Below, in pieces: positions 1-64,000 of a DNA stretch of 64,000 nucleotides. The notes under the pieces are model-generated. The model worked only from the letters and a program-made list of their open reading frames with translations, searched no databases and was not told the origin of the DNA. How positions within the stretch are numbered: the stretch's first letter is position 1; every line of letters starts with the position of its first letter. The position numbers were made by a program, and so were the translations under genes. Source of the stretch: Symbiodinium sp. CCMP2592 (Eukaryota; Sar; Dinophyceae; Suessiales; Symbiodiniaceae); NCBI GenBank assembly GCA_905221615.1, contig CAJNDT010004890.1, forward strand, positions 558,001 through 622,000. The letters run 5' to 3'.

Positions 1-827
1 AGGTTTGGAGGTTTAAAGAGCTGCGTGCGGAGTTGTCAGGTGTGCAGAAGGATTGAACTTTTCAGGGTGATTAGTGCTTTGCGGCTTAGGGATGAGGCTT
101 CTGAAGGGCCAGCAGCGCACGAATCCCCACACAAACACACCTTCTATGCTAGAGTACCGGTACACTGGCTGGACATTGTAGAAATTTCACTTAAACCTAA
201 ATGAGAAATGGCGATTACACTTAAGAAGCTAGTTTCTAGAGCTTGGATGAGGGATCCTTTAGCAGTACTCCGGATCGAACAGGGAAAGCCATAAAGCCAC
301 AACACCTTAATCAATTCCCGTCAAACCTCGTAAGCTTACTGGGCGCCACACTGCCTCCGCGGCTGTGCAGAATGATTCTAAGCACAACCTTGGGCGCTTG
401 AGACCATCGCATCAGAAGCTGCTTGGGTAGATCTAAGCAAATAAGTACCCATAATGTAGGGGCCCTTAATAATTAGTTAGAATAGGGTTTTGAGGCCCGC
501 TACACTATAATTATGATAAGGAACCCCAAAGTAGTACAGGAAATTAGGACGGCCCCTATATATTAAGTAACTCCAAGGGTCCGCGTGCCAACTGGGAACA
601 ACTTTGGCCAACATGTACCTAAATAGGGAATATTTTAAGGCCTTTCTATACGATTTGGATACATGGACCCTGAGGGTAAGTGCCCTCAAAACTAAAGCAT
701 CTACGTACCCATAAACCTCAAATTCTACAGTCAGCCCTATAAACCTTGAGAAGGGGAGGGTATAGGCAGGGTTTACAGACTGCGGGTCACAGTTTAGAGC
801 ATCAGGTTACGGTATAGTGCAGGGTCA

Positions 828-1075
828 GGAGATTTGTGGATTGTAGGTGATCTGTGCCACTTTGACAACGGTCCCGGGCTCATAGATCAAGATGATTGGG
901 TAGGATTTGCAGGAATAATGATACTTGCAAGATGCTCTTTGCACAAGAAATTCTTGCATGATTTGGAAGGTACTCTCTGTCATACACTGCTTCGAAATAA
1001 ATGTAGTAGTACCTATAACAAGAACCTTATCGGTACTCCAGGTTACAACGATAGGACCCGCAAGGAAGTTCCACC
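828..1075 (-). CDS. Possible terminal exon near the left edge
   Basis: Open after AGTAG|GC, through GPIVVTWSTDKVLVIGTTTF and YPIILIYEPGTVVKVAQITY to a stop. The residues look folded-protein-like, but the plus strand is also open over the same bases. It may end the gene starting at 6737. Confidence 0.3.
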
Positions 1076-1158
1076 AGCCTACTAGCACAAACCCTGAGCT
1101 ATCGGGATACTCGGTTTAACGAAGCCTATAACCCCAAATCACACCCTTGCAGTAAAAG

Positions 1159-1252
1159 ACCCAAAAGTTGGAAACCCAATAGCCTCAATCACAGTAATGT
1201 ATAGGAGATCCCAGCACTATTGGGCCTTAACAAGGTTTCCAATTTTCTGGGG
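1159..1252. mobile_element. Hairpin element family K
   Basis: CCCAAAAGTTGGAAACCCAA...AGGTTTCCAATTTTCTGGGG. Confidence 0.85.
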
Positions 1253-2489
1253 TTCACTACGGCTGATTTGGGGGAATGTACCATAATTCCCATAGTTTAG
1301 GGTCCTTAAGGCAATGCAGGATTCGTATCATCAACAGTATTAATAGGAACGCGCTCCTGAGGACCGAGCCGGACTGCGTTAGTCATCGCATCCTGGTGCA
1401 GAGTTTAGACCCTGAGCCCTACAGACCCTAAACCCTGAACCCTAAAGGTTTAGGGTTTCGGGTTTTGGGCGCACGATTAGGAGCAACACCCTAAGGGTTT
1501 CTTTGAAGGTTCCGTCAAGGGTACCATAAGGGTTCCTAGGGTTCTTTCAAGGTTTAGGGTTAAGGGCCCATGCGCCCAAATAGCATATACTTTGGCATTA
1601 AAGTACTCCCTGTATAGGTACCTTGGGGCCAAAGTATATACTATTTCGGTACATGGGCCCTGGACCCTAGAACCCTTGTAAAACCCTTAGAAGAAGTCTT
1701 AAAGGAACCCTAGTTGGGCACATGGACCCTGAGGAACAGGTAAGATTGAAGCCAGTGGGGTGGAAGCGCTAAGGGCTCCTTTAAAGGGATCCTTGAAGGA
1801 CTTACCTGGAACCCCAAGAGCCTACATTTTTTTCAAGACTTATATAAGGAAATCATAATGGAGAACCTGGCAAGGAAGATTTTACAGGGTCCAGGTCCAG
1901 GTAGCCCGAAAACCTGAGACCCGAAACGCTAAAGCTAAAGCCCTAAACCCTAAAGCCCGAAATGCTTAAAGGGCGGGCGGCCTCGTGCAGTCATCTAACT
2001 TCCAAAGTTCCATTCCAAACCACATGAAGGAGCGCGAAACTACACAAGAGTCTACAATCCTCAGAATCGGAAGCCCTAGAACACTCGCCAAGAAAGGCCT
2101 TATAAGAACCTCTTCCACTCCACGATCCCAAAGCTCTCCCCAACAGAAACCCTCTCCAAGAGGGTTTAGGGTGTAGGGTCCACGAGCGGTACATTATGGT
2201 GGAATCAAGTTCCTGCAACATCAGGCCCTGCTCCGGCAGGTGATGATAACTAACCCCGGCAAGGAATAGAGGATTCTCATTGCTACTTCTTCAGGCTTCT
2301 ATCTCCTTAGAGTACCCTGTAGAATCACTACTGCAGCTTATTCCCCAGTCTCTGAAAGGGTAGGCAACAAATCCCTTTATGGAGATGCCTATAATGAAGA
2401 CGAAATCATAGACCAAGCCTCCGAAAAGCAAATGCAACAACAGACCCAAAAGCTCTTTACGGAAAGATAGAAGCCGCTTCAAACACGCC

Positions 2490-2760
2490 CCAAAACCCTA
2501 AACCCTAGGGCCAGATCCTCCAACTGGAAACTTCACCTAAACCCTAAACCCTAAACCACCCTAAACCGTAAACCACCCTAAACCCTAATCCCTAAACAAC
2601 CCTAAACCCTAAACCACCCTAAACCCTGAACCCTAAACCACCCTAAACCCTAAACCACCCTAAACCCTAATCCCTAAACAACCCTAAACCCTAAACCTTT
2701 AAACCCTGAACCCTAAACCACCCTAAACCCTAAACCACCCTAAACCCTAAACCCCAAACC
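2490..2760. repeat. Interrupted CCCTAAA tandem tract
   Basis: Many CCCTAAACC / CCCTAAACCCTAA units in tandem, often with an extra ACC between heptamers. The opposite orientation (TTTAGGG) follows at 2848-2882. Confidence 0.9.
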
Positions 2761-2763
2761 GGC

Positions 2764-2823
2764 CTCCTCCAGCTTCGCGCTTTGCCCTTCGAAGCTGATA
2801 CCTCCTAAGCATGGGAGGACCAC
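2764..2823 (-). CDS. Exon candidate, same gene
   Basis: Between acceptor CCTCAG|GTG and donor GAG|GCCGG. Read after a phase-1 exon it gives GGPPMLRRYQLRRAKREAGG; in phase 0 it gives VVLPCLGGISFEGQSAKLEE. The splice sites are good but the frame is unresolved. Confidence 0.4.
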
Positions 2824-2893
2824 CTGAGGCCAGTCCGGCTTAGGGTTTAGGGTTTAGGGGTTTAGGGGTTTAGGGTTTAGGGCCGGTCCAGGC

Positions 2894-3025
2894 TACTTAG
2901 AGGATCATGGAACTTAGTAAGTAGGTTAAAATGAGGGTTATAAGTTATAAGTCCCCTGAGTGGGGTCATCCTAGTTATAACCTACTTATAACCTTACTTA
3001 CTAAGTCCCATGATCCTCCAAGTAG
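2894..3025. mobile_element. Hairpin element family B
   Basis: TACTTAGAGGATCATGGAAC...GTCCCATGATCCTCCAAGTA. Confidence 0.9.
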
Positions 3026-3173
3026 AATTCTTGAGTTTGCTTTACAGGGTTCCTTTTAAAGGGATTTATATCGGATCTACGATAGGGGCCTTAATGATTA
3101 GAATAAGGGTTCCATTTTAAAGGGGTCTATCAGGGCTACTATATGGGATCTTTAAGGGTACTATAGTAAAACT

Positions 3174-3269
3174 CAAAAAGTTGGAAACCGGATTAAGGCC
3201 AAACAGAGCTGGAATTCCCTGTGCATTAGTCTAAAGGATTGAGGCTATTGGGTTTCCAACTTTTGGGCT
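3174..3269. mobile_element. Hairpin element family K
   Basis: CAAAAAGTTGGAAACCGGAT...GGGTTTCCAACTTTTGGG; opposite orientation to 1159. Confidence 0.85.
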
Positions 3270-3604
3270 TCTACTGTAGGGTTTCTCAACGGATTCCTTG
3301 AGGGGTCCTCCAGCGGTCCATAAGGGGTCTAGTAGCATTTTGAGTTTCCTTGGGATCCAACCCCTAGTGTTTTTGGAGTGTAGAACATGCCTAAACACCC
3401 GCAGCCCTAATAAACACCCTGAATCCTAAACCCATGGTCTCTAAGCCACCATGTTCCAAACCTCAAATCCGACACCCTAAAGTCCTTATATAGGTCTCTA
3501 GGGCTAAAGTAATTATACGATTTTGGGCACATGGACCCTTCGGGAAGGTTGAAGGCTCCAAAACTCAAACCCTACACCTAGGGACACGACATGGCACACG
3601 AAGC

Positions 3605-3644
3605 CGGTTGAAATGGGCTCGGAGGCAATGACGATGTCTTCTTC
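3605..3644 (-). CDS. Exon candidate, same gene
   Basis: EEDIVIASEPIST plus one base, acceptor CTTGAG|GAA and donor ACCG|GCTTCG. Phase 0 in fits the previous exon. Function unknown. Confidence 0.45.
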
Positions 3645-4027
3645 CTCAAGGTTTGCAGTACATCGGTAGAAAGGGTTCCTTTAAGGGTTCTACAGGGTTC
3701 AAGGTTGAGGGTTCAGGGTCGTTCACGGGTAGTTAAAGGTGGCGTTAGAAGCAGGGTAGCTGTGCTATAACCCATGTTGAGGGACTTAAAACCCAATAAA
3801 AGCTACCCATGAGCCTCCAATCAGGGCGTGCAGTAGATCGATAGCAGCCAACAGCGTTGAACGTCGCATCAGAGGTTAACCACTCAAGCCTGCACCCTGT
3901 AAGCCCTAAAACCTTGAGTGTAGAAAGCCCCTTCACAAATATTCACGCTTCTGGGGTCCAATGCCTTGTCAGCCTGCCGTGAGAGTGAGGCATCGGTCTC
4001 TGGAGTTCAGGCTGTTGGCTTGCATAG

Positions 4028-4155
4028 GGCCCCAAAAAAGCACAGAAGCAAAAATTAGGGATATCCCATATAACCCCTCCTTATAATCAAGCCCAATAGG
4101 GTAGGGATATCACCAGAAAATGCTTATGCTTATGTGCTTTTTCGGTCTCTAATTG
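4028..4155. mobile_element. Hairpin element family N
   Basis: Arms GCACAGAAGCAAAAATTAGG / GGGATATCACC...AATGCTTATGCTTATGTGCT. Confidence 0.8.
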
Positions 4156-4555
4156 TAGGATTTCGAGTTCAGGCTGCGGGATGACCGGAATGAGATCTGG
4201 GTCTAGGCGATGCGAAGAGTTGAGGCATAGGTGGTATGGGAACCTCTAAACCCTACTCGGAGGTTCATGGGTAGTTATGAGTCCGGCTGTAAGTCCCCTA
4301 ATATGGGTTGTAATTGCACTTACCCTACGAATAGCCCCGCCCATATTCTCCACGTAAGCCTAGTTCATGGTTGGGATAGGATTAAACATTTACATGTTAT
4401 TCCTTATTGGGTTTAAGTACCCATGAAAATGTAACATGTTACCCAACTATGACAAAGAAGCCGTGTCAGGGTTTCAGCTATCAGCCGAAAGAGTTGGCGA
4501 CTCGATCGGAGATTCGAGGTGCTTGCAGTGTTAGCTGGTGTAAGACATACTGCTG

Positions 4556-4656
4556 ATGGACAAAATGCTGCATTACCCCAAGGACCCTAGACTATGGGAA
4601 ATATGCTATATTCCTTATTATGGGTAATGCAGGATTTATATCATCAACCGTATTGT
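4556..4656. mobile_element. Family E element
   Basis: GATGGACAAAATGCTGCATT...AATGCAGGATTTATATCATC. Confidence 0.75.
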
Positions 4657-5150
4657 AGACATATTATAGAAGCATTCATAATTTCAATTTTCCAATAATT
4701 GTATGACCGTAACAAGAAAACAAAGGAACCCCTATGGACTCGTGGGTAATTATTCCGGCTTCGAGATCCTCAGCTTGGAGGATCAAGAGAGTTAGCATTT
4801 CAGAGGATAAGTACCTTTGCTGGGGTTGCAGGCATACAGCGTTCAGGGTTCAGGGTTTAGGGATTAGGGTTTAGGGATTGGGGTTTAGGGATCAGGTTTA
4901 GGCTTTAGGGATTCCTTATTTAAAGGATCTTAAAGGAGTATGGAAAGTGAAAGTGGTCTTACTTAAACTAGGTTCCTGAGTGGGACAGTAGGCAGTCTAG
5001 GGTTTAGGGATCTGTAGGGGTTCCTTTAAAGGGTTTATAAGGGTCCTTTAAAGGGCTCTGTAAGGGTACTAGAAGGGTTTAGGGTTCCTTATAGGGCTCT
5101 TAAAAGACGTCTGTGAGGGCACTGCAGGATCTCAAGAGAGGACGGGACCT

Positions 5151-5274
5151 GCTTGGAGGGTCGGGGGACATAGTAACTGGTTGATTTTATAGACTTGTAA
5201 GTACCATAACCCCAAATAGGGTCCCTTTTCGGGTACTTATAAGTCTACATGCTAAGTCCCCCGACCCTCCAAGT
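5151..5274. mobile_element. Hairpin element family B
   Basis: GCTTGGAGGGTCGGGGGACA...GTCCCCCGACCCTCCAAGTA. Confidence 0.9.
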
Positions 5275-5664
5275 AGTACCCTTTTGCACTTTTTGATTTG
5301 GGGTTCCCTTATTAAAACCAAACAGTAGGACAAAGGGTAGCCTTATTATTGAAGGTCCACTCAGGAAGCAAGTAAAGGATTCTTGGGGGATTGTGGGACC
5401 TAAAAGATCTTATCAGGTTTAGCTGGGGTTTATGTAGGGTTAAAAGTTCAGTGGCCTAGGGAGTACTGCGCCCAGGGTTTAGGGTTTACTTGCGCAGCAT
5501 CCTCGGCTATACGTTGCAGAGGAAGCGTAGCTTCACTTGCAGATGTAAGTTATGAACGGGGGGCTCTAAGCCTATAAGCAAGACCGCTTTTCATATCCTT
5601 CAAGATCCTTTAAGTAAGGAACCCCTAAACCCTAAACCCCAAACCATAATCCTTTAAGATCCTA

Positions 5665-5866
5665 TGGGAGTTTCCGAAAATGAAACAGGGGACCCTAATA
5701 GAGTACCCTAAATAATAGGATCCTTATTATAAAGATCCCAACATAAGGTACCCCTAATTTTCGGAAACTTTGAACCCTAAACCCTTTATAGAACCCTTAT
5801 AGTACCCTTAAAGTATCCCTTTGAAAGGAATCCTAAGGTACCCCTAATTTTCGGAAACTCCCCTAT
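5665..5866. mobile_element. Family F element, two-unit form
   Basis: GAGTTTCCGAAAATGAAAC at left and two right ends, AATTTTCGGAAACTTTG at 5757 and AATTTTCGGAAACTCCC at 5847. Confidence 0.85.
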
Positions 5867-5892
5867 AAGTCAGACCGCTTTGGGCCCAAGGC

Positions 5893-5917
5893 CTCCACGA
5901 TCTCCCGGAAGAGAAGC
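5893..5917 (-). CDS. Third exon candidate of the membrane protein gene
   Basis: LLFREIVE after acceptor TTGCAG|G and before GC donor GAG|GCCTTG; phase 2 in matches the previous exon. Confidence 0.5.
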
Positions 5918-5944
5918 CTGCAAAGCGGGGCCCTCTCTCCGTTG

Positions 5945-6095
5945 AGGGAGGTTTCTGGGGTTTAGGGGTTTAGGGTGTAGGGTTTTAGGGTTTAGGGTTT
6001 AGGGTTTAGGGGTTTAGGGCTTCAGGGTTTCAGGGTTTAGGGTTTAGGGTTCTCATTAAGAGGGGCTTGGGGTTTCGGGGTTTGGGGTTTAGGGT
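5945..6095. repeat. Degenerate TTTAGGG tract
   Basis: Repeated GGTTTAGGG with one-base variants, within the intron between exon candidates 6458 and 5917. Confidence 0.85.
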
Positions 6096-6457
6096 TAAGG
6101 AGTTCAAACTAAACTACCACAAAAAATAGTCATAAGGTTTCCTTATTGGGGCAACTTGAACTAAGCAGCTGAAATCAAATTACTATTAGATGGGGTTTAT
6201 GGTAAAATTAAACCGGTGTCCTTACTTTGGCAACTTTAGTTAGAACCCCTTAACAAGGACCACGATCTGCGGCTTGCGAGGCTTTAGATCCTTCGGGTTC
6301 CAGGGTTGTGGCCTTGAGGGTTTATGGATTTAGAGTTGAGGCATTTATCGATTTAGGGTTTAGGGCTTCTGCATAGCATCTGTAAACTCAGCAGCCCCAA
6401 ACAACAACCCTAAAACTCTAATTTTTAAACGGCCCTGGTCCTCGGGGAGGTATGGGC

Positions 6458-6528
6458 TCTCGACCGAGGAGAAGCTCCCTGCGATCAATCTCCTCCGAGT
6501 CCCGAATTATGCTAACAATGATCCCAAA
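6458..6528 (-). CDS. Second exon of the membrane protein gene
   Basis: FGIIVSIIRDSEEIDRRELL and LGR follow acceptor TCTTCAG|TTT. Joined to the first exon this makes GLCFIIVASFGIIVSII, a 17-residue helix followed by a charged segment. GC donor CGAGA|GCCC leaves phase 2. The plus strand is also open here, but without this fit. Confidence 0.6.
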
Positions 6529-6635
6529 CTGAAGATGCAGGGCTTGGGGCTGAGGGTTTGAGCCCTGGTGTTCGGGGGTTTGCTTAAGATGTACGGTACG
6601 GGTTAGGGTTTAGGGTTTCGGGTTTAGGGACAGAC

Positions 6636-6737
6636 CGATGCCACGATGATGAAGCACAGGCCCATTGCGGCTTGAGCTGCATAATCCAGCCTCCCCAGCG
6701 TGTCGAAGAGACCGGAGACAAGTGTGTCGAGATCCAT
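6636..6737 (-). CDS. First exon of a membrane protein gene
   Basis: ATG then 34 codons: MDLDTLVSGLFDTLGRLDYA and AAQAAMGLCFIIVAS, followed by GT donor TCG|GTCTGT. The hydrophobic end continues in the next exon to complete a membrane helix. No in-frame ATG upstream fits better. Several AGs lie within 60 bases upstream and could receive a trans-spliced leader, as is general in dinoflagellates (inference). Confidence 0.65.
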
Positions 6738-7119
6738 GGCTGGACTAAGCTGTGCCCAGGAGGGGCTGAGGCAGATTCTCTACATCTTCTTCGGGCTTCA
6801 TTTTGTTTTTACGGTTCTGGAGATCATGCTTAATACAAGACTACTTTTTTTTGGAATACTTACAACTTTTCTACCATGACATATGCTAACGAAAAGAGTT
6901 TAGCTTTCGGCAAAACCTGCACAACTGGGTAGCTGGTCTAGGCCAAAACTAAACTGAAGAGGCCTCTGAGACTCAGACTTTGCAGTTGCAGCTGGAGTCA
7001 CCCAAAAGCTAATTACAATAGTGGTACCCCGTTGAGGCTTTGGCTGTACAACTTTGCCTTTTGCAAACCACACTCTTTTACTTGATGTATTCCTGACGCT
7101 GTAGCCGCTACCATATTAA
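6738..7119. promoter_or_regulatory. Possible divergent 5' region
   Basis: 382 bases upstream of the minus-strand start at 6737, with no TTTAGGG tract or hairpin element, unlike its surroundings. A plus-strand ATG frame starts at 7120. No TATA-like or other core motif is convincing. Confidence 0.25.
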
Positions 7120-7314
7120 ATGTCTAGGCCTGTTGGTTTCTATCGCATTCGCCGTCCTTTGACACATACTTTGCGGTGTGCTCACGCAAGTAAGAAGAAC
7201 CTGGGAGGTCGTGGAAGCTCAAAGAAGACCCTACCTAGATCCTACAATATAATAGCCTCTTTTGGTTACCCTAGTTTCTCGCCACAACGTCCTAACCGTA
7301 AGACACGTAATTAG
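7120..7314 (+). CDS. Small basic open frame, uncertain
   Basis: 64 codons from ATG to TAG, basic (ASKKNLGGRGSSKKTLPR). It lies in repeat-free sequence divergent from the 6737 gene; a GT donor after AACCTGGGAG is possible. No family recognised. Confidence 0.25.
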   Translation: MSRPVGFYRIRRPLTHTLRCAHASKKNLGGRGSSKKTLPRSYNIIASFGYPSFSPQRPNRKTRN

Positions 7315-7390
7315 TACACATAACAGTATGCTAAATTCCAGGAACAGCCCAACAAACAAGCTCCATATCCGGCTTTGACGGTTTACTAGG

Positions 7391-7501
7391 ATGCCCAGTA
7401 ACCTAGGAATGAAAAGGGGCTCCCTTTTTGTTATTGGGTCACTTTATAAGGAACCTAGGTCTACAAAAAGGGAATAAGGGTAGTACTGGGCTTCCTAGTT
7501 C
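7391..7501. mobile_element. Hairpin element family V
   Basis: GCCCAGTAACCTAGGAATGA...AGTACTGGGCTTCCTAGT; related copies at 19656-19770 and 39373-39490. Confidence 0.7.
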
Positions 7502-7908
7502 AGGTTTAGGGTTGAAGCCGGGCAGTTTGAACAATGAACGAACCGCTGTGATCCTTTTGACACTCTTTGGGGTTTAGGGTTGGGGAGCGGTAATGTCAGG
7601 GCCTTGAGAATTAGACTGGGGTTTTCGGGCGAAGTATGCGATGCTAAGAGGAAACTATTCACCGCCGCTTGGGCTTCTGGCTTAGCGATTTGACTTTGAG
7701 GTTTTGGGTTTGGGGTTTTGGGCTGAGGGGCTTACGGCTTATAGGGTTTGAAGTTTAGGAGGCTCGGTTTAGGTCTTCTGGGTTTGGCTCAAGCCTTTTG
7801 GGCTTGCAGCGCTTACTTTGAGGTTGCAGTACAGCGAACCCCACGAAAAGAAACCTCATATTTTGACTTAAGGGCATGTGGATTCTAATGCTCCAGCCTT
7901 TTGAGGCT

Positions 7909-8010
7909 ACCTATAGTCTCCATTGTAGTTCCTTTTTTTGGCTTAACTAGTTATATATTAAGGATCCTATAAGGTAACCCCAAAAGGGAACTACAATGGA
8001 ACCTATAGGT
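7909..8010. mobile_element. Hairpin element family D
   Basis: TIR CCTATAGTCTCCATTGTAGT, inner TATATATTAAGGATCCTATA, no ORF. Flanked by TA on both sides. Confidence 0.85.
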
Positions 8011-8289
8011 AGTATTAGTACTATCTTAGTTCGGGAGGATTATCTAAACACGCGCTGTGCCCCCGAAGCTCGACTGCGAAGCCCGTGCCTAAGACCCTCG
8101 GCCCTGAGCCCGTGGTGGAGGCATCCATACGAAGGTTTTGCGAAAGCCGAAGATCTTAATATAGCGGCCTCAACAATTTTAATAGGGTTTTGGGGCATAT
8201 TATACTATAGTCATAATAACAATAACAATAATAATAATAAGGAGCCGCCAAAAATAGTATTGGTAAGCATTAAGGCCCCTATAGTAGTC

Positions 8290-8433
8290 TAATATGAACC
8301 CCTGATCCCAAAGTCGCAGCTCTTTGTCGGCATCCCATGGATCTTTAGGCTGCCAGTGGCCTTCGTAAAGGCGTTGGCAAAACTCACTGCGGAGAATGCC
8401 CATGCAGAACGAGCCTCTCGCGTAATAGCTCAC
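8290..8433 (-). CDS. Exon candidate, unresolved frame
   Basis: Open in two minus frames. One gives CMGILRSEFCQRLYEGHWQP and KDPWDADKEL; the other, bounded by GAGAG|GCT and AAG|GCCACT, gives ARSAWAFSAVSFANAFTK. A H-family element follows at 8160-8290. Confidence 0.35.
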
Positions 8434-8861
8434 CCAAAAACCCTCACTTTGAAGTATTTACAAGTCTAGGGTCGATATCAACGGTCCCCCAAAAGACTTA
8501 TAATTAGGGCTCTACATGTCGCAATAAGGGAAATCAAAAAGTTATCCAAGGCCGATACCCATAACAATCATCACGACAGATGAAGATGAAGATTGCTGGT
8601 TAAATACTGCCGTTACTATACTACTAAAGTTGTTTTTAATGTATCTTGTCGTTCTTAGACCATGACCAGGGGGGTTCAGCGGTGATCTTTTCCGCTACTT
8701 TACACCATACCTTGCCTCCAAACAACTACCTTCTTCGGGACGTCTATCACATAAAAAATGAATAAGAAACCCGAACAAGTAGTTAATTTATGCGCTTCAG
8801 GTAAAGTTGCGTGTGTATATACACACGCATGCATACATGCATACAGGCATGTTAAGGAAGC

Positions 8862-8968
8862 CGAAGGGCCACGGAGGCCTCCTCTGCATGCGCCGCTCCG
8901 CTGTTTGGCTCGAAAAGCGGTTTCCGTTGGCTTTTGGGCCGCCCTCTGGGAGCAGCCGCCGAGATTTT
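8862..8968 (-). CDS. Exon candidate, basic and alanine-rich
   Basis: KISAAAPRGRPKSQRKPLFE then PNSGAAHAEEASVALRL. Other minus frames are also open, as usual for G/C-rich pieces. An AG|G acceptor (CCCAGAG|GGC) is present. Confidence 0.3.
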
Positions 8969-9279
8969 GACATCAACGCTGATACATATTTATATGTATA
9001 TAGTTATAAACATGAATATGAATATATGTAGCAGAGAGGGAGAAGGATGCAAGGGTTGTGGATTTGGGTGTGTAGGGTTTGGGGTTCAGGGTCTAGGGCT
9101 CCGCTGCTAAATTGAAAGAGGAAACAAAAACCATTTCTGCAACCAGCAACAGCAATCTCAGGTTTTGAGGCAGCAGTTCAAGCTGTGTTGATTCTGCCCG
9201 CAGCTATACATGCATACAACATGAGTTTGAACGGCTGTAATTAGTCGTTCTCGCAGTGTTCTGGTACTACTGCTAGTAC

Positions 9280-9440
9280 TGCCATCAGCACCACCGCCAC
9301 TACCACGACCATCACCATCACCATCACCACCACCATCACCACAACCACCCCTACCTCCACTACCTGTGCTACCTGTACGCACTTCCACTGCTACGTCCAC
9401 AACTCCAGGACTAGTACTCATGGTAGTTGCTGTTGGCAGC
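9280..9440. repeat. Degenerate trinucleotide tract
   Basis: CCACCATCACCATCACC and related ACT/AGT triplets. The 94-codon minus frame through it, starting ATG at 9442, encodes mostly G/D/S and may be only the repeat. Confidence 0.75.
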
Positions 9441-10279
9441 ATCTCTCAGCCAAGCACCCGTCAGGGTACTTAGTACACATGGCTCATACACGCAGGAAAT
9501 GTGTCTACACCAGGAGTCGCAACTTGGCTTTAACTGGACTTTGAAGTAACCAGTGAGAAAAACATATAGACTTTTATTCATAATGGTTCCTTTAAGGAAC
9601 AGGTACCCGAAACAAGTATTTAAGTATGGTACTCCAAACCCAGGTTAAGGAACTAAGTTTGTCCTGTCCCGAGAGGTTGCCAGGCCGTGCATATCCCCTC
9701 AGACGGTGCTGAAAAGCAGGCTGCTGGTGTCGCCTCTGCTCGCAAACCGTGCTGTCTTGCAGGGGTCTACAGGGAGGAACGGAATTTTGCCTTCCTTCCA
9801 CTCCGAAACCTAAGAAACCCAGACTCTTAAACCCTAAACCATCTTAAACCCTCATAGCACTAAACATACTCCATCCATGTTCCAACTTTCTGGGGGTCAC
9901 TATATAAGATACTGCATTGCTTCTAGTCTGCATTGAAGTTCCGATTTGTGGTTGCACCAAGTACATATTCAGGATCCGATAAGGTATTCCAAAATAAGAG
10001 CTACGTACAATGGAGACTACAGTATAGGTGCAGGAGCACACGTGTTCGAATCTTTGGCAGGCTCATCCTTACATTCCCAAACCCACTAAGCCGAATTTCC
10101 CAAACCGCAAACCCGAAACCCTCACAAACCCTCTTAAAGCCGCTGCAACCTACAATAGAGATCCCCAAATCTCAAACCCTAAACCTCAAACCCTAAGCCC
10201 TCTTAAACCCTCTTCAATCCTAAGAAGAGATGCGCAAATATCTTAAACCGTTTAATTCCGGCTGCGGTCGAGCGACAAC

Positions 10280-10306
10280 TTCAGCCGGGGCGACTGCCAC
10301 CATCTC
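10280..10306 (-). CDS. Microexon candidate
   Basis: EMVAVAPAE between acceptor AAGAAG|GAG and donor GAA|GTTGTC in a G/C-rich island among TTTAGGG-like sequence. Gene unknown. Confidence 0.3.
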
Positions 10307-10510
10307 CTTCTTGAGACAGCGATCCGGTTTGGGAATTGCAGCTTCGGTCTACAGATTTAGGGCTTAAGGTTCTGGGTTTGGGGATTATATAGGCTTTAGG
10401 AAGTGTAATGTTTTAAGGTATAGGGTTCAGGGTTTCGGGTGGCACTGATACCTCTCGTTTCTCATCCAGACTTCTGGTTGACAGAATCCTGCCTTATCCA
10501 TTGGGCAAAG

Positions 10511-10703
10511 GTGGCAAAATTCGCGTATGGGCGAGCATGCGGCACTTAAGGCCAAACGATTAAATTCGCGATTTTCGGATAACAGAGCTACCGCTAGTGT
10601 TGCAGGTGCAAGGACTGGAAGTTCACGTATCCAGCGAAGAGGCCTGGTTATTCAGAAACAGGTTCTGGGGCAGACTATATTGAAAAGGTATCAGGAACTC
10701 TGA
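10511..10703 (+). CDS. Plus-strand open frame or exon
   Basis: From GCAAAG|G the frame reads WQNSRMGEHAALK and then continues KAKRLNSRFSDNRATASVAG to a stop at 10703; an ATG lies at 10527. An AAG|GC donor at 10550 could end a 40-nt exon. Basic, no family recognised. Confidence 0.35.
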
Positions 10704-10979
10704 GCACAACAAACACCTGGTGCGTTGTATTTGTTTAGGGTTTGAGGCTTTTGGGCTTCAGGGTCTGGAAATCAAACCTTGACGGGTTTGAGGGGGTTTG
10801 GATTGAACTGTCCCAGTTTGTGCTTTAAAAACCCGAACCCAAGATGATATAGCATCAGGCTCCTCCACACCCTTGCCGTGAAAAGTTTAGTGTAACTCAA
10901 CATCTCGCCTTACCAAACTTTCCCAAAACCTAATCCTAGATGCTAAATCGACCAACTCCAACTGTTACCTTGTTACACG

Positions 10980-11001
10980 TGCACACACACACACACACAC
11001 A
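10980..11001. repeat. (CA)n microsatellite
   Basis: About ten CA units. Confidence 0.9.
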
Positions 11002-11208
11002 GAAGCACAGAAAACCCCAAATCACAAAATCCCTTATTGCAACCCTTTTCTGTAAACAGCACAGAGCCCCTAAAAGGAAGCCTTATAGCAAGCCTTGTTG
11101 TAAGCGGTTTTTAACCCCATTAAGAAGGATCTAAAGAAGGCACCACCCCCGAGGGTCCTCTGCCACCCTCCCCATAATGGTACATTGAAGGCTGGGTCCT
11201 GTTTAGAT

Positions 11209-11482
11209 AGGAGTTTCCGAAAACAGGGGACCCCAATATAGTACCCTAAATAGTAGGATCCTTATGATAAGACCCCAAAATAAGGTACCCCTAATTTTCG
11301 GAACCTCTAAACTCTAAACCCTAAACCCTTTGTAGAACCCTAATAGTACCCCTATAGTTCCTTTAAAGGAGCCCTAAGGTACCCCTGATTTTCGGAAACT
11401 CTCAAACCCTGAACCCTCCAGATTCCTTATAGAAACCCTTAAAGCGTCCCTTTAAAGGATCCCTAATTTTCGGAAACTCCCA
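11209..11482. mobile_element. Family F element, three-unit form
   Basis: GGAGTTTCCGAAAACAGGGG at left; right ends TTTTCGGAA recur at 11296, 11387 and 11466. Confidence 0.85.
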
Positions 11483-11550
11483 GATAGGAGTGGGGTCGGG
11501 TGCAGGGCTTAGGAGCTCCGGGCCTCGGCGGTTCTGGGGTTCCTAGGGCT

Positions 11551-11722
11551 CCAAAACCCCTTAATTAAAGAATATACCTAGGGCTCCTTTAAGGGATCTA
11601 CAAGAAATCTATAGGGTTTAGAAGAGTCTAGTATCCCTTAATTAAAGAATATCCCTTAGATTATAATAGGAGCCCTAATATGATTTAAGGTATATTCCTT
11701 AATTAAGGGGTTTTGGGGCCTG
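11551..11722. mobile_element. Family G-related element with internal duplication
   Basis: CCAAAACCCCTTAATTAAAG at the left, CTTAATTAAGGGGTTTTGG at the right and a third TTAATTAAAGAATAT copy inside. Confidence 0.7.
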
Positions 11723-11746
11723 TGCGGTTCTGGGGTTTCGGGTTCC

Positions 11747-11981
11747 TACTTGGAGGGTCTTTAGGGGACTTAGTAAGTAGGGGCTCCTTTAAAGGGGAGT
11801 CTAAGGGTTCCTTTAAAGGGCTCTATAGGAGTACTATAGGGTTCAGGGTTTAGGGTCCAGGGACTTAGTAAATAGGTAGTAAGTAGACTTATACGTACCC
11901 TGAAAGGGACCCTAATTGGGGTTATGGTACTTATAAGTCCCTAAAATAACCAGTTACTAAGTCCCCCGATCCTCCAAGTAG
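11747..11981. mobile_element. Family B element with internal insertion
   Basis: Left arm TACTTGGAGGGTCTTTAGGG, right arm TAAGTCCCCCGATCCTCCAAG; a second GGGACTTAGTAAATAGG occurs inside. Confidence 0.8.
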
Positions 11982-12190
11982 GACTCCAAAGCCCCCTGAT
12001 GACGAAATCTTCCTTAACTTACAAGGGGACCCTTATTATGATGTAAGGTATAAGTATAATTATTCATTGAAAGGGGTTTTGGAATCTCCGGCTTAGGGAT
12101 TCAAGGCTTTACAACTTCGCGTATAAGGTTGTAAGGACTCGGGCTCAGGTTACGCACTTTTCTTGTAGGGCTACCAACAAAACCCCGAAG

Positions 12191-12236
12191 GCCATACTCA
12201 ATGTCAAAAGCAACCCGGCCAAGGACTTGCTTGAAG
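12191..12236 (+). CDS. Plus-strand exon candidate
   Basis: AILNVKSNPAKDLLE between CCGAAG|GCC and GAAG|GATAGA. Same splice rules as the RBM25-like gene but on the other strand. Confidence 0.3.
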
Positions 12237-12553
12237 GATAGAGGGACCTAGGAAGATTATGACCTTCATTGGGGTTATAGTTGCCGTAAGTATTACCCTA
12301 TCCCACGATACCTCTCAAGTAGAAAATAATGGAACCCCAACACCAGGTGAACAGCCAATTCGCTTCAGGGTCAAAGTGGGGGCCCGAACAGTTGGAATAG
12401 GAATCCGGGCTATACTTGAAGGATCGTGAATAGTTATATGCGGGGCTAGAAGTCCCCTAAGATGGGGTATGATTGTAGCTATCCCACTTACAACTACCCA
12501 TGAACCTCTAAGCACTACAAGTATGTAGCGAGAGCTACTACTACCTAGATCCG

Positions 12554-12656
12554 CGGGAGGATCCAAAAAGTAGATCCCTTAATGGGGGGTTCCTAAAACG
12601 TACCCCTATAGTAGTATAGGGCCCCAAATTAGGGGATCTACTTGCAAGATCCTCCC
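12554..12656. mobile_element. Hairpin element family O
   Basis: GGGAGGATCCAAAAAGTAGA...GATCTACTTGCAAGATCCTC. Confidence 0.85.
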
Positions 12657-12659
12657 CTA

Positions 12660-12737
12660 CCCATAATAAGGAATATACCATTATTTCCATAGTTTAGGGT
12701 CCTTAAGGTAATGCAGGACTTTTATCATCAGCAGTAG
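12660..12737. mobile_element. Family E element, left end lost
   Basis: Starts at CCATAATAAGGAATATACC and ends AATGCAGGACTTTTATCATC. Confidence 0.7.
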
Positions 12738-12897
12738 TTGTTCACATTCCGCAAAGCGCGAAACACTTTTTACCCTCGATCCCGAAGGTCCCCGACGCAG
12801 CCACCCCAAAAACACTACGAATGTAGCAACCTGATTAAGAAATCTTGGGTCTTTATGAGGGTTCCTTTAAAGGGGTCAATAAGGGTTACTATAATAC

Positions 12898-13004
12898 TGT
12901 AGGAACTTGACTAAGAAACCTTGTCTGTACTAGGGCTCCTTCTATGAAGCCTAACATTATATTGGGGTCAGATGGCCAGGGCTTCTTGATCAGGTTCCTA
13001 CATT
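12898..13004. mobile_element. Hairpin element family I
   Basis: TGTAGGAACTTGACTAAGAA...CTTGATCAGGTTCCTACATT; a half copy precedes at 12826. Confidence 0.8.
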
Positions 13005-13122
13005 AGCGCTTGAGGGGTTTGGGTTTTTGGGGCAAGAGTCGCTGCCCCCTCCCCCCTGTCCCGAGGGTTTAGGGTGCCGTAAAGTCCCTGTATTCCCTCC
13101 CTCACTCTCCCTGAAGCAGCAG

Positions 13123-13159
13123 GAAGCGAAAAACACAAACGCCAAGCTGCAAAAGTCGG
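13123..13159 (+). CDS. Plus-strand exon candidate
   Basis: EAKNTNAKLQKS between CAGCAG|GAA and TCGG|GTCCAG. Phase does not link to neighbouring candidates for certain. Confidence 0.3.
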
Positions 13160-14135
13160 GTCCAGCATATGATGCTTTCTTGCAGGATCGTGGGACTTAG
13201 TGACTAGGTCCGTAAATCAGATAGCTATAATTAGATGTAAATGCTTACACCCCAGTTCAGGTACTTAGAACCTTGCTTTCCGAGTTCCATAATCCTCCAA
13301 GTAGGGCTTGGTGGAGATTCCAAGTCAATGCTGTTCAAGGCGTAGCGAGTTTAAGGCCCACCTGAGACCTATACTGAACTTAGAACCGTAGCAAAAATTA
13401 CAGTTTTGGCTGTTTCTTAGGAAGTATAAAAACCAAAAAATAAAAAATATTTCTAAGTACGCCTAAGAAACGGTCCCATCTGAAGACTAGTCTGCATCTC
13501 GACATCCAACGCGCAGAACCATGAAACCTTAAACCTCAAACCCTCAACCCTCCTCTAAAATACTATAAACCCTGACAAAGTCCTGTTGAACCCTATAACC
13601 CCTCATAAGGCCCTGTAACCCTGATTATGCTCTGGAAGAACCCTGGACTCTAAACCGGCACCTCTCCAGCCGAAGAGTCCCAGATAGGGTGGCCGGGCAG
13701 GTCGTGAGACCTCTCACGATTTTGGGATCCAGCACAACCCGATAATTAGAGCAGGGTTTTGGGGCAAGTTTTGGGAAACTTATAAGCAGGAGCCCCGTGG
13801 AGAACATTTGCTGTTGCTAGTGACTAGCCTATAGTATGTGGTTTAGGGTTTGGGGCCTATACAGGAAGCTCATATTGGATTCGATGTATGTATATAAACT
13901 TGCTAATCGAAGGGCCAGAAGATATATGTCTTCCCTAAACCCTAAACCCAGAAATCAATCCCTGAAGCCTGTCCCCCACGGCCCTCAAATGTCGCAGGTC
14001 CCCAAGTATCTCCGGACACCTACAGCAAACTGGTACAGCACCGCTCCAACGACACTGCTCCACACTTACCACACCCGGAGGTATTGTTCTGACATACAAA
14101 TAACAAAGTGACTACTAGAAACATATTTGTACATA

Positions 14136-14172
14136 AATATATATATATATACACACACACGTATGTGTGTAC
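14136..14172. repeat. (TA)n(CA)n microsatellite
   Basis: ATATATATAT followed by ACACACACAC. Confidence 0.9.
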
Positions 14173-14431
14173 ATACTGTAGTTACTATAGTTTGACGATT
14201 GCCTCGGTGGCGTCGAGTCTGAATGCTCCCCGCGGAGACGTCCCCGGGCATACGAAGTCTCAAGAAAGCGGACTTCCAACAGGGCTCGGTTCAGATTGGA
14301 GGAGGGGTACCTTTAGACTCATGCTTCAGGGTGTAGGGTGTCGTGTCATCTGTGACTTGTTGGGTGCCTTCTGCGAGTGGAAGGACGGATTCCCCACACT
14401 GGAGGTGAAAAAGATGCATGGACATGGCTGA
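14163..14431 (+). CDS. Plus-strand open frame, uncertain
   Basis: Continuous to TGA with GDVPGHTKSQESGLPTGLGS and VICDLLGAFCEWKDGF. A minus frame is open over part of it. Could be the last exon of a plus-strand gene. Confidence 0.25.
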
Positions 14432-14597
14432 GTACAACACCATGTACTTTGGTAGGACTCTGACAGCATGCTAAACTCTAAATCCATAAACCCTAAGCCG
14501 TGGTCGTCGTCAACCCTCGACCCGAAACTCCAGCAAGGCAGACTCCTACAGCAATCCTTTGAGCACCCTTTCAAGCTCCAAAAACGTCCCCTGAGGG

Positions 14598-14702
14598 TCC
14601 ATGTATCCACAAACTATATATTTGCGCCCTAAAGTAACTACATCGGGGCGGCATTGAGGCCAATGTATATATTTTCTGAGCACATGGACCCCTAGGGGTC
14701 TT
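14598..14702. mobile_element. Family C element
   Basis: CTGAGGGTCCATGTATCCAC...GAGCACATGGACCCCTAGGG. Confidence 0.75.
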
Positions 14703-14759
14703 GAGAACTGCAGAACTTCAAAGCCGAACATCCTAAACCGTAATTCCGATAGCCAGTCA

Positions 14760-14862
14760 AGTAGGAACCTGGTTAAGAAACCTTGAGCCTTAGGGTTACT
14801 TATATGAACCCTACTATGTTGGGGTTGTAGGCCCAGGAATTCGCAATCAGGTTCCTACATTA
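14760..14862. mobile_element. Hairpin element family I
   Basis: AGTAGGAACCTGGTTAAGAA...GCAATCAGGTTCCTACATTA. Confidence 0.85.
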
Positions 14863-14884
14863 TCCTAAACCCTGGTGAGGCTCA

Positions 14885-15004
14885 AGTTGCTCTCTGGCCG
14901 GTGAGTTTCTCGATGCCCAACCGGGAGGCCACTTTGTCGCAGGAGTGTTCTGGTGAATGCTTCTGTTGCCCTATGCAGGCCTCGCATTCCTTCAAAGACG
15001 CTGG
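14885..15004 (-). CDS. Cys-rich exon candidate
   Basis: Minus frame reads KECEACIGQQKHSPEHSCDK and VASRLGIEKLTGQRAT to a stop. On the plus strand a good acceptor CCCTATGCAG|GCC also occurs at 14984, so strand is uncertain. Confidence 0.3.
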
Positions 15005-15189
15005 GTTTAGGTATCTGAGATGACGGGTCTTGGATTTAGTGGGTCAGCGCGAGGCAACGATGCCTAAACAATAATTTGTAAACAAGGTGCTCCGCTGCGA
15101 AACCAACGTCAGGGTTCGGGGCAGGTCAAAGCAAATTTGATGTGACAAACGCCTATCTAGCACTGCAGCGCCAGCCACAACAGCAGCTG

Positions 15190-15545
15190 GCAAAGAAATG
15201 ACAACTGCAGCCAGCAACATGATCAGGACGACAGTGGTGATGATAGTCAACCACACCACAATGGTCGTCGTCGTTGTCGCAGTCGCAGTCGTCGTCGTGC
15301 TCCTCATGGGACTCGTCGTTGCAGAGGTGATCATGGCACTCGTCGTTGCAGTGGTGTTAGTGGTGATGTCGTTAAAATGGATACAACGTAACCATGAGCA
15401 AATAGATACGTCAGCCCCAGTGAGAGCACTGATACTGTTGACAAAGTCTCAACATACCACGCAACACCAGCGAAAGAGGATCAACAACAACGATGACAGC
15501 ATCGATGATAATCATGACAGTCATGCAGCAGCAATAGTAATGATG
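15190..15545. repeat. Degenerate GTC/GTT trinucleotide tract
   Basis: GTCGTCGTTGTCGCAGTCGCAGTC and similar, ending with AGCAGCAATAGTAATGATGA. All six frames give low-complexity peptides. Confidence 0.75.
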
Positions 15546-15680
15546 ACACTGGCTACAGTAGTGAAAAGTCTTGTTCTTCAATCCCAGCCTCTCTCCTTGC
15601 GCTTGAAGCAGAGGCAAACGCCACAAAAGCCAGCAAGGCCAAGGAGTCTTTCCGGCCGTCCGGCTGCGCTGGTTTAGGGT
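15540..15680 (+). CDS. Plus-strand exon candidate after a trinucleotide tract
   Basis: Reads SIPASLLALEAEANATKASK, then AKESFRPSGCA, with internal AG|G and AG|GC sites at 15614 and 15638. Helical, alanine-rich. The antisense frame is open too. Confidence 0.3.
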
Positions 15681-16101
15681 GCTTTCAGGGTTTGCAACAT
15701 TAGGGTTTAGGGTGGGATTGAAGGGGGGGGGTTGGGGTTGGAGGGTATATACGCGGCTGAGGCGGCCAACCAAGGCCTTACATATGGGACAGGGGTAGTT
15801 GTCTAAATTATGGTCCATTTTGGGGGCCTTCTTATGAAGGTGCCGCACTATTGTCGGAAAACCTAAACAGGGAATTTAATTTGGAGAACTACCCACATTA
15901 CACAAGAACCTTGGACAATGGAAAACCCAGAGCCAGCCCACCCTCATGTACTTGTAGGATCCCTCGAGGGTTCACGAAAACGAGCACCCCGTGTAAATGT
16001 ATGGAAACTTGCATGTAAGAACGTCCATATACCCCAAAACGCCCGAATCTGCCTACAACTAAGCAGTATTGATTGGCCCAGCCTGCGAGGTGTAAGCAGA
16101 T

Positions 16102-16125
16102 CTATCTGGCCTTCACGCGAAGAAC
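16102..16125 (-). CDS. RBM25: Candidate last exon of the RBM25-like gene
   Basis: Acceptor GGCCAG|GTT, then VLRVKAR and a TAG stop, in phase with WRMLIFE. Known RBM25 proteins end a few basic residues after this motif. Other downstream acceptors cannot be excluded. Confidence 0.4.
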   Translation of the reverse strand, partial: VLRVKAR

Positions 16126-19100
16126 CTGGCCGATTCGGTATTCTGGCATCGTAGAGTGCTGGGTTTTGGAATGAACCTTGGTGTGAATTTGTGTCGGGGT
16201 TTGGGCCGTTGGGGCACATGTCAAGCCCCAAACGCTGGAGCATAACTTAGGGTAGTTCCCGGGTGCGGGGTATTGAAGAATCAAGCCCCAAACTCGAACT
16301 CAAAATCTTAAATGACAAAGCGACCTACACAAGCATCAAGTCCACGATTGAAAGCTCAGTCCTAAATCCTCGGATTACAGCATGAGGTCAACACCAAACC
16401 CTGAAAGCAATCAAATGTCGAATATAACATTCGAACCTAAACTAGTGTAGGGGCCTCAATAATCAGAAGAGGGTTTTGGCGGTCTCCTTAATGCAATTAC
16501 AGTATTAGTCACAAAATACATCCAAAATGTACCAAACTCCGGAGCGCACTTCAAAGAGGCCCCCTGCACTCTGCACGCTGTGTAGTTCCGAATCTTGGGG
16601 CCTTGATAATTAGAATGGGGTTTGAGGATGTTCAAGACTATAGACACAATAAGGAACCACCACAACAGTATAGTATTGGTTGGTAATTATTTGGGCCCCT
16701 ATTTTAAATGAAAGCACCCTGTCCTGGCAAGAGTAAGACTCTTGCAAGAACCCTTGCGAAAACCATCCCCAAACCCTAAACCCTAAACTCCGAAACCGTC
16801 CACAAATAGTTGCACCGCCAGTGCTTCCAAAAGCCCATGATGCAGGGCCGAGCCTCAAAAATGAGCATTCGCCACCTCGGAACGCGATCGGTTATGAACA
16901 TGAGATCCGTGCATAAACTCTGAAGCAGAATTAGATTCTATATTTGTAAGCTTGACGGCTTCCTATTTCACGGAGCCAAGCCACAAAACCGCTGCTCCTC
17001 AAAGTGTGCTAACCTTCCGATTAGGCAACCCTTACCCAGAGGGTCCATGTATATGCACTATGTTGGGCACTTATCACTGGGGTTTCAAGTGGGGTAACTA
17101 TAGCTATAACCCATATTAGGGGACCTGCAACCCTAGTTATAACTACCCATGAACCTCCAAGTACTATTATGGAATTGCGTACCAAAAGCCCATCTCTATT
17201 ATGTCTTCGGGGACCTATTTTCACAATGGCAGTGTATTTGGACCTTCTGGGTTGCACAGCCTTTAACTTTCTGGTTCTTAGTAGGGAATGGGGGAGTGGA
17301 TTATGGAGACTATTATTGGGGATGAAAATGGGGCTACAATAGGGATCCATCCCTCATTCCCTACGAAGAACCGGACAGCTCTAAATCCTGTAAGCTCCTT
17401 TCGTCTTAAAATCCATCCCAGAACCCGGGACCCCCAACGCTACACCCCAAAGCACTAGACCCGGAACTCCTACCGTAAACCCCTAAACACCTACACCCTA
17501 AACTCTAAGCCGAAACCCCCCAAAACCCTAAACCGACCCCTAGACCCCAAACCCCTAAACCCCAAACCCCCAAGCCCAAAATCGTGAAAGCTGAAAACCA
17601 CCCGAAGCCAGGAGCCAGCAGCTTCTCGACACCCAAACCTTCTGTGGAAGATACCCTTAGAAGCGGCCCCCACCCTGTAATAGTGACTATAAGGATTATC
17701 TTAGGGCCCTATTATATTCCTATTATACCACTATTACAGGGTGGGGGCCCCTTCTATTATATACCCTTAAAATGTAGTTCATCATGGGGCAGTTCTCTAA
17801 GTCTGGGACCCTTTTCTGGTCGCCAAAAACGGTAAGTCACCCTCTAATATGGTTTAGGATTTAGGGTTTAGGGTTTAGAATATAGTTACTCCTTAATTTA
17901 AGGCTATATCTTGCTATTACAGAGATGGGTCCCGAATATGAATTATTCAAGGTCTATTCCTTCTGGGAACACATGGATTCCCAAAGGACCGAGATGCTCA
18001 AGCCTCGGGTTTAGGGTGTATAGGGGTTTGTGGGCTTGGCGTTTAACAGGATGTCGGGTTTACAATCTAGGGCTAGGGGTTTTAAGGTCTTAAGTATCTA
18101 TAGGGATTATAGGGTTTAGGGTTTTCGGGAGTTGAGGGCTTCGGAGTTAAATAGGGCGTAGGGCTGAAATAAAGGATTTGAGGGCTTGTAAGGCTTAGGG
18201 CTTTGGGGTTCAGCGGTTTAGGGCTTCGGGGTTAAGGCCGTCTAAGATTGTTTTGTTGAGGGCTTGTAGTGTTTAGGACTGTAGGAGAGGTTTAGAGCTT
18301 CGGAGCTGATACGGTTGAGGTTTTTTTAGGCTTTGAGGGTTTATAGGGTTCGGGGTTTTAGGGCTTTGGGTCTCGGGGGCTTAGAATTTAGGGTTTGGCG
18401 GTTCAGGGTTAATGGCCTGGGGTTTCGTAAAGTCTAGGGCTTCAGGGTTTTAGGGTTCAAGGCTTAGGTGGCCTCAATAATTGCGATAGGGCTGTGGGTA
18501 TAGTAGACCATGATTATGACAAGGAGCCCTGAGGAATAGCATGTGGGAAATTACTCGGGCTTCTATGTCGCGTGGCCTTATTTCAGAACCCCAACCTCTG
18601 AGACACTAAATCTTGAAACTTGAATCCTACTTGGAGTTTCACGGGTAGTTACAAGGGATTCGGGTCAGGTGTGTAAGGGTTCGGGGTTTAGGGGTTTGGT
18701 AGAGCGTTATCAGCGGAGCCATAAGTCCCCTAAGAACGGCTATAGCACGGCTTGACATTGACGAGCGTGATGGCTGCACATGCGATGCGTGACAGCCAGA
18801 ACCACATCTTGGGGCCAGTCCATGCATGCAGGACATGTCTTGGGTCTCAGCATCCAACAGGTGTTTTCGTTGCGTGAGATGTCAACCAAGTCGTCCGCAT
18901 GCTGGAACTCCGAGGTTCCCCTCTTCACCACAACTTGTCCGAAAACCACAAGCTCTGCCCGTCCTGCTAACTGTACAAATAACATCATGCAGTGCGGCAG
19001 TGGTCCATGTGTGTGGCCCTTCTCTGAGCAACAAAGAAGAGCGGGTTGAAACACCTGCATGGCCACCGACATTTTTGCCCTTTGTAAAGATCAGGCTGTC

Positions 19101-22100
19101 CTTGCGCTCACGGAAAGTGTTGCCTTGCAATGCAACAAGTGTTTGAGGAAGTGCTCCGTACCGCCCGTAAGTGCTTTCAATCATGAGCTATGGGTATCTC
19201 CTCCTACTTATACCCTCACCTGTAGCTACGCACGAAACTCCAAGTACATCCTCAGCCAGTTAGCCAGGCTCCTCCAGTTACTACGACCAGCTACTTGTCT
19301 CTTGTTGCTCGGTTTTCCTTGGAAACACCCAGAACAAATGAACACATGGGCTGTGTTAAATACTGATGGTAGAACCTGGGACCCCCCGAACCCCTAAACC
19401 TTAAAGCCAAAGCACCTAAACCCTGAAACCTAAGACCTAAGACCCCCCAAACCCTCACACCGCTAGACCCTAAAACCAAAGCCCCTAAAGCCCCAGACCC
19501 CTAAACCCTAAAACCAAAGCCCCTAAACCCTGAACCCTAAATCCGAGGCCTCTAAACCCTCGAACCCCAAATCGTCTGCTGTGAACCCGACATCTTCAGC
19601 GTGAAGTTCTCCGCTTCTTCGTCCAAAAACCCTTCCAGCCTTGGTCCAACATCTAGACCTAAGAGTAACCTAGGAATAACAAGAGTGCCCTTTTTGGTTT
19701 TCAAGTGGCTTAAAAGGGAACGTGAACCCTAACAGTATTCTAGGTCCTAGACAGTGGCTTACCAGGAGTGCTGAATTTTTTGTCTAAGCTCCTAAATGCT
19801 TTAGGGTCTAGGGCTTAGGGTTTAGCGGTTTAGGGGTTTACGGACCTTAGGGTCTTGGGAGGGGGCTCGGCAGCTTCGCGCTTCCGGGGTGTAGGGTGTG
19901 TGGCTTGAGGCAGTTGTTTGGAGCTCCGTTGCTTACGGTTCACCTTAACTGCATAACTCTAAAAAACCTGTCTCTCTCAAGACTTGTATGAAAAGACTGA
20001 CAATAAGTCACACCTGCAAGGTAGGTTATTTGTGGCCTAGGTAGGGTTGAAGGGGGCACATTGGGCTGGGGGGAAAGGACTCGGCGGGTCTTCGGGTTCA
20101 GGGCACTTCCTCGTCCTGTGTAGCTATAAGGCCTTTAAAGCCTTCTAAAAGGGCTCTGCCCCTAAACCCTAAACCCTATGACTGTAAGGAGTACGATGGT
20201 TAGACCGGAGCCGGGGCAATTGCACTTGGGTTTGCTCGTTTTGGTAGGGTCGTACATACGGGGTTTGTTGCCAAAAGGCGTACAGAGATAGAGATGAAGA
20301 TTTAGAAAATAGAAATTAGAGTTCGGGGATAGAAATTAGAGTTCGGGGTGTTCAATAGTTCAATCCGTGGAGTTGTGTTGCGTTGGTCTTTTCAACCTTT
20401 TTGGAGCAAGGTTTGGACATGCAGTATTTTTCAACAGACATTATAGCTCGAAAGAATCTGATCTGTGAGTAACCTTGCGGAACCCTGCTGAACCAGGGTG
20501 AACGAACCATGCAGCAGCAGAGAATTGCGAGTGAAGCTGTAAGAAACCAGGTGCCAAGTCATGAGTAGTTGAAACGGCCTGTGTTTCTTCAATGAGACAT
20601 TCTGCGAAGGACCAGATGTTCAGCACAAGGAGATAAATTTCGGCATCGGGTTTAGTTCTGAAGATTGGTGTAGCGACATCATGCTGTGAACTTGAGATTC
20701 GGTTAACTGGGGCTACAACTCTGCGAGAATCGTGTCCGGCTTGGTGTGAGCACTCACCTTCGCCGGGGCAGTTGAGTTCTTTTATGGTGATAAGCCCTCA
20801 ACCCTAAACCCCAAACCCTAAACCTTAAACCCTAACCCCAAAGCCCTGCACCCTAAAGGCCCTAAGCCGTACAACTACGGGTTTAAGGTATTTGGGTGGT
20901 TGTCAAAATTATGATTCCTTATTGGGTACCCTAAATATTAGGTGCCGTACTATATTCTGGACCCAAAGAGGGACCACAATTTTGACAACCACCCATTTAC
21001 GTCTACCATGTCTGGCAGAAGCGAAGTGTAAGCCTGGCATTGCAGGCGAACTCCAGGGACTTCCGACCCTATCCTCAGGGTCCATGTACTCATATAGGAT
21101 ACCTGGACCCTAAGGAACCTACCTTTTAGGGTTCTCTAGTATGTTTTCTTTATATAAGTCCTTAAAAAGGTAGGTTACTTGGGGTTAAGGTATACATTGG
21201 CCTTAAAGTAGTCCCTATATAGATACTTTGGGGCTCATGCATCTCTATATGGGTACATGGACCCTTAGGGCCAGCGACTTGGTGGATCATACTTGGAGGA
21301 TCATAGGACTTAGTAACTAATTAGATTAAAAGTACATTTACTATGCGTTTAACCCCATTAGGCATGTATAGCCATACTTACTAAGTCCCGTGATCCTCCA
21401 AGTAGGAGGCAGTAAGTTAGGTTACAAGTAGCTAAAACGTTGTCAGACGTATTTATAATATTGTAATTACGTTATCTGTTACCCCGATTGCTAAATCCCA
21501 CGATCCCTTAAGCAATCCCTCGAGTCTCATCTCAAAACTCCACGTTCCCATTTCACGGGTCTTCCGTAAGTCCCATAGAGGCCTTGTCTCTTGAGGCTTT
21601 CCATGTTTTGTCAGAGACTAAGCACCGCTTTCGTCCTTTGTTTCGGAATTTGAAAGACGAAGCTTGGGCATTCTCTAGGTTTTGTCACGACCGCCAATCC
21701 TCATCGGACCAAACACCACCTTCCTCAAGGTTCATCCTCCTCCTCATCATCAGCCCAGCTTGGCGGTGGGTAAGGAGGTGTCGCGGGAGCTGCAATGCCA
21801 TCGGAACCCATCACCATCTCTAAACCCTAAACCCTAAACCCCTAAACCCCTAAACCCTAAACCCTAAACCCCTAAACCCCTAAACCCCTAAACCCTAAAC
21901 CTTAAACCCTAAACCCTGCGGGAACATCAGGAGTCTCGGGAGCTGCTATGCCGTGAATCTCCGGTTCCTTTTAAAGGGCTCCGAAACAGGGAATCTATAG
22001 GGTTCCTTAAAGGGTCTATAGGGTTCCTTTAAGGGATCTATAGGGCCGGAGTCTTGGGCTCTGCGGAAGCCGTGAAGCTCCGTGGTCTCGGCACGTTTGT

Positions 22101-24751
22101 CACTGTCTCTGGCAAGCGTGGCACTGTCCACAAAGAAGGCAGTGAATCTGTGGGACGGTTGATGATAGAAATCCTGCATTACCCATTATAAGGAATATAC
22201 CATAATTCCCATAGTTTGGGGTCCTTACGGTAATGCAGGATTTATATCATCAACAGGAGCTCTGGCATGATGGTCTCGGCGCCTTTGTCGCTGTCTCTGG
22301 CAAGGGCTGATGGATGGGCAGCTCTGCACCTTGAACCCGGAACCCTACACCTCTCCTCTGAAGACCAAACCCTGATGGTCCAAAGCACGCGGGAATTGGA
22401 CCTTGGGTTCAGAGTAGTAGTTTTGTAGGTTAAGTACTCTTGAGCAAAGGGACCCTCAGTGAAACAAATAGCCTGGACGGCTACAGCCACAAAAATGGAC
22501 ACCAGCTTAAGCCGATTCCGCTACGCTGAAGCACCCGAACCTCTGAACCCGAAACCTGAGCGCACCATCCTTGCAAGGAGCCCTTAAGGCTTAAGGGAAA
22601 CCTCAAGGAACCCCATAAACCGGAACCCGACGACTCAGTCCGAAGTCTCAAACCTGCACTCCCCGACCTTAACCCTTTTCACCTTCGAGCCTACCTTAAC
22701 CCCAATTCACTTACCTTTTTAAGTACTTTTAAACGGAACTCAGAGTAAGGAACCCTCATACTTTACTCTTGAAGCCAAGGGCCCTAACCCCAAACCCTAA
22801 CCCCATACCGACACCGGAGGCCTCAAAACACTAAAACCACTAAACTAAACCCTAAACCCTAAATCCCTGCACCTGCCCTAATCCCTAAACCCTAGAACCC
22901 CTTCAGCCCTTCAAGGAAGCTTTATAGGTACCCTCATAGGAACCCCCCATAGAACCGGCATAGGGTTTAGGGAACCCTACACCCAAATCGCTAAACCGAA
23001 AATCCCTCAACCCTAAACCCTAAACCTCATACCAGTTGGGGAGGACCCCCTGGAGCCTTCTTGAGGATGAACTCGATCATGCCCTGACCCGGGTGTAGGC
23101 TTTGTAGGGTTTAGGGTTTAGGGCTTTGGAGGTTTAGGGTTTGGGGGTAGGGCCTAGGGCTTAGGTTTTTGGGGTTTAGGGGAAAGGGGGCTTCACAGGG
23201 AGGTGGTAAGAGCTCTTAAGAGTGCTTTGTTCAAGCCCTTTTATACTCTATAATGGCTCCCTCAGCTATTTAGATAGGGTTCCAAAGGGGGAAGAACGAA
23301 GGCGAAACAGTCCCCGCGTGCTTGGAGGTTCGTGGGTAGCTGTCAGTGGGGTTAAACGTCGGGCAACTATTCCTACAACTCGCATTGGGGTGCTTAAGCC
23401 TCTACCTATAACCCAAAGGGTCCAAAGTACCTGTATAGTAGAATGTAGGGTTTCCATATTATTAGGAATTACTATTATGACTTGGGGAAATATCCCCCAT
23501 AACATCATACAGTTTGGTCAAATGAAAAACCCAATTTCGTAATAATTGAGTCAGCTATAACTGTAGGACGAAAGCAAGTTGCAAAGTGATCAAAGAGCTG
23601 AACTGTCGCTTCAGCATCGGGAGGTGCATTGAAGACCAAGAACCTGCTGACCGGTGACTCAATGTCCCCGTAAAGAATAAGAAAACCATCATCACTGATG
23701 AGGTTGGTGGACCCGGACACCTCCACTTTGAAACCATTGCTGTAGTCATAGTCCCTGCTCCAAGTAACATCCTCGCCACCAATTCTCTTGGTGGTTTCGT
23801 ATTCAAGGTCAGGCCATTCGCTAATCGTCTCAAACTGGGTTCGTGAAAAACCAATCGGTAACTTAATCCCAATTGCACTGATGGGATCAACTTGAACCAC
23901 AGTGCCGCAAACGCTGGCGGAATAATAAGAAATGTTCGGGAAGAAGACAATTGAAGTGTCAGATTTCAACAGTACCTAGGACTCGATGGGTAAGTACCCC
24001 AAGAACCTCCCTATACTGAACTTAGAACCCTAGCAAAAATTGGTTTTAGAGGGCGTGTCTCCTCAAGTTGGCTACCTTTTCAGTTTCTTCGCTAGACTGT
24101 ATAGACAACTTAACCCCAAACCTGGCCCCAACTCCCTGAACCAAAACCTCTGCACACCCCCAAACCCTTCATAGAATCCTTGTGAAGCGCCTACGAGTAC
24201 AGAATCCCTCTAGAGTCCTTGCAGAATCTTCCCAGGCCTTCCAAAGTCCCTCGATTAAAGAACATACCCTAAATCATGTTCGAAATGAATTCAAATTTTG
24301 GTTCTTAAGTAATTAACGGAATTTGGAAGGTCTGGGTCTAAAGACCCTGTAGAATCCGTTCAGAACCCAGGGCATTCAATCTTCCCGCGCAGCGCCCTTC
24401 ATAGCCTGCTCCTCGTTGCCGAGGAACTCCGTGACCTCCCCACCGATTAGGGTTTGGGGTCTAGGGTTGCGTGGTAAGGCCTTGGCTTTTGGGATTCAAA
24501 TTTCGAGGGCTTGCGATTTTAGGATGCAGTGTATTTTGGGGATTAGGGCTTATGAATGAGGCCTTCTAAATCATTCATTAACCATTTTAAGACCTTGTAT
24601 AACAGGTTCATAAGTTTATAAAAAGGAATGATACCGGACTATAGAGGTCTGTAAGGGTTTAGGCTTAGGGCCTGCTATGTAACATTCATAGAACTCGTCC
24701 TTGATCCAGCCAACCACGCAACCAGACAGACAGACAGACAGACAGACAGAG

Positions 24752-24793
<42 letters not shown>

Positions 24794-27700
24794 AAGACAC
24801 ACAGACAGGCAGACAGGCGGCAGACAGACAGACAAACCGAACGATACAGGAAACACATGCGTACGTTCTTGTGTACGTGCATACGCAAGCATGTGCATGT
24901 ACAAATTTAAACAGTGCGTGTGCCTATTTCGTACTCAGACACACTCGGAAAAAAACAAAAAAAAACACCTTTCTTCGAACAAGCCGCAGTACTGCAAGCG
25001 ATGCAAATCAGGGGAATAGTTGTCCAAGGGAAATCGCGTGCTCAGTCGTGCACAGTTTTGTTCAGCTAGATGCAGAGTTTTGATAAACTGTACGTAATTA
25101 TGGGCCTTAGCCGCGGAGGATAGGATTTAAGCTTGGGGTTCAGGCTTTAGGATGTTGGGGTTTCGGGTGTTCGTGGTTGCTGAGGGTTGCGACGTTGCGC
25201 AAATGATTCGTTGCAGTGTCATCGGAGGGTGACCAAGCTTTTCCGCACGCGGTATGCCAAATGCTGTCAAAGCCCGAGTGTCTGTCTTAAGCTCAATTTG
25301 GGGACATCATTCGTCACATAAGTGGCCCCTCCGTACCTCGCAGAATCCGCACGATGAAAGAACGTTGGGCTTGCTGGGTTTGTTTTGCTCGGAACGCTAA
25401 CCAACACATCCGAAAAGGCAAATGAACATGGCCAAGGCCCCCATACCCCGTCGTTAAGAGGCCTGAATATTAGGACCCCGTTTCTGATCCTTATTAAGGT
25501 GGTGGTGCCGTCGATGGGGAAGGGGTGCTGTTCATGAGGGATCTACGTTGGCTTACGTCCCAAAGCCCGAAGCACTTAAACCAATCTTTGAGGATCAGTT
25601 TCTACATATTCAGGCCCCGATGTTGTTCACCGACGTCTGTCGGTCGAAGAAGCGAATCAAGTGTATTCAGGCGCCTTTATTGATCCTTATCACTAAACCC
25701 CAGCCCCTGAAGCCTCAGCCCCCAGTGCTTTGAGGTTTCTGCAAGTCGCCTTCTTCTTCACCCACGGCCGGAGCTTCTTCTCTATGATGTTGTTGCCCTC
25801 AGGCTTATGGCATAGGCTTCCGAAGTCTCTACAGCCGACATGCACCTGCCAACAAAATGCTAACAAGACCCAAACACAAAAAATCACAACGGTCGTCTAC
25901 ACCGTGAAATATAACGAAAAATGCCCTTAAGCCTGAAGGCCCCAAAATATGGGCATGTTCAGGGTACACAGGCCTTGTAAAGAGCACAAGCTTCTTGTGT
26001 GCTGGTTTCGGGTTTTGGATTCAGCAATCAGGGTTCGTGGTCGCGGGAATGGCCACAGTGTGGACGCCGATCGATGTCACCAAATCCAAGTCTCCTACAA
26101 CATCAGACATGCTTGGAGGTTCATGGGTAATTAGTTATAAGTGGGGTTATAAGTCCCTTAATATGGGTTGTAATTATAGTTACCTTACTTATAAGCCTAC
26201 TTATAACTACGCACGAACCTCAGTGCGCTGGGAACTGCGTTCCCACGGTGGACACTGGTCGATGTGTAAACAACCAAGCGATGCGTGACAAAAACACACA
26301 CATGCAGCGTGCAGGGGGTTTTGCATCAGAGTGGCTTTACCATTGTAACCGCAAAAAAGTTTTACGGCTTGTGGCTTTCCCTTCCTTGAAGGTCTGCGCC
26401 GATTTGCTGGTAGTGCCATGTACTCACTGGATCTGCTTTAAATTGTGTCGGAGGCCCTGATCCCTCGTAGGTTTCCGGACGGCATTACGAGCTTGGACGA
26501 TTTATCCGGTCTGCGGACTACACAGTCGAACCAAGTAGACTGCACGAAAGCATCGCCAGCTTCAGCACATCTGCACGAATCTTCCATATTTACTCTAGTC
26601 TCTGTACTCCTGAGACCCTAAACCCAATGTAGACTACTTGGAGGTTCATGGATAGTTATAAGTGGGGTTCTAGACTATAAGTAGCGTAGCTATTTAATTA
26701 CAAGAACAACCCATACTCGGGGACACATAACCCCAGTCATAACTACCCATAGACTAGTGCTGCCTCGGCCTGGCCGAACCCTAGGCTCGGATGCCATTCC
26801 CGGACCAACTACATAACTCCCATATTTTAGGTCCTATTAAGGTAATGCAGGATTTGTATCATCAACCGTATGGTGAATCATCCCTTAGGGCTATAATCAA
26901 CAGCTCTGACGAGACACCAAGCAGCAAAACATCCAGCTGCAGATGGATCGAGGACGAAGGAGGCCGGGCGAGCAAACAGCGAACTGGCGTATCGGAGGCT
27001 TGCCTGCTGACTCAATGCAAGACAACAGCTGGGCCGTCTGCAGTCGCCGGCAGGTTCAGCGGAGCTGCGGGATCGTGACGGACATGTGCCTGCGGTGCGT
27101 ACAAGCAGGCAAGGGCGCCAGGAAAAGTCAGCCCAAGCACCAAGCCGGATATAGTGATAGCCTGCTTTTCCTTCCTCTGTCGCTCTGCAACTGGACGACT
27201 GGTCATCAACTCAGGCCATCCAACCAGCTCAGCCACTCTCCTAACCAAGCCGTACCTTTCTTCTCCGCTTGTATCGGAGTCTGCAGACATTCCGCCAGAG
27301 CGAAGGAAGATTGCAAGCCCATGAGCCAAAATAGCGTGGACCTTGTCGATGGCCGGGAAAACCTCTGCAGCCACCATGCGTGCTATCCCTGCGGCTCCAC
27401 TCCAGTGGGGCCATCGAATCAAGAACACCCAAAGATTCTCAATGTCCTACCTGCACCTCAACAACCCCTGTGTGTGTTCGCGCTAATGGTATTTCTTGAA
27501 GTACTACCTCTAAAGGATACGTCCTATCTGCAGGAAGCCCCAAACCCTAAACCCCACAATCAACCCTGCTGGCAGGGAACGTGCACTGCGTCCCAGTCGA
27601 TGTCGAAGGCAAACGCCCGAGCCTTGTCGGTGGGTACCTGTTGAGGGTTTCTAGGGCAAACTCGGGGTTAGTGCAAACTCGGGGTTGCGGGTTTTAGGGT

Positions 27701-30700
27701 TCCCTTGAGGGCTTTGAGGGTCTACGTACAAGGATTGCATAGGGGTTCTGGTTTTTAGAGTTTCTTGTTCAAGGGTTTTGTCAGGAAGAAACATCGACCA
27801 CTTCTTTTCCTTAATATCGGGGCCTTGGTAATTGGAATAGGGTTTTGGGGTCCATTGTACAATGTTTATAATAAGGAGCCACCAAAATAGTATAGGTAAT
27901 TATTCAGGCCCCTATAGTATGGCCTCCAGCCTTAACCTTCGGGCTGAAGAATAAGGCCGTAACGGCCACTTGCAATTTGCTTTTTGGGTTTTGGGTTTAG
28001 GGATTACTTTAACCCCGCATAACCTACCTTTCTAATTTTTACGGACTTATACAAAAAAAACATACTAAGGAACCCTAAAAAGGTAGGTTCTTGAGGGTCC
28101 AGGTAAGGCTTTGAAGATTCAACCAGCCTCACACGCCTGTTTAAGGCAAAGCAGAAACACCGGTCGTCCTTAGCCCCCGTGTCAACCTTTTTGCACATTT
28201 TACTTGAAGGAACCCCTATAAGCGTTAACTAAAGCCTAAAGAACTCGCACAGAATTCTAGCAGTGTCAGCTACTTGAGGTTTGCCCTCACACCATGATCG
28301 CTCGCATCGGTAGGTGATCCGGAAGGTCCAGCCGCAACTGCGATTCGGCGTGGCCTGCTGGATCAGCCGCCGCATCTCATCATCCCTGCAGGAATTTTGA
28401 AGTGGGCTTAGGGTTTGGGGGTTTACGGTTAAAGGCCCAATATAATATCGACCCCACATAACTAGCCCAGAGGGTCCATATGCACTACTATTATGGAATT
28501 AGGCCCCCAAAACCATAGTCGGCATGGTCTTTTAGGGACTAATTCCTTATCATAATAGTAGTGTATATGGACCCTCTGGGTAATAGAGAACTCAACTTAC
28601 AAAAGTTACAAAATGTCCCGGCCCACTGAGCAAGGGATCAGACCCCCGGGAGGATCCAAAAAGTAGATCCCTTATTGGGGGTTCCTGTAAAGTACCCTCA
28701 GGAGTTTTTGGCCCCAAAGTAGGGGATCTACTTTCTAGATCCTCCCCGGAGTCTGGGTCTTTGATTTAAAAAACAGAGCCTTTGATCCGAGCTCAAGAAC
28801 TACGGGTATTCATGGTCTCAGGGTTTTTGTAGTACTTATAGTTGCTGAGTTCATAAGCCTCCCAGAAAGCGTACACTTTCAGTTTTATAGTGGGTAGTCG
28901 TATCCCACAAAGTGTAAAGTGTATCCACTCAGCTACTAAGACTACAGGGTCGTAGGGGTTCAGAGCTTTCGGGCTTAGGGTTCAGGGAATTTGGGATGTT
29001 TGGGGCTGCGGATTTAGGTCTTGGTAGGATGTTAGTGCTGTCTGTCTCGAGGCCCCAATGGCCCATGCAATTCCAAACTTTATTACGCGCCTAAACCCCT
29101 TAAAATGCAGAATAAATCGATGGGAGAGTTTCAGAACATCGACCAAGCCATGCAAGGACCACCCCAGGTTGAAAACACCCTAAACCCTGAGCCCCACTAA
29201 CCCCTGCAACAACGACCCCAAAATGACCTGGAGTAAAGACGCGATCATCTGAGTCACAGAAGCTGGGCTAACAAAGCCAAAAGAAAACAACATAAGCTCT
29301 GGGCCTCAGCTTCCGATCCTCGGCGGGGGCGGTCGGCGTCTCCAGGCGCGTCAGGGGCTTGTGCTTCCTCGGCTGACCTGAGTTGTTTCAAGGGCTTTTG
29401 AAAGGAGTTGTCTAGGGGCTTTACAAGGTTTCGACGAGTCTTTCGGCCTTCAGCGAGGGGGAGTTAGGGTCTAGGGTATTTACACCCATGCCATATAGAA
29501 TATAGACCTTGAATCGGGCTGGTAACCTGCTCTTGGCACGAAGCACACCAGCCTCCTCCGCTTACCAGAGGCTCCAAAACCCTGTAATTAAGGAATATAT
29601 CTGAAATCATGTTAGGGTTCTATTAAAATTTACGGAAAAATCTTCATTCAGCGCTTGTTGGGCCTTTGGGTTCCTGCTCCTTCCCAGCCTTTGGGGGCCT
29701 GGCCTTGGGTAGGGGCCTTAAACTTAATAGTTACCTGTGCTACTTTGGGGGTTCCTTATTATGATTGTAGCATAATGGGCCCCAAAAGCCTATTCGAGAT
29801 ATAGGCTCCCAGAAGCCTGCTTCCAGATGCACAGCCCTAAGTTTCCATGTACCTACATACTATATACTTTGACCTTAGACTAGAGTACTCCCTACATAAG
29901 TACATTGGGGCCAAAGTATATACTATTTGGGCACATGGACCCCTAGGGCCCTAGTACTTAGGGCAACAGATTGAACCATATTTAGACCTGTGACCTAGAC
30001 CTGGACGTTAAACCCGACACGAGAGGGCCCACCTGGTATCAATGGTTGTTGCCCGTTTAGGAGGCTTGGATTCGAAGCTTATGGTTTGGAGCTTCGGAGA
30101 TTGGGCTTAGTGCAGGAGGATTACTTGGAGGTTCATGGGTAGTTGTAAGTGGGGTTACAAGTCCCTTATTATGGGCTGAAAGTATCGTTACCCTAATCAC
30201 AACCCCACTTGTAGCTACCCGTGGACCTCCAAGTCAGGTTCAGGTGTCCTGCAATTTTACAACCTGCTGACTTCAGGGCTTCGCAGGTATAGGGCGCTGT
30301 AAGGGGTTCGACTCTGCAGCGAGTTTTGTAGCAGGTGCTTACCTAGGCTGACATTTAATGCCGTAAGTTCTAAGTTTATAGTTTGTGAGAGGACTTCAGA
30401 ACACTGTAAGGCATTGTAACGCATCCCCCCTAAGCTCCCTTCTTGAATAATGCCATTAAGGTCTTTAGTAGTGGGTATTTAGGGCACAAGCCCAAAGGCT
30501 CCATGTAGCTATATTATGTAGTATATACTTATACCCAAAGTATTCATATAGGAACCTCTTTAAGGCCTGAGTATATACTTTATGGGCACATGGAGCCTTG
30601 GGGAATGGATGGTAGTTGGGGGGCTTAGGGAAACCTTCGGCTTTCCAAGGGAGCCCAATACCCCTCAATTTCGCAACACACTAGATCCTAAAGAGTTTCA

Positions 30701-33700
30701 TTCCGCGATATGGGGTTTCCGAAAATAAGGGACCCTACTATGGCGCCCTAAATAGTAGGATCCATATTAAAAGGACCCCAAAATACGGTACCCATAATTT
30801 TCGGAAACCCCCATATCACGGCCCCTATGATCTAAGGCGGCATCTTCATGAACCCTAAGACATCTTGACGAAGATCCACTGTATGCTCTTCCGTCAAAGG
30901 GTTTGGGCGTCGGAAAAGTACCACAACCCTAAAACCCTATAAACCCCATACCCTATAAACCCCACAACCCAAACGCTATAACCCTAAAACTCTACAAACC
31001 CTGAAAGCACCAAAACCCCCTATGCCAAAAGCCTAACACTCCAAAACACTAAAACCCTAAAACCCTGATACCTGACACCCTAAACCCCAAAACCCTCAAA
31101 ACCCTAAACCCTAAATTTAAACCCTTAAACCCTTAAACCTTTAAACCCCAAAACCCTTAAACCCTTAAACCCCAAAAAACCCTAAAAGCCCCCAGAAACC
31201 CCGAAGCCACCGGGAGAGGCACCGTTGGCATCGAGGTCCTCGGGCTCCTTGAAGAGCGCCTCACCAGGCTTTCTTTTAGGATTCCTTTCAGGCGTTTCCT
31301 TAAGGTATCTATAGTTAGGGTTTTGGGTTTGGGGTTTAGGATTCCTTTCAGGCTTCCTTACGGTATCTGTTTAGGGTTTAGTGTTTAGGTTTCCTTTCAG
31401 GTTTCCTTACTTGGAGGGTCGGGGGACTTAGTAACTGGTTTATTTTTAGGGTCTTATAAGTACCATAACCTCCTTTCAGGCTTCCTGAAGGTATTTATAG
31501 GGATTGTTTAGGGTTTAGGATTCCTTTCAGGCTTCCTTAAGGTATCTATAGTTAGGGTTTAGGGTTTGGGGTTTAGGATTCCTTTCAGGTGTTTCCTTTC
31601 AATGGATCCCTGCTATATGACCCCATGGTACCCTTAAAAGGAATCCTACGGGTTTCGTTTAGGGTTAGGGCTTACTTGGAGGTTCATGGGTAGTTATAAG
31701 TAGAGTTATAAGTAGGGTAACTAGAGTTATAACCCATATTAGGGGACTAATAATTCCGCTTATAACTGCCCCTGAACCTCCAAGTAGGTTTCCTTGAGGT
31801 ATCTATAGGGATTGGATTTTTTGTATTTAAATGTGTTGGGGTTTAGGGGTTAACGCTTACGGACTATGGGATTAGGGTTTTAAGGGTTTGGGCTAGGGTT
31901 ACTCCTCATTTAAGGGTTCCGTTTAGAGATCTAGAAGAAGGGTGTGCTTCTAGGTTTAAGGCTTATAGAGCTTAGGGTTTTGGGCTTTAGGGCATTAGGG
32001 TTTCGGGGTTCTAGGGTTTAGAGTTTGCGGGCTTTAGGGTTCTAGGGCCTTTGGGGTGGTTTTGGGTTTTGGGGTTGTCGGCTTTAGGATGAGGACTTGG
32101 AGGCTTTAGGGTTCAGGGCTTTTGGGTTTTAGGACTCTCTTCTGTGACGGTCCATGGGTCTAGGCTAGGTGTGACCTATTCGAATTAAGGTTTAGGGTTG
32201 CTTTGGGAATATTTTGGGATCCTGCCCGAAAAGACCATCCTCATGATGTTGTTCTTTTGGGGGGTCAAACCCATACTTACTGGTATTGGTAGTATACTTA
32301 GCCCGTTCCATGTCATGTTTCGCTTCCACTGACTTCACGAGTCCAGCAATGGCTGCGAACGAAAGCTGAGAAAGAAACCGTGCAGGGACACTTCTGCAGA
32401 TAAAAGCATGGTAAGTTGAGTTGAATCCTAAACCCTGACCCATCAATGACCCTCACGACGGTCCTTTGAACAAGCCCTCGCAGTCTTTGTCCCTTGGTAG
32501 TCTCAACCCTGTGTGGAGTAGCCTGCACGGTACGTTGGGCGGGATCGCCGGACACACCCCCTGCAAGCCCTCCAACTTACAGCTTAAATTGTAGATCCAG
32601 ATTCGCCAAACCTTATGGAAGGCAGAAATGCCGACTACAGGGAGGTTGAATAATTGGACTGACTAGGGTTCTGGGGTCTTTTGTGGCTTATAGGGATATT
32701 AAGGAAATTTTAGGATCTACTACTATTGGTACTTCCTCCGAATTCTATCGCACAAAGGAGCCGCCCAGGAACGGCCACAGCGTGTGACGCCTGCACATGG
32801 GCCGGGGGAGCTGCCTTCGGAGCGGGCGCCTCGGAAATGTAGCGTTCAGGGTTTAGGGTCTGATTGAAGGGTTCTACAAGGGTTCCTTCAAGGGTTCTAC
32901 GGGCTTGGGGATTGCACCCTCCGCAACTCTAAAGTTTGGACTAGAGCCACGAGCCCTGCAAACCCCATAGCTTTTGGTATTGTGTTGTAAGGTGTAACGG
33001 TCTTTCGCAATGCCAGCTTTCGGCAGACTTACATCTGGTCAGACACTTTCACCGAGACCTTGCAACAAGAACCCGGGCAGCCCTCACATGGCATCACTCA
33101 CAGGCACTGGGTTTCGGATATATAGGCTATACCAACAGCTGTCAACAACCCAGTTAACCTCCAGAAAGCCCAAACGACGTCAACCAGACCAATCTCAGGA
33201 CAGCACCGGCGCGCTCATGATCTCTGCCTGATCGCCACGTCGTTTTATGGAAATAGCTGGGCTATGCCTGACAAATAAAGCCAGACCGGATATCAATCAC
33301 ACGAGAGGTTCCAAAGATCAAGCCTTCCATTGCCAAGTTTGCACTCAATATCACCGAAAGAGCCAAGACCCAACCTGCCCGAAGTATTCTAATTCTCGGT
33401 TTTCCAAACACAAGACCACCTTAAACCCGAACCCTAAACCCTAAATGCCCACCTCCTTCAAACCTAAGATCCCTTGTCTCACTGTGAAGCCCTCAACCTC
33501 TACAGCATATAGACCTCCCAGCACGGCGGGAGGTTCGCCGGTCTGGGATTTGTTCTTTCGTCAGAAAAAAAGTAGTCATGGGGTGTAGAGTTTAGGAGTT
33601 TATACACTTAGGTGTCAAAGCGTAGGGGTTCAAGGGCTTATAGGATTTTATCAGTGCAAACGCCAGAGTTCGCAACAAAACCGTGTCGCCAAAGCCATGC

Positions 33701-36700
33701 GACATCTGTGTTTCTACAAGCAACCTGGCCCCAGCCTTCAGACCTAACAATGCAAGTGTTGCAGACAACTCTGCGTTGCTCCAGGGGCTTCTATATCTAT
33801 CTGTCTGGAGAAAGAGGCAAGAAGAGAGAGAGGGAGAGAGAGAGAGAGAGAGAGACAGACAGAGACAGAGACAGAGAGGATTCACACTGCGCTCTTAGGC
33901 GTCCACAGCACATGGCCTGCACTGAACCTAAACCCTATTCCCTAGACTCAAAACTCTAAGCCTAAACCCTAAACCGGTGCCTAAACCCTAAACTGGTACC
34001 TGCCTGCACTGACTGCAGCAGCTTGGCAGCGGCATCCTGACGGTTGTGCGCTTACATGACTCTGCAAGCCTTCCCTACTTGGAGGTTCATGGGTAGTTAT
34101 AAGTAGGGTTCCTTTACGGGCTCTACAGGGTTTAGGGAGTTTAGGATATAGGGTTATATTCATGGGTAGTTAGAAGCGGAGTTGTAAGTCCCTTAATGTG
34201 AGTTATAAGGTTATAAGTGCAGTCACCCTACTTCTAATATAGCCCCACTTAGAAGTAATTACCCATGAACCTCCAACTAAGGATCCATGTGCGCAAACAT
34301 AGGGTTCCTTTAAGGGCATCCTATAAGGGCTCCTTTACGGGTACCATAAGGCCATATATAAGGGGTTTCGGGATGTTTATGGTATGTAAGGCTACATGCA
34401 CCCTAATTAGTATATACCTTGGGCCCAGGGACCTCTACAGGGACTGATTTTGAAGGTTATTTAATTTGAGGATGGTCATAGCAGCCTTCATAGGCTGTAT
34501 AGGTAGTTTACCTCGAGCTTTTAGAGGTTTGTTTGATAGGTCTTATTGGGTTTAAACCCTAGACCCTAAACCCCTAAACCCTACACCCCTAAACCCTAAG
34601 TTCAGGATCCAACGACGAGCCTTCGGGGTTTTGTAAACAAAAGGAGATTTATAGGGATTCATCAGGATTAAAGGGAGGGACTACAAGCTTTAAGGCCAAG
34701 GCCCGACACTGCAAAAGCTAAGGCAGGGTTCGGTGACATAGATCCTCAACCCAAACTTTCAACTTTAAATCTTAACACGAGCCGTCATCCATTACTCTAA
34801 ACATTAAGCCCCATGAAGGTAGCTCCGGTAAGGACCCTTGGATCTCAAACGCCTTTGGCAGGAGCTGTAGAGTAATCTGAATATGTAAGCAGATGGGAAC
34901 CGGACCGTCTCTCCCAATTCCAACTCCTGGTCAATTGTCAGCAGTGCCTGTCCCAACGAGCCATTGAGGTCACTTCTATCTACATCCCAAGAATCCAAGA
35001 ACCCTCAAACTCGATGTCCAATCCCTATACACTCTTGAGCATAACGGTTGCATAACACCAATAACACCGACATCAAACACCCCCAACCCACAATCCACAA
35101 CCTCGAAACCCTGCACCCGAAACCCCAAAAACCCCACACGTCTAAGCCCTACACATTCAAAACCCTACACACTGAGCCCAAACAACTTCGAATCCCTATC
35201 CCCCCAAAAGGCCCCTGCCAAGCCCGGACTCTAAATTTTCTTTGTTCGACATCCTAGAAGACCTATAGGATGATATAGAGGCTATCATGCCTCCAAAACG
35301 GCTCCTAAACTCTAAACCTATAAACCCTAAACTCCTAAACCCGAAACCTCTGAAACCCGTAACCCCTAAACCCAACTCCCTAAACCCAAACCCAAAAGTA
35401 CCCTTAAAGCTCCCTTATAGTAACCTTTATATAGACCCCTTTCAGAGGTACCCTAAAGCCACAACCCTAAACCCAAACCCTAAACCCTAAGCGAACCCAG
35501 ACCTGCTGCTGCTTCTTCTGCTCTTTATCTCTGGCCTCCTTTTCCTGCCCAGGAGTTTCTACTTGGAGGGTCGGGGGACTTAGTAAGTAGGTAGTAAGCA
35601 GACATATAAGTACCCTAAAAGGGACCCTAATTGGGGTTATGGTACTTATAAGTCCCTAAAACAATCACTTACTAAGTCCCCCGACCCTCCAAGCAGGAGT
35701 TTCTAACCCGAAGGGTTCATGTACTGAAATGGCCTCCTCTAAGGGTCCATGTACCCAGAAGAAGGGTTACTTTAAGGGTACCATAAGGGGTGCCTCTAAG
35801 GGTTCTATGAGGTTTAGAGCTCAAGGGTCCATGCACCCAAATAGTAATCATATACTTTTGCCTTGAAGAAGTCCCTGTGTAGGTACTTTGGGGCCAAAGT
35901 ATACTATTTGCGCACATGCCTTAGGGTAGGGTTGTGCGAACGCTTTGGCACCAGTTCGAAAGAAGAACTCCGCACGGCGCTATCTTCATATACCCTGAAT
36001 GCTTATCACTCGCCAGGGCGGTGTGGTCAGGCAAGCAATCCTTTTAGAATCTATAGGTTTCCATTTAGTGGGGGTGTGTTCTTCCTCTTCTTCTGCCCTG
36101 CATCAAGATTCTGTCCGGATGCGCAGCTCCGACAAATACATAACTACACCATGAACTGGATTTGTTCTTGCCCGAGGGCTCCAAGTATACAAACAGTACC
36201 TACTTTGGGGTCTAAAGTCCCTAAATACCCAGACCTTCCAAAATCCCTTAATTAAGGAATATACCTTAAATTATAGTAGGATCCCTAATATGATTTAAGG
36301 TATATTCCTTAATTAAGGGATTTTGGAAGGTCTGGGTACTACCTACTTTGGGCTTTTTGGAGCCCCAGGGTTGGGAGGCATGTTGTGCTGGCTGTGCTGG
36401 AGCGTAGTTGAGGGCAAGGTCGGGTAGCCCGCAAATTTCTAGACCTCGCCGGGGAGTAGCATGATTCTTTGATGCCCATAACCCGACGGAGGAATCTCAA
36501 GTACTGCGAGTCAACACGGTAAAGTTGTCTCTGGGAAAGAGTGAGTGGATCTTGACTTCGCAGTAAGCTAGATGCCTCAGTGGAGACTGCACCAACATGT
36601 TTGTCCCGAAACTCTGAAACCCTCCCTCAAAAACCTTGAAGCCTAAAAGCCCTAAGCCCCAACTGCCAGCTTCTAAAAGAACATGTCTTCTTGCAAACGT

Positions 36701-39127
36701 GGATGCAGGATCAGGAAACTTGGAGCCTATGGGCTGTCACGGGCCCTTCGTCGGTCGATCTGATGAGATGTAAGATGTTTCAGCCTTCAACTTCCCCTAA
36801 GGGTGCATGTACCCATTTCGAGATACGTGAGCCCCAAAGTACTTATATAGGGACTACATTGAAGCCAATGTATATACTATATGAGTACATGGACCCTTAG
36901 GGTTCTGCCATTCTGCCAGAACTTCCTCAAAGACCGCACGGTCGAGCAGTATCAAGTCGTGCGAGCATCCACCTTGTAGTCTTCATTGTAGTTCTTTTTT
37001 TATAGTTTAACCAACTATATATTAAGGATTCTATAAGGTAACCCCCAAAAAAGGAACTACAACGGAGACTATAGGCTGAATGAGAAGGTCGTCCATGACA
37101 GCGTAGATCGGCGACGCCAGGATTGCAGCTGCGGAGCCCTGTGGGAATGAAAGGCTTCACGTTTAGGACTTGGGTGAGGGTTGGTTGAGGACTTTAGGTT
37201 TAGTGTTTACCTGAACTCCAAGTAACCCACCTTTTTAAGGGCTTGTATAAAGAAATGAACCCTAAAAAGGTAGGTTCCTTAGGGTACAGGTAGGGATTGA
37301 CTATGGGTTTAGCCTAAGGGTCCATGTACCCAAGTAGTATATACTTTGGCCTTAAAGTACTCCCTATGTAAGTACATTGGACCCAAAGTCCATATTATTT
37401 GGGTGCATGGACCCTTAGGTTTAGGGTTTAGGGGTTGCCTGGGCCAAGACGACGGAATGCACATCAAGATACCGCAGGGACCGGAAAATCAATTGGTACG
37501 CAGGCTGAAGTGCGTAACTTAATTATAATGGTGTGTACATATCACATAATCTACCCGTATCCCGTAAAGTGTTCAAATCAGCATAAGGCCTCCATATTTC
37601 TCCAACCAGGTCACTGCCCTAAACCGTAAAATGCCTGTAAACCGTAAGCCTTGAACCCTGCATACTAAACCCTAAACCCCACACCCCTCCGGTACCATAT
37701 AGATCCCTTGAGAGGAACTGCTATAGTTCCGTTACAAGAGCTGTACGCCTTAAACCCTACAAATCCTATGCCGTAAGCCCTAAACCTTTGACCGCCGCCT
37801 CTTTCTCCTTGGCTTCTCTTTCCTGTGCAGTCCGGCGAGCTCAGACTTTTTGGATTTCAGGATCCGAAAGTCTCATTGTTCGAGTGTAGGGTTCAGGGTT
37901 TAAGGTTGTAGTTTGAGGGTTAAGGATTCGATACGGGTTTGGGTTGCTCTTAGGAGCTTCTTACGGGCTTTAGGACTCAAAAAGTATAGAGAGGATTGTA
38001 GGTGTGCATGTCAGCACTTCGGGCAAACAGTGGGTGCTTCTGGTTATTATTCAAGCGCTTTTGGTGATAATGGTTCGGCCCTGGCGAAGACCCACATGGG
38101 CAAGATCACCTTGATTTTCAGGACCGCCGATGGTTCCGCCCGATGAACCCTAAACCCTAAAGTGTGACTAATTACTTAGGCCCTCTGTTACCTGACCGAA
38201 ATCTGAGGCTCAGGCTTCCAGCACCAACTAGCCCCTAGAAGCCCCAGGCCCAGTAACAAGCAAAAACCAAAAGCCCGTTGTTCCAAACAGCGACACAACA
38301 ATCCTGGAAGAGCTGTGAGCCAAACTCGAAACTTGAAACAAGGAGCAGGGGGTGATATGATCTCACATAGAAGTTCTAGCAGCAGCACCCTTCTTTAGAG
38401 GGAAGATGGCAACAGCAACTAAAACCTTACGTCGCCTCGGACCAATACGATAGGGTACTGGGGTACATTATAGAATAGTTATAGGGGATCTAAAGCTTTA
38501 AGGGGGCACCGTTAGCTTCAAAATATTCCGACCCCTATATTACGGCTCAGTTGCTTCCTAAACCCTACCTTAATCCGGACTAACCTACCTTTTTAAGGCC
38601 TTATATAAAGAAATCATAACAAAGAGCCCTAGAAAGGCAGGCTATTCAGGGCTAAGGAAAACCCTACCAACTAAACCCCAAACCCTAAACAGGGTTTAGG
38701 GCTTAGGGTCTTTCAGGACTCCTCAAGAGATTGGAGGATGTCGGGGGGGAAGTTTCTGAACTTGGGGTTCAGTCGAGAGTTGAGGGTTTTGGGGGGGGTG
38801 CTTTGGGTTTAAGGGCTTCCTGGACCCTATAAGGAACCTACCTTTTTAGGGCTCCCTAATGTGATTTCTTTATACAAGTCCTTGAAAAGGCGGGTTACTT
38901 GGGGTTAAGGTTTGCTTTGAAGGCTTAGCACCTGGGACATTTAGCTAAGTTTTGATAGGGTTGGGTTGTAACCCATGGATGAGGCGGTTCCGTCTACCCG
39001 AACTCCGCACCTCGCGCTCCTTCTTGTCCGCCTCCTCCTTCTTCCTCTTCTCGTCCTCCTTCCTCTTCCTGACACTCACAGCAAGCCGTTCTCCTAGACT
39101 CCTGCGTCTCCCTTACGCACACATATG

Positions 39128-39165
<38 letters not shown>

Positions 39166-42100
39166 TAGATATGGATGTATACACACACACACATATTGTA
39201 AATGCGTGGTTTTGTTTGTGCGCCAACAGACAAATGCGAACAACTCATACAACCGCGAAGCCCGAAACTCTAAACCCAGCCAGCCCGAAGATTTCGCGGA
39301 TCTGTCCCTCACCTTCCGAAAACCGAGACCCACAGGGAAGAATCGACAGACATTCGAAGTTGTCAATGGCACCAACTAGACCCAAGAGTAGCCCAGGAAT
39401 AAAAACGGTGCACTTGTTGGTTTAAGGGGGCCAAAAAACGGGAATGTGAACCCTAAAAAAAGGGGATAAGGGCCTACTCTGAATCCTAGCGAAGCAAAGA
39501 CCCGGCAAAGTCATAATGTGACCCCGAAGGCAGGACCTGCCGGCTTTTTTGACTGTTCAGGGCTTCGGTTTAGGGTTTAGGGTGTAGGGTTTAGGGCTTC
39601 GGTTTAGGGTTTAGGGTTAGCACGTCTTTGAGGGGCTTTCGGCTGGAGACCAGTAGAGACTAATTCACAATGACAATGGCCATCTCGGTGTTTAAGGCAG
39701 ACGCTCTGGCCCTTGATACTTCGAGGTTCATGGGTAGTTATAAGTGGGGTTACAAGTCCATTATGGGCTTCTAGTACAGTTACCCTACTTATAACTCCAC
39801 TTACAGCTGCCCATGGACCTCCAAGTAGAGGCGACCGAAACATGCAGAGTTGCCAGAATACATGTTGGAGCTTGAGGATCCTTCTTGTTGCTTACAACAC
39901 CCCCTTCAGAGGGCCCAATTACACCCCTTGATTAAGGAACATACCTTACATTCTAGGGGCCTTTATGTTAGGGTTCAGGGTTTGGGTTTAGACCATCATA
40001 TCTTAACTAATATTATTGTTGAAGGTATATTTATTTTCCTGATTTATCTAAAGGGCATTGGGTTCTCTGAGCCTGTTGCCCGGGGTTCACAAACGTCCCA
40101 CAGCTGGAGACGAACAGCATACAGGATTGGGATGACGGTGTTGGAGGAATTCTGGCTTGGCTAGGGTTTAGGTTTTAGGTTTATTTAGGGTTTAGGGGCT
40201 TGGGGGGTCAGGGTTGCGGGTTCTGACGTCTGTTTTTTTTCTGCTTAAGCGGGCGGTGTGTTTTGCTCAGGGGTCTACATCGATGCCCAACATCTCTTCG
40301 GGTGCCTTTCTGCTTCTTCAGCTTCGCGCTTGGCCTCAGTACCAGCTGCACGGCCCGGGTAAATTTGCGGTTTACCTGTAGTCTCCATTGTAGTTCCTTT
40401 TGTTGGTTTAACCAACTATATATTTAGGATCCTATAAGGTAACCCCAAAAAGGAACTACAATGGAGACTAGGTAGGGTTTCGGGAGCTGGCTGCAGCAAG
40501 AGCAAAGATCTACCTTCTGCCCTTAACCCCAAGATCCTGAGCCGGAGACCCCCAAACCTTGAACCCTTAAATTCCCAAAACCATCCGATACCCATGAACC
40601 TATGTCCATGCATCCTCATGAGGGCAATATTGGTGGAAACGAGGCATGAACGTTGCTGTCGATCCGAATTCCAAAGTCTCCCCTGAACCCTAAACCCTGA
40701 AGCTCTCGCCAGTATCGGACGACGGCGCCGGGCTCGTGTGAAACCTATCCCAACCGTCCGTCCCTATCATGGAACAGGCTTGTCAACATACAGAAAGTTA
40801 CCCAAGGATCTAAACGGGAGTTTCCGAAAATAGGGCACCCTAATATAGGGTAATAGTAGGATTTTATTGTCAGGACCCCCCAAAAAGGTAGCCGCTCAGT
40901 TTCGGAAACTCTCACACCCTAAACCCTTGACCCTAAGCCCTGAACCCGAACCGCTCCAGTCTCGGAATGACCCTAGAAGCCGAATGACTGACTATTTAGG
41001 TAACTGGAACCCCAGGGTGAGATCTCGTTTGAAGTATGGGCTTTTTTGTAACTGGATTGGTGGCTTGTGTGGGGGGAGGGGGGTAGTCGGGTAGTCTGAG
41101 TACTATAAGAAGGAATCCTTAATCAAGAGAACTACCCTATATGTTACGTAAGATTTGTTTCCCAAAGTTGCAGACGGCAGAGTCAACCAGGAAACGGGAA
41201 AGGAACCCCTGAAAGGAACCCCTTTACGATAGGGGCTGGGGGCCATTATACTATAGTTATAACAAGGACTCCACCCCAAAAGACATGGCATAGGTAATCC
41301 CAAGGGTCCAGGTACGTAATAAAAACATACTCCCCAAAATCCTAACCTACATAACTACCTAATTATTGGGTCCTTTGGACCTTGGGGAATGGGAAGTATT
41401 TACGCCCCTATATTACGGGCCCTGGCCTTCTCTTCAGCCTCCTGCTTCTCTCGCTTCTTCTTCTCCTCTTCTTCCTTCTTCTTTTTCTTCATGTCCTCCT
41501 CCTGGCTCAAGGTTTAGGGGTTAGGATTTAGGTTTCAAGGTTTGGGGTCTTCCTGGCTCAGGGTTTAGGATTTAGGGTTTGGGGTCTTCCTGGCTCAGGG
41601 TTTAGGGTTTAGGGGTTTTAGTGCTTCATGTCCTCCCTCCTGCTTGGAGGTTCAGGGGTAGTTGTAAGCGGGGTTATAAGTCCCCTAATGTGGGTTGTAA
41701 CTTAGAACTATAACTAGTTACCGTACTCATAACTCCACTTATAACTACCCATGAACCTCCAATTTGCTCAGGGTTTTAGTGCTTCAGGGCTTCAGGATGT
41801 CGTGTTCAGGGTTTAGGATGTAGGGGTTTAGAGTTTCGGGTTATGATTCTTGCTGTGCTTCCTCCTCGCTACAGTTTGGGGTTCCGGTTCCGGGTTTGGG
41901 GTTTCAAGTAAACCCTAAATCTCAAAACCATACGTAAAGTTTTCAGGAGATAGGCTTTCATGAGGTTGAGTTTGAGGACTCGGGCTGCGGTTGAAGCGAG
42001 GGATCGTAAGGTCGGTGGGGTTGGAAATGAACCCTACCCCAAGGGTCCAACGAAGTACCTAATAATCATATACCCTCCAAAATCCTAACCTACGTAACTA

Positions 42101-45100
42101 CTATCCTGAAACCGAGTACCTAATTATTGGTTCCTTTGGACCCTTGGGGCTAATGCTCCATGTACCCATATAGTATATACTTAGGGCTTAAAGGAACTAC
42201 AATGGAGACCATAGGTAACTCTTGCACCCTATCCCTAAACCCTAAACCCTACACCCCTCCAAAACCCCAAAGGCCAGACAAAACAGCGACCGGTGCCGAA
42301 GCCGCGCAGTGTAGCCGATGTGGTGTTCTGTGTTGACATGAACCCTAAGGGTCCATGTACTCATACAGAATATACATTGGCCTTAATGTAGTCCCTCTAT
42401 AGGTACTTTGGGGCTCATGTATCTCTATATGGGTACATGGACCCTTAGGGGAACCAACAACTTCCTTTTCGCAACACTTGATGACATGAAAGTTGTTAAC
42501 ATTCCAGACACATCGCAACTTCTAAGAATCCAAGAGGTTTAAACGTTGGGTATCGGAGTTGCAGGTAAACGTGCGGAGCGATGCCTCTTCCTTCTCAGCG
42601 ATCCGGTCCGCTGAATCTTTTTCTTGTTCGCGCCTGCGGTCCTTCTCCCGATCCTGCCGGCAACAGAGGGCTTGTGTTTTAGGGTAGGTTTCTGACTTCG
42701 GGGGCCCTGCCTTAGCATCCAAGTTATAGCTGTCCTACACTACACGTATGCAGGAACAAAGGCTCAACACGAGGAAGGGTTAAGGCCGAAGGCGTAAGAA
42801 CTAGGACGTCATGCCTCTACTCTTGTTCCACGTGTTAATCACTTATGACCCTACGCTCAAGAAAGGAGGTCGCCAAAATGGAATCAGGAGTGATTGATAT
42901 TCTAGGTAGGGCAATTACATCGCACAGAGCATCCCAATTTTCTCGCAATGGGATCGGTGATCGATTGAATCTTGACTTCGAACTTTGAGGCCTACAAACC
43001 CTGTGCAGTGCTAGTCGTACCATACTAGCTACTTCATGAGCGCGGAGACCCAGGTCCTAAACCGCAATCCTGAACACAACTACTGAACTCAACTCTGATC
43101 CAGAAGGTCCATATCTATATCCCTTAGGGTCCATGTTCTCATGTAGTATATACATAGGCCCCAATGTAGTCCCTATATAGGTACTTTGCGGTCGAAATCT
43201 ACTCATATGGATACATGGACCCTTAGGGTATCTACTACCATTTTGGACTCCCCAAAACCATGAGGATGGGCTCCAACGTGGGTAGTACACACCGCGCGAG
43301 CCCAGCACTCCTTGATCAAGGAATATACCTTAAACCATAATGGTCAGGCCGCTCAACTTAAGGTATGTATTCCTTAATCAGGAATTGGGCTCCCTGGGCA
43401 TGGACCCGATGGGTAAAATCTGCAGCCCCCTTGTGCATGCCCCTTTGAGCCTCGCGGCGCCTCTTCCATTCCTTTCAAGAGGGCGGACAGTCGGTCGGGT
43501 GACGGTCTCTGGTTTTGGCTTAGATTTTAGGGTTTAGTATGCAAAAAACACTTTAAACATTAACGAAAGGCCATATTCCTGCAAGACGACAGATTTCAAA
43601 CCTTAGTAGGGTCAGCAGCAACCTGAAGCCTAAGCCGTAAACTGATACGAGCCGAGCCATACACAAAGCTGATGCAAACCCCACGTTAATAGATTCGCGT
43701 ATTTGGAGGACTTCAACATCGAGAACTCATGTGCTGAACCCAGAGACTCCACAACCCTTTGAATAAGGAGTATACCTACGGACACCGACCGGCACACCAA
43801 CCCAAACACCGACTGGGCGAGCGACAGCGCACACCAAGCTTCACAAGACCGACCAAGACACGACCGCCGAAATGTGAGCGATGTACGGGCCGGATACGAC
43901 CAAGACACCAACCACGACACGACTAGAACGTCACATGACCGAGACACGACCGGGACACCAACCCAAAGACCGACTGAGCGAATGACCAAGCTTCACAACA
44001 GTGGGACACGACTGCGAACCACGACCGGGACACCGAAAGAGACAAGAACGGTGCACTGACCGAATGCAAGCGATGCACCGACCGGGATACGAACCAGACC
44101 ACATGACCGGGACACGACCGAGACACACGACCAGGACAGATGATCTGGACACCCGATTGGGACACACGAATGGGACACACGACCGGGACACAGACCACGT
44201 CATGAGAGGGAAGCTTGGAGCTTCGACAGGCAAGGGTTCTTTATCAGGGTCCCCTCCTTAGTTGCTGAGTTCATAAGCCCCCAAAAAAGTGTGCGCTTTC
44301 TCGCTTCTATGATGGTGGGAAGTATTCTCGCGTGTAAAGTGTATCCAGCTACCAAGACTCTTTTCCAGAACCTCCGATTCGGAATTCAGCCGAAACCTGA
44401 TGTGGTTTGAGGTATATTCCTGAGTTCGATGGGTTTTGGAGTCCCCGGGTTCGTCGTTGCTGCAGAACCGGTTTCGCCTTTAACCCCATCAGCACGTTTC
44501 TTATACTCGTACGGACCCCTAAGGCAGGAGGCTTATCTGCCTGCGCTGCTTGGGTGCAGAAACTTCATTATGGCAAGGGATTTGGTTGTACAATTTGGGC
44601 TCCAGGCGCCTATCAGCAGCAAGGAATCTGTATCGAAGCGGGCCGTCAGTCTTATTTCCTTTTCTGAGTCAAGAAATGTTTAGCCATTATTGGACGCACT
44701 GCCACAGGAGTACTCACACTGGTACTAGACTAGTAATACTTTCCATGGACTAGTCGAGTAGCAGTAGTAGTAGCAGCAGAAGAAGGACCAGTATGGCTTT
44801 CAAGAGGACGTAATTAGTACTGACTGCACTGATATATAAATCCCTTGCGTCCTTCACATCGGACTCGCGGAAATCCAAATCGCGTTCGCCAAATTTGCGC
44901 CTGGGCAAGCAATGATGATGGGGCTGGTGCTATATACTGTTATCATCAACCCTGATTCATTGTGCGCCTGCAACGCCCGAGACTCAACAACGACTCAATC
45001 CCAAGCTTATGCATTTTGGGTTTCGGATCCACATATATAAGTCATGATGTGAGGTTTATAGGGTTTGAGGACGCAGGATTCAGCAGAACTCGCGATCGAA

Positions 45101-48100
45101 TAAGCCTAAGAGTTCCGAGAAACCGAAATGCACCCCTCTCATGGTTGGTCAGGAATGTCCAGCAATGCGTTTGAGCGCAGAGTATACTCTTGACTCTCAG
45201 ATGTCGGATCATCCTCTGCTGGCTCGTAGACTAGTGGATTCGGCAGGCACGTTAATCTTGGAAACTGCTTAAACCCTTGACCCAGAACCCTGCAAGCCCC
45301 AAGCCGTGCAAGCCCTACACAACCCTGTGAACAACGAAGCTTGAGCCCGGAGTCCAAAAATCACTGACACGGAAACGTTCTAATCTAAACAATGCATTCA
45401 AATATTGATTATGGCACCATGTCCGAAAACAAATCGAAGAACACCAAATGAATCCCGTCAGCCCTTATGCCAAGCCTTATTGCGAAGCCGGGCACCAGCT
45501 AGGTATAGACTGCAATTTAAATGCAATTTGAAGCTATCCATTGGTAGGGATATCCCTGTAAAATGCCTATGTTAATGTTCCTTTCGGGTCCCTAATAACT
45601 AACTAACACACACACACACAAAACACATTGAGATAAAGGCACCGTGTAACCATTGCACACCGCTTCAGGTGTACCTTAACCCCAGAGGACCCGTCCTTTT
45701 TAAGGACTTGTATAAGGAAATCAAAATAAGGGACCCGGAAAGGTAGGTTCTTTGGGGTCCAGGTAGGATTTCGGGACTTAGAGCCCGTTTAAAACCCTAA
45801 GCCCCGATTGGCGGCAAACCCAACGCTGACCCCAAACGTCAATCGTATCGTATTGAAGGACTTGCAAAAGAGAATCAGATCAAGGAGCCCACCCTAAGGG
45901 TCCATGTACTCATATAGTATATACACTGGCCTTAATGTAGTCCCTATATAGGTACTTTGGGGCGCATGTATCTCTATATGGGTACATGGACCCTTGGGGC
46001 TATATAAAGCTGTCGGTTTTGTAGGTTCCGTCGAGATCCGATCGATAACCAATACACCCAAACTCTTAACTGTCCAATCCCAAGATCTTCTCGCGTCGCA
46101 GTAACAGCATGCAATATCAAAAGCAATAACCCTGGAAAGAACCGTTCTATAGAACCCACAAAGAAAAATACATAGACCGTACAAATCCCCTAAGCACTTA
46201 TCATGCTTCGGGGGCTCTAAACCCTTTTAGAATCGCTTCAAGGATCCCTTAAAGGAGCCCTTAATAAACCCTTATAGATTCCCTTACAGGACCCCTTAAA
46301 GGGGGAAACCTGGAGCTAAGATCCACACTTCTCGCGATCACTCGGCTCCGACGCAGGCCTAAAGCCCAGCCAGGAAAGGTTCATGGGCAGCTGTTTAGGG
46401 TTCAGCTGTGTTGGGTTTTAGGGTTTTTTTAATCTATGAGGGGTTTAGGGTTTAGGGTTTTGGGTTTGGGATTTAGGGTTCAGGGTATAGGGTTTAGCTG
46501 TTTGGGGTTTAGGTGTTAATCCTTTGCAGTGTCGGGTTGTTTAGTTCAAAGGTCTTTCTACATCGCTTCTATAGGCGATCAGGAATAGTATTCGCGTTAA
46601 AGTCAGGTGATGCCTGGCTCTTTGGTACTACGAGTATGACGTTTCTGCGGTGTCGTTCATGAGCTCAGGGGGTCACGGGAAATTTTGCGGAGTGATTTGC
46701 CAATCTGGGTTTCTATGGGCTTCTTATGGGGTTGCTGATATGGTTGGCGTCCTGGGCTATACCATTCAGGGATTGGCTACAGAAGTTCGATCCTATTGCA
46801 TATTCGGCGTAGGGCTGTTATAGTGTCTCGGCTTGAGGGCTTGCGAACCGAAAAAGTGAATCCAACACAGTACCCTAACCAAACTCGCAACCCGACCAAT
46901 ATCTCCAAACAGATATGCTCTCATCCCCAAGAATAATTATGCAAGCGTACCGTTAAGCCCGCATGGCTGCTGCGGGGATAAGCAGCCGGGTTAACGGGCC
47001 AAAGAACGGTCCGGTATTGCAGACCGTGAGTTGTAACTTTACAGGACTCATGTTTGCTAGCCCCTGGTTTTACAGCCGTAAACCCTTAAGTCCCATCCAT
47101 TGACGCAACAAGCCTTAAACCCCTACATCCAACCCCCGTCCCAACGCTGAAACGCCTAAGCCACAAGTCCCAAATCCCAGTCCGCCGGCAAACCATGACC
47201 AAGCCCCAGCCCCCAAATCCCAAAGCCTGGTCAAACGCCAAATGCCAAGACCGTAAAACCCTAAGCCTAAACCCTAAACCCCTAAACTTTCAAAACCCAA
47301 AACCCCGAACCCAAAACCCTAAAAACTTTCAAAACCCAAAACCCCGAACCCAAAACCCTAAACTCCTAAACCACTGAACCCTAAACCCAGAACCCCTAAC
47401 TATTATATCTCAAGACCGTAGTACGGCTAAACCTTGTAAAGCTGGTGGGACTCCGGCTCTAAGTCACGCAGATCCTGCTTCAAGTTGCGGATCCGCTTGT
47501 CCTGCAAAGGGGTTTGGGGTTTAGGGGTTTAGGGTTCAGGGTTCAGGGTTTAGTTTAGGGTTTAGGGGTTTAGGGTTTAATTAGAGAAGAGCATTTTCAA
47601 GATGTTTATGAAAACTAAGTCTCCATGTACATATACAGTATATACTTAGGAGCCAATTATAGGCTTATAAAGGGGCTCCTATATATTATAGGTACTTTAT
47701 TGGCCTAAGTATATACTATATACTTGCATGGAGCCTTAGGGTTCGTTTAGTTGCATTACAGGGCCCTGAACCTTACACCCTAAACCCCGAACCGTTTAGG
47801 GTTTAGGGTCCTCAGCGATTGAGGGCTTAGGACGTCGGCGCTCCGTGACTAAGGTAAAGACTTCAGGGTGTGAGATGTTGGGGCCTGCCATAAACCGTTC
47901 AATAATATCCTAATGTAGGAACCTGATTAAGAAACCTTGGGCCTTCATTAGGGTTCCTTACATGAATCCTACTATTTTGGGATTATAGGCTCAGGGTTTC
48001 TTAATCAGGTTCCTACATTACCGTCTTAAGGACCAATGAAAGAGCCTGTAAAGGCCAACAAGCTTGCAATAGTAGCCCAAACGCTTAGTATTCTTAAAAG

Positions 48101-51100
48101 CACCCTATTCTGATTATAAAGCCTCTAGTCCCTACCCTCTAAGCCCTTATAAACCCTAACATAGGGGCCTAGATAATTACCATTGTGGAGGTTCCTTCTT
48201 ACGGTTATAGTAGAATGGAGCCCAAAACCCCATTCTCATGACAGTACTCAGGCCCCTACATGAAACCTAAGGCTCAAAATAGACCCAAAAGCCTTATATA
48301 GTATGGTCTTTGGGCCCAAAAGCCTTAAAGTCTGGGTCCTTAGAGCCTAAGGGTAAACCTTCACCGTTACTTCGGAGAGCCTCGCTGCGCTCGAACTCGC
48401 GGAGGCGGTAGCTGTATTCCTGTGCAATTTTGGGGATTCCGGGGTTCAAGATGGGAGTTTCCGAAAATTAGGGGTTCCTTAGGATTCCTTTAAAGGGATA
48501 CTCTAAGGGTTCTATAAAGGGTTTAGGGTTTAGAGTTTCCGAAAATTAGGCGTATCTTGTTTTGGGGTCCTTCTCATAAGGATCCTACTGTTATAGTGCG
48601 CTATACTATAGGGTCCCCTATTTTCGGAAACTCTCAGAAGGGTTCCGTTAAGGGCTGTGTAAGGGTATTATTGAGCTTGAGGGATTTAGGGGATCACTTT
48701 TGAACTTGGTTTTAGCAACACAAGGGCTGAGGGTTCGGGGCTTTGGGGCTGTGGTCTAAGCCTTCAGAGTTTCAGCTTGCAAAACCCTTCCTTTTCGTCG
48801 CTGCAGCCGGACGTTTACGCTTCATATCGGAGGCTCCACAGCTTACAAATGCTCTCCAAATGTCCGGCTGGGTAACCAAAAATGCCTATCCATCAGATTC
48901 TGAAACCCCTGCCCGGCGCCTTCTCAATGTCTCGCTCACGGTCCCTTACCCGGGCGTCGCGATCCTGCACGTACACAAGGCTGCCGTCTAAAGGAGCTCT
49001 GAATGCTTTTCGCAGGGAATCGGGGTCTGTATCTCAACTGCCGTGGTTCAGGCGATGACGCATGACCTGCTGGAACTACTATATAGGTCCTGTCGACTGA
49101 CTTGAGCCGGTTGTACACAAATTGAAGCATCTGTGTGTGCATTGCCAGGCCATTCCTGCCAAACCCGAATCACCAACCCCTACCTAGGCTTCACTTCCGG
49201 CATCCCAAACCGAAACTCAACATCCCAAAACCCTACACCCCTCAAGTCAGGTAAACTGGGTTTATACGGTTGCAAAAAACCAGCCACATATACCCCTACT
49301 GAAACCCTTGAATCCAAGAGCAAGCCCAACTGCAAAATCCTTTCACAACCATGCGAAACTCCTGAACCAATGTATATGAAGACACCGTATCAGCCATAAC
49401 CCATCCCAAACCCCACATCCTAAACCTCAAACCCTATCCCTAAACCCTAAGTCCTCAAAACCTGCACTTACACCCCTATAAACCCTAAAACCCGAAGTCG
49501 AAAGAAGACCAAAGCAAAGAAAGCAACCAATCGGTCCCGCTCTCGCCGGCTGGCCCGGTAATGCCGTGACACGGCCTTCTCCCTCTCCTTCCAAGCCGGG
49601 GATTTGAGGTTTTGGGGAGAGGATCTAGGGTTAAATTCTCTACTTGGAGATTCATGGGTTGTTACAAGGGTTCCTTTAAGGGTCCCTTTCAAGGATCTAT
49701 AGGGATTCTATAAGAGTATGTAGGGTTTAGGGCCTACTTGGAGGTGCATGGGTAGTTACAAGTGGAGTGAAAAGTCCCTTAATATGGGTTGTCAGTATAG
49801 TTACCCTACTTCTAACCCCACCTATAACTGCCCACGAACCTCCAAGTAGGGGTTTAAGAACTTAGGGGTTTGGAGTTTAGGGGTTTAGGGCCTAAGCCCT
49901 GAGCCCTGAACCCTATAAACCCCTACACCCTAAACCGTCGGGCCTTTAAGCCGGCTCTCTCTAAGGATCCTATACGGGCTTGTAGCGTGTTGCAAGGGCT
50001 GGTCCTAAGAATGATGAGTTTAGACTTTGTCCACCATTCTCCGACAGGCTCGCTTGCATTGGATGTAAATGGTACAGTGCTTCTTGGGCCCTCTGGACCC
50101 AGGACCCAGAACCCCTAATCCTTTACATAAACGCCTAGACATCCTTCTAGAATCTTCCGAAAGCACCTAATAATTGTGCGCTTTGGACGTTTAACTCCTC
50201 TAAGACCTACAAATCCATTCGTGACATAACTGAATGGACCCGCGAGAACCCGCCAAGTGCCAATTATCAGGTCCTTTGGGCCTTTTCAGCACATTCTCGG
50301 AGGCCTCAAAAGGTGGAAGGACGGTAGGCAGGATGAAGGATCCCTTAGATGAGGACTCTTTTTGGGGAATATCCCACCTACCTTCATCTCACCTTTTGAG
50401 CCCTTTGACATTAGGAGTCTAGGTCGGGTCTTTCGCTCCTCGCGTTCTTCGTCCCGCTTTCTTTTCCTTTCAGCCTCGGACTTTCCCTGCAGCTGGTTTA
50501 GGGCTATAGCCGGTTTGGGACTTTAAGGGTTCTTAAGGGGCTTCAGGGGGTTTAGGGGGGTTGGGGCTTAGGGTTTAAGGTTTAAGATTTGAATGCGGAT
50601 CTGCGCCTTAAGCCAGACTGGGTTTGGGGATTTTAGGGTTTGTAGAGTTTAGGGTTTTTAGGGGTTATTGTTGGGCTTACTTCGGGAATGCTTTGCAGGG
50701 AATTCGATGCCGGTTGTGTGGAACCCCACGTTGAGTTTAGATGTCCTGCGTGCTGTACTTCGTAGCTTCGACATTGGTTTGGGGACGACGGCGACGACCA
50801 CAACAATCCGACAAGCTAGATCCTAGAACCCTGAACGCTAACGCTCCAAGCCCTAACTGCCGAAGATCTAAGGCCAAGTCGTTTACGAAGACAAAGCATT
50901 CCGAACTTTGAACCCTAACCCTTCAAGCCATTAATTCCTGGAAGCCCTGCAAAATAAACCCCTGAGTGCCCATGGCCTTGAACTGCCAGGCCTTGGACTG
51001 CCAGCCTCATAGAACCCTTCTAAAAGCCGTAGCGGAACCTAGCAAAGGAACCCTACGAAGGGCCCAACACCCCCAATTCCCTAAACCACCCCTTGGCCGA

Positions 51101-54100
51101 CCCTTTCTTCGGTCTTCGCCCTGTCTTTTTCCTTTTCCTTCTCTTTCTCCTTCTCCTTGTCCTGGTGATTGCCATCAGCCAGTGGTCTTGTTCTCACTAG
51201 CAGCACTAGCACTGTCACTGGCACCTACCACGAGCACTACTTGGACTCCCAAGGGACTTAGTAAGTCGGTGATGAGTAGGGTTATAGTTGGGGTAGCTCC
51301 GTTTAGGGTACTTATAACTGTACGTACAACCTACATACTAGGTCGGTTACTAGCACTACTAGCACTACCGCTAGAAATAGCACTAGCACTAGCATTGGCA
51401 GTGGCACTCGCGGTCACAGTGGAAGTCTCGGTCGCAGTCGCGGTCAAGCAGCAAGGGCAGTTCCAGTACCAGCAAGAGCAGCAATAGTAATACTGAGAGT
51501 AGTAATGATAGGTTTTTAGGCTTGGGTCACGGGGTTTTGCTCGCAAAGGGGATGTGCTTCCTGTTAAGCTTTACTCCACAACACGACACATTAGCAACGG
51601 TAATTTTTCTGATGCCATGTGACCGGAAACTCAATCGATAATTGCGATTGGGCCTTGCACGGCGTGTCAGCCCAATGCATGTCATTGATGTATGGAGACC
51701 TTTTAATTCGAACCGGGTATGAAACGGTTATAAATTGTTAAGTTGTAATACTACATGGTCAATTTATACTGAAACCCTGCTGCAATCATTAGTTGGCTAT
51801 GACTGTGGCGTCTATAGTTGCCGAAACTTTGCAGCCTGCTGTTGGAGGTAATGAGCCTGATCGAAGGAATGCACCCATGAGTTTCAGAACAAAACTCGGT
51901 TGGCTAGATCGCATAGACCTTAAACCAAGAGCCCAAAGACAGAAACCGTGAACCTCTAAACCCTAAACCCGGATTATGTCTACCAAACCAGAAATCCTGC
52001 AACCCTCAATCGTCATCAAATCCCTGACAGAAGCCTTCTTCTCAGCTGCTGCCTCTTTGTCTTTCTTCTCCTGTCCGAACGCGACTGACCCGACCCCAAA
52101 CTGCTAGTCTGACACTCCGAAACCCTTAACCTTGGGTACATAGGGCTACGATTACGGGCCAGATATATCCATATTATGAATATAACCCAACTGGTACTGA
52201 GAGGGCAGTACCCAACCATAACCCTACAAGTGCCCTGCACCCCCCAAACCGGCTCCAAATCTTTCTCACCTGAACTACAAATGAAATAAACCCAAACGCG
52301 AAATCCACAACCCAAATCAAACCACCTTAAACACCGAAGTCTCCACTAAATGATGAAACCTGACCACCCGGAGTTCTCAACATGATCCATCACCACTGTG
52401 AGGGGGAAGAGTTGCCCTGTCTCATTTCTCATTGGAATCTCGTCGCTCGACGCGGTCAATCCTCTGTGTATCTATAAGCACGAATAGCAACGAACAAACG
52501 AAGTACGACTTGCATTAACAACGGGATTAAGCAAACCACAACAACATTTATGATAGCAAGGAAAAGAAGAACGCTAAAGAAAACAACTCCTTGTCCCCAC
52601 ACAGGAGCTCTGACACGATGGAGCAGGCTCGGGTCTGAAAGTGCTTTAAACCATGAGCAGGGAGCAACACAGGACTAGAATCAAAGGGGAAAAGGAGGGA
52701 CCCTTAATGGGGACCCCTACCCTATAATGGGCTTTTTAATGGGTATATAAGAGCTATATTAAGGGATATACCTAGAAGTCCTTATTAAGGGTCCCTCCTT
52801 TTACCCTTGGATTCAAACAATCCCCTGGGATGTAAGGACTCATGTATTAAGGCTTTTGGGCCCAAAGACCATACTATATAACGCTGTTGGGCTATTTTGA
52901 TCCCTAGGGAATAGGGCTTGTGGCTTTTGGGGTTGAGGGATTAGAACTGCGGGGCTTATGGCTTCTAGGGTTCAAGGTTCAGAGGTTCACGGTAGCCTTT
53001 GGCGGCTATTCGCAAATACTCCGGCCCCTGCAGTAGCCCAACATCAGGGAAATCAAAAGGCTTGTTGCCTTTAACCTCGGCAACAGATCCAACAACTTAG
53101 AAAGCTGGACTCAGAAACTCGACGCCGAATCTTTGAAAATTGAACTCACCAAGACTGTAACGGCTACCTGTAAAGCGCTCCTTTACATGGAGATATAAGT
53201 CCCCGGGTATGGGTTATGCTTATACTGACCCTTCTTATAACGCCCACGTATAACTACCAATGAACCTCCATGTAGGGCCAGAAACCGCAGAAGCCCCCAG
53301 CCCACAAGAGCCAGAATTCTGAATTCCCCAGCATTGAACCCACCAAGCCTTACCCAGACAGCCCAATACCCCTTAATTAAGGAATATAGCTGAAATCAGA
53401 ATATGACGCCCCTTATAATTCAAGATATATTGCTTAATTAAGGGGAATAGGGCAATACCCCAAACCCTGACAGCCGCAACCCTCACGAGCTGAACCGCTC
53501 TAGCTTCGAGGCTTCAGCTGCCTTTTCCAGAGCTTCTTTGGCAGCTTTCTCTTCCTCCTCCAGGACTGATTAGGTAGGGTTCCCAGCGACTCCAATACCC
53601 CTTAATTAAGGAATATACCTCAAATTATAGCAGGATTCCATATATGATTTAAGGACTATTCCTTAATTAAGGGATATTGGAGTCTCTGGGTTTGAAGAGT
53701 TGAGACTAGAAGCTGAAGGCGTAGGGGGGAGGGAACCCTGAGGCTTCTTCACACCCTAGTTGCTGAGTTCATAAGCCCCAAAACAGTGTACACTTTCAGG
53801 TTTATAATGGGTACTATTATCCCAAAAAAGTGTAAAGTGTATCCAGTCAGCTACTGAGACACCCTAAACCTCGAAGTAGATCCTAAACCCCTCAACAAAA
53901 TACAGAAGCCCCGACCCCTAAACCCCAATCCTCTAACACCACAGAACCCTAAAACCGAAACCTAGAACGATAGTGAGCATCGCTGCCAACAGTTCTGCCC
54001 GGCCCTGCATACTTTCAAAACCGAGTAATGTAGGGGCCTTCAAAGTTAGAATAGGGTTTCGGGAACCTTTATACTAGCATTGGTAGTTATTAAGGCCCCT

Positions 54101-57100
54101 ATATTACCCGTATTGAGAAGTTACTAACAGTGTTGCTGTTGCTGTTACAAGTGCGGATACTGCTGCAACTATGACTGTTCGCAGAATGTGTGCCATTCTT
54201 GGCATTGTTCCTTCTGTCTGTAACTAGGGTATAGGGCCCAACAAGCACATAAGCAAAACAAGTATAGGGATGTCCCATATAGACCCCTTTATAATGAAGC
54301 CCAATAAGGTAGGGATATCCCCATAAAGTGTTTATGCCTATGTTCCTTTTGGGTCCCTAAGTAATTGCCTTTCCGAAGAAATGGCAGATCTTCCTGTTCG
54401 CATGCATACTAGTACTTCGGCTGATGACAAAAATCCTGCATTACCCATAACGAGGAATATATCACAATTCCCATAGTCTAGGGTCATTAAGGCCATGCAG
54501 GGTTTATATCATCAACCGTAGCTCGACTGCGGTCTGAATTAGACGCTTTCAGATGTGCGGTATGCAAGTGTAAGATCTCCCTAAACCCTAAACCCTGACC
54601 GTGTAAGATCTTGCTATCCCGGAACCCAAGGCAGGTACCTGGGGCCAGAGTACTTCGACTTAGCCAGGACTTTAGGGTTTATGGTTCACGATGTAGGTTC
54701 TGTCCCCCAGACCGAAACCCCGAATCCTGCAATGACTTCGAGTTTAAGTTTAGGGTTCAGTGTATGCTCCCATCAGTGCATCAAGTTGAATACCGGCAAG
54801 AAAAGCATCAACTCGGAAATCAGCTTCCAGATGAAGCCCTCTTGGAGTTTAAGGTTTGGGGTTTAGAGAACCCTGAACCCTTAGAGTTTAAGCCTTGGGG
54901 TTTAGGGAGCACTCAAGATGAACCTCCTTGGTTTTCTGGTCTTCCCCATCCTTGACCTGAGCGATGTGCGGATCTGGAGTCTAGGGTCCTCTACCCAAAG
55001 GCCCCAAAGTAGTTCCTTTTGGGAGTTCGTATATCGAATCCTATAAGGTAATCCCCAAAAAGGAACTACTATGGGGCCTCTGGGTAATGTGTTCTTTCCA
55101 TCCATCTATGTATGAGGGTACTATTAGGGTTTTAAGGTCTAGGGTCTAGGATTTCGGGATTGGGGAGTTCAAGGTTTCAGGCTCTGGGGTGCAGATAAAG
55201 ATTCAGCGTTTGCCGAGCACGCGAGCTGCCCGTGACTTCGATTCTCAAACCCTGAAAGACTCAAAGGGTCCTATGTACTGATATGGGGGGATACTTCCCT
55301 AAGTTAAGTCATAATTATCATAATTTTAATTCCTAATATGGAAACCCTACCTTTTTGCTATATCGGTACCTAGGACCCTTTGAAATGTGCCGTATGGCAT
55401 AAGGTTTCACAGAACTCTTCGATCGGAAACCCTCAAACCCTAAACCCCAAACCCCTAAGCCCTACTATAGGGGCCTTAATAATTCGAAAAGGGTTTTGGG
55501 GCCCATTATAAAGGATCCCTTTCATGGGACCTCTATTCTAGTTATTAAGGCCCCCCACACTGTATAGTAGAAGCCCAAAAGTTGGAAACCCAATAGCCTC
55601 AATCCTTAAGAGTCATGTATAGGGAATCCCAGCACTATTTGGCCTTAATCCGGTTTCCAACTTTATGGGGTTTGCTATAAGCCCTAAAGCTCTAACCCCC
55701 CCCCCCCCCCCCCCGAAACCGCTGAACCGGAAAGCCCAAACCGCTCCAAGCCACACATGGCAGCTACTCCAGCAGTGTTGGGGGCTCTAGCTTTAGAAGG
55801 TTTACTTAAACCCCCCCAAAAGTTAGTACGATAATGGCCCAACCCTAAGCCCTAAACCCTAAACCCCAAGCCCTAAACCCTAAGCCCTAAGGCCCTAAGC
55901 CCTATACCCTATAAAAGGCTATCACTCTACGTACAATGTTGCTTGGGTTTCGACCCCTGCACCTCCAACACCAAGCCCCAAACGTGCAACCACGATCCCT
56001 TCAGCCTCTAATATGGGGTTCCTCTATAAGGGTCCTATATTATATGAGTTACTATGGGGGGTACTATAAGGGTACTATCAATTAGAATAAGGTTGTGGGG
56101 TATATTGTACCATAGTTATAATACGAAAACCCCAAAGTAGTATAGCTAATTATTGAGGCCACTATGCTGCATATCGGAACCTTACCAAAGTACCGAAGGT
56201 CCCAGAGACTCCAATATCCCTTAATTAAGGAATATAGCTTAAATTATGATAGGATCCCTTATACGATTTAAGGTATACTCCTTAATTAAGGGGTATTGGA
56301 GTCTCTGGGGTCACTACTAGCCCTAGCTGCGGCCAACCCCATGCCAAAACCACTACAAAACCATCCATACACAGCCATAAAACCTTGCGGAAAGCTTGCA
56401 GCTGTCATCTGACTTCAAAGGTACAACCGGAACCTCCCTACCTAAACCCCCGCAAGGTAGGTACAGTACTGGCCCAATACCCATCAAAGGCTACTATTCT
56501 ACATACTTTTGGGGTCCAGGTATGGGTCTACAGTCTGCGAAAATCAACCGACGATTGGGCTACTTGGATCTCCATGCGCCGACCAAACCAAAAAAGGAAC
56601 TACAAGGGAGACTAGAGGTAAAAACAAATGAAACAACCCTGAACTCTAACGCCCAGATCCCTGAACCCTCGGACTTGACCCCCAAAGCCACAACCGCAGA
56701 TGTGTGCCCCTGATTCACTGATACGCAACAAAAAGGGGCCTTATGTTAGAACAGGTAAACTGGTAACATTAAATCTGAAATAATCCAAAGGACTGCCATT
56801 GGTAATTATTCCGAGCTGTATAGAACCCTTGTAGAACCCCTTATAGCAAACACAAGTGCCCTTATGTAATCCTAAATCCTCAACCCTACGCCCTAAACCG
56901 CACCCCAAACCCTGAACCCTTATAGTACGCTTATATAGGGCCCCTTAAAAAGCACATAAGCAAGAGATAGGATAGGGATATCTCATATAAACCCCCTTAT
57001 AATGAAGCCCAATAAGGCATTTGGGTCCCTAATTATAGAGCCCGTTAGAGAAACGAGAGGGCCTCGGGAAAGTCTTTGTTCTTCACGGCCAGCAGCTTTT

Positions 57101-60100
57101 CGATCTCTTTTTCAACGGCCTGGCGTTTTGGGATGAAGGAACATTCATCGGGTCCCTATCCCTAACCCTCAGGGTCCAAGTACCTAATTATCATATATTC
57201 TCAAGAATAGTAACCTACATAACTACTATCCTAAAACCGAGTACCTAATTGTGGGGTCCTTAGGACCCTTGGGGTAAGCCCTACCTATAGTCTCCATTGT
57301 AGTTCCTTTTCTTGGTTGAACCTACAATGGAGACTATAGGTAAGATTCCAAGTAAGGCAGCAATTCCTACTTCGGGGTGCCAGTCTACAAGTAGTACCTA
57401 CTCTGGGCTACTTGGAGTCTTCGGGTATAGGACATTCATGTATGGGTCGAAGCGGAGAGCCTACAAAGAAGTAGGCGATGGTCAATGGAAGCAAGGTACT
57501 AAGGCCACTACATACAACCTTAAAGCTCTCATTGTGGAACCCTTGTAGACATTTATAAGGAACCCGTATAGCACACACCATAGAATTCAAAAGGAACATC
57601 GCCTGCTTGAGAGCCGGCGTTCTCAAGGATAGTTTGGAAGCTTAGGGTTTACACGTTCAGGGGCTTAAGGTTCAGGCGCAGGTGCTCACACCAATCACTG
57701 CTTACGCTGCCCCGACGATGTGTATTCCAACCTGTACCATCTACCGTGTACTCTTTTAACTTTTGGGGTACCTCCAGAGGTAGGCATCAAGAATATCAAT
57801 CGATGGCATCTCGTGCGCTGGCCAGCTAGCTCACCAAGCCGACAACAGCTTGATACCGTATGGGCCTAAGTGATTACCTACACTATTTTGGGGGTTGCTT
57901 AGTATAAGTATAGTATAATGGGCCCCCAAACCCTATTCTAATGATTAAGGCCCCATACTACTCGATCGCATTCTCGTTGGCGAATACAGAGCCCACCGGT
58001 ACTCTCTTGCAAGCAATCTCGCACGTCTGTTCCACTGAACCCAGGGACTCCAAAACCCCTTAATTAAGGAATATACCTTAAATCATATTAGGAGCCCTAA
58101 TAAGATTTAAGGTATATTGCTTAATTACGGGGTTTTGGAGGCTCTGGGAAGCTCTCGGCCTCGCCAGTCTAGGACAAACTTCGTGCTCAACCGCTTCGGC
58201 GGCTTGCCGTCCGGCAGTGGCTCAGTGCTACGGTTGGTGATATAAATCCTGCATTACCCATAATAAGGAATATACCATAATTACCATAGTTTAGGGTCCT
58301 TAAGGTAATGCAGGATTTATATCAGCAACCGTAAATCACTGCAACATAACACAAAAAAAGGTCATGAAACATGCAACTCCCGTCTGTTCAAAGTTAGTGT
58401 GGTCATGCTGGAGATGCAGCTGTCCTCGGGCCCCCGGGAAAAAATCCGTCCGCCAATGGGACCTTCGCCAGCACCGCCGCAAAGAAGTCTCGTCTGCTGT
58501 AGGTTAAAAAGGGGTTACCTCCGCCATCTGTACTCATGGTATTGACATGTTTAATTCTTCACTGCGAGATAGCGAAGCCCTTTGAACCCCAGACCCTCCC
58601 CCAACAAAAACAAAAAAACTAAAGCCGTTAACCTGAAGGCACCGAAACTACACAGGAAGAATCTAGCGGGGATGGTGCCTTCACCCTCTACACTATTTGA
58701 ATAATAGTTCTGTAAATCAGGGTCCTTTTTGGGGTCGTTATAAGAGTGCCGCATTATTTAGAGGACCCAAAATGATACCGACCCTCATTTGGAGAATTAT
58801 CCATATACCGCATCTCGAAGAGAACATACTGCAGCGGCCAAACCTCGCAACTACACGACAACCTATTCTGCAGAGTCTGCATCAGAACCACACTCAAAAG
58901 CTCTCAGCAGCCCTACAATCCGGGATCCCTGAAACCCAGCAAAAGCTACACTATAACATATCTTAACTCTAATAAACTCCCTAAAAGAAACACTGCTACT
59001 AACACACCCCTTCACTGAACGTAAAACACCTAACGCCTAAAACTATGACCCGTAAGAGTTCCCAGTGCCTCACTGTCCTTGCGCAACTCCGCCGTGAGCT
59101 GCTCCTCTGACAGCTCCTCATGAGGCCATCATTGGGCCACTGAAACTGAACCCTAAACCCCAAACCGAAACTGAACCCTAAACCCCAAACCGTAAGCCCT
59201 AAAGCCTAAACCCCTCAACCCTCTGCCCAAATCCGTAAACCCAAAGCCCTGAACCCTAAACCCTAAGCCCAAAACCGTAAGCCCTAAAGCCTAAAGTCTA
59301 AACCCAAAGCCCAAAACCCTAAGCCCAAAGCCGTAAACCCTAAACCCCAAAGCCCCAGACCCCGGAAGCTCAGGGTTCTGCACAGGTTCCTCAAAAAGGA
59401 TGCCTACTCAGAGGCCCAGCGGGTTTCGTAAGTAGGCTTAGGGTTTAGGATTTACAGTTGAGGGCTTAGGGCAAGTAGAGTTATAAGAGCTTGCTGGTCT
59501 TGCAGTCGGAAGCCAAGAACAGGCACACCGCCGCTGCACGCCCCACGCCGCAGTAAAATGGCAGCTTGCAGTCGATATCCACAGGTTCGCAAGCATTTAT
59601 CACCCTACTCCCTTCGGGTCCATGTACCCAAATAGCATATACTTTGACCTTAAAGTACTCCCTATACTTGGAGGGTCGGGGGACTTAGTAAGTAGGTAGT
59701 AAGTAGACTTATAAGTACCTTAAAAGGGACCCTAATTGGGGTTATGGTACTTATAAGTCCCTAAAATTACCAGTTACTAAGTGGGCCCAGAGTATATATT
59801 ACTTGGGTACATGGACCCTTAGGGCCTTGATTGATTTATTGGAAGACTTCTTCTTCTTCTGCGACTCCTGCCGACTCCTCGACTTCCCCATGGTTCCAGG
59901 CCACTTAAGTTTCGAGTCTGATGGGCTCTCGGAAGGACTCGGGAATACGGCGAAGGGAGTTCGAAACCCGCTGCAGCGTTTAGGGCTTAGGGGCTGAAGC
60001 TTTGGATTTATAGATTTACTGTAAGGTTTTGGGCTGAGGGCTTAGGTGTAGGGCAATAATTCAGACTGAACCATCTTCCCACCTTGGTTCTAGTACCCAT

Positions 60101-63100
60101 TCGCCAATGTACCTAGGTTGTACATACTTTGGCCTGAAGGTACTCGCTGAGGTGACCCAACCCCACAACACCAAACCTTACATCATAGCCCAGGCCCCAA
60201 ACCTTGAACCCTAATAAATCAAGCCCTATCAACCATGTAATGCTGTAACATGCCAACGCAAAAAGCAAGATTCTACCATTTGTGGTGTGTTAGGATCATG
60301 AAAGCTGTAGGTATTCAACGGGCTCCAGATTTCTTGCCTGCGGGCTGATTGTGTTTACATTGGGTCGGCCCCTGTTTCAATTACATTATTGAGGGGTTTA
60401 GGGGCTTGACGGTTTCGGTGTAGGGTTTAGAGCTTAGGGAATTCATAGAGCCCTTCTTACAACGATTAAGACCACATTGCGACCTAATATAGGGGCCTTA
60501 ATGGTTTGAATAGGTTTTGGGGCCCACTATACCATAATTATAGTAAGAAACCCCAGGTAATTAACTATTAAGGCCCCCATACTAAATCCTTCTGATAGCC
60601 GTTTATCAGACGCCTTTAAATGGAACCCTACTTGGAGGGGCAGGGGACTTAGTAAGTAGGTTATAAGTAGGGTTATAATTGGGGTAACTCCATTTAGGGT
60701 ACTTATAACTCTACTTATAACCTACTTACTAAGTCCCCTGCCCCTCCAAGTATTAAAGATCCCTTATAGACCCCTTCAAGGATCCCTTTATACTGCATCC
60801 CCGCGGCCTGGTCCTTCTTGTCTTTGTCCTGCGCAGGAGAAGGCGCAGAGCCGACTTCTTCGCTACTTCACAGGATTTAGGAGTTTCCGAAAACTAGGGG
60901 TACCTTAGGATTCCTTTAAAGGGGTACTATAAGGGTACTATAAGGGTTCTATAATAAAGGGTTTAGGGTTCAGAGTTTCCGAAAATTAGTGGTACCTTGT
61001 TTTGGGCGACTATATCCATATGATAAGCACTTGCAAAGTTCTAGCAAATCATTGCAAGTTGTGTAGCAAGTCGTTCTATGTGACTGTAAACCATTACATG
61101 TCGTGGTAACATGTTATAACCACATGCATGGGTTAAGAACTTTTGGTGCTACTTATCATTCGGTTATTCACCCATCCTATCTTTTACAAAAGGTACATTG
61201 GGACCAAAGTGTCTACTATTTGGGTACATGGACCCTTAGGGCTCGGATCATGGGCTCAGGTTAAGCGTGGGCTGAATGTCTGGAACAAGTCGTAAGGCCC
61301 TAGGACACATCCCGAGCCTCCTCCTTGAGCTTCTTGAGGAGTTCATCTTTTCGGCTTGCCTGTGGCTACGGAGCGGACGGGCCTTGTTGAGGCATTCAGG
61401 TGCAGGGTCAGAGTATGATGTGGTTTTGCACCTAAAACCCTAAACGCCCTAACCGCTACCCCGAAAAATGCATCGCATGCAGCCGAGGCTACTTTCCAGG
61501 AATCGATCGTCTGCTTGGCCTTCTCCTGCAACATGGGAAGTTCTCTAAATTAGGCTCCCTTTGCAGGTCCCCAATATGGTACGGCACCCTTATACTCTTT
61601 ATAAATGTATAACAACGACCCCAAGAGTGACTTCAATCTAGAGAACTAGCCATACACTTCAGTGGTTGGTTCCGGGAAGTTTGTGGCTTTGAGGCTTAGG
61701 GCTTCGACTTCTCGGTATTGGGTTTAGTGGTTTAGTGTGTTCATGATGTGGAAGTGGCAGCCCAAGATTGGGTTCAGAGGGTTCGGAGCGGAGTGTGACT
61801 CAACACTAACATGACCTCCAAAAATACCGAACAAAACCGAGACCAAGACTAAGGGCAACGCCACCGCCCAGCAACAACGACAACCACAACCACAGCTAGA
61901 TCGCCCAGGACAAGGACAACGACAAAGACAAGCAACTGCAACTGCAACGACACAATACAAACAGATTATGTTCCTCGCTGCCCACAGCCTCGGTATGAGC
62001 CCTAAACCCTGAAACCCTAAACCTCTAAACGCTGAATCCATAGACCCCTAACCCAGAAGCCCTGAGCCGTAAACCCCAAGGCCCCGGAGCCCTCATCCCG
62101 AAATCCTCTCACGTGCACCCTGTAATACAGTTGTATATCGAACAGAGAATCAGCGCGAACAACACGCCCGAAGCCAAAACAACCACCCAAAAGGGACAAA
62201 ATCCTAGCGCACCAACGCAAAGATCCCAAAACACCTAAACCCTAATCCCTAAACCGCTAAACACTAATCCCTAAACCCCGTAAACACTAACCCCTCCTCC
62301 CTAAGCCTAAACCCCTAAAACCCTAAACCCTCCAACCCCTAAACCCTATAAACCCTCATCCCCGGGAGTCTCCTCGCATTTCACAAGGAGCTTCTTATCG
62401 CAGAGCTGCTTCTCATGGAGGAACTCCAGAGCACGCCAGACACCCTGTGGCTCCTGGTTTGAGGCTTAGGGATCTAGGGTTTAAGGCTTAGGGCTCTAGG
62501 GTGTAAGGTTTAGGGATGTAAAGGGTCGCTTTGAAGGGCTCTGCAAGAATTTGCAAGGGTTTACGGCTTAGGGGTTAAGGTATAGGGCGTTGGGTTTTAG
62601 GATTTAGGGTTTATTCAGGTTTGGGTTTTAAAGCTTAGGGTGTAGGGCTCTAACATTCTAGGGTTCAGGGCTTAAGGCTAACATTCTTTTCAACATGCTA
62701 AGATACAGTCGTTGCTCGTAATTATAACTATAACGATTATGATTATTAGTGTGACGCTTCTCCTGGTGTAGATTTGTTTTGTGTTCCCTGCGTAGTGTTT
62801 TTTAGGGGGAGTAGGTGGTGTGGTTGTATAGGGCTCTAAGAGGTTTAGGGGTTTCGGAGTCCGGGACAGGGTTTTGGAGGCTTTGAGTCAGTTTAGGGCT
62901 CAGGGCTGGCATTGGACTCGAATCTGCCTATAGTCTCCATTGTAGTTCCTTTTTCTGGTTTAACCAAGTATATATGAAGGATCCTATAAGGTAACCCCAA
63001 AAAGGAACTACAATGGAGACTATAGGTGGATCTGCAGTTTAAAATGGAACGCTTGGGGATTTGGGGGTTCATGGTGTCTGGATGTGTTTTTTTGGTGTTC

Positions 63101-63544
63101 GGGCTCATGGTGGGTCCTCCTGCTCTGTGGCGTGCGCTGGATGACTGCGAATGCTGCGAAGGCATTCGGATGCATTCGGTCTAGACACTCCTGAGCATAT
63201 GAATATGCCAGAGGACGATACATGTACCTCGAGGTACGCTGACGCGAATGATGGAGCGTTGATGCGCGACATTGCCCGTGCCTCGCTGGGCCTCTGCGGC
63301 GCCAGTTACATCCACTTTGACGTGGCCAAGACCAGCTTGGTCATCAAGATCTTGATGTATGTGCAGCCACTGTCGGTGCCGCAGCCGATTGTGGGCGGTG
63401 TGGGCCACAATTTCTTGATGCCGTCTGCTGTGCAACTTGTCAATTTGGTGTAGGCTCTAGTATAAGGAGGATGGTAGAGCCAACACATGTCATGCTGAGT
63501 TGAACAATGCTGCAAAGCCCCACATGAGCCAACAACAGCATAAC
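16102..63544 (-). CDS. RBM25: RBM25-like splicing factor, whole multi-exon gene (5' end incomplete)
   Basis: Assembled from about 37 exons listed separately. RBM25 proteins bind U1 snRNP-associated factors and RNA in the nucleus and regulate 5' splice-site choice; they carry an N-terminal RRM, a long RE/K/E-rich region and a C-terminal PWI domain. Here the exons give, in order, the RRM helix 1 and RNP1 region, the linker motif KAKQTIDSWK, about 300 residues of charged coil, a PRKHK segment before PWI, and a PWI domain with IDWDAVH, EKKLRPWVKKK, FLDEEAEN and WRMLIFE. Between the PWI landmarks the residue spacing equals that of animal RBM25. Junctions are phase-consistent; most donors are GC. 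The RNP2 strand and start codon were not found. The individual exon calls vary in certainty; family identity is firm. Similarity is judged from memory of the family, not from a search. Confidence 0.85.
16590..16700. mobile_element. Family H element
   Basis: TTGGGGCCTTGATAATTAGA...GTAATTATTTGGGCCCCTA. Confidence 0.75.
16854..16875 (-). CDS. RBM25: RBM25-like 22-nt exon: PWI end
   Basis: WRMLIFE, acceptor CCGAG|GTG and donor GAG|GCTCGG. Completes KMWRMLIFE, the invariant end of RBM25 PWI domains; phase 2 in, 0 out. Confidence 0.85.
17465..17580. repeat. Degenerate CCCTAAA tract
   Basis: Runs of CCCTAAAC/ACCCCTAAAC in the last RBM25-like introns. Confidence 0.8.
17665..17750. mobile_element. 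Hairpin element family R
   Basis: GGCCCCCACCCTGTAATAGT...CTATTACAGGGTGGGGGCC; single copy here. Confidence 0.85.
18000..18470. repeat. Long degenerate TTTAGGG region
   Basis: About 470 bases of diverged GGGTTTAGGG/GGGCTTAGGG units with few perfect copies. Confidence 0.75.
18740..19185 (-). CDS. Intron-nested coding-like stretch, two frames joined by a possible 31-nt intron
   Basis: The upper part (19185-19055) reads YGRYGALPQTLVALQGNTFR in one frame; the lower part reads VQLAGRAELVVFGQVVVKRG and HADDLVDISRNENTC in another. Removing GTGTTTC to TTGCTCAG (31 nt, with a pyrimidine tract) at about 19022-19052 joins them. A frameshift would explain it equally well. The end is rich in Cys/His. Family not recognised. 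Confidence 0.35.
19380..19570. repeat. CCCTAAA-like tract with longer period
   Basis: CCCTAAACC/CCTAAAACCAAAGCCCC blocks recur, just downstream of exon 19592-19631. Confidence 0.8.
19592..19631 (-). CDS. RBM25: RBM25-like exon: PWI acidic helix
   Basis: FLDEEAENFTLK flanked by partial codons, acceptor GGAAG|GGT, donor AAGAT|GTCGGG. Aligns with VLDEEAEVFIVKM. Confidence 0.88.
19656..19770. mobile_element. Hairpin element family V
   Basis: AGACCTAAGAGTAACCTAGG at left, with inner GTGCCCTTTTTGGTTTTC / AAGGGAACGTGAACCC shared with the other copies. Confidence 0.65.
20892..20996. mobile_element. Hairpin element family Q
   Basis: TGGGTGGTTGTCAAAATTAT...ATTTTGACAACCACCCA; single copy here. Confidence 0.85.
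21099..21192. mobile_element. Hairpin element family J
   Basis: ACCTGGACCCTAAGGAACCT...AAGGTAGGTTACTTGGGGTT. Confidence 0.85.
21290..21405. mobile_element. Hairpin element family B
   Basis: TACTTGGAGGATCATAGGAC...GTCCCGTGATCCTCCAAGTA. Confidence 0.9.
21725..21819 (-). CDS. Small proline-rich, acidic-tailed open frame
   Basis: 30 residues, containing GIAAPATPPYPPPSWADDEE and then EDEP before TGA. From acceptor TTTAG|AGATGG it is in phase 1 and would continue from either neighbouring RBM25-like exon (22071 or 23047). A related piece with GIAAPETPDVPAG lies at 21905-21960. Confidence 0.4.
21824..21918. repeat. Near-perfect CCCTAAA tract
   Basis: The cleanest telomere-type tract of the window: CCCTAAACCCCTAAA units over about 95 bases, internal to the RBM25-like gene. 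Confidence 0.9.
21905..21962 (-). other. Coding-like repeat fragment (GIAAPETPDVP)
   Basis: Shares the sequence GGCAT(A/T)GCAGCTCCCG with 21765-21810. It is part of the locally duplicated exon cluster; no clean splice sites. Confidence 0.35.
22071..22106 (-). CDS. RBM25: RBM25-like exon: PWI linker (copy A of a duplicated exon)
   Basis: SDKRAETTELH flanked by partial codons, acceptor CCAGAG|ACA and donor CACG|GCTTCC. With this exon, the distance from FILKK to LDEEAE equals that of animal RBM25 and both phases fit. A second copy lies 200 bases upstream at 22258-22325. Confidence 0.65.
22163..22256. mobile_element. Hairpin element family E
   Basis: GATGATAGAAATCCTGCATT...AATGCAGGATTTATATCATC; lies between the two copies of the PWI linker exon. 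Confidence 0.85.
22258..22325 (-). pseudogene. Copy B of the PWI linker exon
   Basis: Reads LARDSDKGAETIMPEL against LARDSDKRAETTELH in copy A; about 32 of 36 core bases match. A family E hairpin (22163-22256) lies between the copies and its end abuts the point where the donor should be. No matching phase-1 donor is visible, so it is probably a broken copy. Confidence 0.5.
23047..23083 (-). CDS. RBM25: RBM25-like exon: PWI helix
   Basis: GMIEFILKKAPG plus one base, acceptor GGTCAG|GGC, donor GGGG|GTCCTC. Aligns with LVDFVCSKVMA. Confidence 0.85.
23505..23975 (-). CDS. Intron-nested open frame, soluble-protein-like
   Basis: 156 residues open from CCTAG|GTA to a TGA stop, inside the intron after FLGNEEQ and in phase with it. 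The residues look like a beta-rich folded protein (IVFFPNISYYSASVCGTVVQ near the start, DDGFLILYGDIESPVSRFLV later). Third-position bases are more A/T-rich than in the RBM25-like exons, so its origin may differ. Family not recognised. Confidence 0.5.
   Translation of the reverse strand, partial: VLLKSDTSIVFFPNISYYSASVCGTVVQVDPISAIGIKLPIGFSRTQFETISEWPDLEYETTKRIGGEDVTWSRDYDYSNGFKVEVSGSTNLISDDGFLILYGDIESPVSRFLVFNAPPDAEATVQLFDHFATCFRPTVIADSIITKLGFSFDQTV
24406..24435 (-). CDS. RBM25: RBM25-like exon: PWI helix
   Basis: Ten codons, VTEFLGNEEQ, acceptor GGGGAG|GTC and donor CAG|GCTATG. Aligns with IIEYIGEEEA. Confidence 0.88.
24723..24840. repeat. (CAGA)n microsatellite
   Basis: About 118 bases of CAGA repeats with few interruptions. 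The open frames here on both strands are products of the repeat. Confidence 0.95.
25750..25797 (-). CDS. RBM25: RBM25-like exon: PWI core
   Basis: 16 codons, GNNIIEKKLRPWVKKK, acceptor CCTGAG|GGC and donor AAG|GCGACT. Contains the diagnostic RPW-[IV]-xKK of PWI domains. Confidence 0.92.
26110..26223. mobile_element. Hairpin element family A
   Basis: TGCTTGGAGGTTCATGGGTA...ACTACGCACGAACCTCAGT. Confidence 0.85.
26636..26756. mobile_element. Hairpin element family A, right end decayed
   Basis: TACTTGGAGGTTCATGGATA at left; CCAGTCATAACTACCCATAG at right. Confidence 0.75.
27012..27446 (-). CDS. Intron-nested open frame, membrane-protein-like, possible alternative last exon
   Basis: 144 residues open from GTAG|GAC to a TGA stop, in an RBM25-like intron and in phase with the upstream exon ending IDWDAVH. 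A hydrophobic stretch around residues 104-122 (SGLVLGLTFPGALACLY) is preceded by a basic segment ERQRKEKQ, suggesting one membrane helix. The antisense strand is also open here for 233 codons, but without an AG start. I do not recognise the family. It could be an alternative last exon that truncates PWI, a poison exon or a captured gene piece. Confidence 0.45.
   Translation of the reverse strand, partial: DIENLWVFLIRWPHWSGAAGIARMVAAEVFPAIDKVHAILAHGLAIFLRSGGMSADSDTSGEERYGLVRRVAELVGWPELMTSRPVAERQRKEKQAITISGLVLGLTFPGALACLYAPQAHVRHDPAAPLNLPATADGPAVVLH
27581..27637 (-). CDS. RBM25: RBM25-like exon: PWI helix 1
   Basis: 19 codons, VPTDKARAFAFDIDWDAVH, acceptor CAACAG|GTA and donor CAC|GTTCCC. Aligns with IPTAKPELFAYPLDWSIVD. 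Confidence 0.9.
27814..27920. mobile_element. Hairpin element family H
   Basis: ATCGGGGCCTTGGTAATTGG...TAATTATTCAGGCCCCTAT. Confidence 0.85.
28008..28108. mobile_element. Hairpin element family J
   Basis: TAACCTACCTTTCTAATTTT...AAAAAGGTAGGTTCTTGAGG. Confidence 0.8.
28355..28385 (-). CDS. RBM25: RBM25-like exon: start of PWI
   Basis: DDEMRRLIQQ after the acceptor CCTGCAG, donor CAG|GCCACG. Equivalent to the EEKRKHIKSLIEK start of the PWI domain. The frame stays open for another 120 bases past the donor. Confidence 0.8.
28464..28582. mobile_element. Hairpin element family P
   Basis: CCCAGAGGGTCCATATGCAC...GTGTATATGGACCCTCTGGG. Confidence 0.85.
28648..28747. mobile_element. Hairpin element family O
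   Basis: GGGAGGATCCAAAAAGTAGA...GATCTACTTTCTAGATCCTC, close to the copy at 12554. Confidence 0.85.
28840..28940. mobile_element. Hairpin element family L
   Basis: GTTGCTGAGTTCATAAGCCT...GTGTATCCACTCAGCTAC. Confidence 0.8.
29335..29377 (-). CDS. RBM25: RBM25-like exon: PRK motif
   Basis: Enters phase 1: QPRKHKPLTRLET, matching VPRKRKLVPLDY at the same distance from the preceding motif. Acceptor CTCAG|GTC. A GA donor (ACGCC|GACC) gives the phase needed by the next exon. Confidence 0.7.
29843..29955. mobile_element. Hairpin element family C
   Basis: Inner arms GTACCTACATACTATATACTTTG and CCAAAGTATATACTATTTGGG; end less conserved. Confidence 0.8.
30121..30236. mobile_element. Hairpin element family A
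   Basis: TTACTTGGAGGTTCATGGGT...ACCCGTGGACCTCCAAGT with second arms GTTGTAAGTGGGGTTACAAG / CACAACCCCACTTGTAGC. Confidence 0.9.
30480..30605. mobile_element. Family C element, diverged
   Basis: Arms CCAAAGGCTCCATGTAGCTA and GGGCACATGGAGCCTTGGGG. Confidence 0.75.
30714..30815. mobile_element. Hairpin element family F
   Basis: GGGGTTTCCGAAAATAAGGG...ATAATTTTCGGAAACCCCC. Confidence 0.85.
30925..31195. repeat. CCCTAAA/AACCCTTAA tract
   Basis: Diverged AACCCTAAAACCC units, ending 30 bases from exon 31223-31259. Confidence 0.8.
31223..31259 (-). CDS. RBM25: RBM25-like exon: pre-PWI acidic segment
   Basis: ALFKEPEDLDAN plus one base, acceptor GGTGAG|GCG and donor AACG|GTGCC. Aligns with VFNKFEDEDSDD before the PWI region. 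Confidence 0.75.
31275..31600. repeat. Tandem GGATTCCTTTCAGG units split by a family B fragment
   Basis: A unit of 60-90 bases starting GGATTCCTTTCAGGCTTCCT and ending GTATCTATAGTTAGGG recurs about five times. A half-length family B element sits at 31405-31470 with CCTTTCAGGYTTCCT on both sides. Confidence 0.8.
31672..31787. mobile_element. Hairpin element family A
   Basis: CTTACTTGGAGGTTCATGGG...CCCTGAACCTCCAAGTAGG. Confidence 0.9.
32192..32446 (-). CDS. Intron-nested open frame
   Basis: 84 codons to a stop in the intron between 34004 and 31259; contains FLSQLSFAAIAGLVKSVEAK and a hydrophilic tail KEQHHEDGLFGQ. It lies in sequence lacking TTTAGGG tracts. No convincing AG|G start; function unknown. 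Confidence 0.3.
   Translation of the reverse strand: MMGQGLGFNSTYHAFICRSVPARFLSQLSFAAIAGLVKSVEAKHDMERAKYTTNTSKYGFDPPKEQHHEDGLFGQDPKIFPKQP
33821..33878. repeat. (GA)n/(GACA)n microsatellite
   Basis: GA dinucleotides grading into GACAGA. Confidence 0.95.
34004..34036 (-). CDS. RBM25: RBM25-like exon
   Basis: 11 codons, DAAAKLLQSVQ, acceptor CGTCAG|GAT and donor CAG|GCAGGT. Confidence 0.65.
34077..34279. mobile_element. Family A element with a repeated left end
   Basis: TACTTGGAGGTTCATGGGTA, a TTTAGGG piece, a second TTCATGGGTAGTTAGAAG, then ATTACCCATGAACCTCCAAC. Confidence 0.8.
35503..35544 (-). CDS. RBM25: RBM25-like coil exon
   Basis: 14 codons, EKEARDKEQKKQQQ, acceptor GGGCAG|GAA and donor CAG|GTCTGG. 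A family B element lies 15 bases upstream in the intron. Confidence 0.8.
35560..35697. mobile_element. Hairpin element family B with long flanking repeat
   Basis: ACTTGGAGGGTCGGGGGACT...AGTCCCCCGACCCTCCAAG, flanked by CAGGAGTTTCT on both sides. Confidence 0.9.
36227..36338. mobile_element. Hairpin element family G
   Basis: Ends CCCAGACCTTCCAAAATCCC / GGGATTTTGGAAGGTCTGGG, inner TTAATTAAGGAATATACC. Flanked by TA/TA. Confidence 0.9.
36795..36902. mobile_element. Hairpin element family C
   Basis: CCCTAAGGGTGCATGTACCC...GTACATGGACCCTTAGGG, flanked by TTC/TTC. Confidence 0.9.
36968..37075. mobile_element. Hairpin element family D
   Basis: Left end CTTGTAGTCTCCATTG, right end CAACGGAGACTATAGG; flanking dinucleotides differ (CA/CT). 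Confidence 0.8.
37208..37296. mobile_element. Hairpin element family J
   Basis: AAGTAACCCACCTTTTTAAG...AAAAAGGTAGGTTCCTTAGG. Confidence 0.85.
37313..37419. mobile_element. Hairpin element family C
   Basis: CCTAAGGGTCCATGTACCCA...TGCATGGACCCTTAGG; flanks are both TTTAG, so the duplication cannot be told from the background tract. Confidence 0.85.
37799..37822 (-). CDS. RBM25: RBM25-like 24-nt microexon
   Basis: EREAKEKE between acceptor GCACAG|GAA and donor GAG|GCGGCG. Confidence 0.7.
38574..38655. mobile_element. Family J element
   Basis: CTAACCTACCTTTTTAAGGC...GAAAGGCAGGCTATTCAGG. Confidence 0.8.
38820..38912. mobile_element. Hairpin element family J
   Basis: CTGGACCCTATAAGGAACCT...AGGCGGGTTACTTGGGGTTA. 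Confidence 0.85.
39011..39058 (-). CDS. RBM25: RBM25-like coil exon
   Basis: 16 codons, EDEKRKKEEADKKERE, donor GAG|GTGCGG. The acceptor AGGAAG|GAG keeps phase 0; a TCAG|GAA acceptor 11 bases upstream would need phase 2. Confidence 0.75.
39120..39197. repeat. (TA)n and (CA)n microsatellite
   Basis: ATATGTATATATATAT followed by ACACACACACAC, in the intron just upstream of exon 39011-39058. Confidence 0.95.
39373..39490. mobile_element. Hairpin element family V
   Basis: AACTAGACCCAAGAGTAGCC...GGGCCTACTCTGAATCCTAG. Confidence 0.7.
39717..39828. mobile_element. Hairpin element family A
   Basis: TACTTCGAGGTTCATGGGTA...GCCCATGGACCTCCAAGTAG. Confidence 0.9.
40374..40473. mobile_element. Hairpin element family D
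   Basis: Ends CCTGTAGTCTCC and GGAGACTAGG; flanked by TA/TA. Confidence 0.85.
40817..40913. mobile_element. Family F element
   Basis: GGGAGTTTCCGAAAATAGGG...CAGTTTCGGAAACTCTC. Confidence 0.8.
41297..41387. mobile_element. Family M element, short
   Basis: ATCCCAAGGGTCCAGGTACG...TTTGGACCTTGGGGAAT. Confidence 0.8.
41427..41501 (-). CDS. RBM25: RBM25-like lysine-rich coil exon
   Basis: 25 codons, EEDM followed by K and E runs and REKQEAEEK, acceptor GAGCCAG|GAG and donor AAG|GCCAGG. Copies of the sequence around the acceptor (CCTGGCTCA) recur at about 41.55 and 41.59 kb. Confidence 0.85.
41641..41762. mobile_element. Hairpin element family A
   Basis: TGCTTGGAGGTTCAGGGGTA...TACCCATGAACCTCCAA. 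Confidence 0.85.
42037..42150. mobile_element. Hairpin element family M
   Basis: CCCCAAGGGTCCAACGAAGT...CCTTTGGACCCTTGGGGC. Confidence 0.85.
42342..42450. mobile_element. Hairpin element family C
   Basis: CCCTAAGGGTCCATGTACTC...GGGTACATGGACCCTTAGGG, flanked by GAA/GAA. Confidence 0.9.
42585..42653 (-). CDS. RBM25: RBM25-like coil exon
   Basis: 23 codons starting DREKDRRREQEKDSADRIA and ending EKEE, acceptor CGGCAG|GAT and donor GAG|GCATCG. Confidence 0.85.
43127..43228. mobile_element. Hairpin element family C
   Basis: CCCTTAGGGTCCATGTTCTC...GGATACATGGACCCTTAGGG, flanked by TAT/TAT. Confidence 0.85.
43780..44205. repeat. Degenerate CGACCGGGACAC satellite
   Basis: About 425 bases of 10-14 base units such as GACCGGGACAC, GACCGAGACAC and CACGACCAAGACAC. 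Overlapping open frames on both strands (VSRSCPGHV-type) are products of the period. Confidence 0.85.
44259..44358. mobile_element. Hairpin element family L
   Basis: AGTTGCTGAGTTCATAAGCC...AAGTGTATCCAGCTACC. Confidence 0.75.
44849..44900 (-). CDS. RBM25: RBM25-like exon
   Basis: RKFGERDLDFRESDVKD, acceptor GCCCAG|GCG, donor GAC|GCAAGG. Enters phase 2, leaves phase 0. Confidence 0.75.
45673..45764. mobile_element. Hairpin element family J
   Basis: CTTAACCCCAGAGGACCCGT...GTAGGTTCTTTGGGGTCCAG. Confidence 0.8.
45892..45999. mobile_element. Hairpin element family C
   Basis: Near-identical to the copy at 42342, including the inner GGCCTTAATGTAGTCCCTAT; flanks do not match. Confidence 0.9.
46329..46358 (-). 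CDS. RBM25: RBM25-like 30-nt exon
   Basis: Enters and leaves in phase 2: PASEPSDRE between acceptor TTTAG|GCC and donor GAGAA|GTGTGG. Its phase links the flanking exons exactly. Confidence 0.6.
47270..47400. repeat. CCCTAAA tract containing a 37-bp direct repeat
   Basis: An AACTTTCAAAACCCAAAACC block followed by CCGAACCCAAAACCC occurs twice in a row. Confidence 0.8.
47458..47501 (-). CDS. RBM25: RBM25-like exon
   Basis: DKRIRNLKQDLRDL plus two bases, acceptor TTGCAG|GAC. Resembles AKRLKEFLEDYDD. The GC donor after TTAGA gives phase 2, which the next two exons need; a longer reading to a GT donor at 47432 is possible. Confidence 0.75.
47608..47746. mobile_element. Family C-like element
   Basis: ACTAAGTCTCCATGTACATA...TACTTGCATGGAGCCTTAGG, with a longer centre. 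Confidence 0.75.
47911..48020. mobile_element. Hairpin element family I
   Basis: TAATGTAGGAACCTGATTAA...TTAATCAGGTTCCTACATTA. Confidence 0.9.
48163..48263. mobile_element. Family H element
   Basis: ATAGGGGCCTAGATAATTAC...GTACTCAGGCCCCTACAT. Confidence 0.8.
48381..48419 (-). CDS. RBM25: RBM25-like exon
   Basis: 13 codons, EYSYRLREFERSE, acceptor CACAG|GAA and donor GAG|GCTCTC. Resembles the YQERLKNWEIRE motif of the RBM25 coil. Confidence 0.8.
48452..48637. mobile_element. Family F element, two-unit form
   Basis: GGGAGTTTCCGAAAATTAGG, a second GTTTCCGAAAATTAGGC at 48535, then CCTATTTTCGGAAACTCTC. Confidence 0.85.
48920..48964 (-). CDS. RBM25: RBM25-like RD-rich exon
   Basis: 15 codons, DRDARVRDRERDIEK, acceptor GTGCAG|GAT and donor AAG|GCGCCG. 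Confidence 0.8.
49528..49587 (-). CDS. RBM25: RBM25-like arginine-rich exon
   Basis: 20 codons, including EREKAVSRHYRASRRERDRL, acceptor GGAAG|GAG and donor TTG|GTTGCT. Confidence 0.8.
49735..49849. mobile_element. Hairpin element family A
   Basis: TACTTGGAGGTGCATGGGTA...TGCCCACGAACCTCCAAGTA. A left-end-only copy lies at 49641-49665. Confidence 0.9.
50305..50400. mobile_element. Hairpin element family U
   Basis: CTCAAAAGGTGGAAGGACGG...CCTTCATCTCACCTTTTGAG. Confidence 0.8.
50430..50486 (-). CDS. RBM25: RBM25-like KR-rich exon
   Basis: 19 codons, GKSEAERKRKRDEEREERK, acceptor CTGCAG|GGA. The donor is unclear; CGCGAG|GAGCG (GA) would end it nine bases earlier. Confidence 0.75.
51102..51161 (-). 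CDS. RBM25: RBM25-like KE-repeat exon
   Basis: 20 codons: a run of six KE-type dipeptides after D, then DRAKTEER. Acceptor CACCAG|GAC; donor AGG|GTCGGC, with AGG|GCGAAG as a shorter alternative. Equivalent to the RE/KE repeat core of RBM25. Confidence 0.8.
51185..51515. repeat. Degenerate AGCACT/AGCAGT tract with a partial family B copy
   Basis: CACTAGCACTAGC units, including AGCAGCAATAGTAATACTGA, the same motif as at 15.53 kb. A decayed family B piece (GGGACTTAGTAAGTCGG) lies at 51238-51345. One plus frame reads RS-like, but this follows from the repeat. Confidence 0.7.
52035..52070 (-). CDS. RBM25: RBM25-like coil exon
   Basis: 12 codons, EKKDKEAAAEKK, acceptor GGACAG|GAG and donor AAG|GCTTCT. 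Confidence 0.75.
52688..52806. mobile_element. Hairpin element family S
   Basis: GGGAAAAGGAGGGACCCTTA...AAGGGTCCCTCCTTTTACCC; single copy here. Confidence 0.85.
53353..53460. mobile_element. Decayed family G element
   Basis: Inner TTAATTAAGGAATATAGCT and rc are intact; outer right arm is changed to AGGGCAATACCCC. Confidence 0.7.
53522..53557 (-). CDS. RBM25: RBM25-like coil exon
   Basis: 12 codons, EEEKAAKEALEK, acceptor CTGGAG|GAG and donor AAG|GCAGCT. It sits between two family G elements and a degenerate tract. Confidence 0.75.
53582..53690. mobile_element. Hairpin element family G
   Basis: CCCAGCGACTCCAATACCCC...GGGATATTGGAGTCTCTGGG, flanked by TT/TT. Lies 25 bases upstream of exon 53522-53557. 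Confidence 0.9.
53759..53861. mobile_element. Hairpin element family L
   Basis: AGTTGCTGAGTTCATAAGCC...GTGTATCCAGTCAGCTACT. Confidence 0.8.
53987..54004 (-). CDS. RBM25: Possible 18-nt RBM25-like microexon
   Basis: Acceptor ATGCAG|GGC, then GRAELL, donor TTG|GCAGCG. In phase with both neighbours but too short to be sure. Confidence 0.3.
54029..54104. mobile_element. Hairpin element family H
   Basis: TGTAGGGGCCTTCAAAGTTA...AGTTATTAAGGCCCCTATA. Confidence 0.8.
54232..54361. mobile_element. Hairpin element family N
   Basis: AGGGCCCAACAAGCACATAA...GTTCCTTTTGGGTCCCT. Confidence 0.8.
54424..54522. mobile_element. Hairpin element family E
   Basis: GATGACAAAAATCCTGCATT...CATGCAGGGTTTATATCATC. Confidence 0.8.
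55003..55082. mobile_element. Diverged family D-like element
   Basis: Core AAAGTAGTTCCTTTTGGGAGTT...CCCCAAAAAGGAACTACTATGG with outer CCCAGAGG-like arms. Confidence 0.6.
55463..55555. mobile_element. Hairpin element family H
   Basis: TATAGGGGCCTTAATAATTC...AGTTATTAAGGCCCCCCA. Confidence 0.8.
55573..55670. mobile_element. Hairpin element family K
   Basis: CCCAAAAGTTGGAAACCCAA...CGGTTTCCAACTTTATGGGG. Confidence 0.85.
55696..55714. repeat. Poly-C run
   Basis: 19 consecutive C. Confidence 0.95.
56201..56309. mobile_element. Hairpin element family G
   Basis: CCCAGAGACTCCAATATCCC...GGGTATTGGAGTCTCTGGG, flanked by GT/GT. Confidence 0.9.
56938..57037. mobile_element. Family N element, internal part lost
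   Basis: AGGGCCCCTTAAAAAGCACA at left, CATTTGGGTCCCTAATTATA at right; ends 26 bases from exon 57063. Confidence 0.75.
57063..57119 (-). CDS. RBM25: RBM25-like exon: start of coiled region
   Basis: 19 codons, AVEKEIEKLLAVKNKDFPE, acceptor CGCCAG|GCC and donor GAG|GCCCTC. Resembles the SREISKFR segment at the start of the RBM25 coil. Confidence 0.75.
57165..57275. mobile_element. Hairpin element family M
   Basis: CCCTCAGGGTCCAAGTACCT...CTTAGGACCCTTGGGGTA. Confidence 0.85.
57283..57341. mobile_element. Internally deleted family D element
   Basis: Only about 59 bases: both ends of D with most of the middle missing. Flanked by TA/TA. Confidence 0.8.
57866..57962. mobile_element. Family H element
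   Basis: Arms GGGCCTAAGTGATTACC and TCTAATGATTAAGGCCCC. Confidence 0.75.
58040..58148. mobile_element. Hairpin element family G
   Basis: CCCAGGGACTCCAAAACCCC...GGGGTTTTGGAGGCTCTGGG, flanked by AA/AA. Confidence 0.9.
58232..58334. mobile_element. Hairpin element family E
   Basis: CGGTTGGTGATATAAATCCT...GGATTTATATCAGCAACCG, flanked by TA/TA; inner TGCATTACCCATAATAAGGA. Confidence 0.85.
59069..59116 (-). CDS. RBM25: RBM25-like exon
   Basis: 16 codons, ELSEEQLTAELRKDSE, acceptor ATGAG|GAG and donor GAG|GCACTG. Helical, phase 0. Confidence 0.65.
59145..59375. repeat. CCCTAAA-like tract
   Basis: CCCTAAACCCCAAACCG and GCCCTAAAGCC units in tandem, including a short duplicated CTGAACCCTAAACCCCAAAC block. 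Confidence 0.8.
59606..59823. mobile_element. Family C element interrupted by a family B fragment
   Basis: The two halves of a C element (GGGTCCATGTACCCAAATAG and GGGTACATGGACCCTTAGGG) are separated by 59661-59780, which is family B up to ACTAAGT but lacks the last CCCCCGACCCTCCAAG. Confidence 0.85.
59848..59877 (-). CDS. RBM25: RBM25-like exon: acidic segment
   Basis: Ten codons, ESAGVAEEEE, acceptor TCGAG|GAG and donor GAA|GTCTTC. An acidic patch occurs at this place in RBM25 (DDEEALDEE). Another frame (ESQKKKK from 59867) is possible. Confidence 0.5.
60486..60586. mobile_element. Hairpin element family H
   Basis: AATATAGGGGCCTTAATGGT...ACTATTAAGGCCCCCATA. Confidence 0.85.
60629..60752. 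mobile_element. Hairpin element family B
   Basis: TACTTGGAGGGGCAGGGGAC...GTCCCCTGCCCCTCCAAGTA, near-perfect arms of about 45 bases. Confidence 0.9.
60808..60828 (-). CDS. RBM25: RBM25-like 21-nt microexon
   Basis: Seven codons, DKDKKDQ, between acceptor GCGCAG|GAC and donor CAG|GCCGCG. It is phase 0 and has the same K/D composition as its neighbours. Small size limits certainty. Confidence 0.6.
60881..61011. mobile_element. Family F element, right end lost
   Basis: GGAGTTTCCGAAAACTAGGG and GAGTTTCCGAAAATTAGTGG but no inverted partner. Confidence 0.7.
61318..61359 (-). CDS. RBM25: RBM25-like exon: charged linker
   Basis: 14 codons, ASRKDELLKKLKEE, acceptor CACAG|GCA and donor GAG|GCTCGG (GC). 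Phase 0 on both sides. Confidence 0.75.
61484..61525 (-). CDS. RBM25: RBM25-like exon: post-RRM linker
   Basis: Acceptor TTGCAG|GAG, then EKAKQTIDSWKVAS, equivalent to KTKAQLDEWKAKK directly after the RRM in RBM25. Joining to the previous exon gives the same residue count as the animal protein. Donor taken as TCG|GCTGCA; GTA|GCC and AAA|GTA are in-phase alternatives. Confidence 0.85.
61539..61650. mobile_element. Hairpin element family T
   Basis: AAGTTCTCTAAATTAGGCTC...CTTCAATCTAGAGAACTAG; ends 14 bases from exon 61525. Confidence 0.7.
61830..61955. repeat. Degenerate hexanucleotide tract
   Basis: CAACGACAAAGACAAGC and CAACAACGACAACCACAACC units in the intron between the RRM exon and the linker exon. 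Confidence 0.7.
62222..62355. repeat. CCCTAAA-like tract
   Basis: AACCCCTAAACCCTAATC units directly downstream of the RRM exon ending at 62373. Confidence 0.8.
62373..62453 (-). CDS. RBM25: RBM25-like exon: end of RRM
   Basis: 27 codons, with VWRALEFLHEKQ and CDKKLLVKCE. This matches the final helix and strand of the RBM25 RRM (RALRLLHDLQ, EKKLLVKVD). Acceptor CCAG|GAG. The donor that keeps alignment with the next exon is GAG|GAGACT, a GA donor. Confidence 0.85.
62927..63027. mobile_element. Hairpin element family D
   Basis: CCTATAGTCTCC...GGAGACTATAGG, flanked by TG/TG. In the intron between RRM exons. Confidence 0.85.
63137..63190 (-). CDS. RBM25: RBM25-like exon: RRM RNP1 strand
   Basis: Acceptor GCTCAG, then 18 codons ending NAFAAFAVIQ, which continues in frame into EPQGVWRALEFL of the next exon, equivalent to AFGFCEYKEP in RBM25. 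The donor side is odd: the exon ends CCAG before CGCACG and the next intron ends CCAG, so the junction sits in a CCAG direct repeat and may be shifted by a base or use GC. Confidence 0.55.
63151..63453 (+). CDS. Plus-strand open frame antisense to the RBM25-like RRM exons
   Basis: 100 codons from ATG to TAG, with G/C-rich third positions through DIARASLGLCGASYIHFDVA and IVGGVGHNFLMPSAVQL. It covers the 300-base intron between the two RRM exons, which has no repeats. Its first 40 bases overlap the RNP1 exon in antisense, so the true start may be the later ATG at 63261. No family recognised. Confidence 0.4.
   Translation: MLRRHSDAFGLDTPEHMNMPEDDTCTSRYADANDGALMRDIARASLGLCGASYIHFDVAKTSLVIKILMYVQPLSVPQPIVGGVGHNFLMPSAVQLVNLV
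63485..63544 (-). CDS. RBM25: RBM25-like exon: RRM helix 1 candidate
   Basis: Acceptor TCTCCAG followed by 20 codons beginning VMLLLAHVGLCSIVQL, then a GT donor. LLAHVGL corresponds to the LLAKCGL segment after RNP2 in RBM25 RRMs. It lies just upstream of the RNP1 candidate exon and the phase fits. The short length and weak conservation make this a moderate call; the RNP2 strand should lie further right. Confidence 0.45.
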
Positions 63545-64000
63545 CTGGAGAAAATAAATACCCGCAAGAGGCAAACCCTAAACCCTTCGGGTGTTGTAGG
63601 GATTAGGGTCTTGGATGGGTTTAGGGTTTACATGATCTGCAGAAAGCAGACAGCCAAAATCACGAGAATTGCTCCTGGCATGGTGCCTGAGAGGTCATAA
63701 CATGGCTCGACGCCGAGGGTCCGGAAACCACCCAACATCGAACCATCAGGGTTTAGGCTTTCAGGTCTAAGGTTTAGGGTTCCCTACTATGATTTCTTGA
63801 TACAAGTCCTTAAAAACGTGAGTTACTTGGGGTTAAGGTAGGGTCTAGGAAGGCTTAGGCTTTCGGGAGGCATACCTGAAAGCAACAGCATGACGATAAT
63901 GGCGACGGAGTTTCGTATTAAATGAGGGTGGCTAAGAGAGTGGTTCATTAATGCTGCTTGCTGATGACGGCGACCCTGGTGAGTGATTATTGTTAGCACC

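Follow-up and report, generated by a model that had tools for sequence, protein, structure and literature searches.

We identified, on the minus strand of the window (the whole 64,000-nt stretch of DNA analyzed here, contig C4874:558001-622000 of a 1.10-Gb assembly with 5,383 contigs), most of a gene predicted from its sequence to be the RBM25 orthologue of a Symbiodiniaceae-like dinoflagellate, which is divided into at least 44 very small exons spanning 53.5 kb. Read in the sense direction, its introns start with TTTAGGG-like and end with CCCTAAA-like telomere repeats, an oriented arrangement that is new here and is seen by statistics only. As an explanation of the whole, we favor, with slightly better than even confidence, an RBM25 orthologue of at least 44 tiny exons in which these repeats are putative splicing enhancers acting independently of each other. 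We know of no answer to the question of how dinoflagellates recognize exons only about 45 nt long when the introns around them measure 1 kb, start with GC/GA donors and lack an evident polypyrimidine tract. The gene provides a nearly complete 44-exon test case of this problem, with a countable gap in the acceptor signal and a concrete candidate for what fills it; a repeat orientation that flips at exons may help the cell to find them.

The exons were located with a purpose-written spliced aligner, whose first rules required GT, GC or GA donors and AG|G acceptors. Human RBM25 domain queries (each controlled by 12 shuffled queries) scored 189 for the RRM on the minus strand against at most 146 for the shuffles and 153 on the plus strand, and 204 for the PWI against at most 157 and 159, respectively; both scores exceed all shuffles, so the match is not due to chance. 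Parts of these alignments gave way to that of a dinoflagellate relative, P0002: for the RRM query, the wrong exons at 65874 and 65128 as well as a stray exon far downstream, and for the PWI query, stray exons at both ends. The human coil query scored 177, inside its shuffled range of 165-197, and human coil and linker segments compared with the window, which likewise stayed in the shuffled range, were dropped; the coil exons are fixed by dinoflagellate relatives only. Of 164 candidates searched with the C-terminal 105 residues of a draft translation (436 aa), 43 were relatives at E <= 1e-3, and 24 of these (counted by eye) carry RRM and PWI on contigs below 3 kb, a size fitting cDNA and unlike the 53-kb gene. 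P0002 is a 658-aa relative whose public contig is 2,234 nt long and comprises 8 member sequences. It aligned end to end in 44 exons over the whole 53.5 kb, with 651 of 658 residues identical and no gaps. Because 2,234 nt is too short for a genomic copy of the gene, we read this contig, whose record is not labelled RNA, as a transcript, either from the species of the window or from a sister species. Alignment of P0003 or of P0001, which are more distant, reproduced 37 of the 44 exons without any change in each case.

The joined translation matches the Pfam families RRM_1 (E 4.1e-8, residues 80-149) and PWI (E 8.3e-15, residues 588-650), both above the curated cut-offs, and between them residues 166-551 form a 386-residue region with 63.5% K+E+R+D, as expected of the charged, RE/RD-rich part of RBM25. 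The best PDB match of the C-terminal region is 3v53, RNA-binding protein 25 (4.3e-27 over 96 residues), followed by a Ser/Arg-related nuclear matrix protein (4.9e-7). Taken by itself, the RRM resembles numerous RRM proteins, with RBM25 absent among the 60 PDB matches listed, and thus does not pick out RBM25. In a tree of 30 rows, built from 29 of the 43 relatives and the window's protein (relatives below 480 aa and P0021 were left out, and human or yeast proteins were not included), the window's protein groups with P0002 at full support, and the next to join is P0003, which is annotated as RBM25 of Symbiodinium natans. The RRM-coil-PWI protein resembling RBM25 that the first-pass annotation had proposed, with a profile search for PWI and RRM_1 as its check, is thus borne out in its identity and in the conservation of the joined protein. 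By homology, the product is probably a U1-associated splicing factor with an N-terminal RRM, the 386-residue charged region and a C-terminal PWI: the accessible sections of one study describe U1 snRNP association of the homologues and an effect on 5' splice-site choice together with Luc7 and Prp40 homologues, and name Snu71, a yeast U1 snRNP protein, as the homologue of human RBM25 (PMC5648754). Among papers outside subscription, our search found none joining RBM25 with dinoflagellates, and PWI is absent from the accessible main text of a 2026 review of dinoflagellate RNA-binding proteins (PMC12787238). The host genome contains 429 exact copies (217 + 212) of the dinoflagellate spliced leader and none of the reversed control, which marks it as that of a dinoflagellate.

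The window holds exons 7 to 44 of this gene, listed below in the order of transcription; exons were placed by the P0002 alignment alone unless another basis is given.

62373..62453, minus, exon 7 of 44, first in the window (EPQGVWRALEFLHEKQLCDKKLLVKCE), last third of the RRM; P0002 alignment and Pfam RRM_1
61493..61525, minus, exon 8, directly after the RRM
61318..61359, minus, exon 9, coil
60808..60828, minus, exon 10, coil, 21 nt
59069..59116, minus, exon 11, coil
57063..57119, minus, exon 12, coil
54924..54956, minus, exon 13, coil, with 54927 as alternative 3' end; P0002 and relaxed alignments
53522..53554, minus, exon 14, coil, with 53557 as alternative 5' end; P0002 and relaxed alignments
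52035..52070, minus, exon 15, coil
51102..51161, minus, exon 16, coil
50439..50486, minus, exon 17, coil
49537..49587, minus, exon 18, coil
48920..48964, minus, exon 19, coil
48381..48419, minus, exon 20, coil
47458..47501, minus, exon 21, coil
46329..46358, minus, exon 22, coil
44852..44900, minus, exon 23, coil
43451..43471, minus, exon 24, coil, 21 nt
42585..42653, minus, exon 25, coil
41427..41501, minus, exon 26, coil
40306..40334, minus, exon 27, coil
39011..39068, minus, exon 28, coil
37799..37822, minus, exon 29, coil, 24 nt
35503..35544, minus, exon 30, coil
34004..34036, minus, exon 31
33207..33227, minus, exon 32, 21 nt
32791..32829, minus, exon 33
31223..31259, minus, exon 34
29305..29377, minus, exon 35
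28355..28385, minus, exon 36, where the C-terminal region with the PWI begins
27581..27637, minus, exon 37, C-terminal region; P0002 alignment and partly human query
25750..25797, minus, exon 38, PWI (KLRPWVKKK); human and P0002 alignments, Pfam
24406..24435, minus, exon 39, PWI; human and P0002 alignments
23057..23083, minus, exon 40, PWI; human and P0002 alignments
20720..20757, minus, exon 41, PWI; human and P0002 alignments
19592..19639, minus, exon 42, PWI; human and P0002 alignments
16854..16875, minus, exon 43, end of PWI (WRMLIFE); human and P0002 alignments
16102..16125, minus, exon 44, VLRVKAR and stop; P0002 alignment, C-terminus as in P0001-P0005
16126..62372, minus, 37 whole introns, in sense TTTAGGG-like in the first 150 nt and CCCTAAA-like in the last 150 nt; repeat counts

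The 38 exons in the window, from 62453 down to 16102, amount to 1,596 nt (21-81 nt, mean 42.0, median 39), and the 37 introns between them average 1,210 nt. These values agree with the roughly 37 exons, 1.6 kb of coding sequence, mean exon of about 43 nt and introns averaging over 1 kb that had been read from the sequence at first; the upper limit of the exon range given then (18-81 nt) also stands, and the lower one becomes 21 nt. The span assigned at that time, 16102..63544, is correct at 16102 and has no boundary at 63544, with six more exons beyond. The exon preceding 62453-62373 lies outside the window at 64675-64645 and codes for the residues directly before it; residues 1-127 come from six exons at window-equivalent positions 64645-69640 (C4874: 622645-627640), and residues 80-127, about two thirds of the RRM_1 match, are therefore coded beyond the window. 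Searches with the N-termini of P0003, P0001 and P0004 did not find the start codon and the 5' limit of exon 1, the first scoring 83.0 against 66-82.5 for six shuffles and the other two falling within their own shuffled ranges. As far as it was recovered, the whole gene comprises 44 exons with 1,977 nt including the stop (mean 44.9, median 41.5, range 21-109 nt) and 43 introns (mean 1,199, median 1,083, range 133-2,716 nt); 30 of the 42 internal exons are divisible by three, and intron phases 0, 2 and 1 occur 34, 8 and 1 times.

Under the first rules, which imposed both splice-site classes, the donors are GC (27), GT (12) and GA (4) and all 43 acceptors are AG|G. When any donor dinucleotide and any base after the acceptor AG were allowed, with AG itself still required, 42 of the 44 exons were unchanged and one junction slid by 3 nt; the acceptors were again AG|G in 43 of 43 cases, as had been claimed, and the donors GC (27), GT (11) and GA (5), with no others. 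Intron density is 21.8 per kb of coding sequence, and 18.9, 23.3 and 24.7 per kb in the RRM, coil and PWI, respectively. AG|G density found no support as the cause of the shredding: the AGG density of the PWI is half that of the coil at the same intron density. Two other records touch on these junctions. The gene models P0006 and P0007, which come from relatives, apparently enter intron sequence after FE at the C-terminus, and P0007 does so after DFE and EERE as well. This suggests that the relatives have introns at identical positions and that RBM25 is wrongly modelled in public records, a warning for annotation. The intron between exons 39 and 40 contains a 156-aa open frame (23505-23975, minus strand), which has no Pfam or PDB match at E <= 1.

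Exons of this size are close to usual in the family. Published medians are 51 nt in S. microadriaticum (mean 109 nt, 21.8 exons per gene), 53 nt in B. minutum (mean 99 nt, 20.96 exons per gene) and 81 nt in F. kawagutii (mean 256 nt, 4.07 exons per gene) (PMC7789003, Table 1); the accessible parts of other reports give 17.2 exons per gene with a mean of 120.4 nt for Cladocopium goreaui (PMC9412976), 15.7 with a mean of 106 for S. natans (PMC10666404, Table 2), and more than 200 introns in some genes of S. minutum (PMC4083563). The mean exon of RBM25 is less than half of the published means because it lacks long exons, and its intron density is about 2-2.7 times the roughly 8-10 introns per kb that we computed as the family average from published tables as far as accessible. 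Within the same genome, the PRP8 gene (judged on the N-terminal part of P0046, all of P0044 and the C-terminal part of P0148, with the doubtful rest left out) has one 2.7-kb exon, 32 of 37 exons of 18-115 nt, and short introns (n = 35, median 172 nt). Many kinase domains lie whole in one open frame (137 matches, drawn from the best 131 of 1,390 candidates scored best first, which biases the sample to long exons). RBM25 lies at the shredded end of this broad range of exon structures.

Several observations accompanied this comparison. By eye, many donors of PRP8 (L017-L019, C3902:86001-116000) resemble G(C/A)NNCYTGG, which is possibly an intronic 5' consensus of short introns; the RBM25 donors do not. 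Kinase-like frames of equal length with two TGA and two TAA codons occur on C2112, C5191, C1746 and C3190, with a similar one on C86, and are perhaps a dispersed defective repeat family. Contig C5051, on which several chaperonin and kinase matches each occupy a single long frame, may be bacterial.

It is improbable, in our judgment, that the shredding is maintained as a form of autoregulation, to make the output of RBM25 depend on splicing efficiency. In its favor, other splicing factors regulate themselves through poison exons, for example RBM39 (PMC10477243, accessible part), and the intron density of RBM25 is above the family averages. Against this, two relatives have median exons of only 51-53 nt across their genes (PMC7789003), and the introns are spread over all three regions of the protein at the densities given above. 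Small median exons and genes with over 200 introns in relatives imply that many genes need equally exact splicing, and of the first-pass interpretation we retain the tiny-exon RBM25 and not a special dependence on its own splicing.

The conventional splice signals of the gene are weak. Intron positions +3 to +7 each carry at most 0.23 bit, and pyrimidines make up 0.55 of the last 20 nt sampled before acceptors vs 0.51 inside introns, so that no clear polypyrimidine tract is visible. The only strong signal, AG|G, has 1,426 AGG copies in the span for 43 acceptors, so the spliceosome must use more; 1,064 decoy exons lie within the introns, and the gap amounts to about 5 bits of information per acceptor. 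Exons appear to avoid the acceptor motif: away from junctions AGG occurs 55 times, vs 65.3 +/- 2.9 expected and with none of 2,000 synonymous shuffles as low, it is the most depleted of the 64 trinucleotides in RBM25 exons, and the third base of K/E/Q codons is G in 42 of the 71 followed by G vs 92 of the 110 others (p 4e-4). The long exon of PRP8 gave no significant AGG avoidance (z -0.75; K/E/Q p 0.08), and, judged on one gene each, the effect is suggestive only.

A candidate for the additional signal surfaced in an unprompted k-mer comparison, in which 6-mers of the telomere repeat stood out before acceptors. In a ranking of 6-mers that occur at least 8 times in the 41 introns of at least 420 nt, the seven 6-mers of the TTTAGGG repeat are the top seven enriched after donors, and their seven CCCTAAA complements are the top seven before acceptors. 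On the sense strand, the G-type repeat (TTTAGGG) occupies 15-17% of the first 150 nt of introns and the C-type (CCCTAAA) 1-5%, the last 150 nt hold 14-18% C-type and 2-4% G-type, and the exons are nearly free of both (0.4% and 0). Within 150 nt of donors there are 979 G-type bases (mean 383 and maximum 771 in 5,000 rotations), and within 150 nt of acceptors 969 C-type bases (mean 388, maximum 733), values that 0 of the 5,000 rotations reached in either case. For the 37 introns in the window, the counts are 817 G-type bases at donors vs 187 at acceptors, and 725 C-type bases at acceptors vs 138 at donors. The skew does not hang on a few introns, since after removal of the 10 strongest only 1 (G) and 0 (C) of 2,000 rotations reach the counts; with the 15 strongest removed it weakens, to 17 and 1. 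Part of it persists with the motifs masked, and the repeats thus lie in wider G/T-rich and C-rich flanks. Median distances to the nearest element are 39 nt for donors and 43.5 nt for acceptors. Both motifs together occur 286 times in the window vs 17-31 times in five order-1 random sequences, and 144 times in the 50 kb past its right end. The accessible parts of the literature on telomere-like intron repeats outside subscription papers contain no description of such a bracket that we found.

Considering single introns, 32 of 43 have a G element and 31 a C element within 150 nt, so that 11 lack the former and 12 the latter. Both are present in 23 introns and the opposite arrangement in 4; the number with both does not lie beyond every rotation (mean 12.4, maximum 24) and is no larger than the 23.1 expected from independence (Fisher p 1.0).

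This independence bears on a possible but doubtful origin of the bracket as a functionless relic, in which the repeats would be the decayed ends of inserted introners or of DNA transposons with inverted ends. Inverted ends would always place the G-type first and the C-type last on the sense strand, in either orientation of insertion, and introners are known in dinoflagellates (PMC11453091, PMC10666404, accessible parts). In 31 of the 43 introns AG|G flanks both ends, resembling a short target duplication, although its share of NN|G sites is only 12.7% (p 5e-19); as AG could strengthen the donor too, the excess is no proof of insertion at AGG. Local inverted pairs with arms of at least 25 nt occur in at least 19 of the 37 in-window introns. 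The published introner criterion (Farhat/Dougan) asks for an inverted repeat, 8-20 nt long and no more than 30 nt from each intron end, together with a direct repeat of 3-5 nt. We found such an inverted repeat in 2 of 43 introns, which is chance level (4.7% of mismatched end pairs); direct repeats of at least 3 nt in 34 of 43 are expected from AG|G at both ends. Besides the independence of the two elements, the repeat density also argues against a relic, being level across about 150 nt and not confined to the intron ends. As a separate observation, many of the inverted pairs, among the 40 of 56 listed, are self-complementary over about 100-125 nt (36226-36338, 28466-28580, 17658-17756), and these intronic elements are MITE-like.

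The independence also speaks against pairing, in which the G-rich start and the C-rich end of an intron would hybridize in the pre-mRNA, loop out the intron and join the splice sites. Complementary, correctly oriented repeats are available in 23 of 43 introns, and accessible parts of the literature propose pairing for Amoebophrya introners and describe it for euglenid nonconventional introns. In 41 introns, the duplexes predicted between the two ends of one intron average -66.1 kcal/mol. Mismatched ends (-69.3), pairs of 5' ends (-69.1) and pairs bridging an exon (-72.6) bind at least as strongly, inner stretches (-64.0) almost as strongly, and exact inverted repeats are no commoner than in mismatched pairs; we regard this mechanism as improbable.

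Independent elements fit best among the mechanisms, a decayed insertion relic being possible. The introns are of the spliceosomal type, with GC/GT/GA donors, AG|G acceptors and mostly phase 0, and the tiny exons fit the intron-rich architecture of the family. The G-type and C-type repeats may act separately as intronic splicing enhancers. G-runs strengthen weak 5' splice sites in animals, and UUUAGGG downstream of the donors could do the same here; CCCUAAA upstream of the acceptors could supply a branch-point-like CUAA as well as a C-rich tract replacing the absent polypyrimidine tract, so that each exon would be defined by a CCCUAAA-exon-UUUAGGG bracket. The distances of the elements match the usual ones of G-run enhancers and branch points. 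It is plausible, though unproven, that RBM25 itself helps to recognize such sites, given the 5' splice-site role of its homologues.

A bracket of this kind predicts coding-like DNA between a C-run and the next G-run on either strand of other regions. With a codon model trained on RBM25 and PRP8, whose background overlaps the tested flanks, C-to-G gaps scored higher than G-to-C gaps downstream (p 0.0125) and upstream (p 0.0015) of RBM25 and in 60 kb of contig C668 (p 0.039), and no effect was found in the PRP8 region (p 0.44); three of the four outside regions thus favor the bracket (combined p 1.8e-4), with region-level p-values that are modest. In the RBM25 span itself the score gave p 0.029, and an exon lies in 21 of 83 C-to-G gaps vs 3 of 80 G-to-C gaps. 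A version based on GC content gave p 0.12 downstream, 0.001 upstream, 0.097 for C668 and 0.26 for PRP8 (combined 0.001), being significant alone in one of the four, and 0.13 for the RBM25 span. In C668, scores above 8 were no commoner in C-to-G gaps (6% vs 9%), and no open frame was recognized by eye among the 40 listed.

PRP8 and a chaperonin gene (C4898), both with short introns in the same genome, contain few telomere-like repeats, so the bracket is not needed for splicing in general; it seems tied to long introns, with RBM25 as the one long-intron gene on which the exon-by-exon basis stands. The sole match of a genome-wide PWI family search, L001 (G000:C1779:382586-382669), is not cleanly bracketed. 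This locus is a gene other than RBM25, of SRRM1 type by eye; the PWI of RBM25 itself was missed in that search, presumably because its exons are too small for exon-wise searching. It is possible, though less likely than not, that degenerate telomere repeats form a genome-wide exon code in intron-rich dinoflagellate genomes whose splice sites carry almost no information, with CCCUAAA before and UUUAGGG after each tiny exon of long-intron genes. The splicing machinery would read this code as a substitute for a polypyrimidine tract and for the U1-pairing bases at the 5' splice site.

The order of RRM, charged region and PWI is the same in RBM25 and in the window's protein, but the human coil is not alignable to the window above chance, and the C-terminus VLRVKAR, common to the window's protein and P0001-P0005, differs from the human end. 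The gene shares GC/GT/GA donors, AG|G acceptors, small exons and many introns with Symbiodiniaceae genes, but has about 22 introns per kb of coding sequence compared with about 8-10, and repeats oriented to the splice sites, which the accessible literature on Symbiodiniaceae introns does not mention. Euglenid nonconventional introns likewise have noncanonical borders and possible end complementarity (PMC4770533, PMC6221363, accessible parts), but those of RBM25 have AG|G acceptors and no excess of pairing. The introners of Amoebophrya and Prorocentrum are, like the RBM25 introns, dinoflagellate introns with repeats at their ends (PMC7789003, PMC10666404, accessible parts). Introners carry terminal inverted repeats, of which the RBM25 introns have no excess within 30 nt, and, unlike those of introners, the repeats of RBM25 are telomere-like and extend over 150-200 nt.
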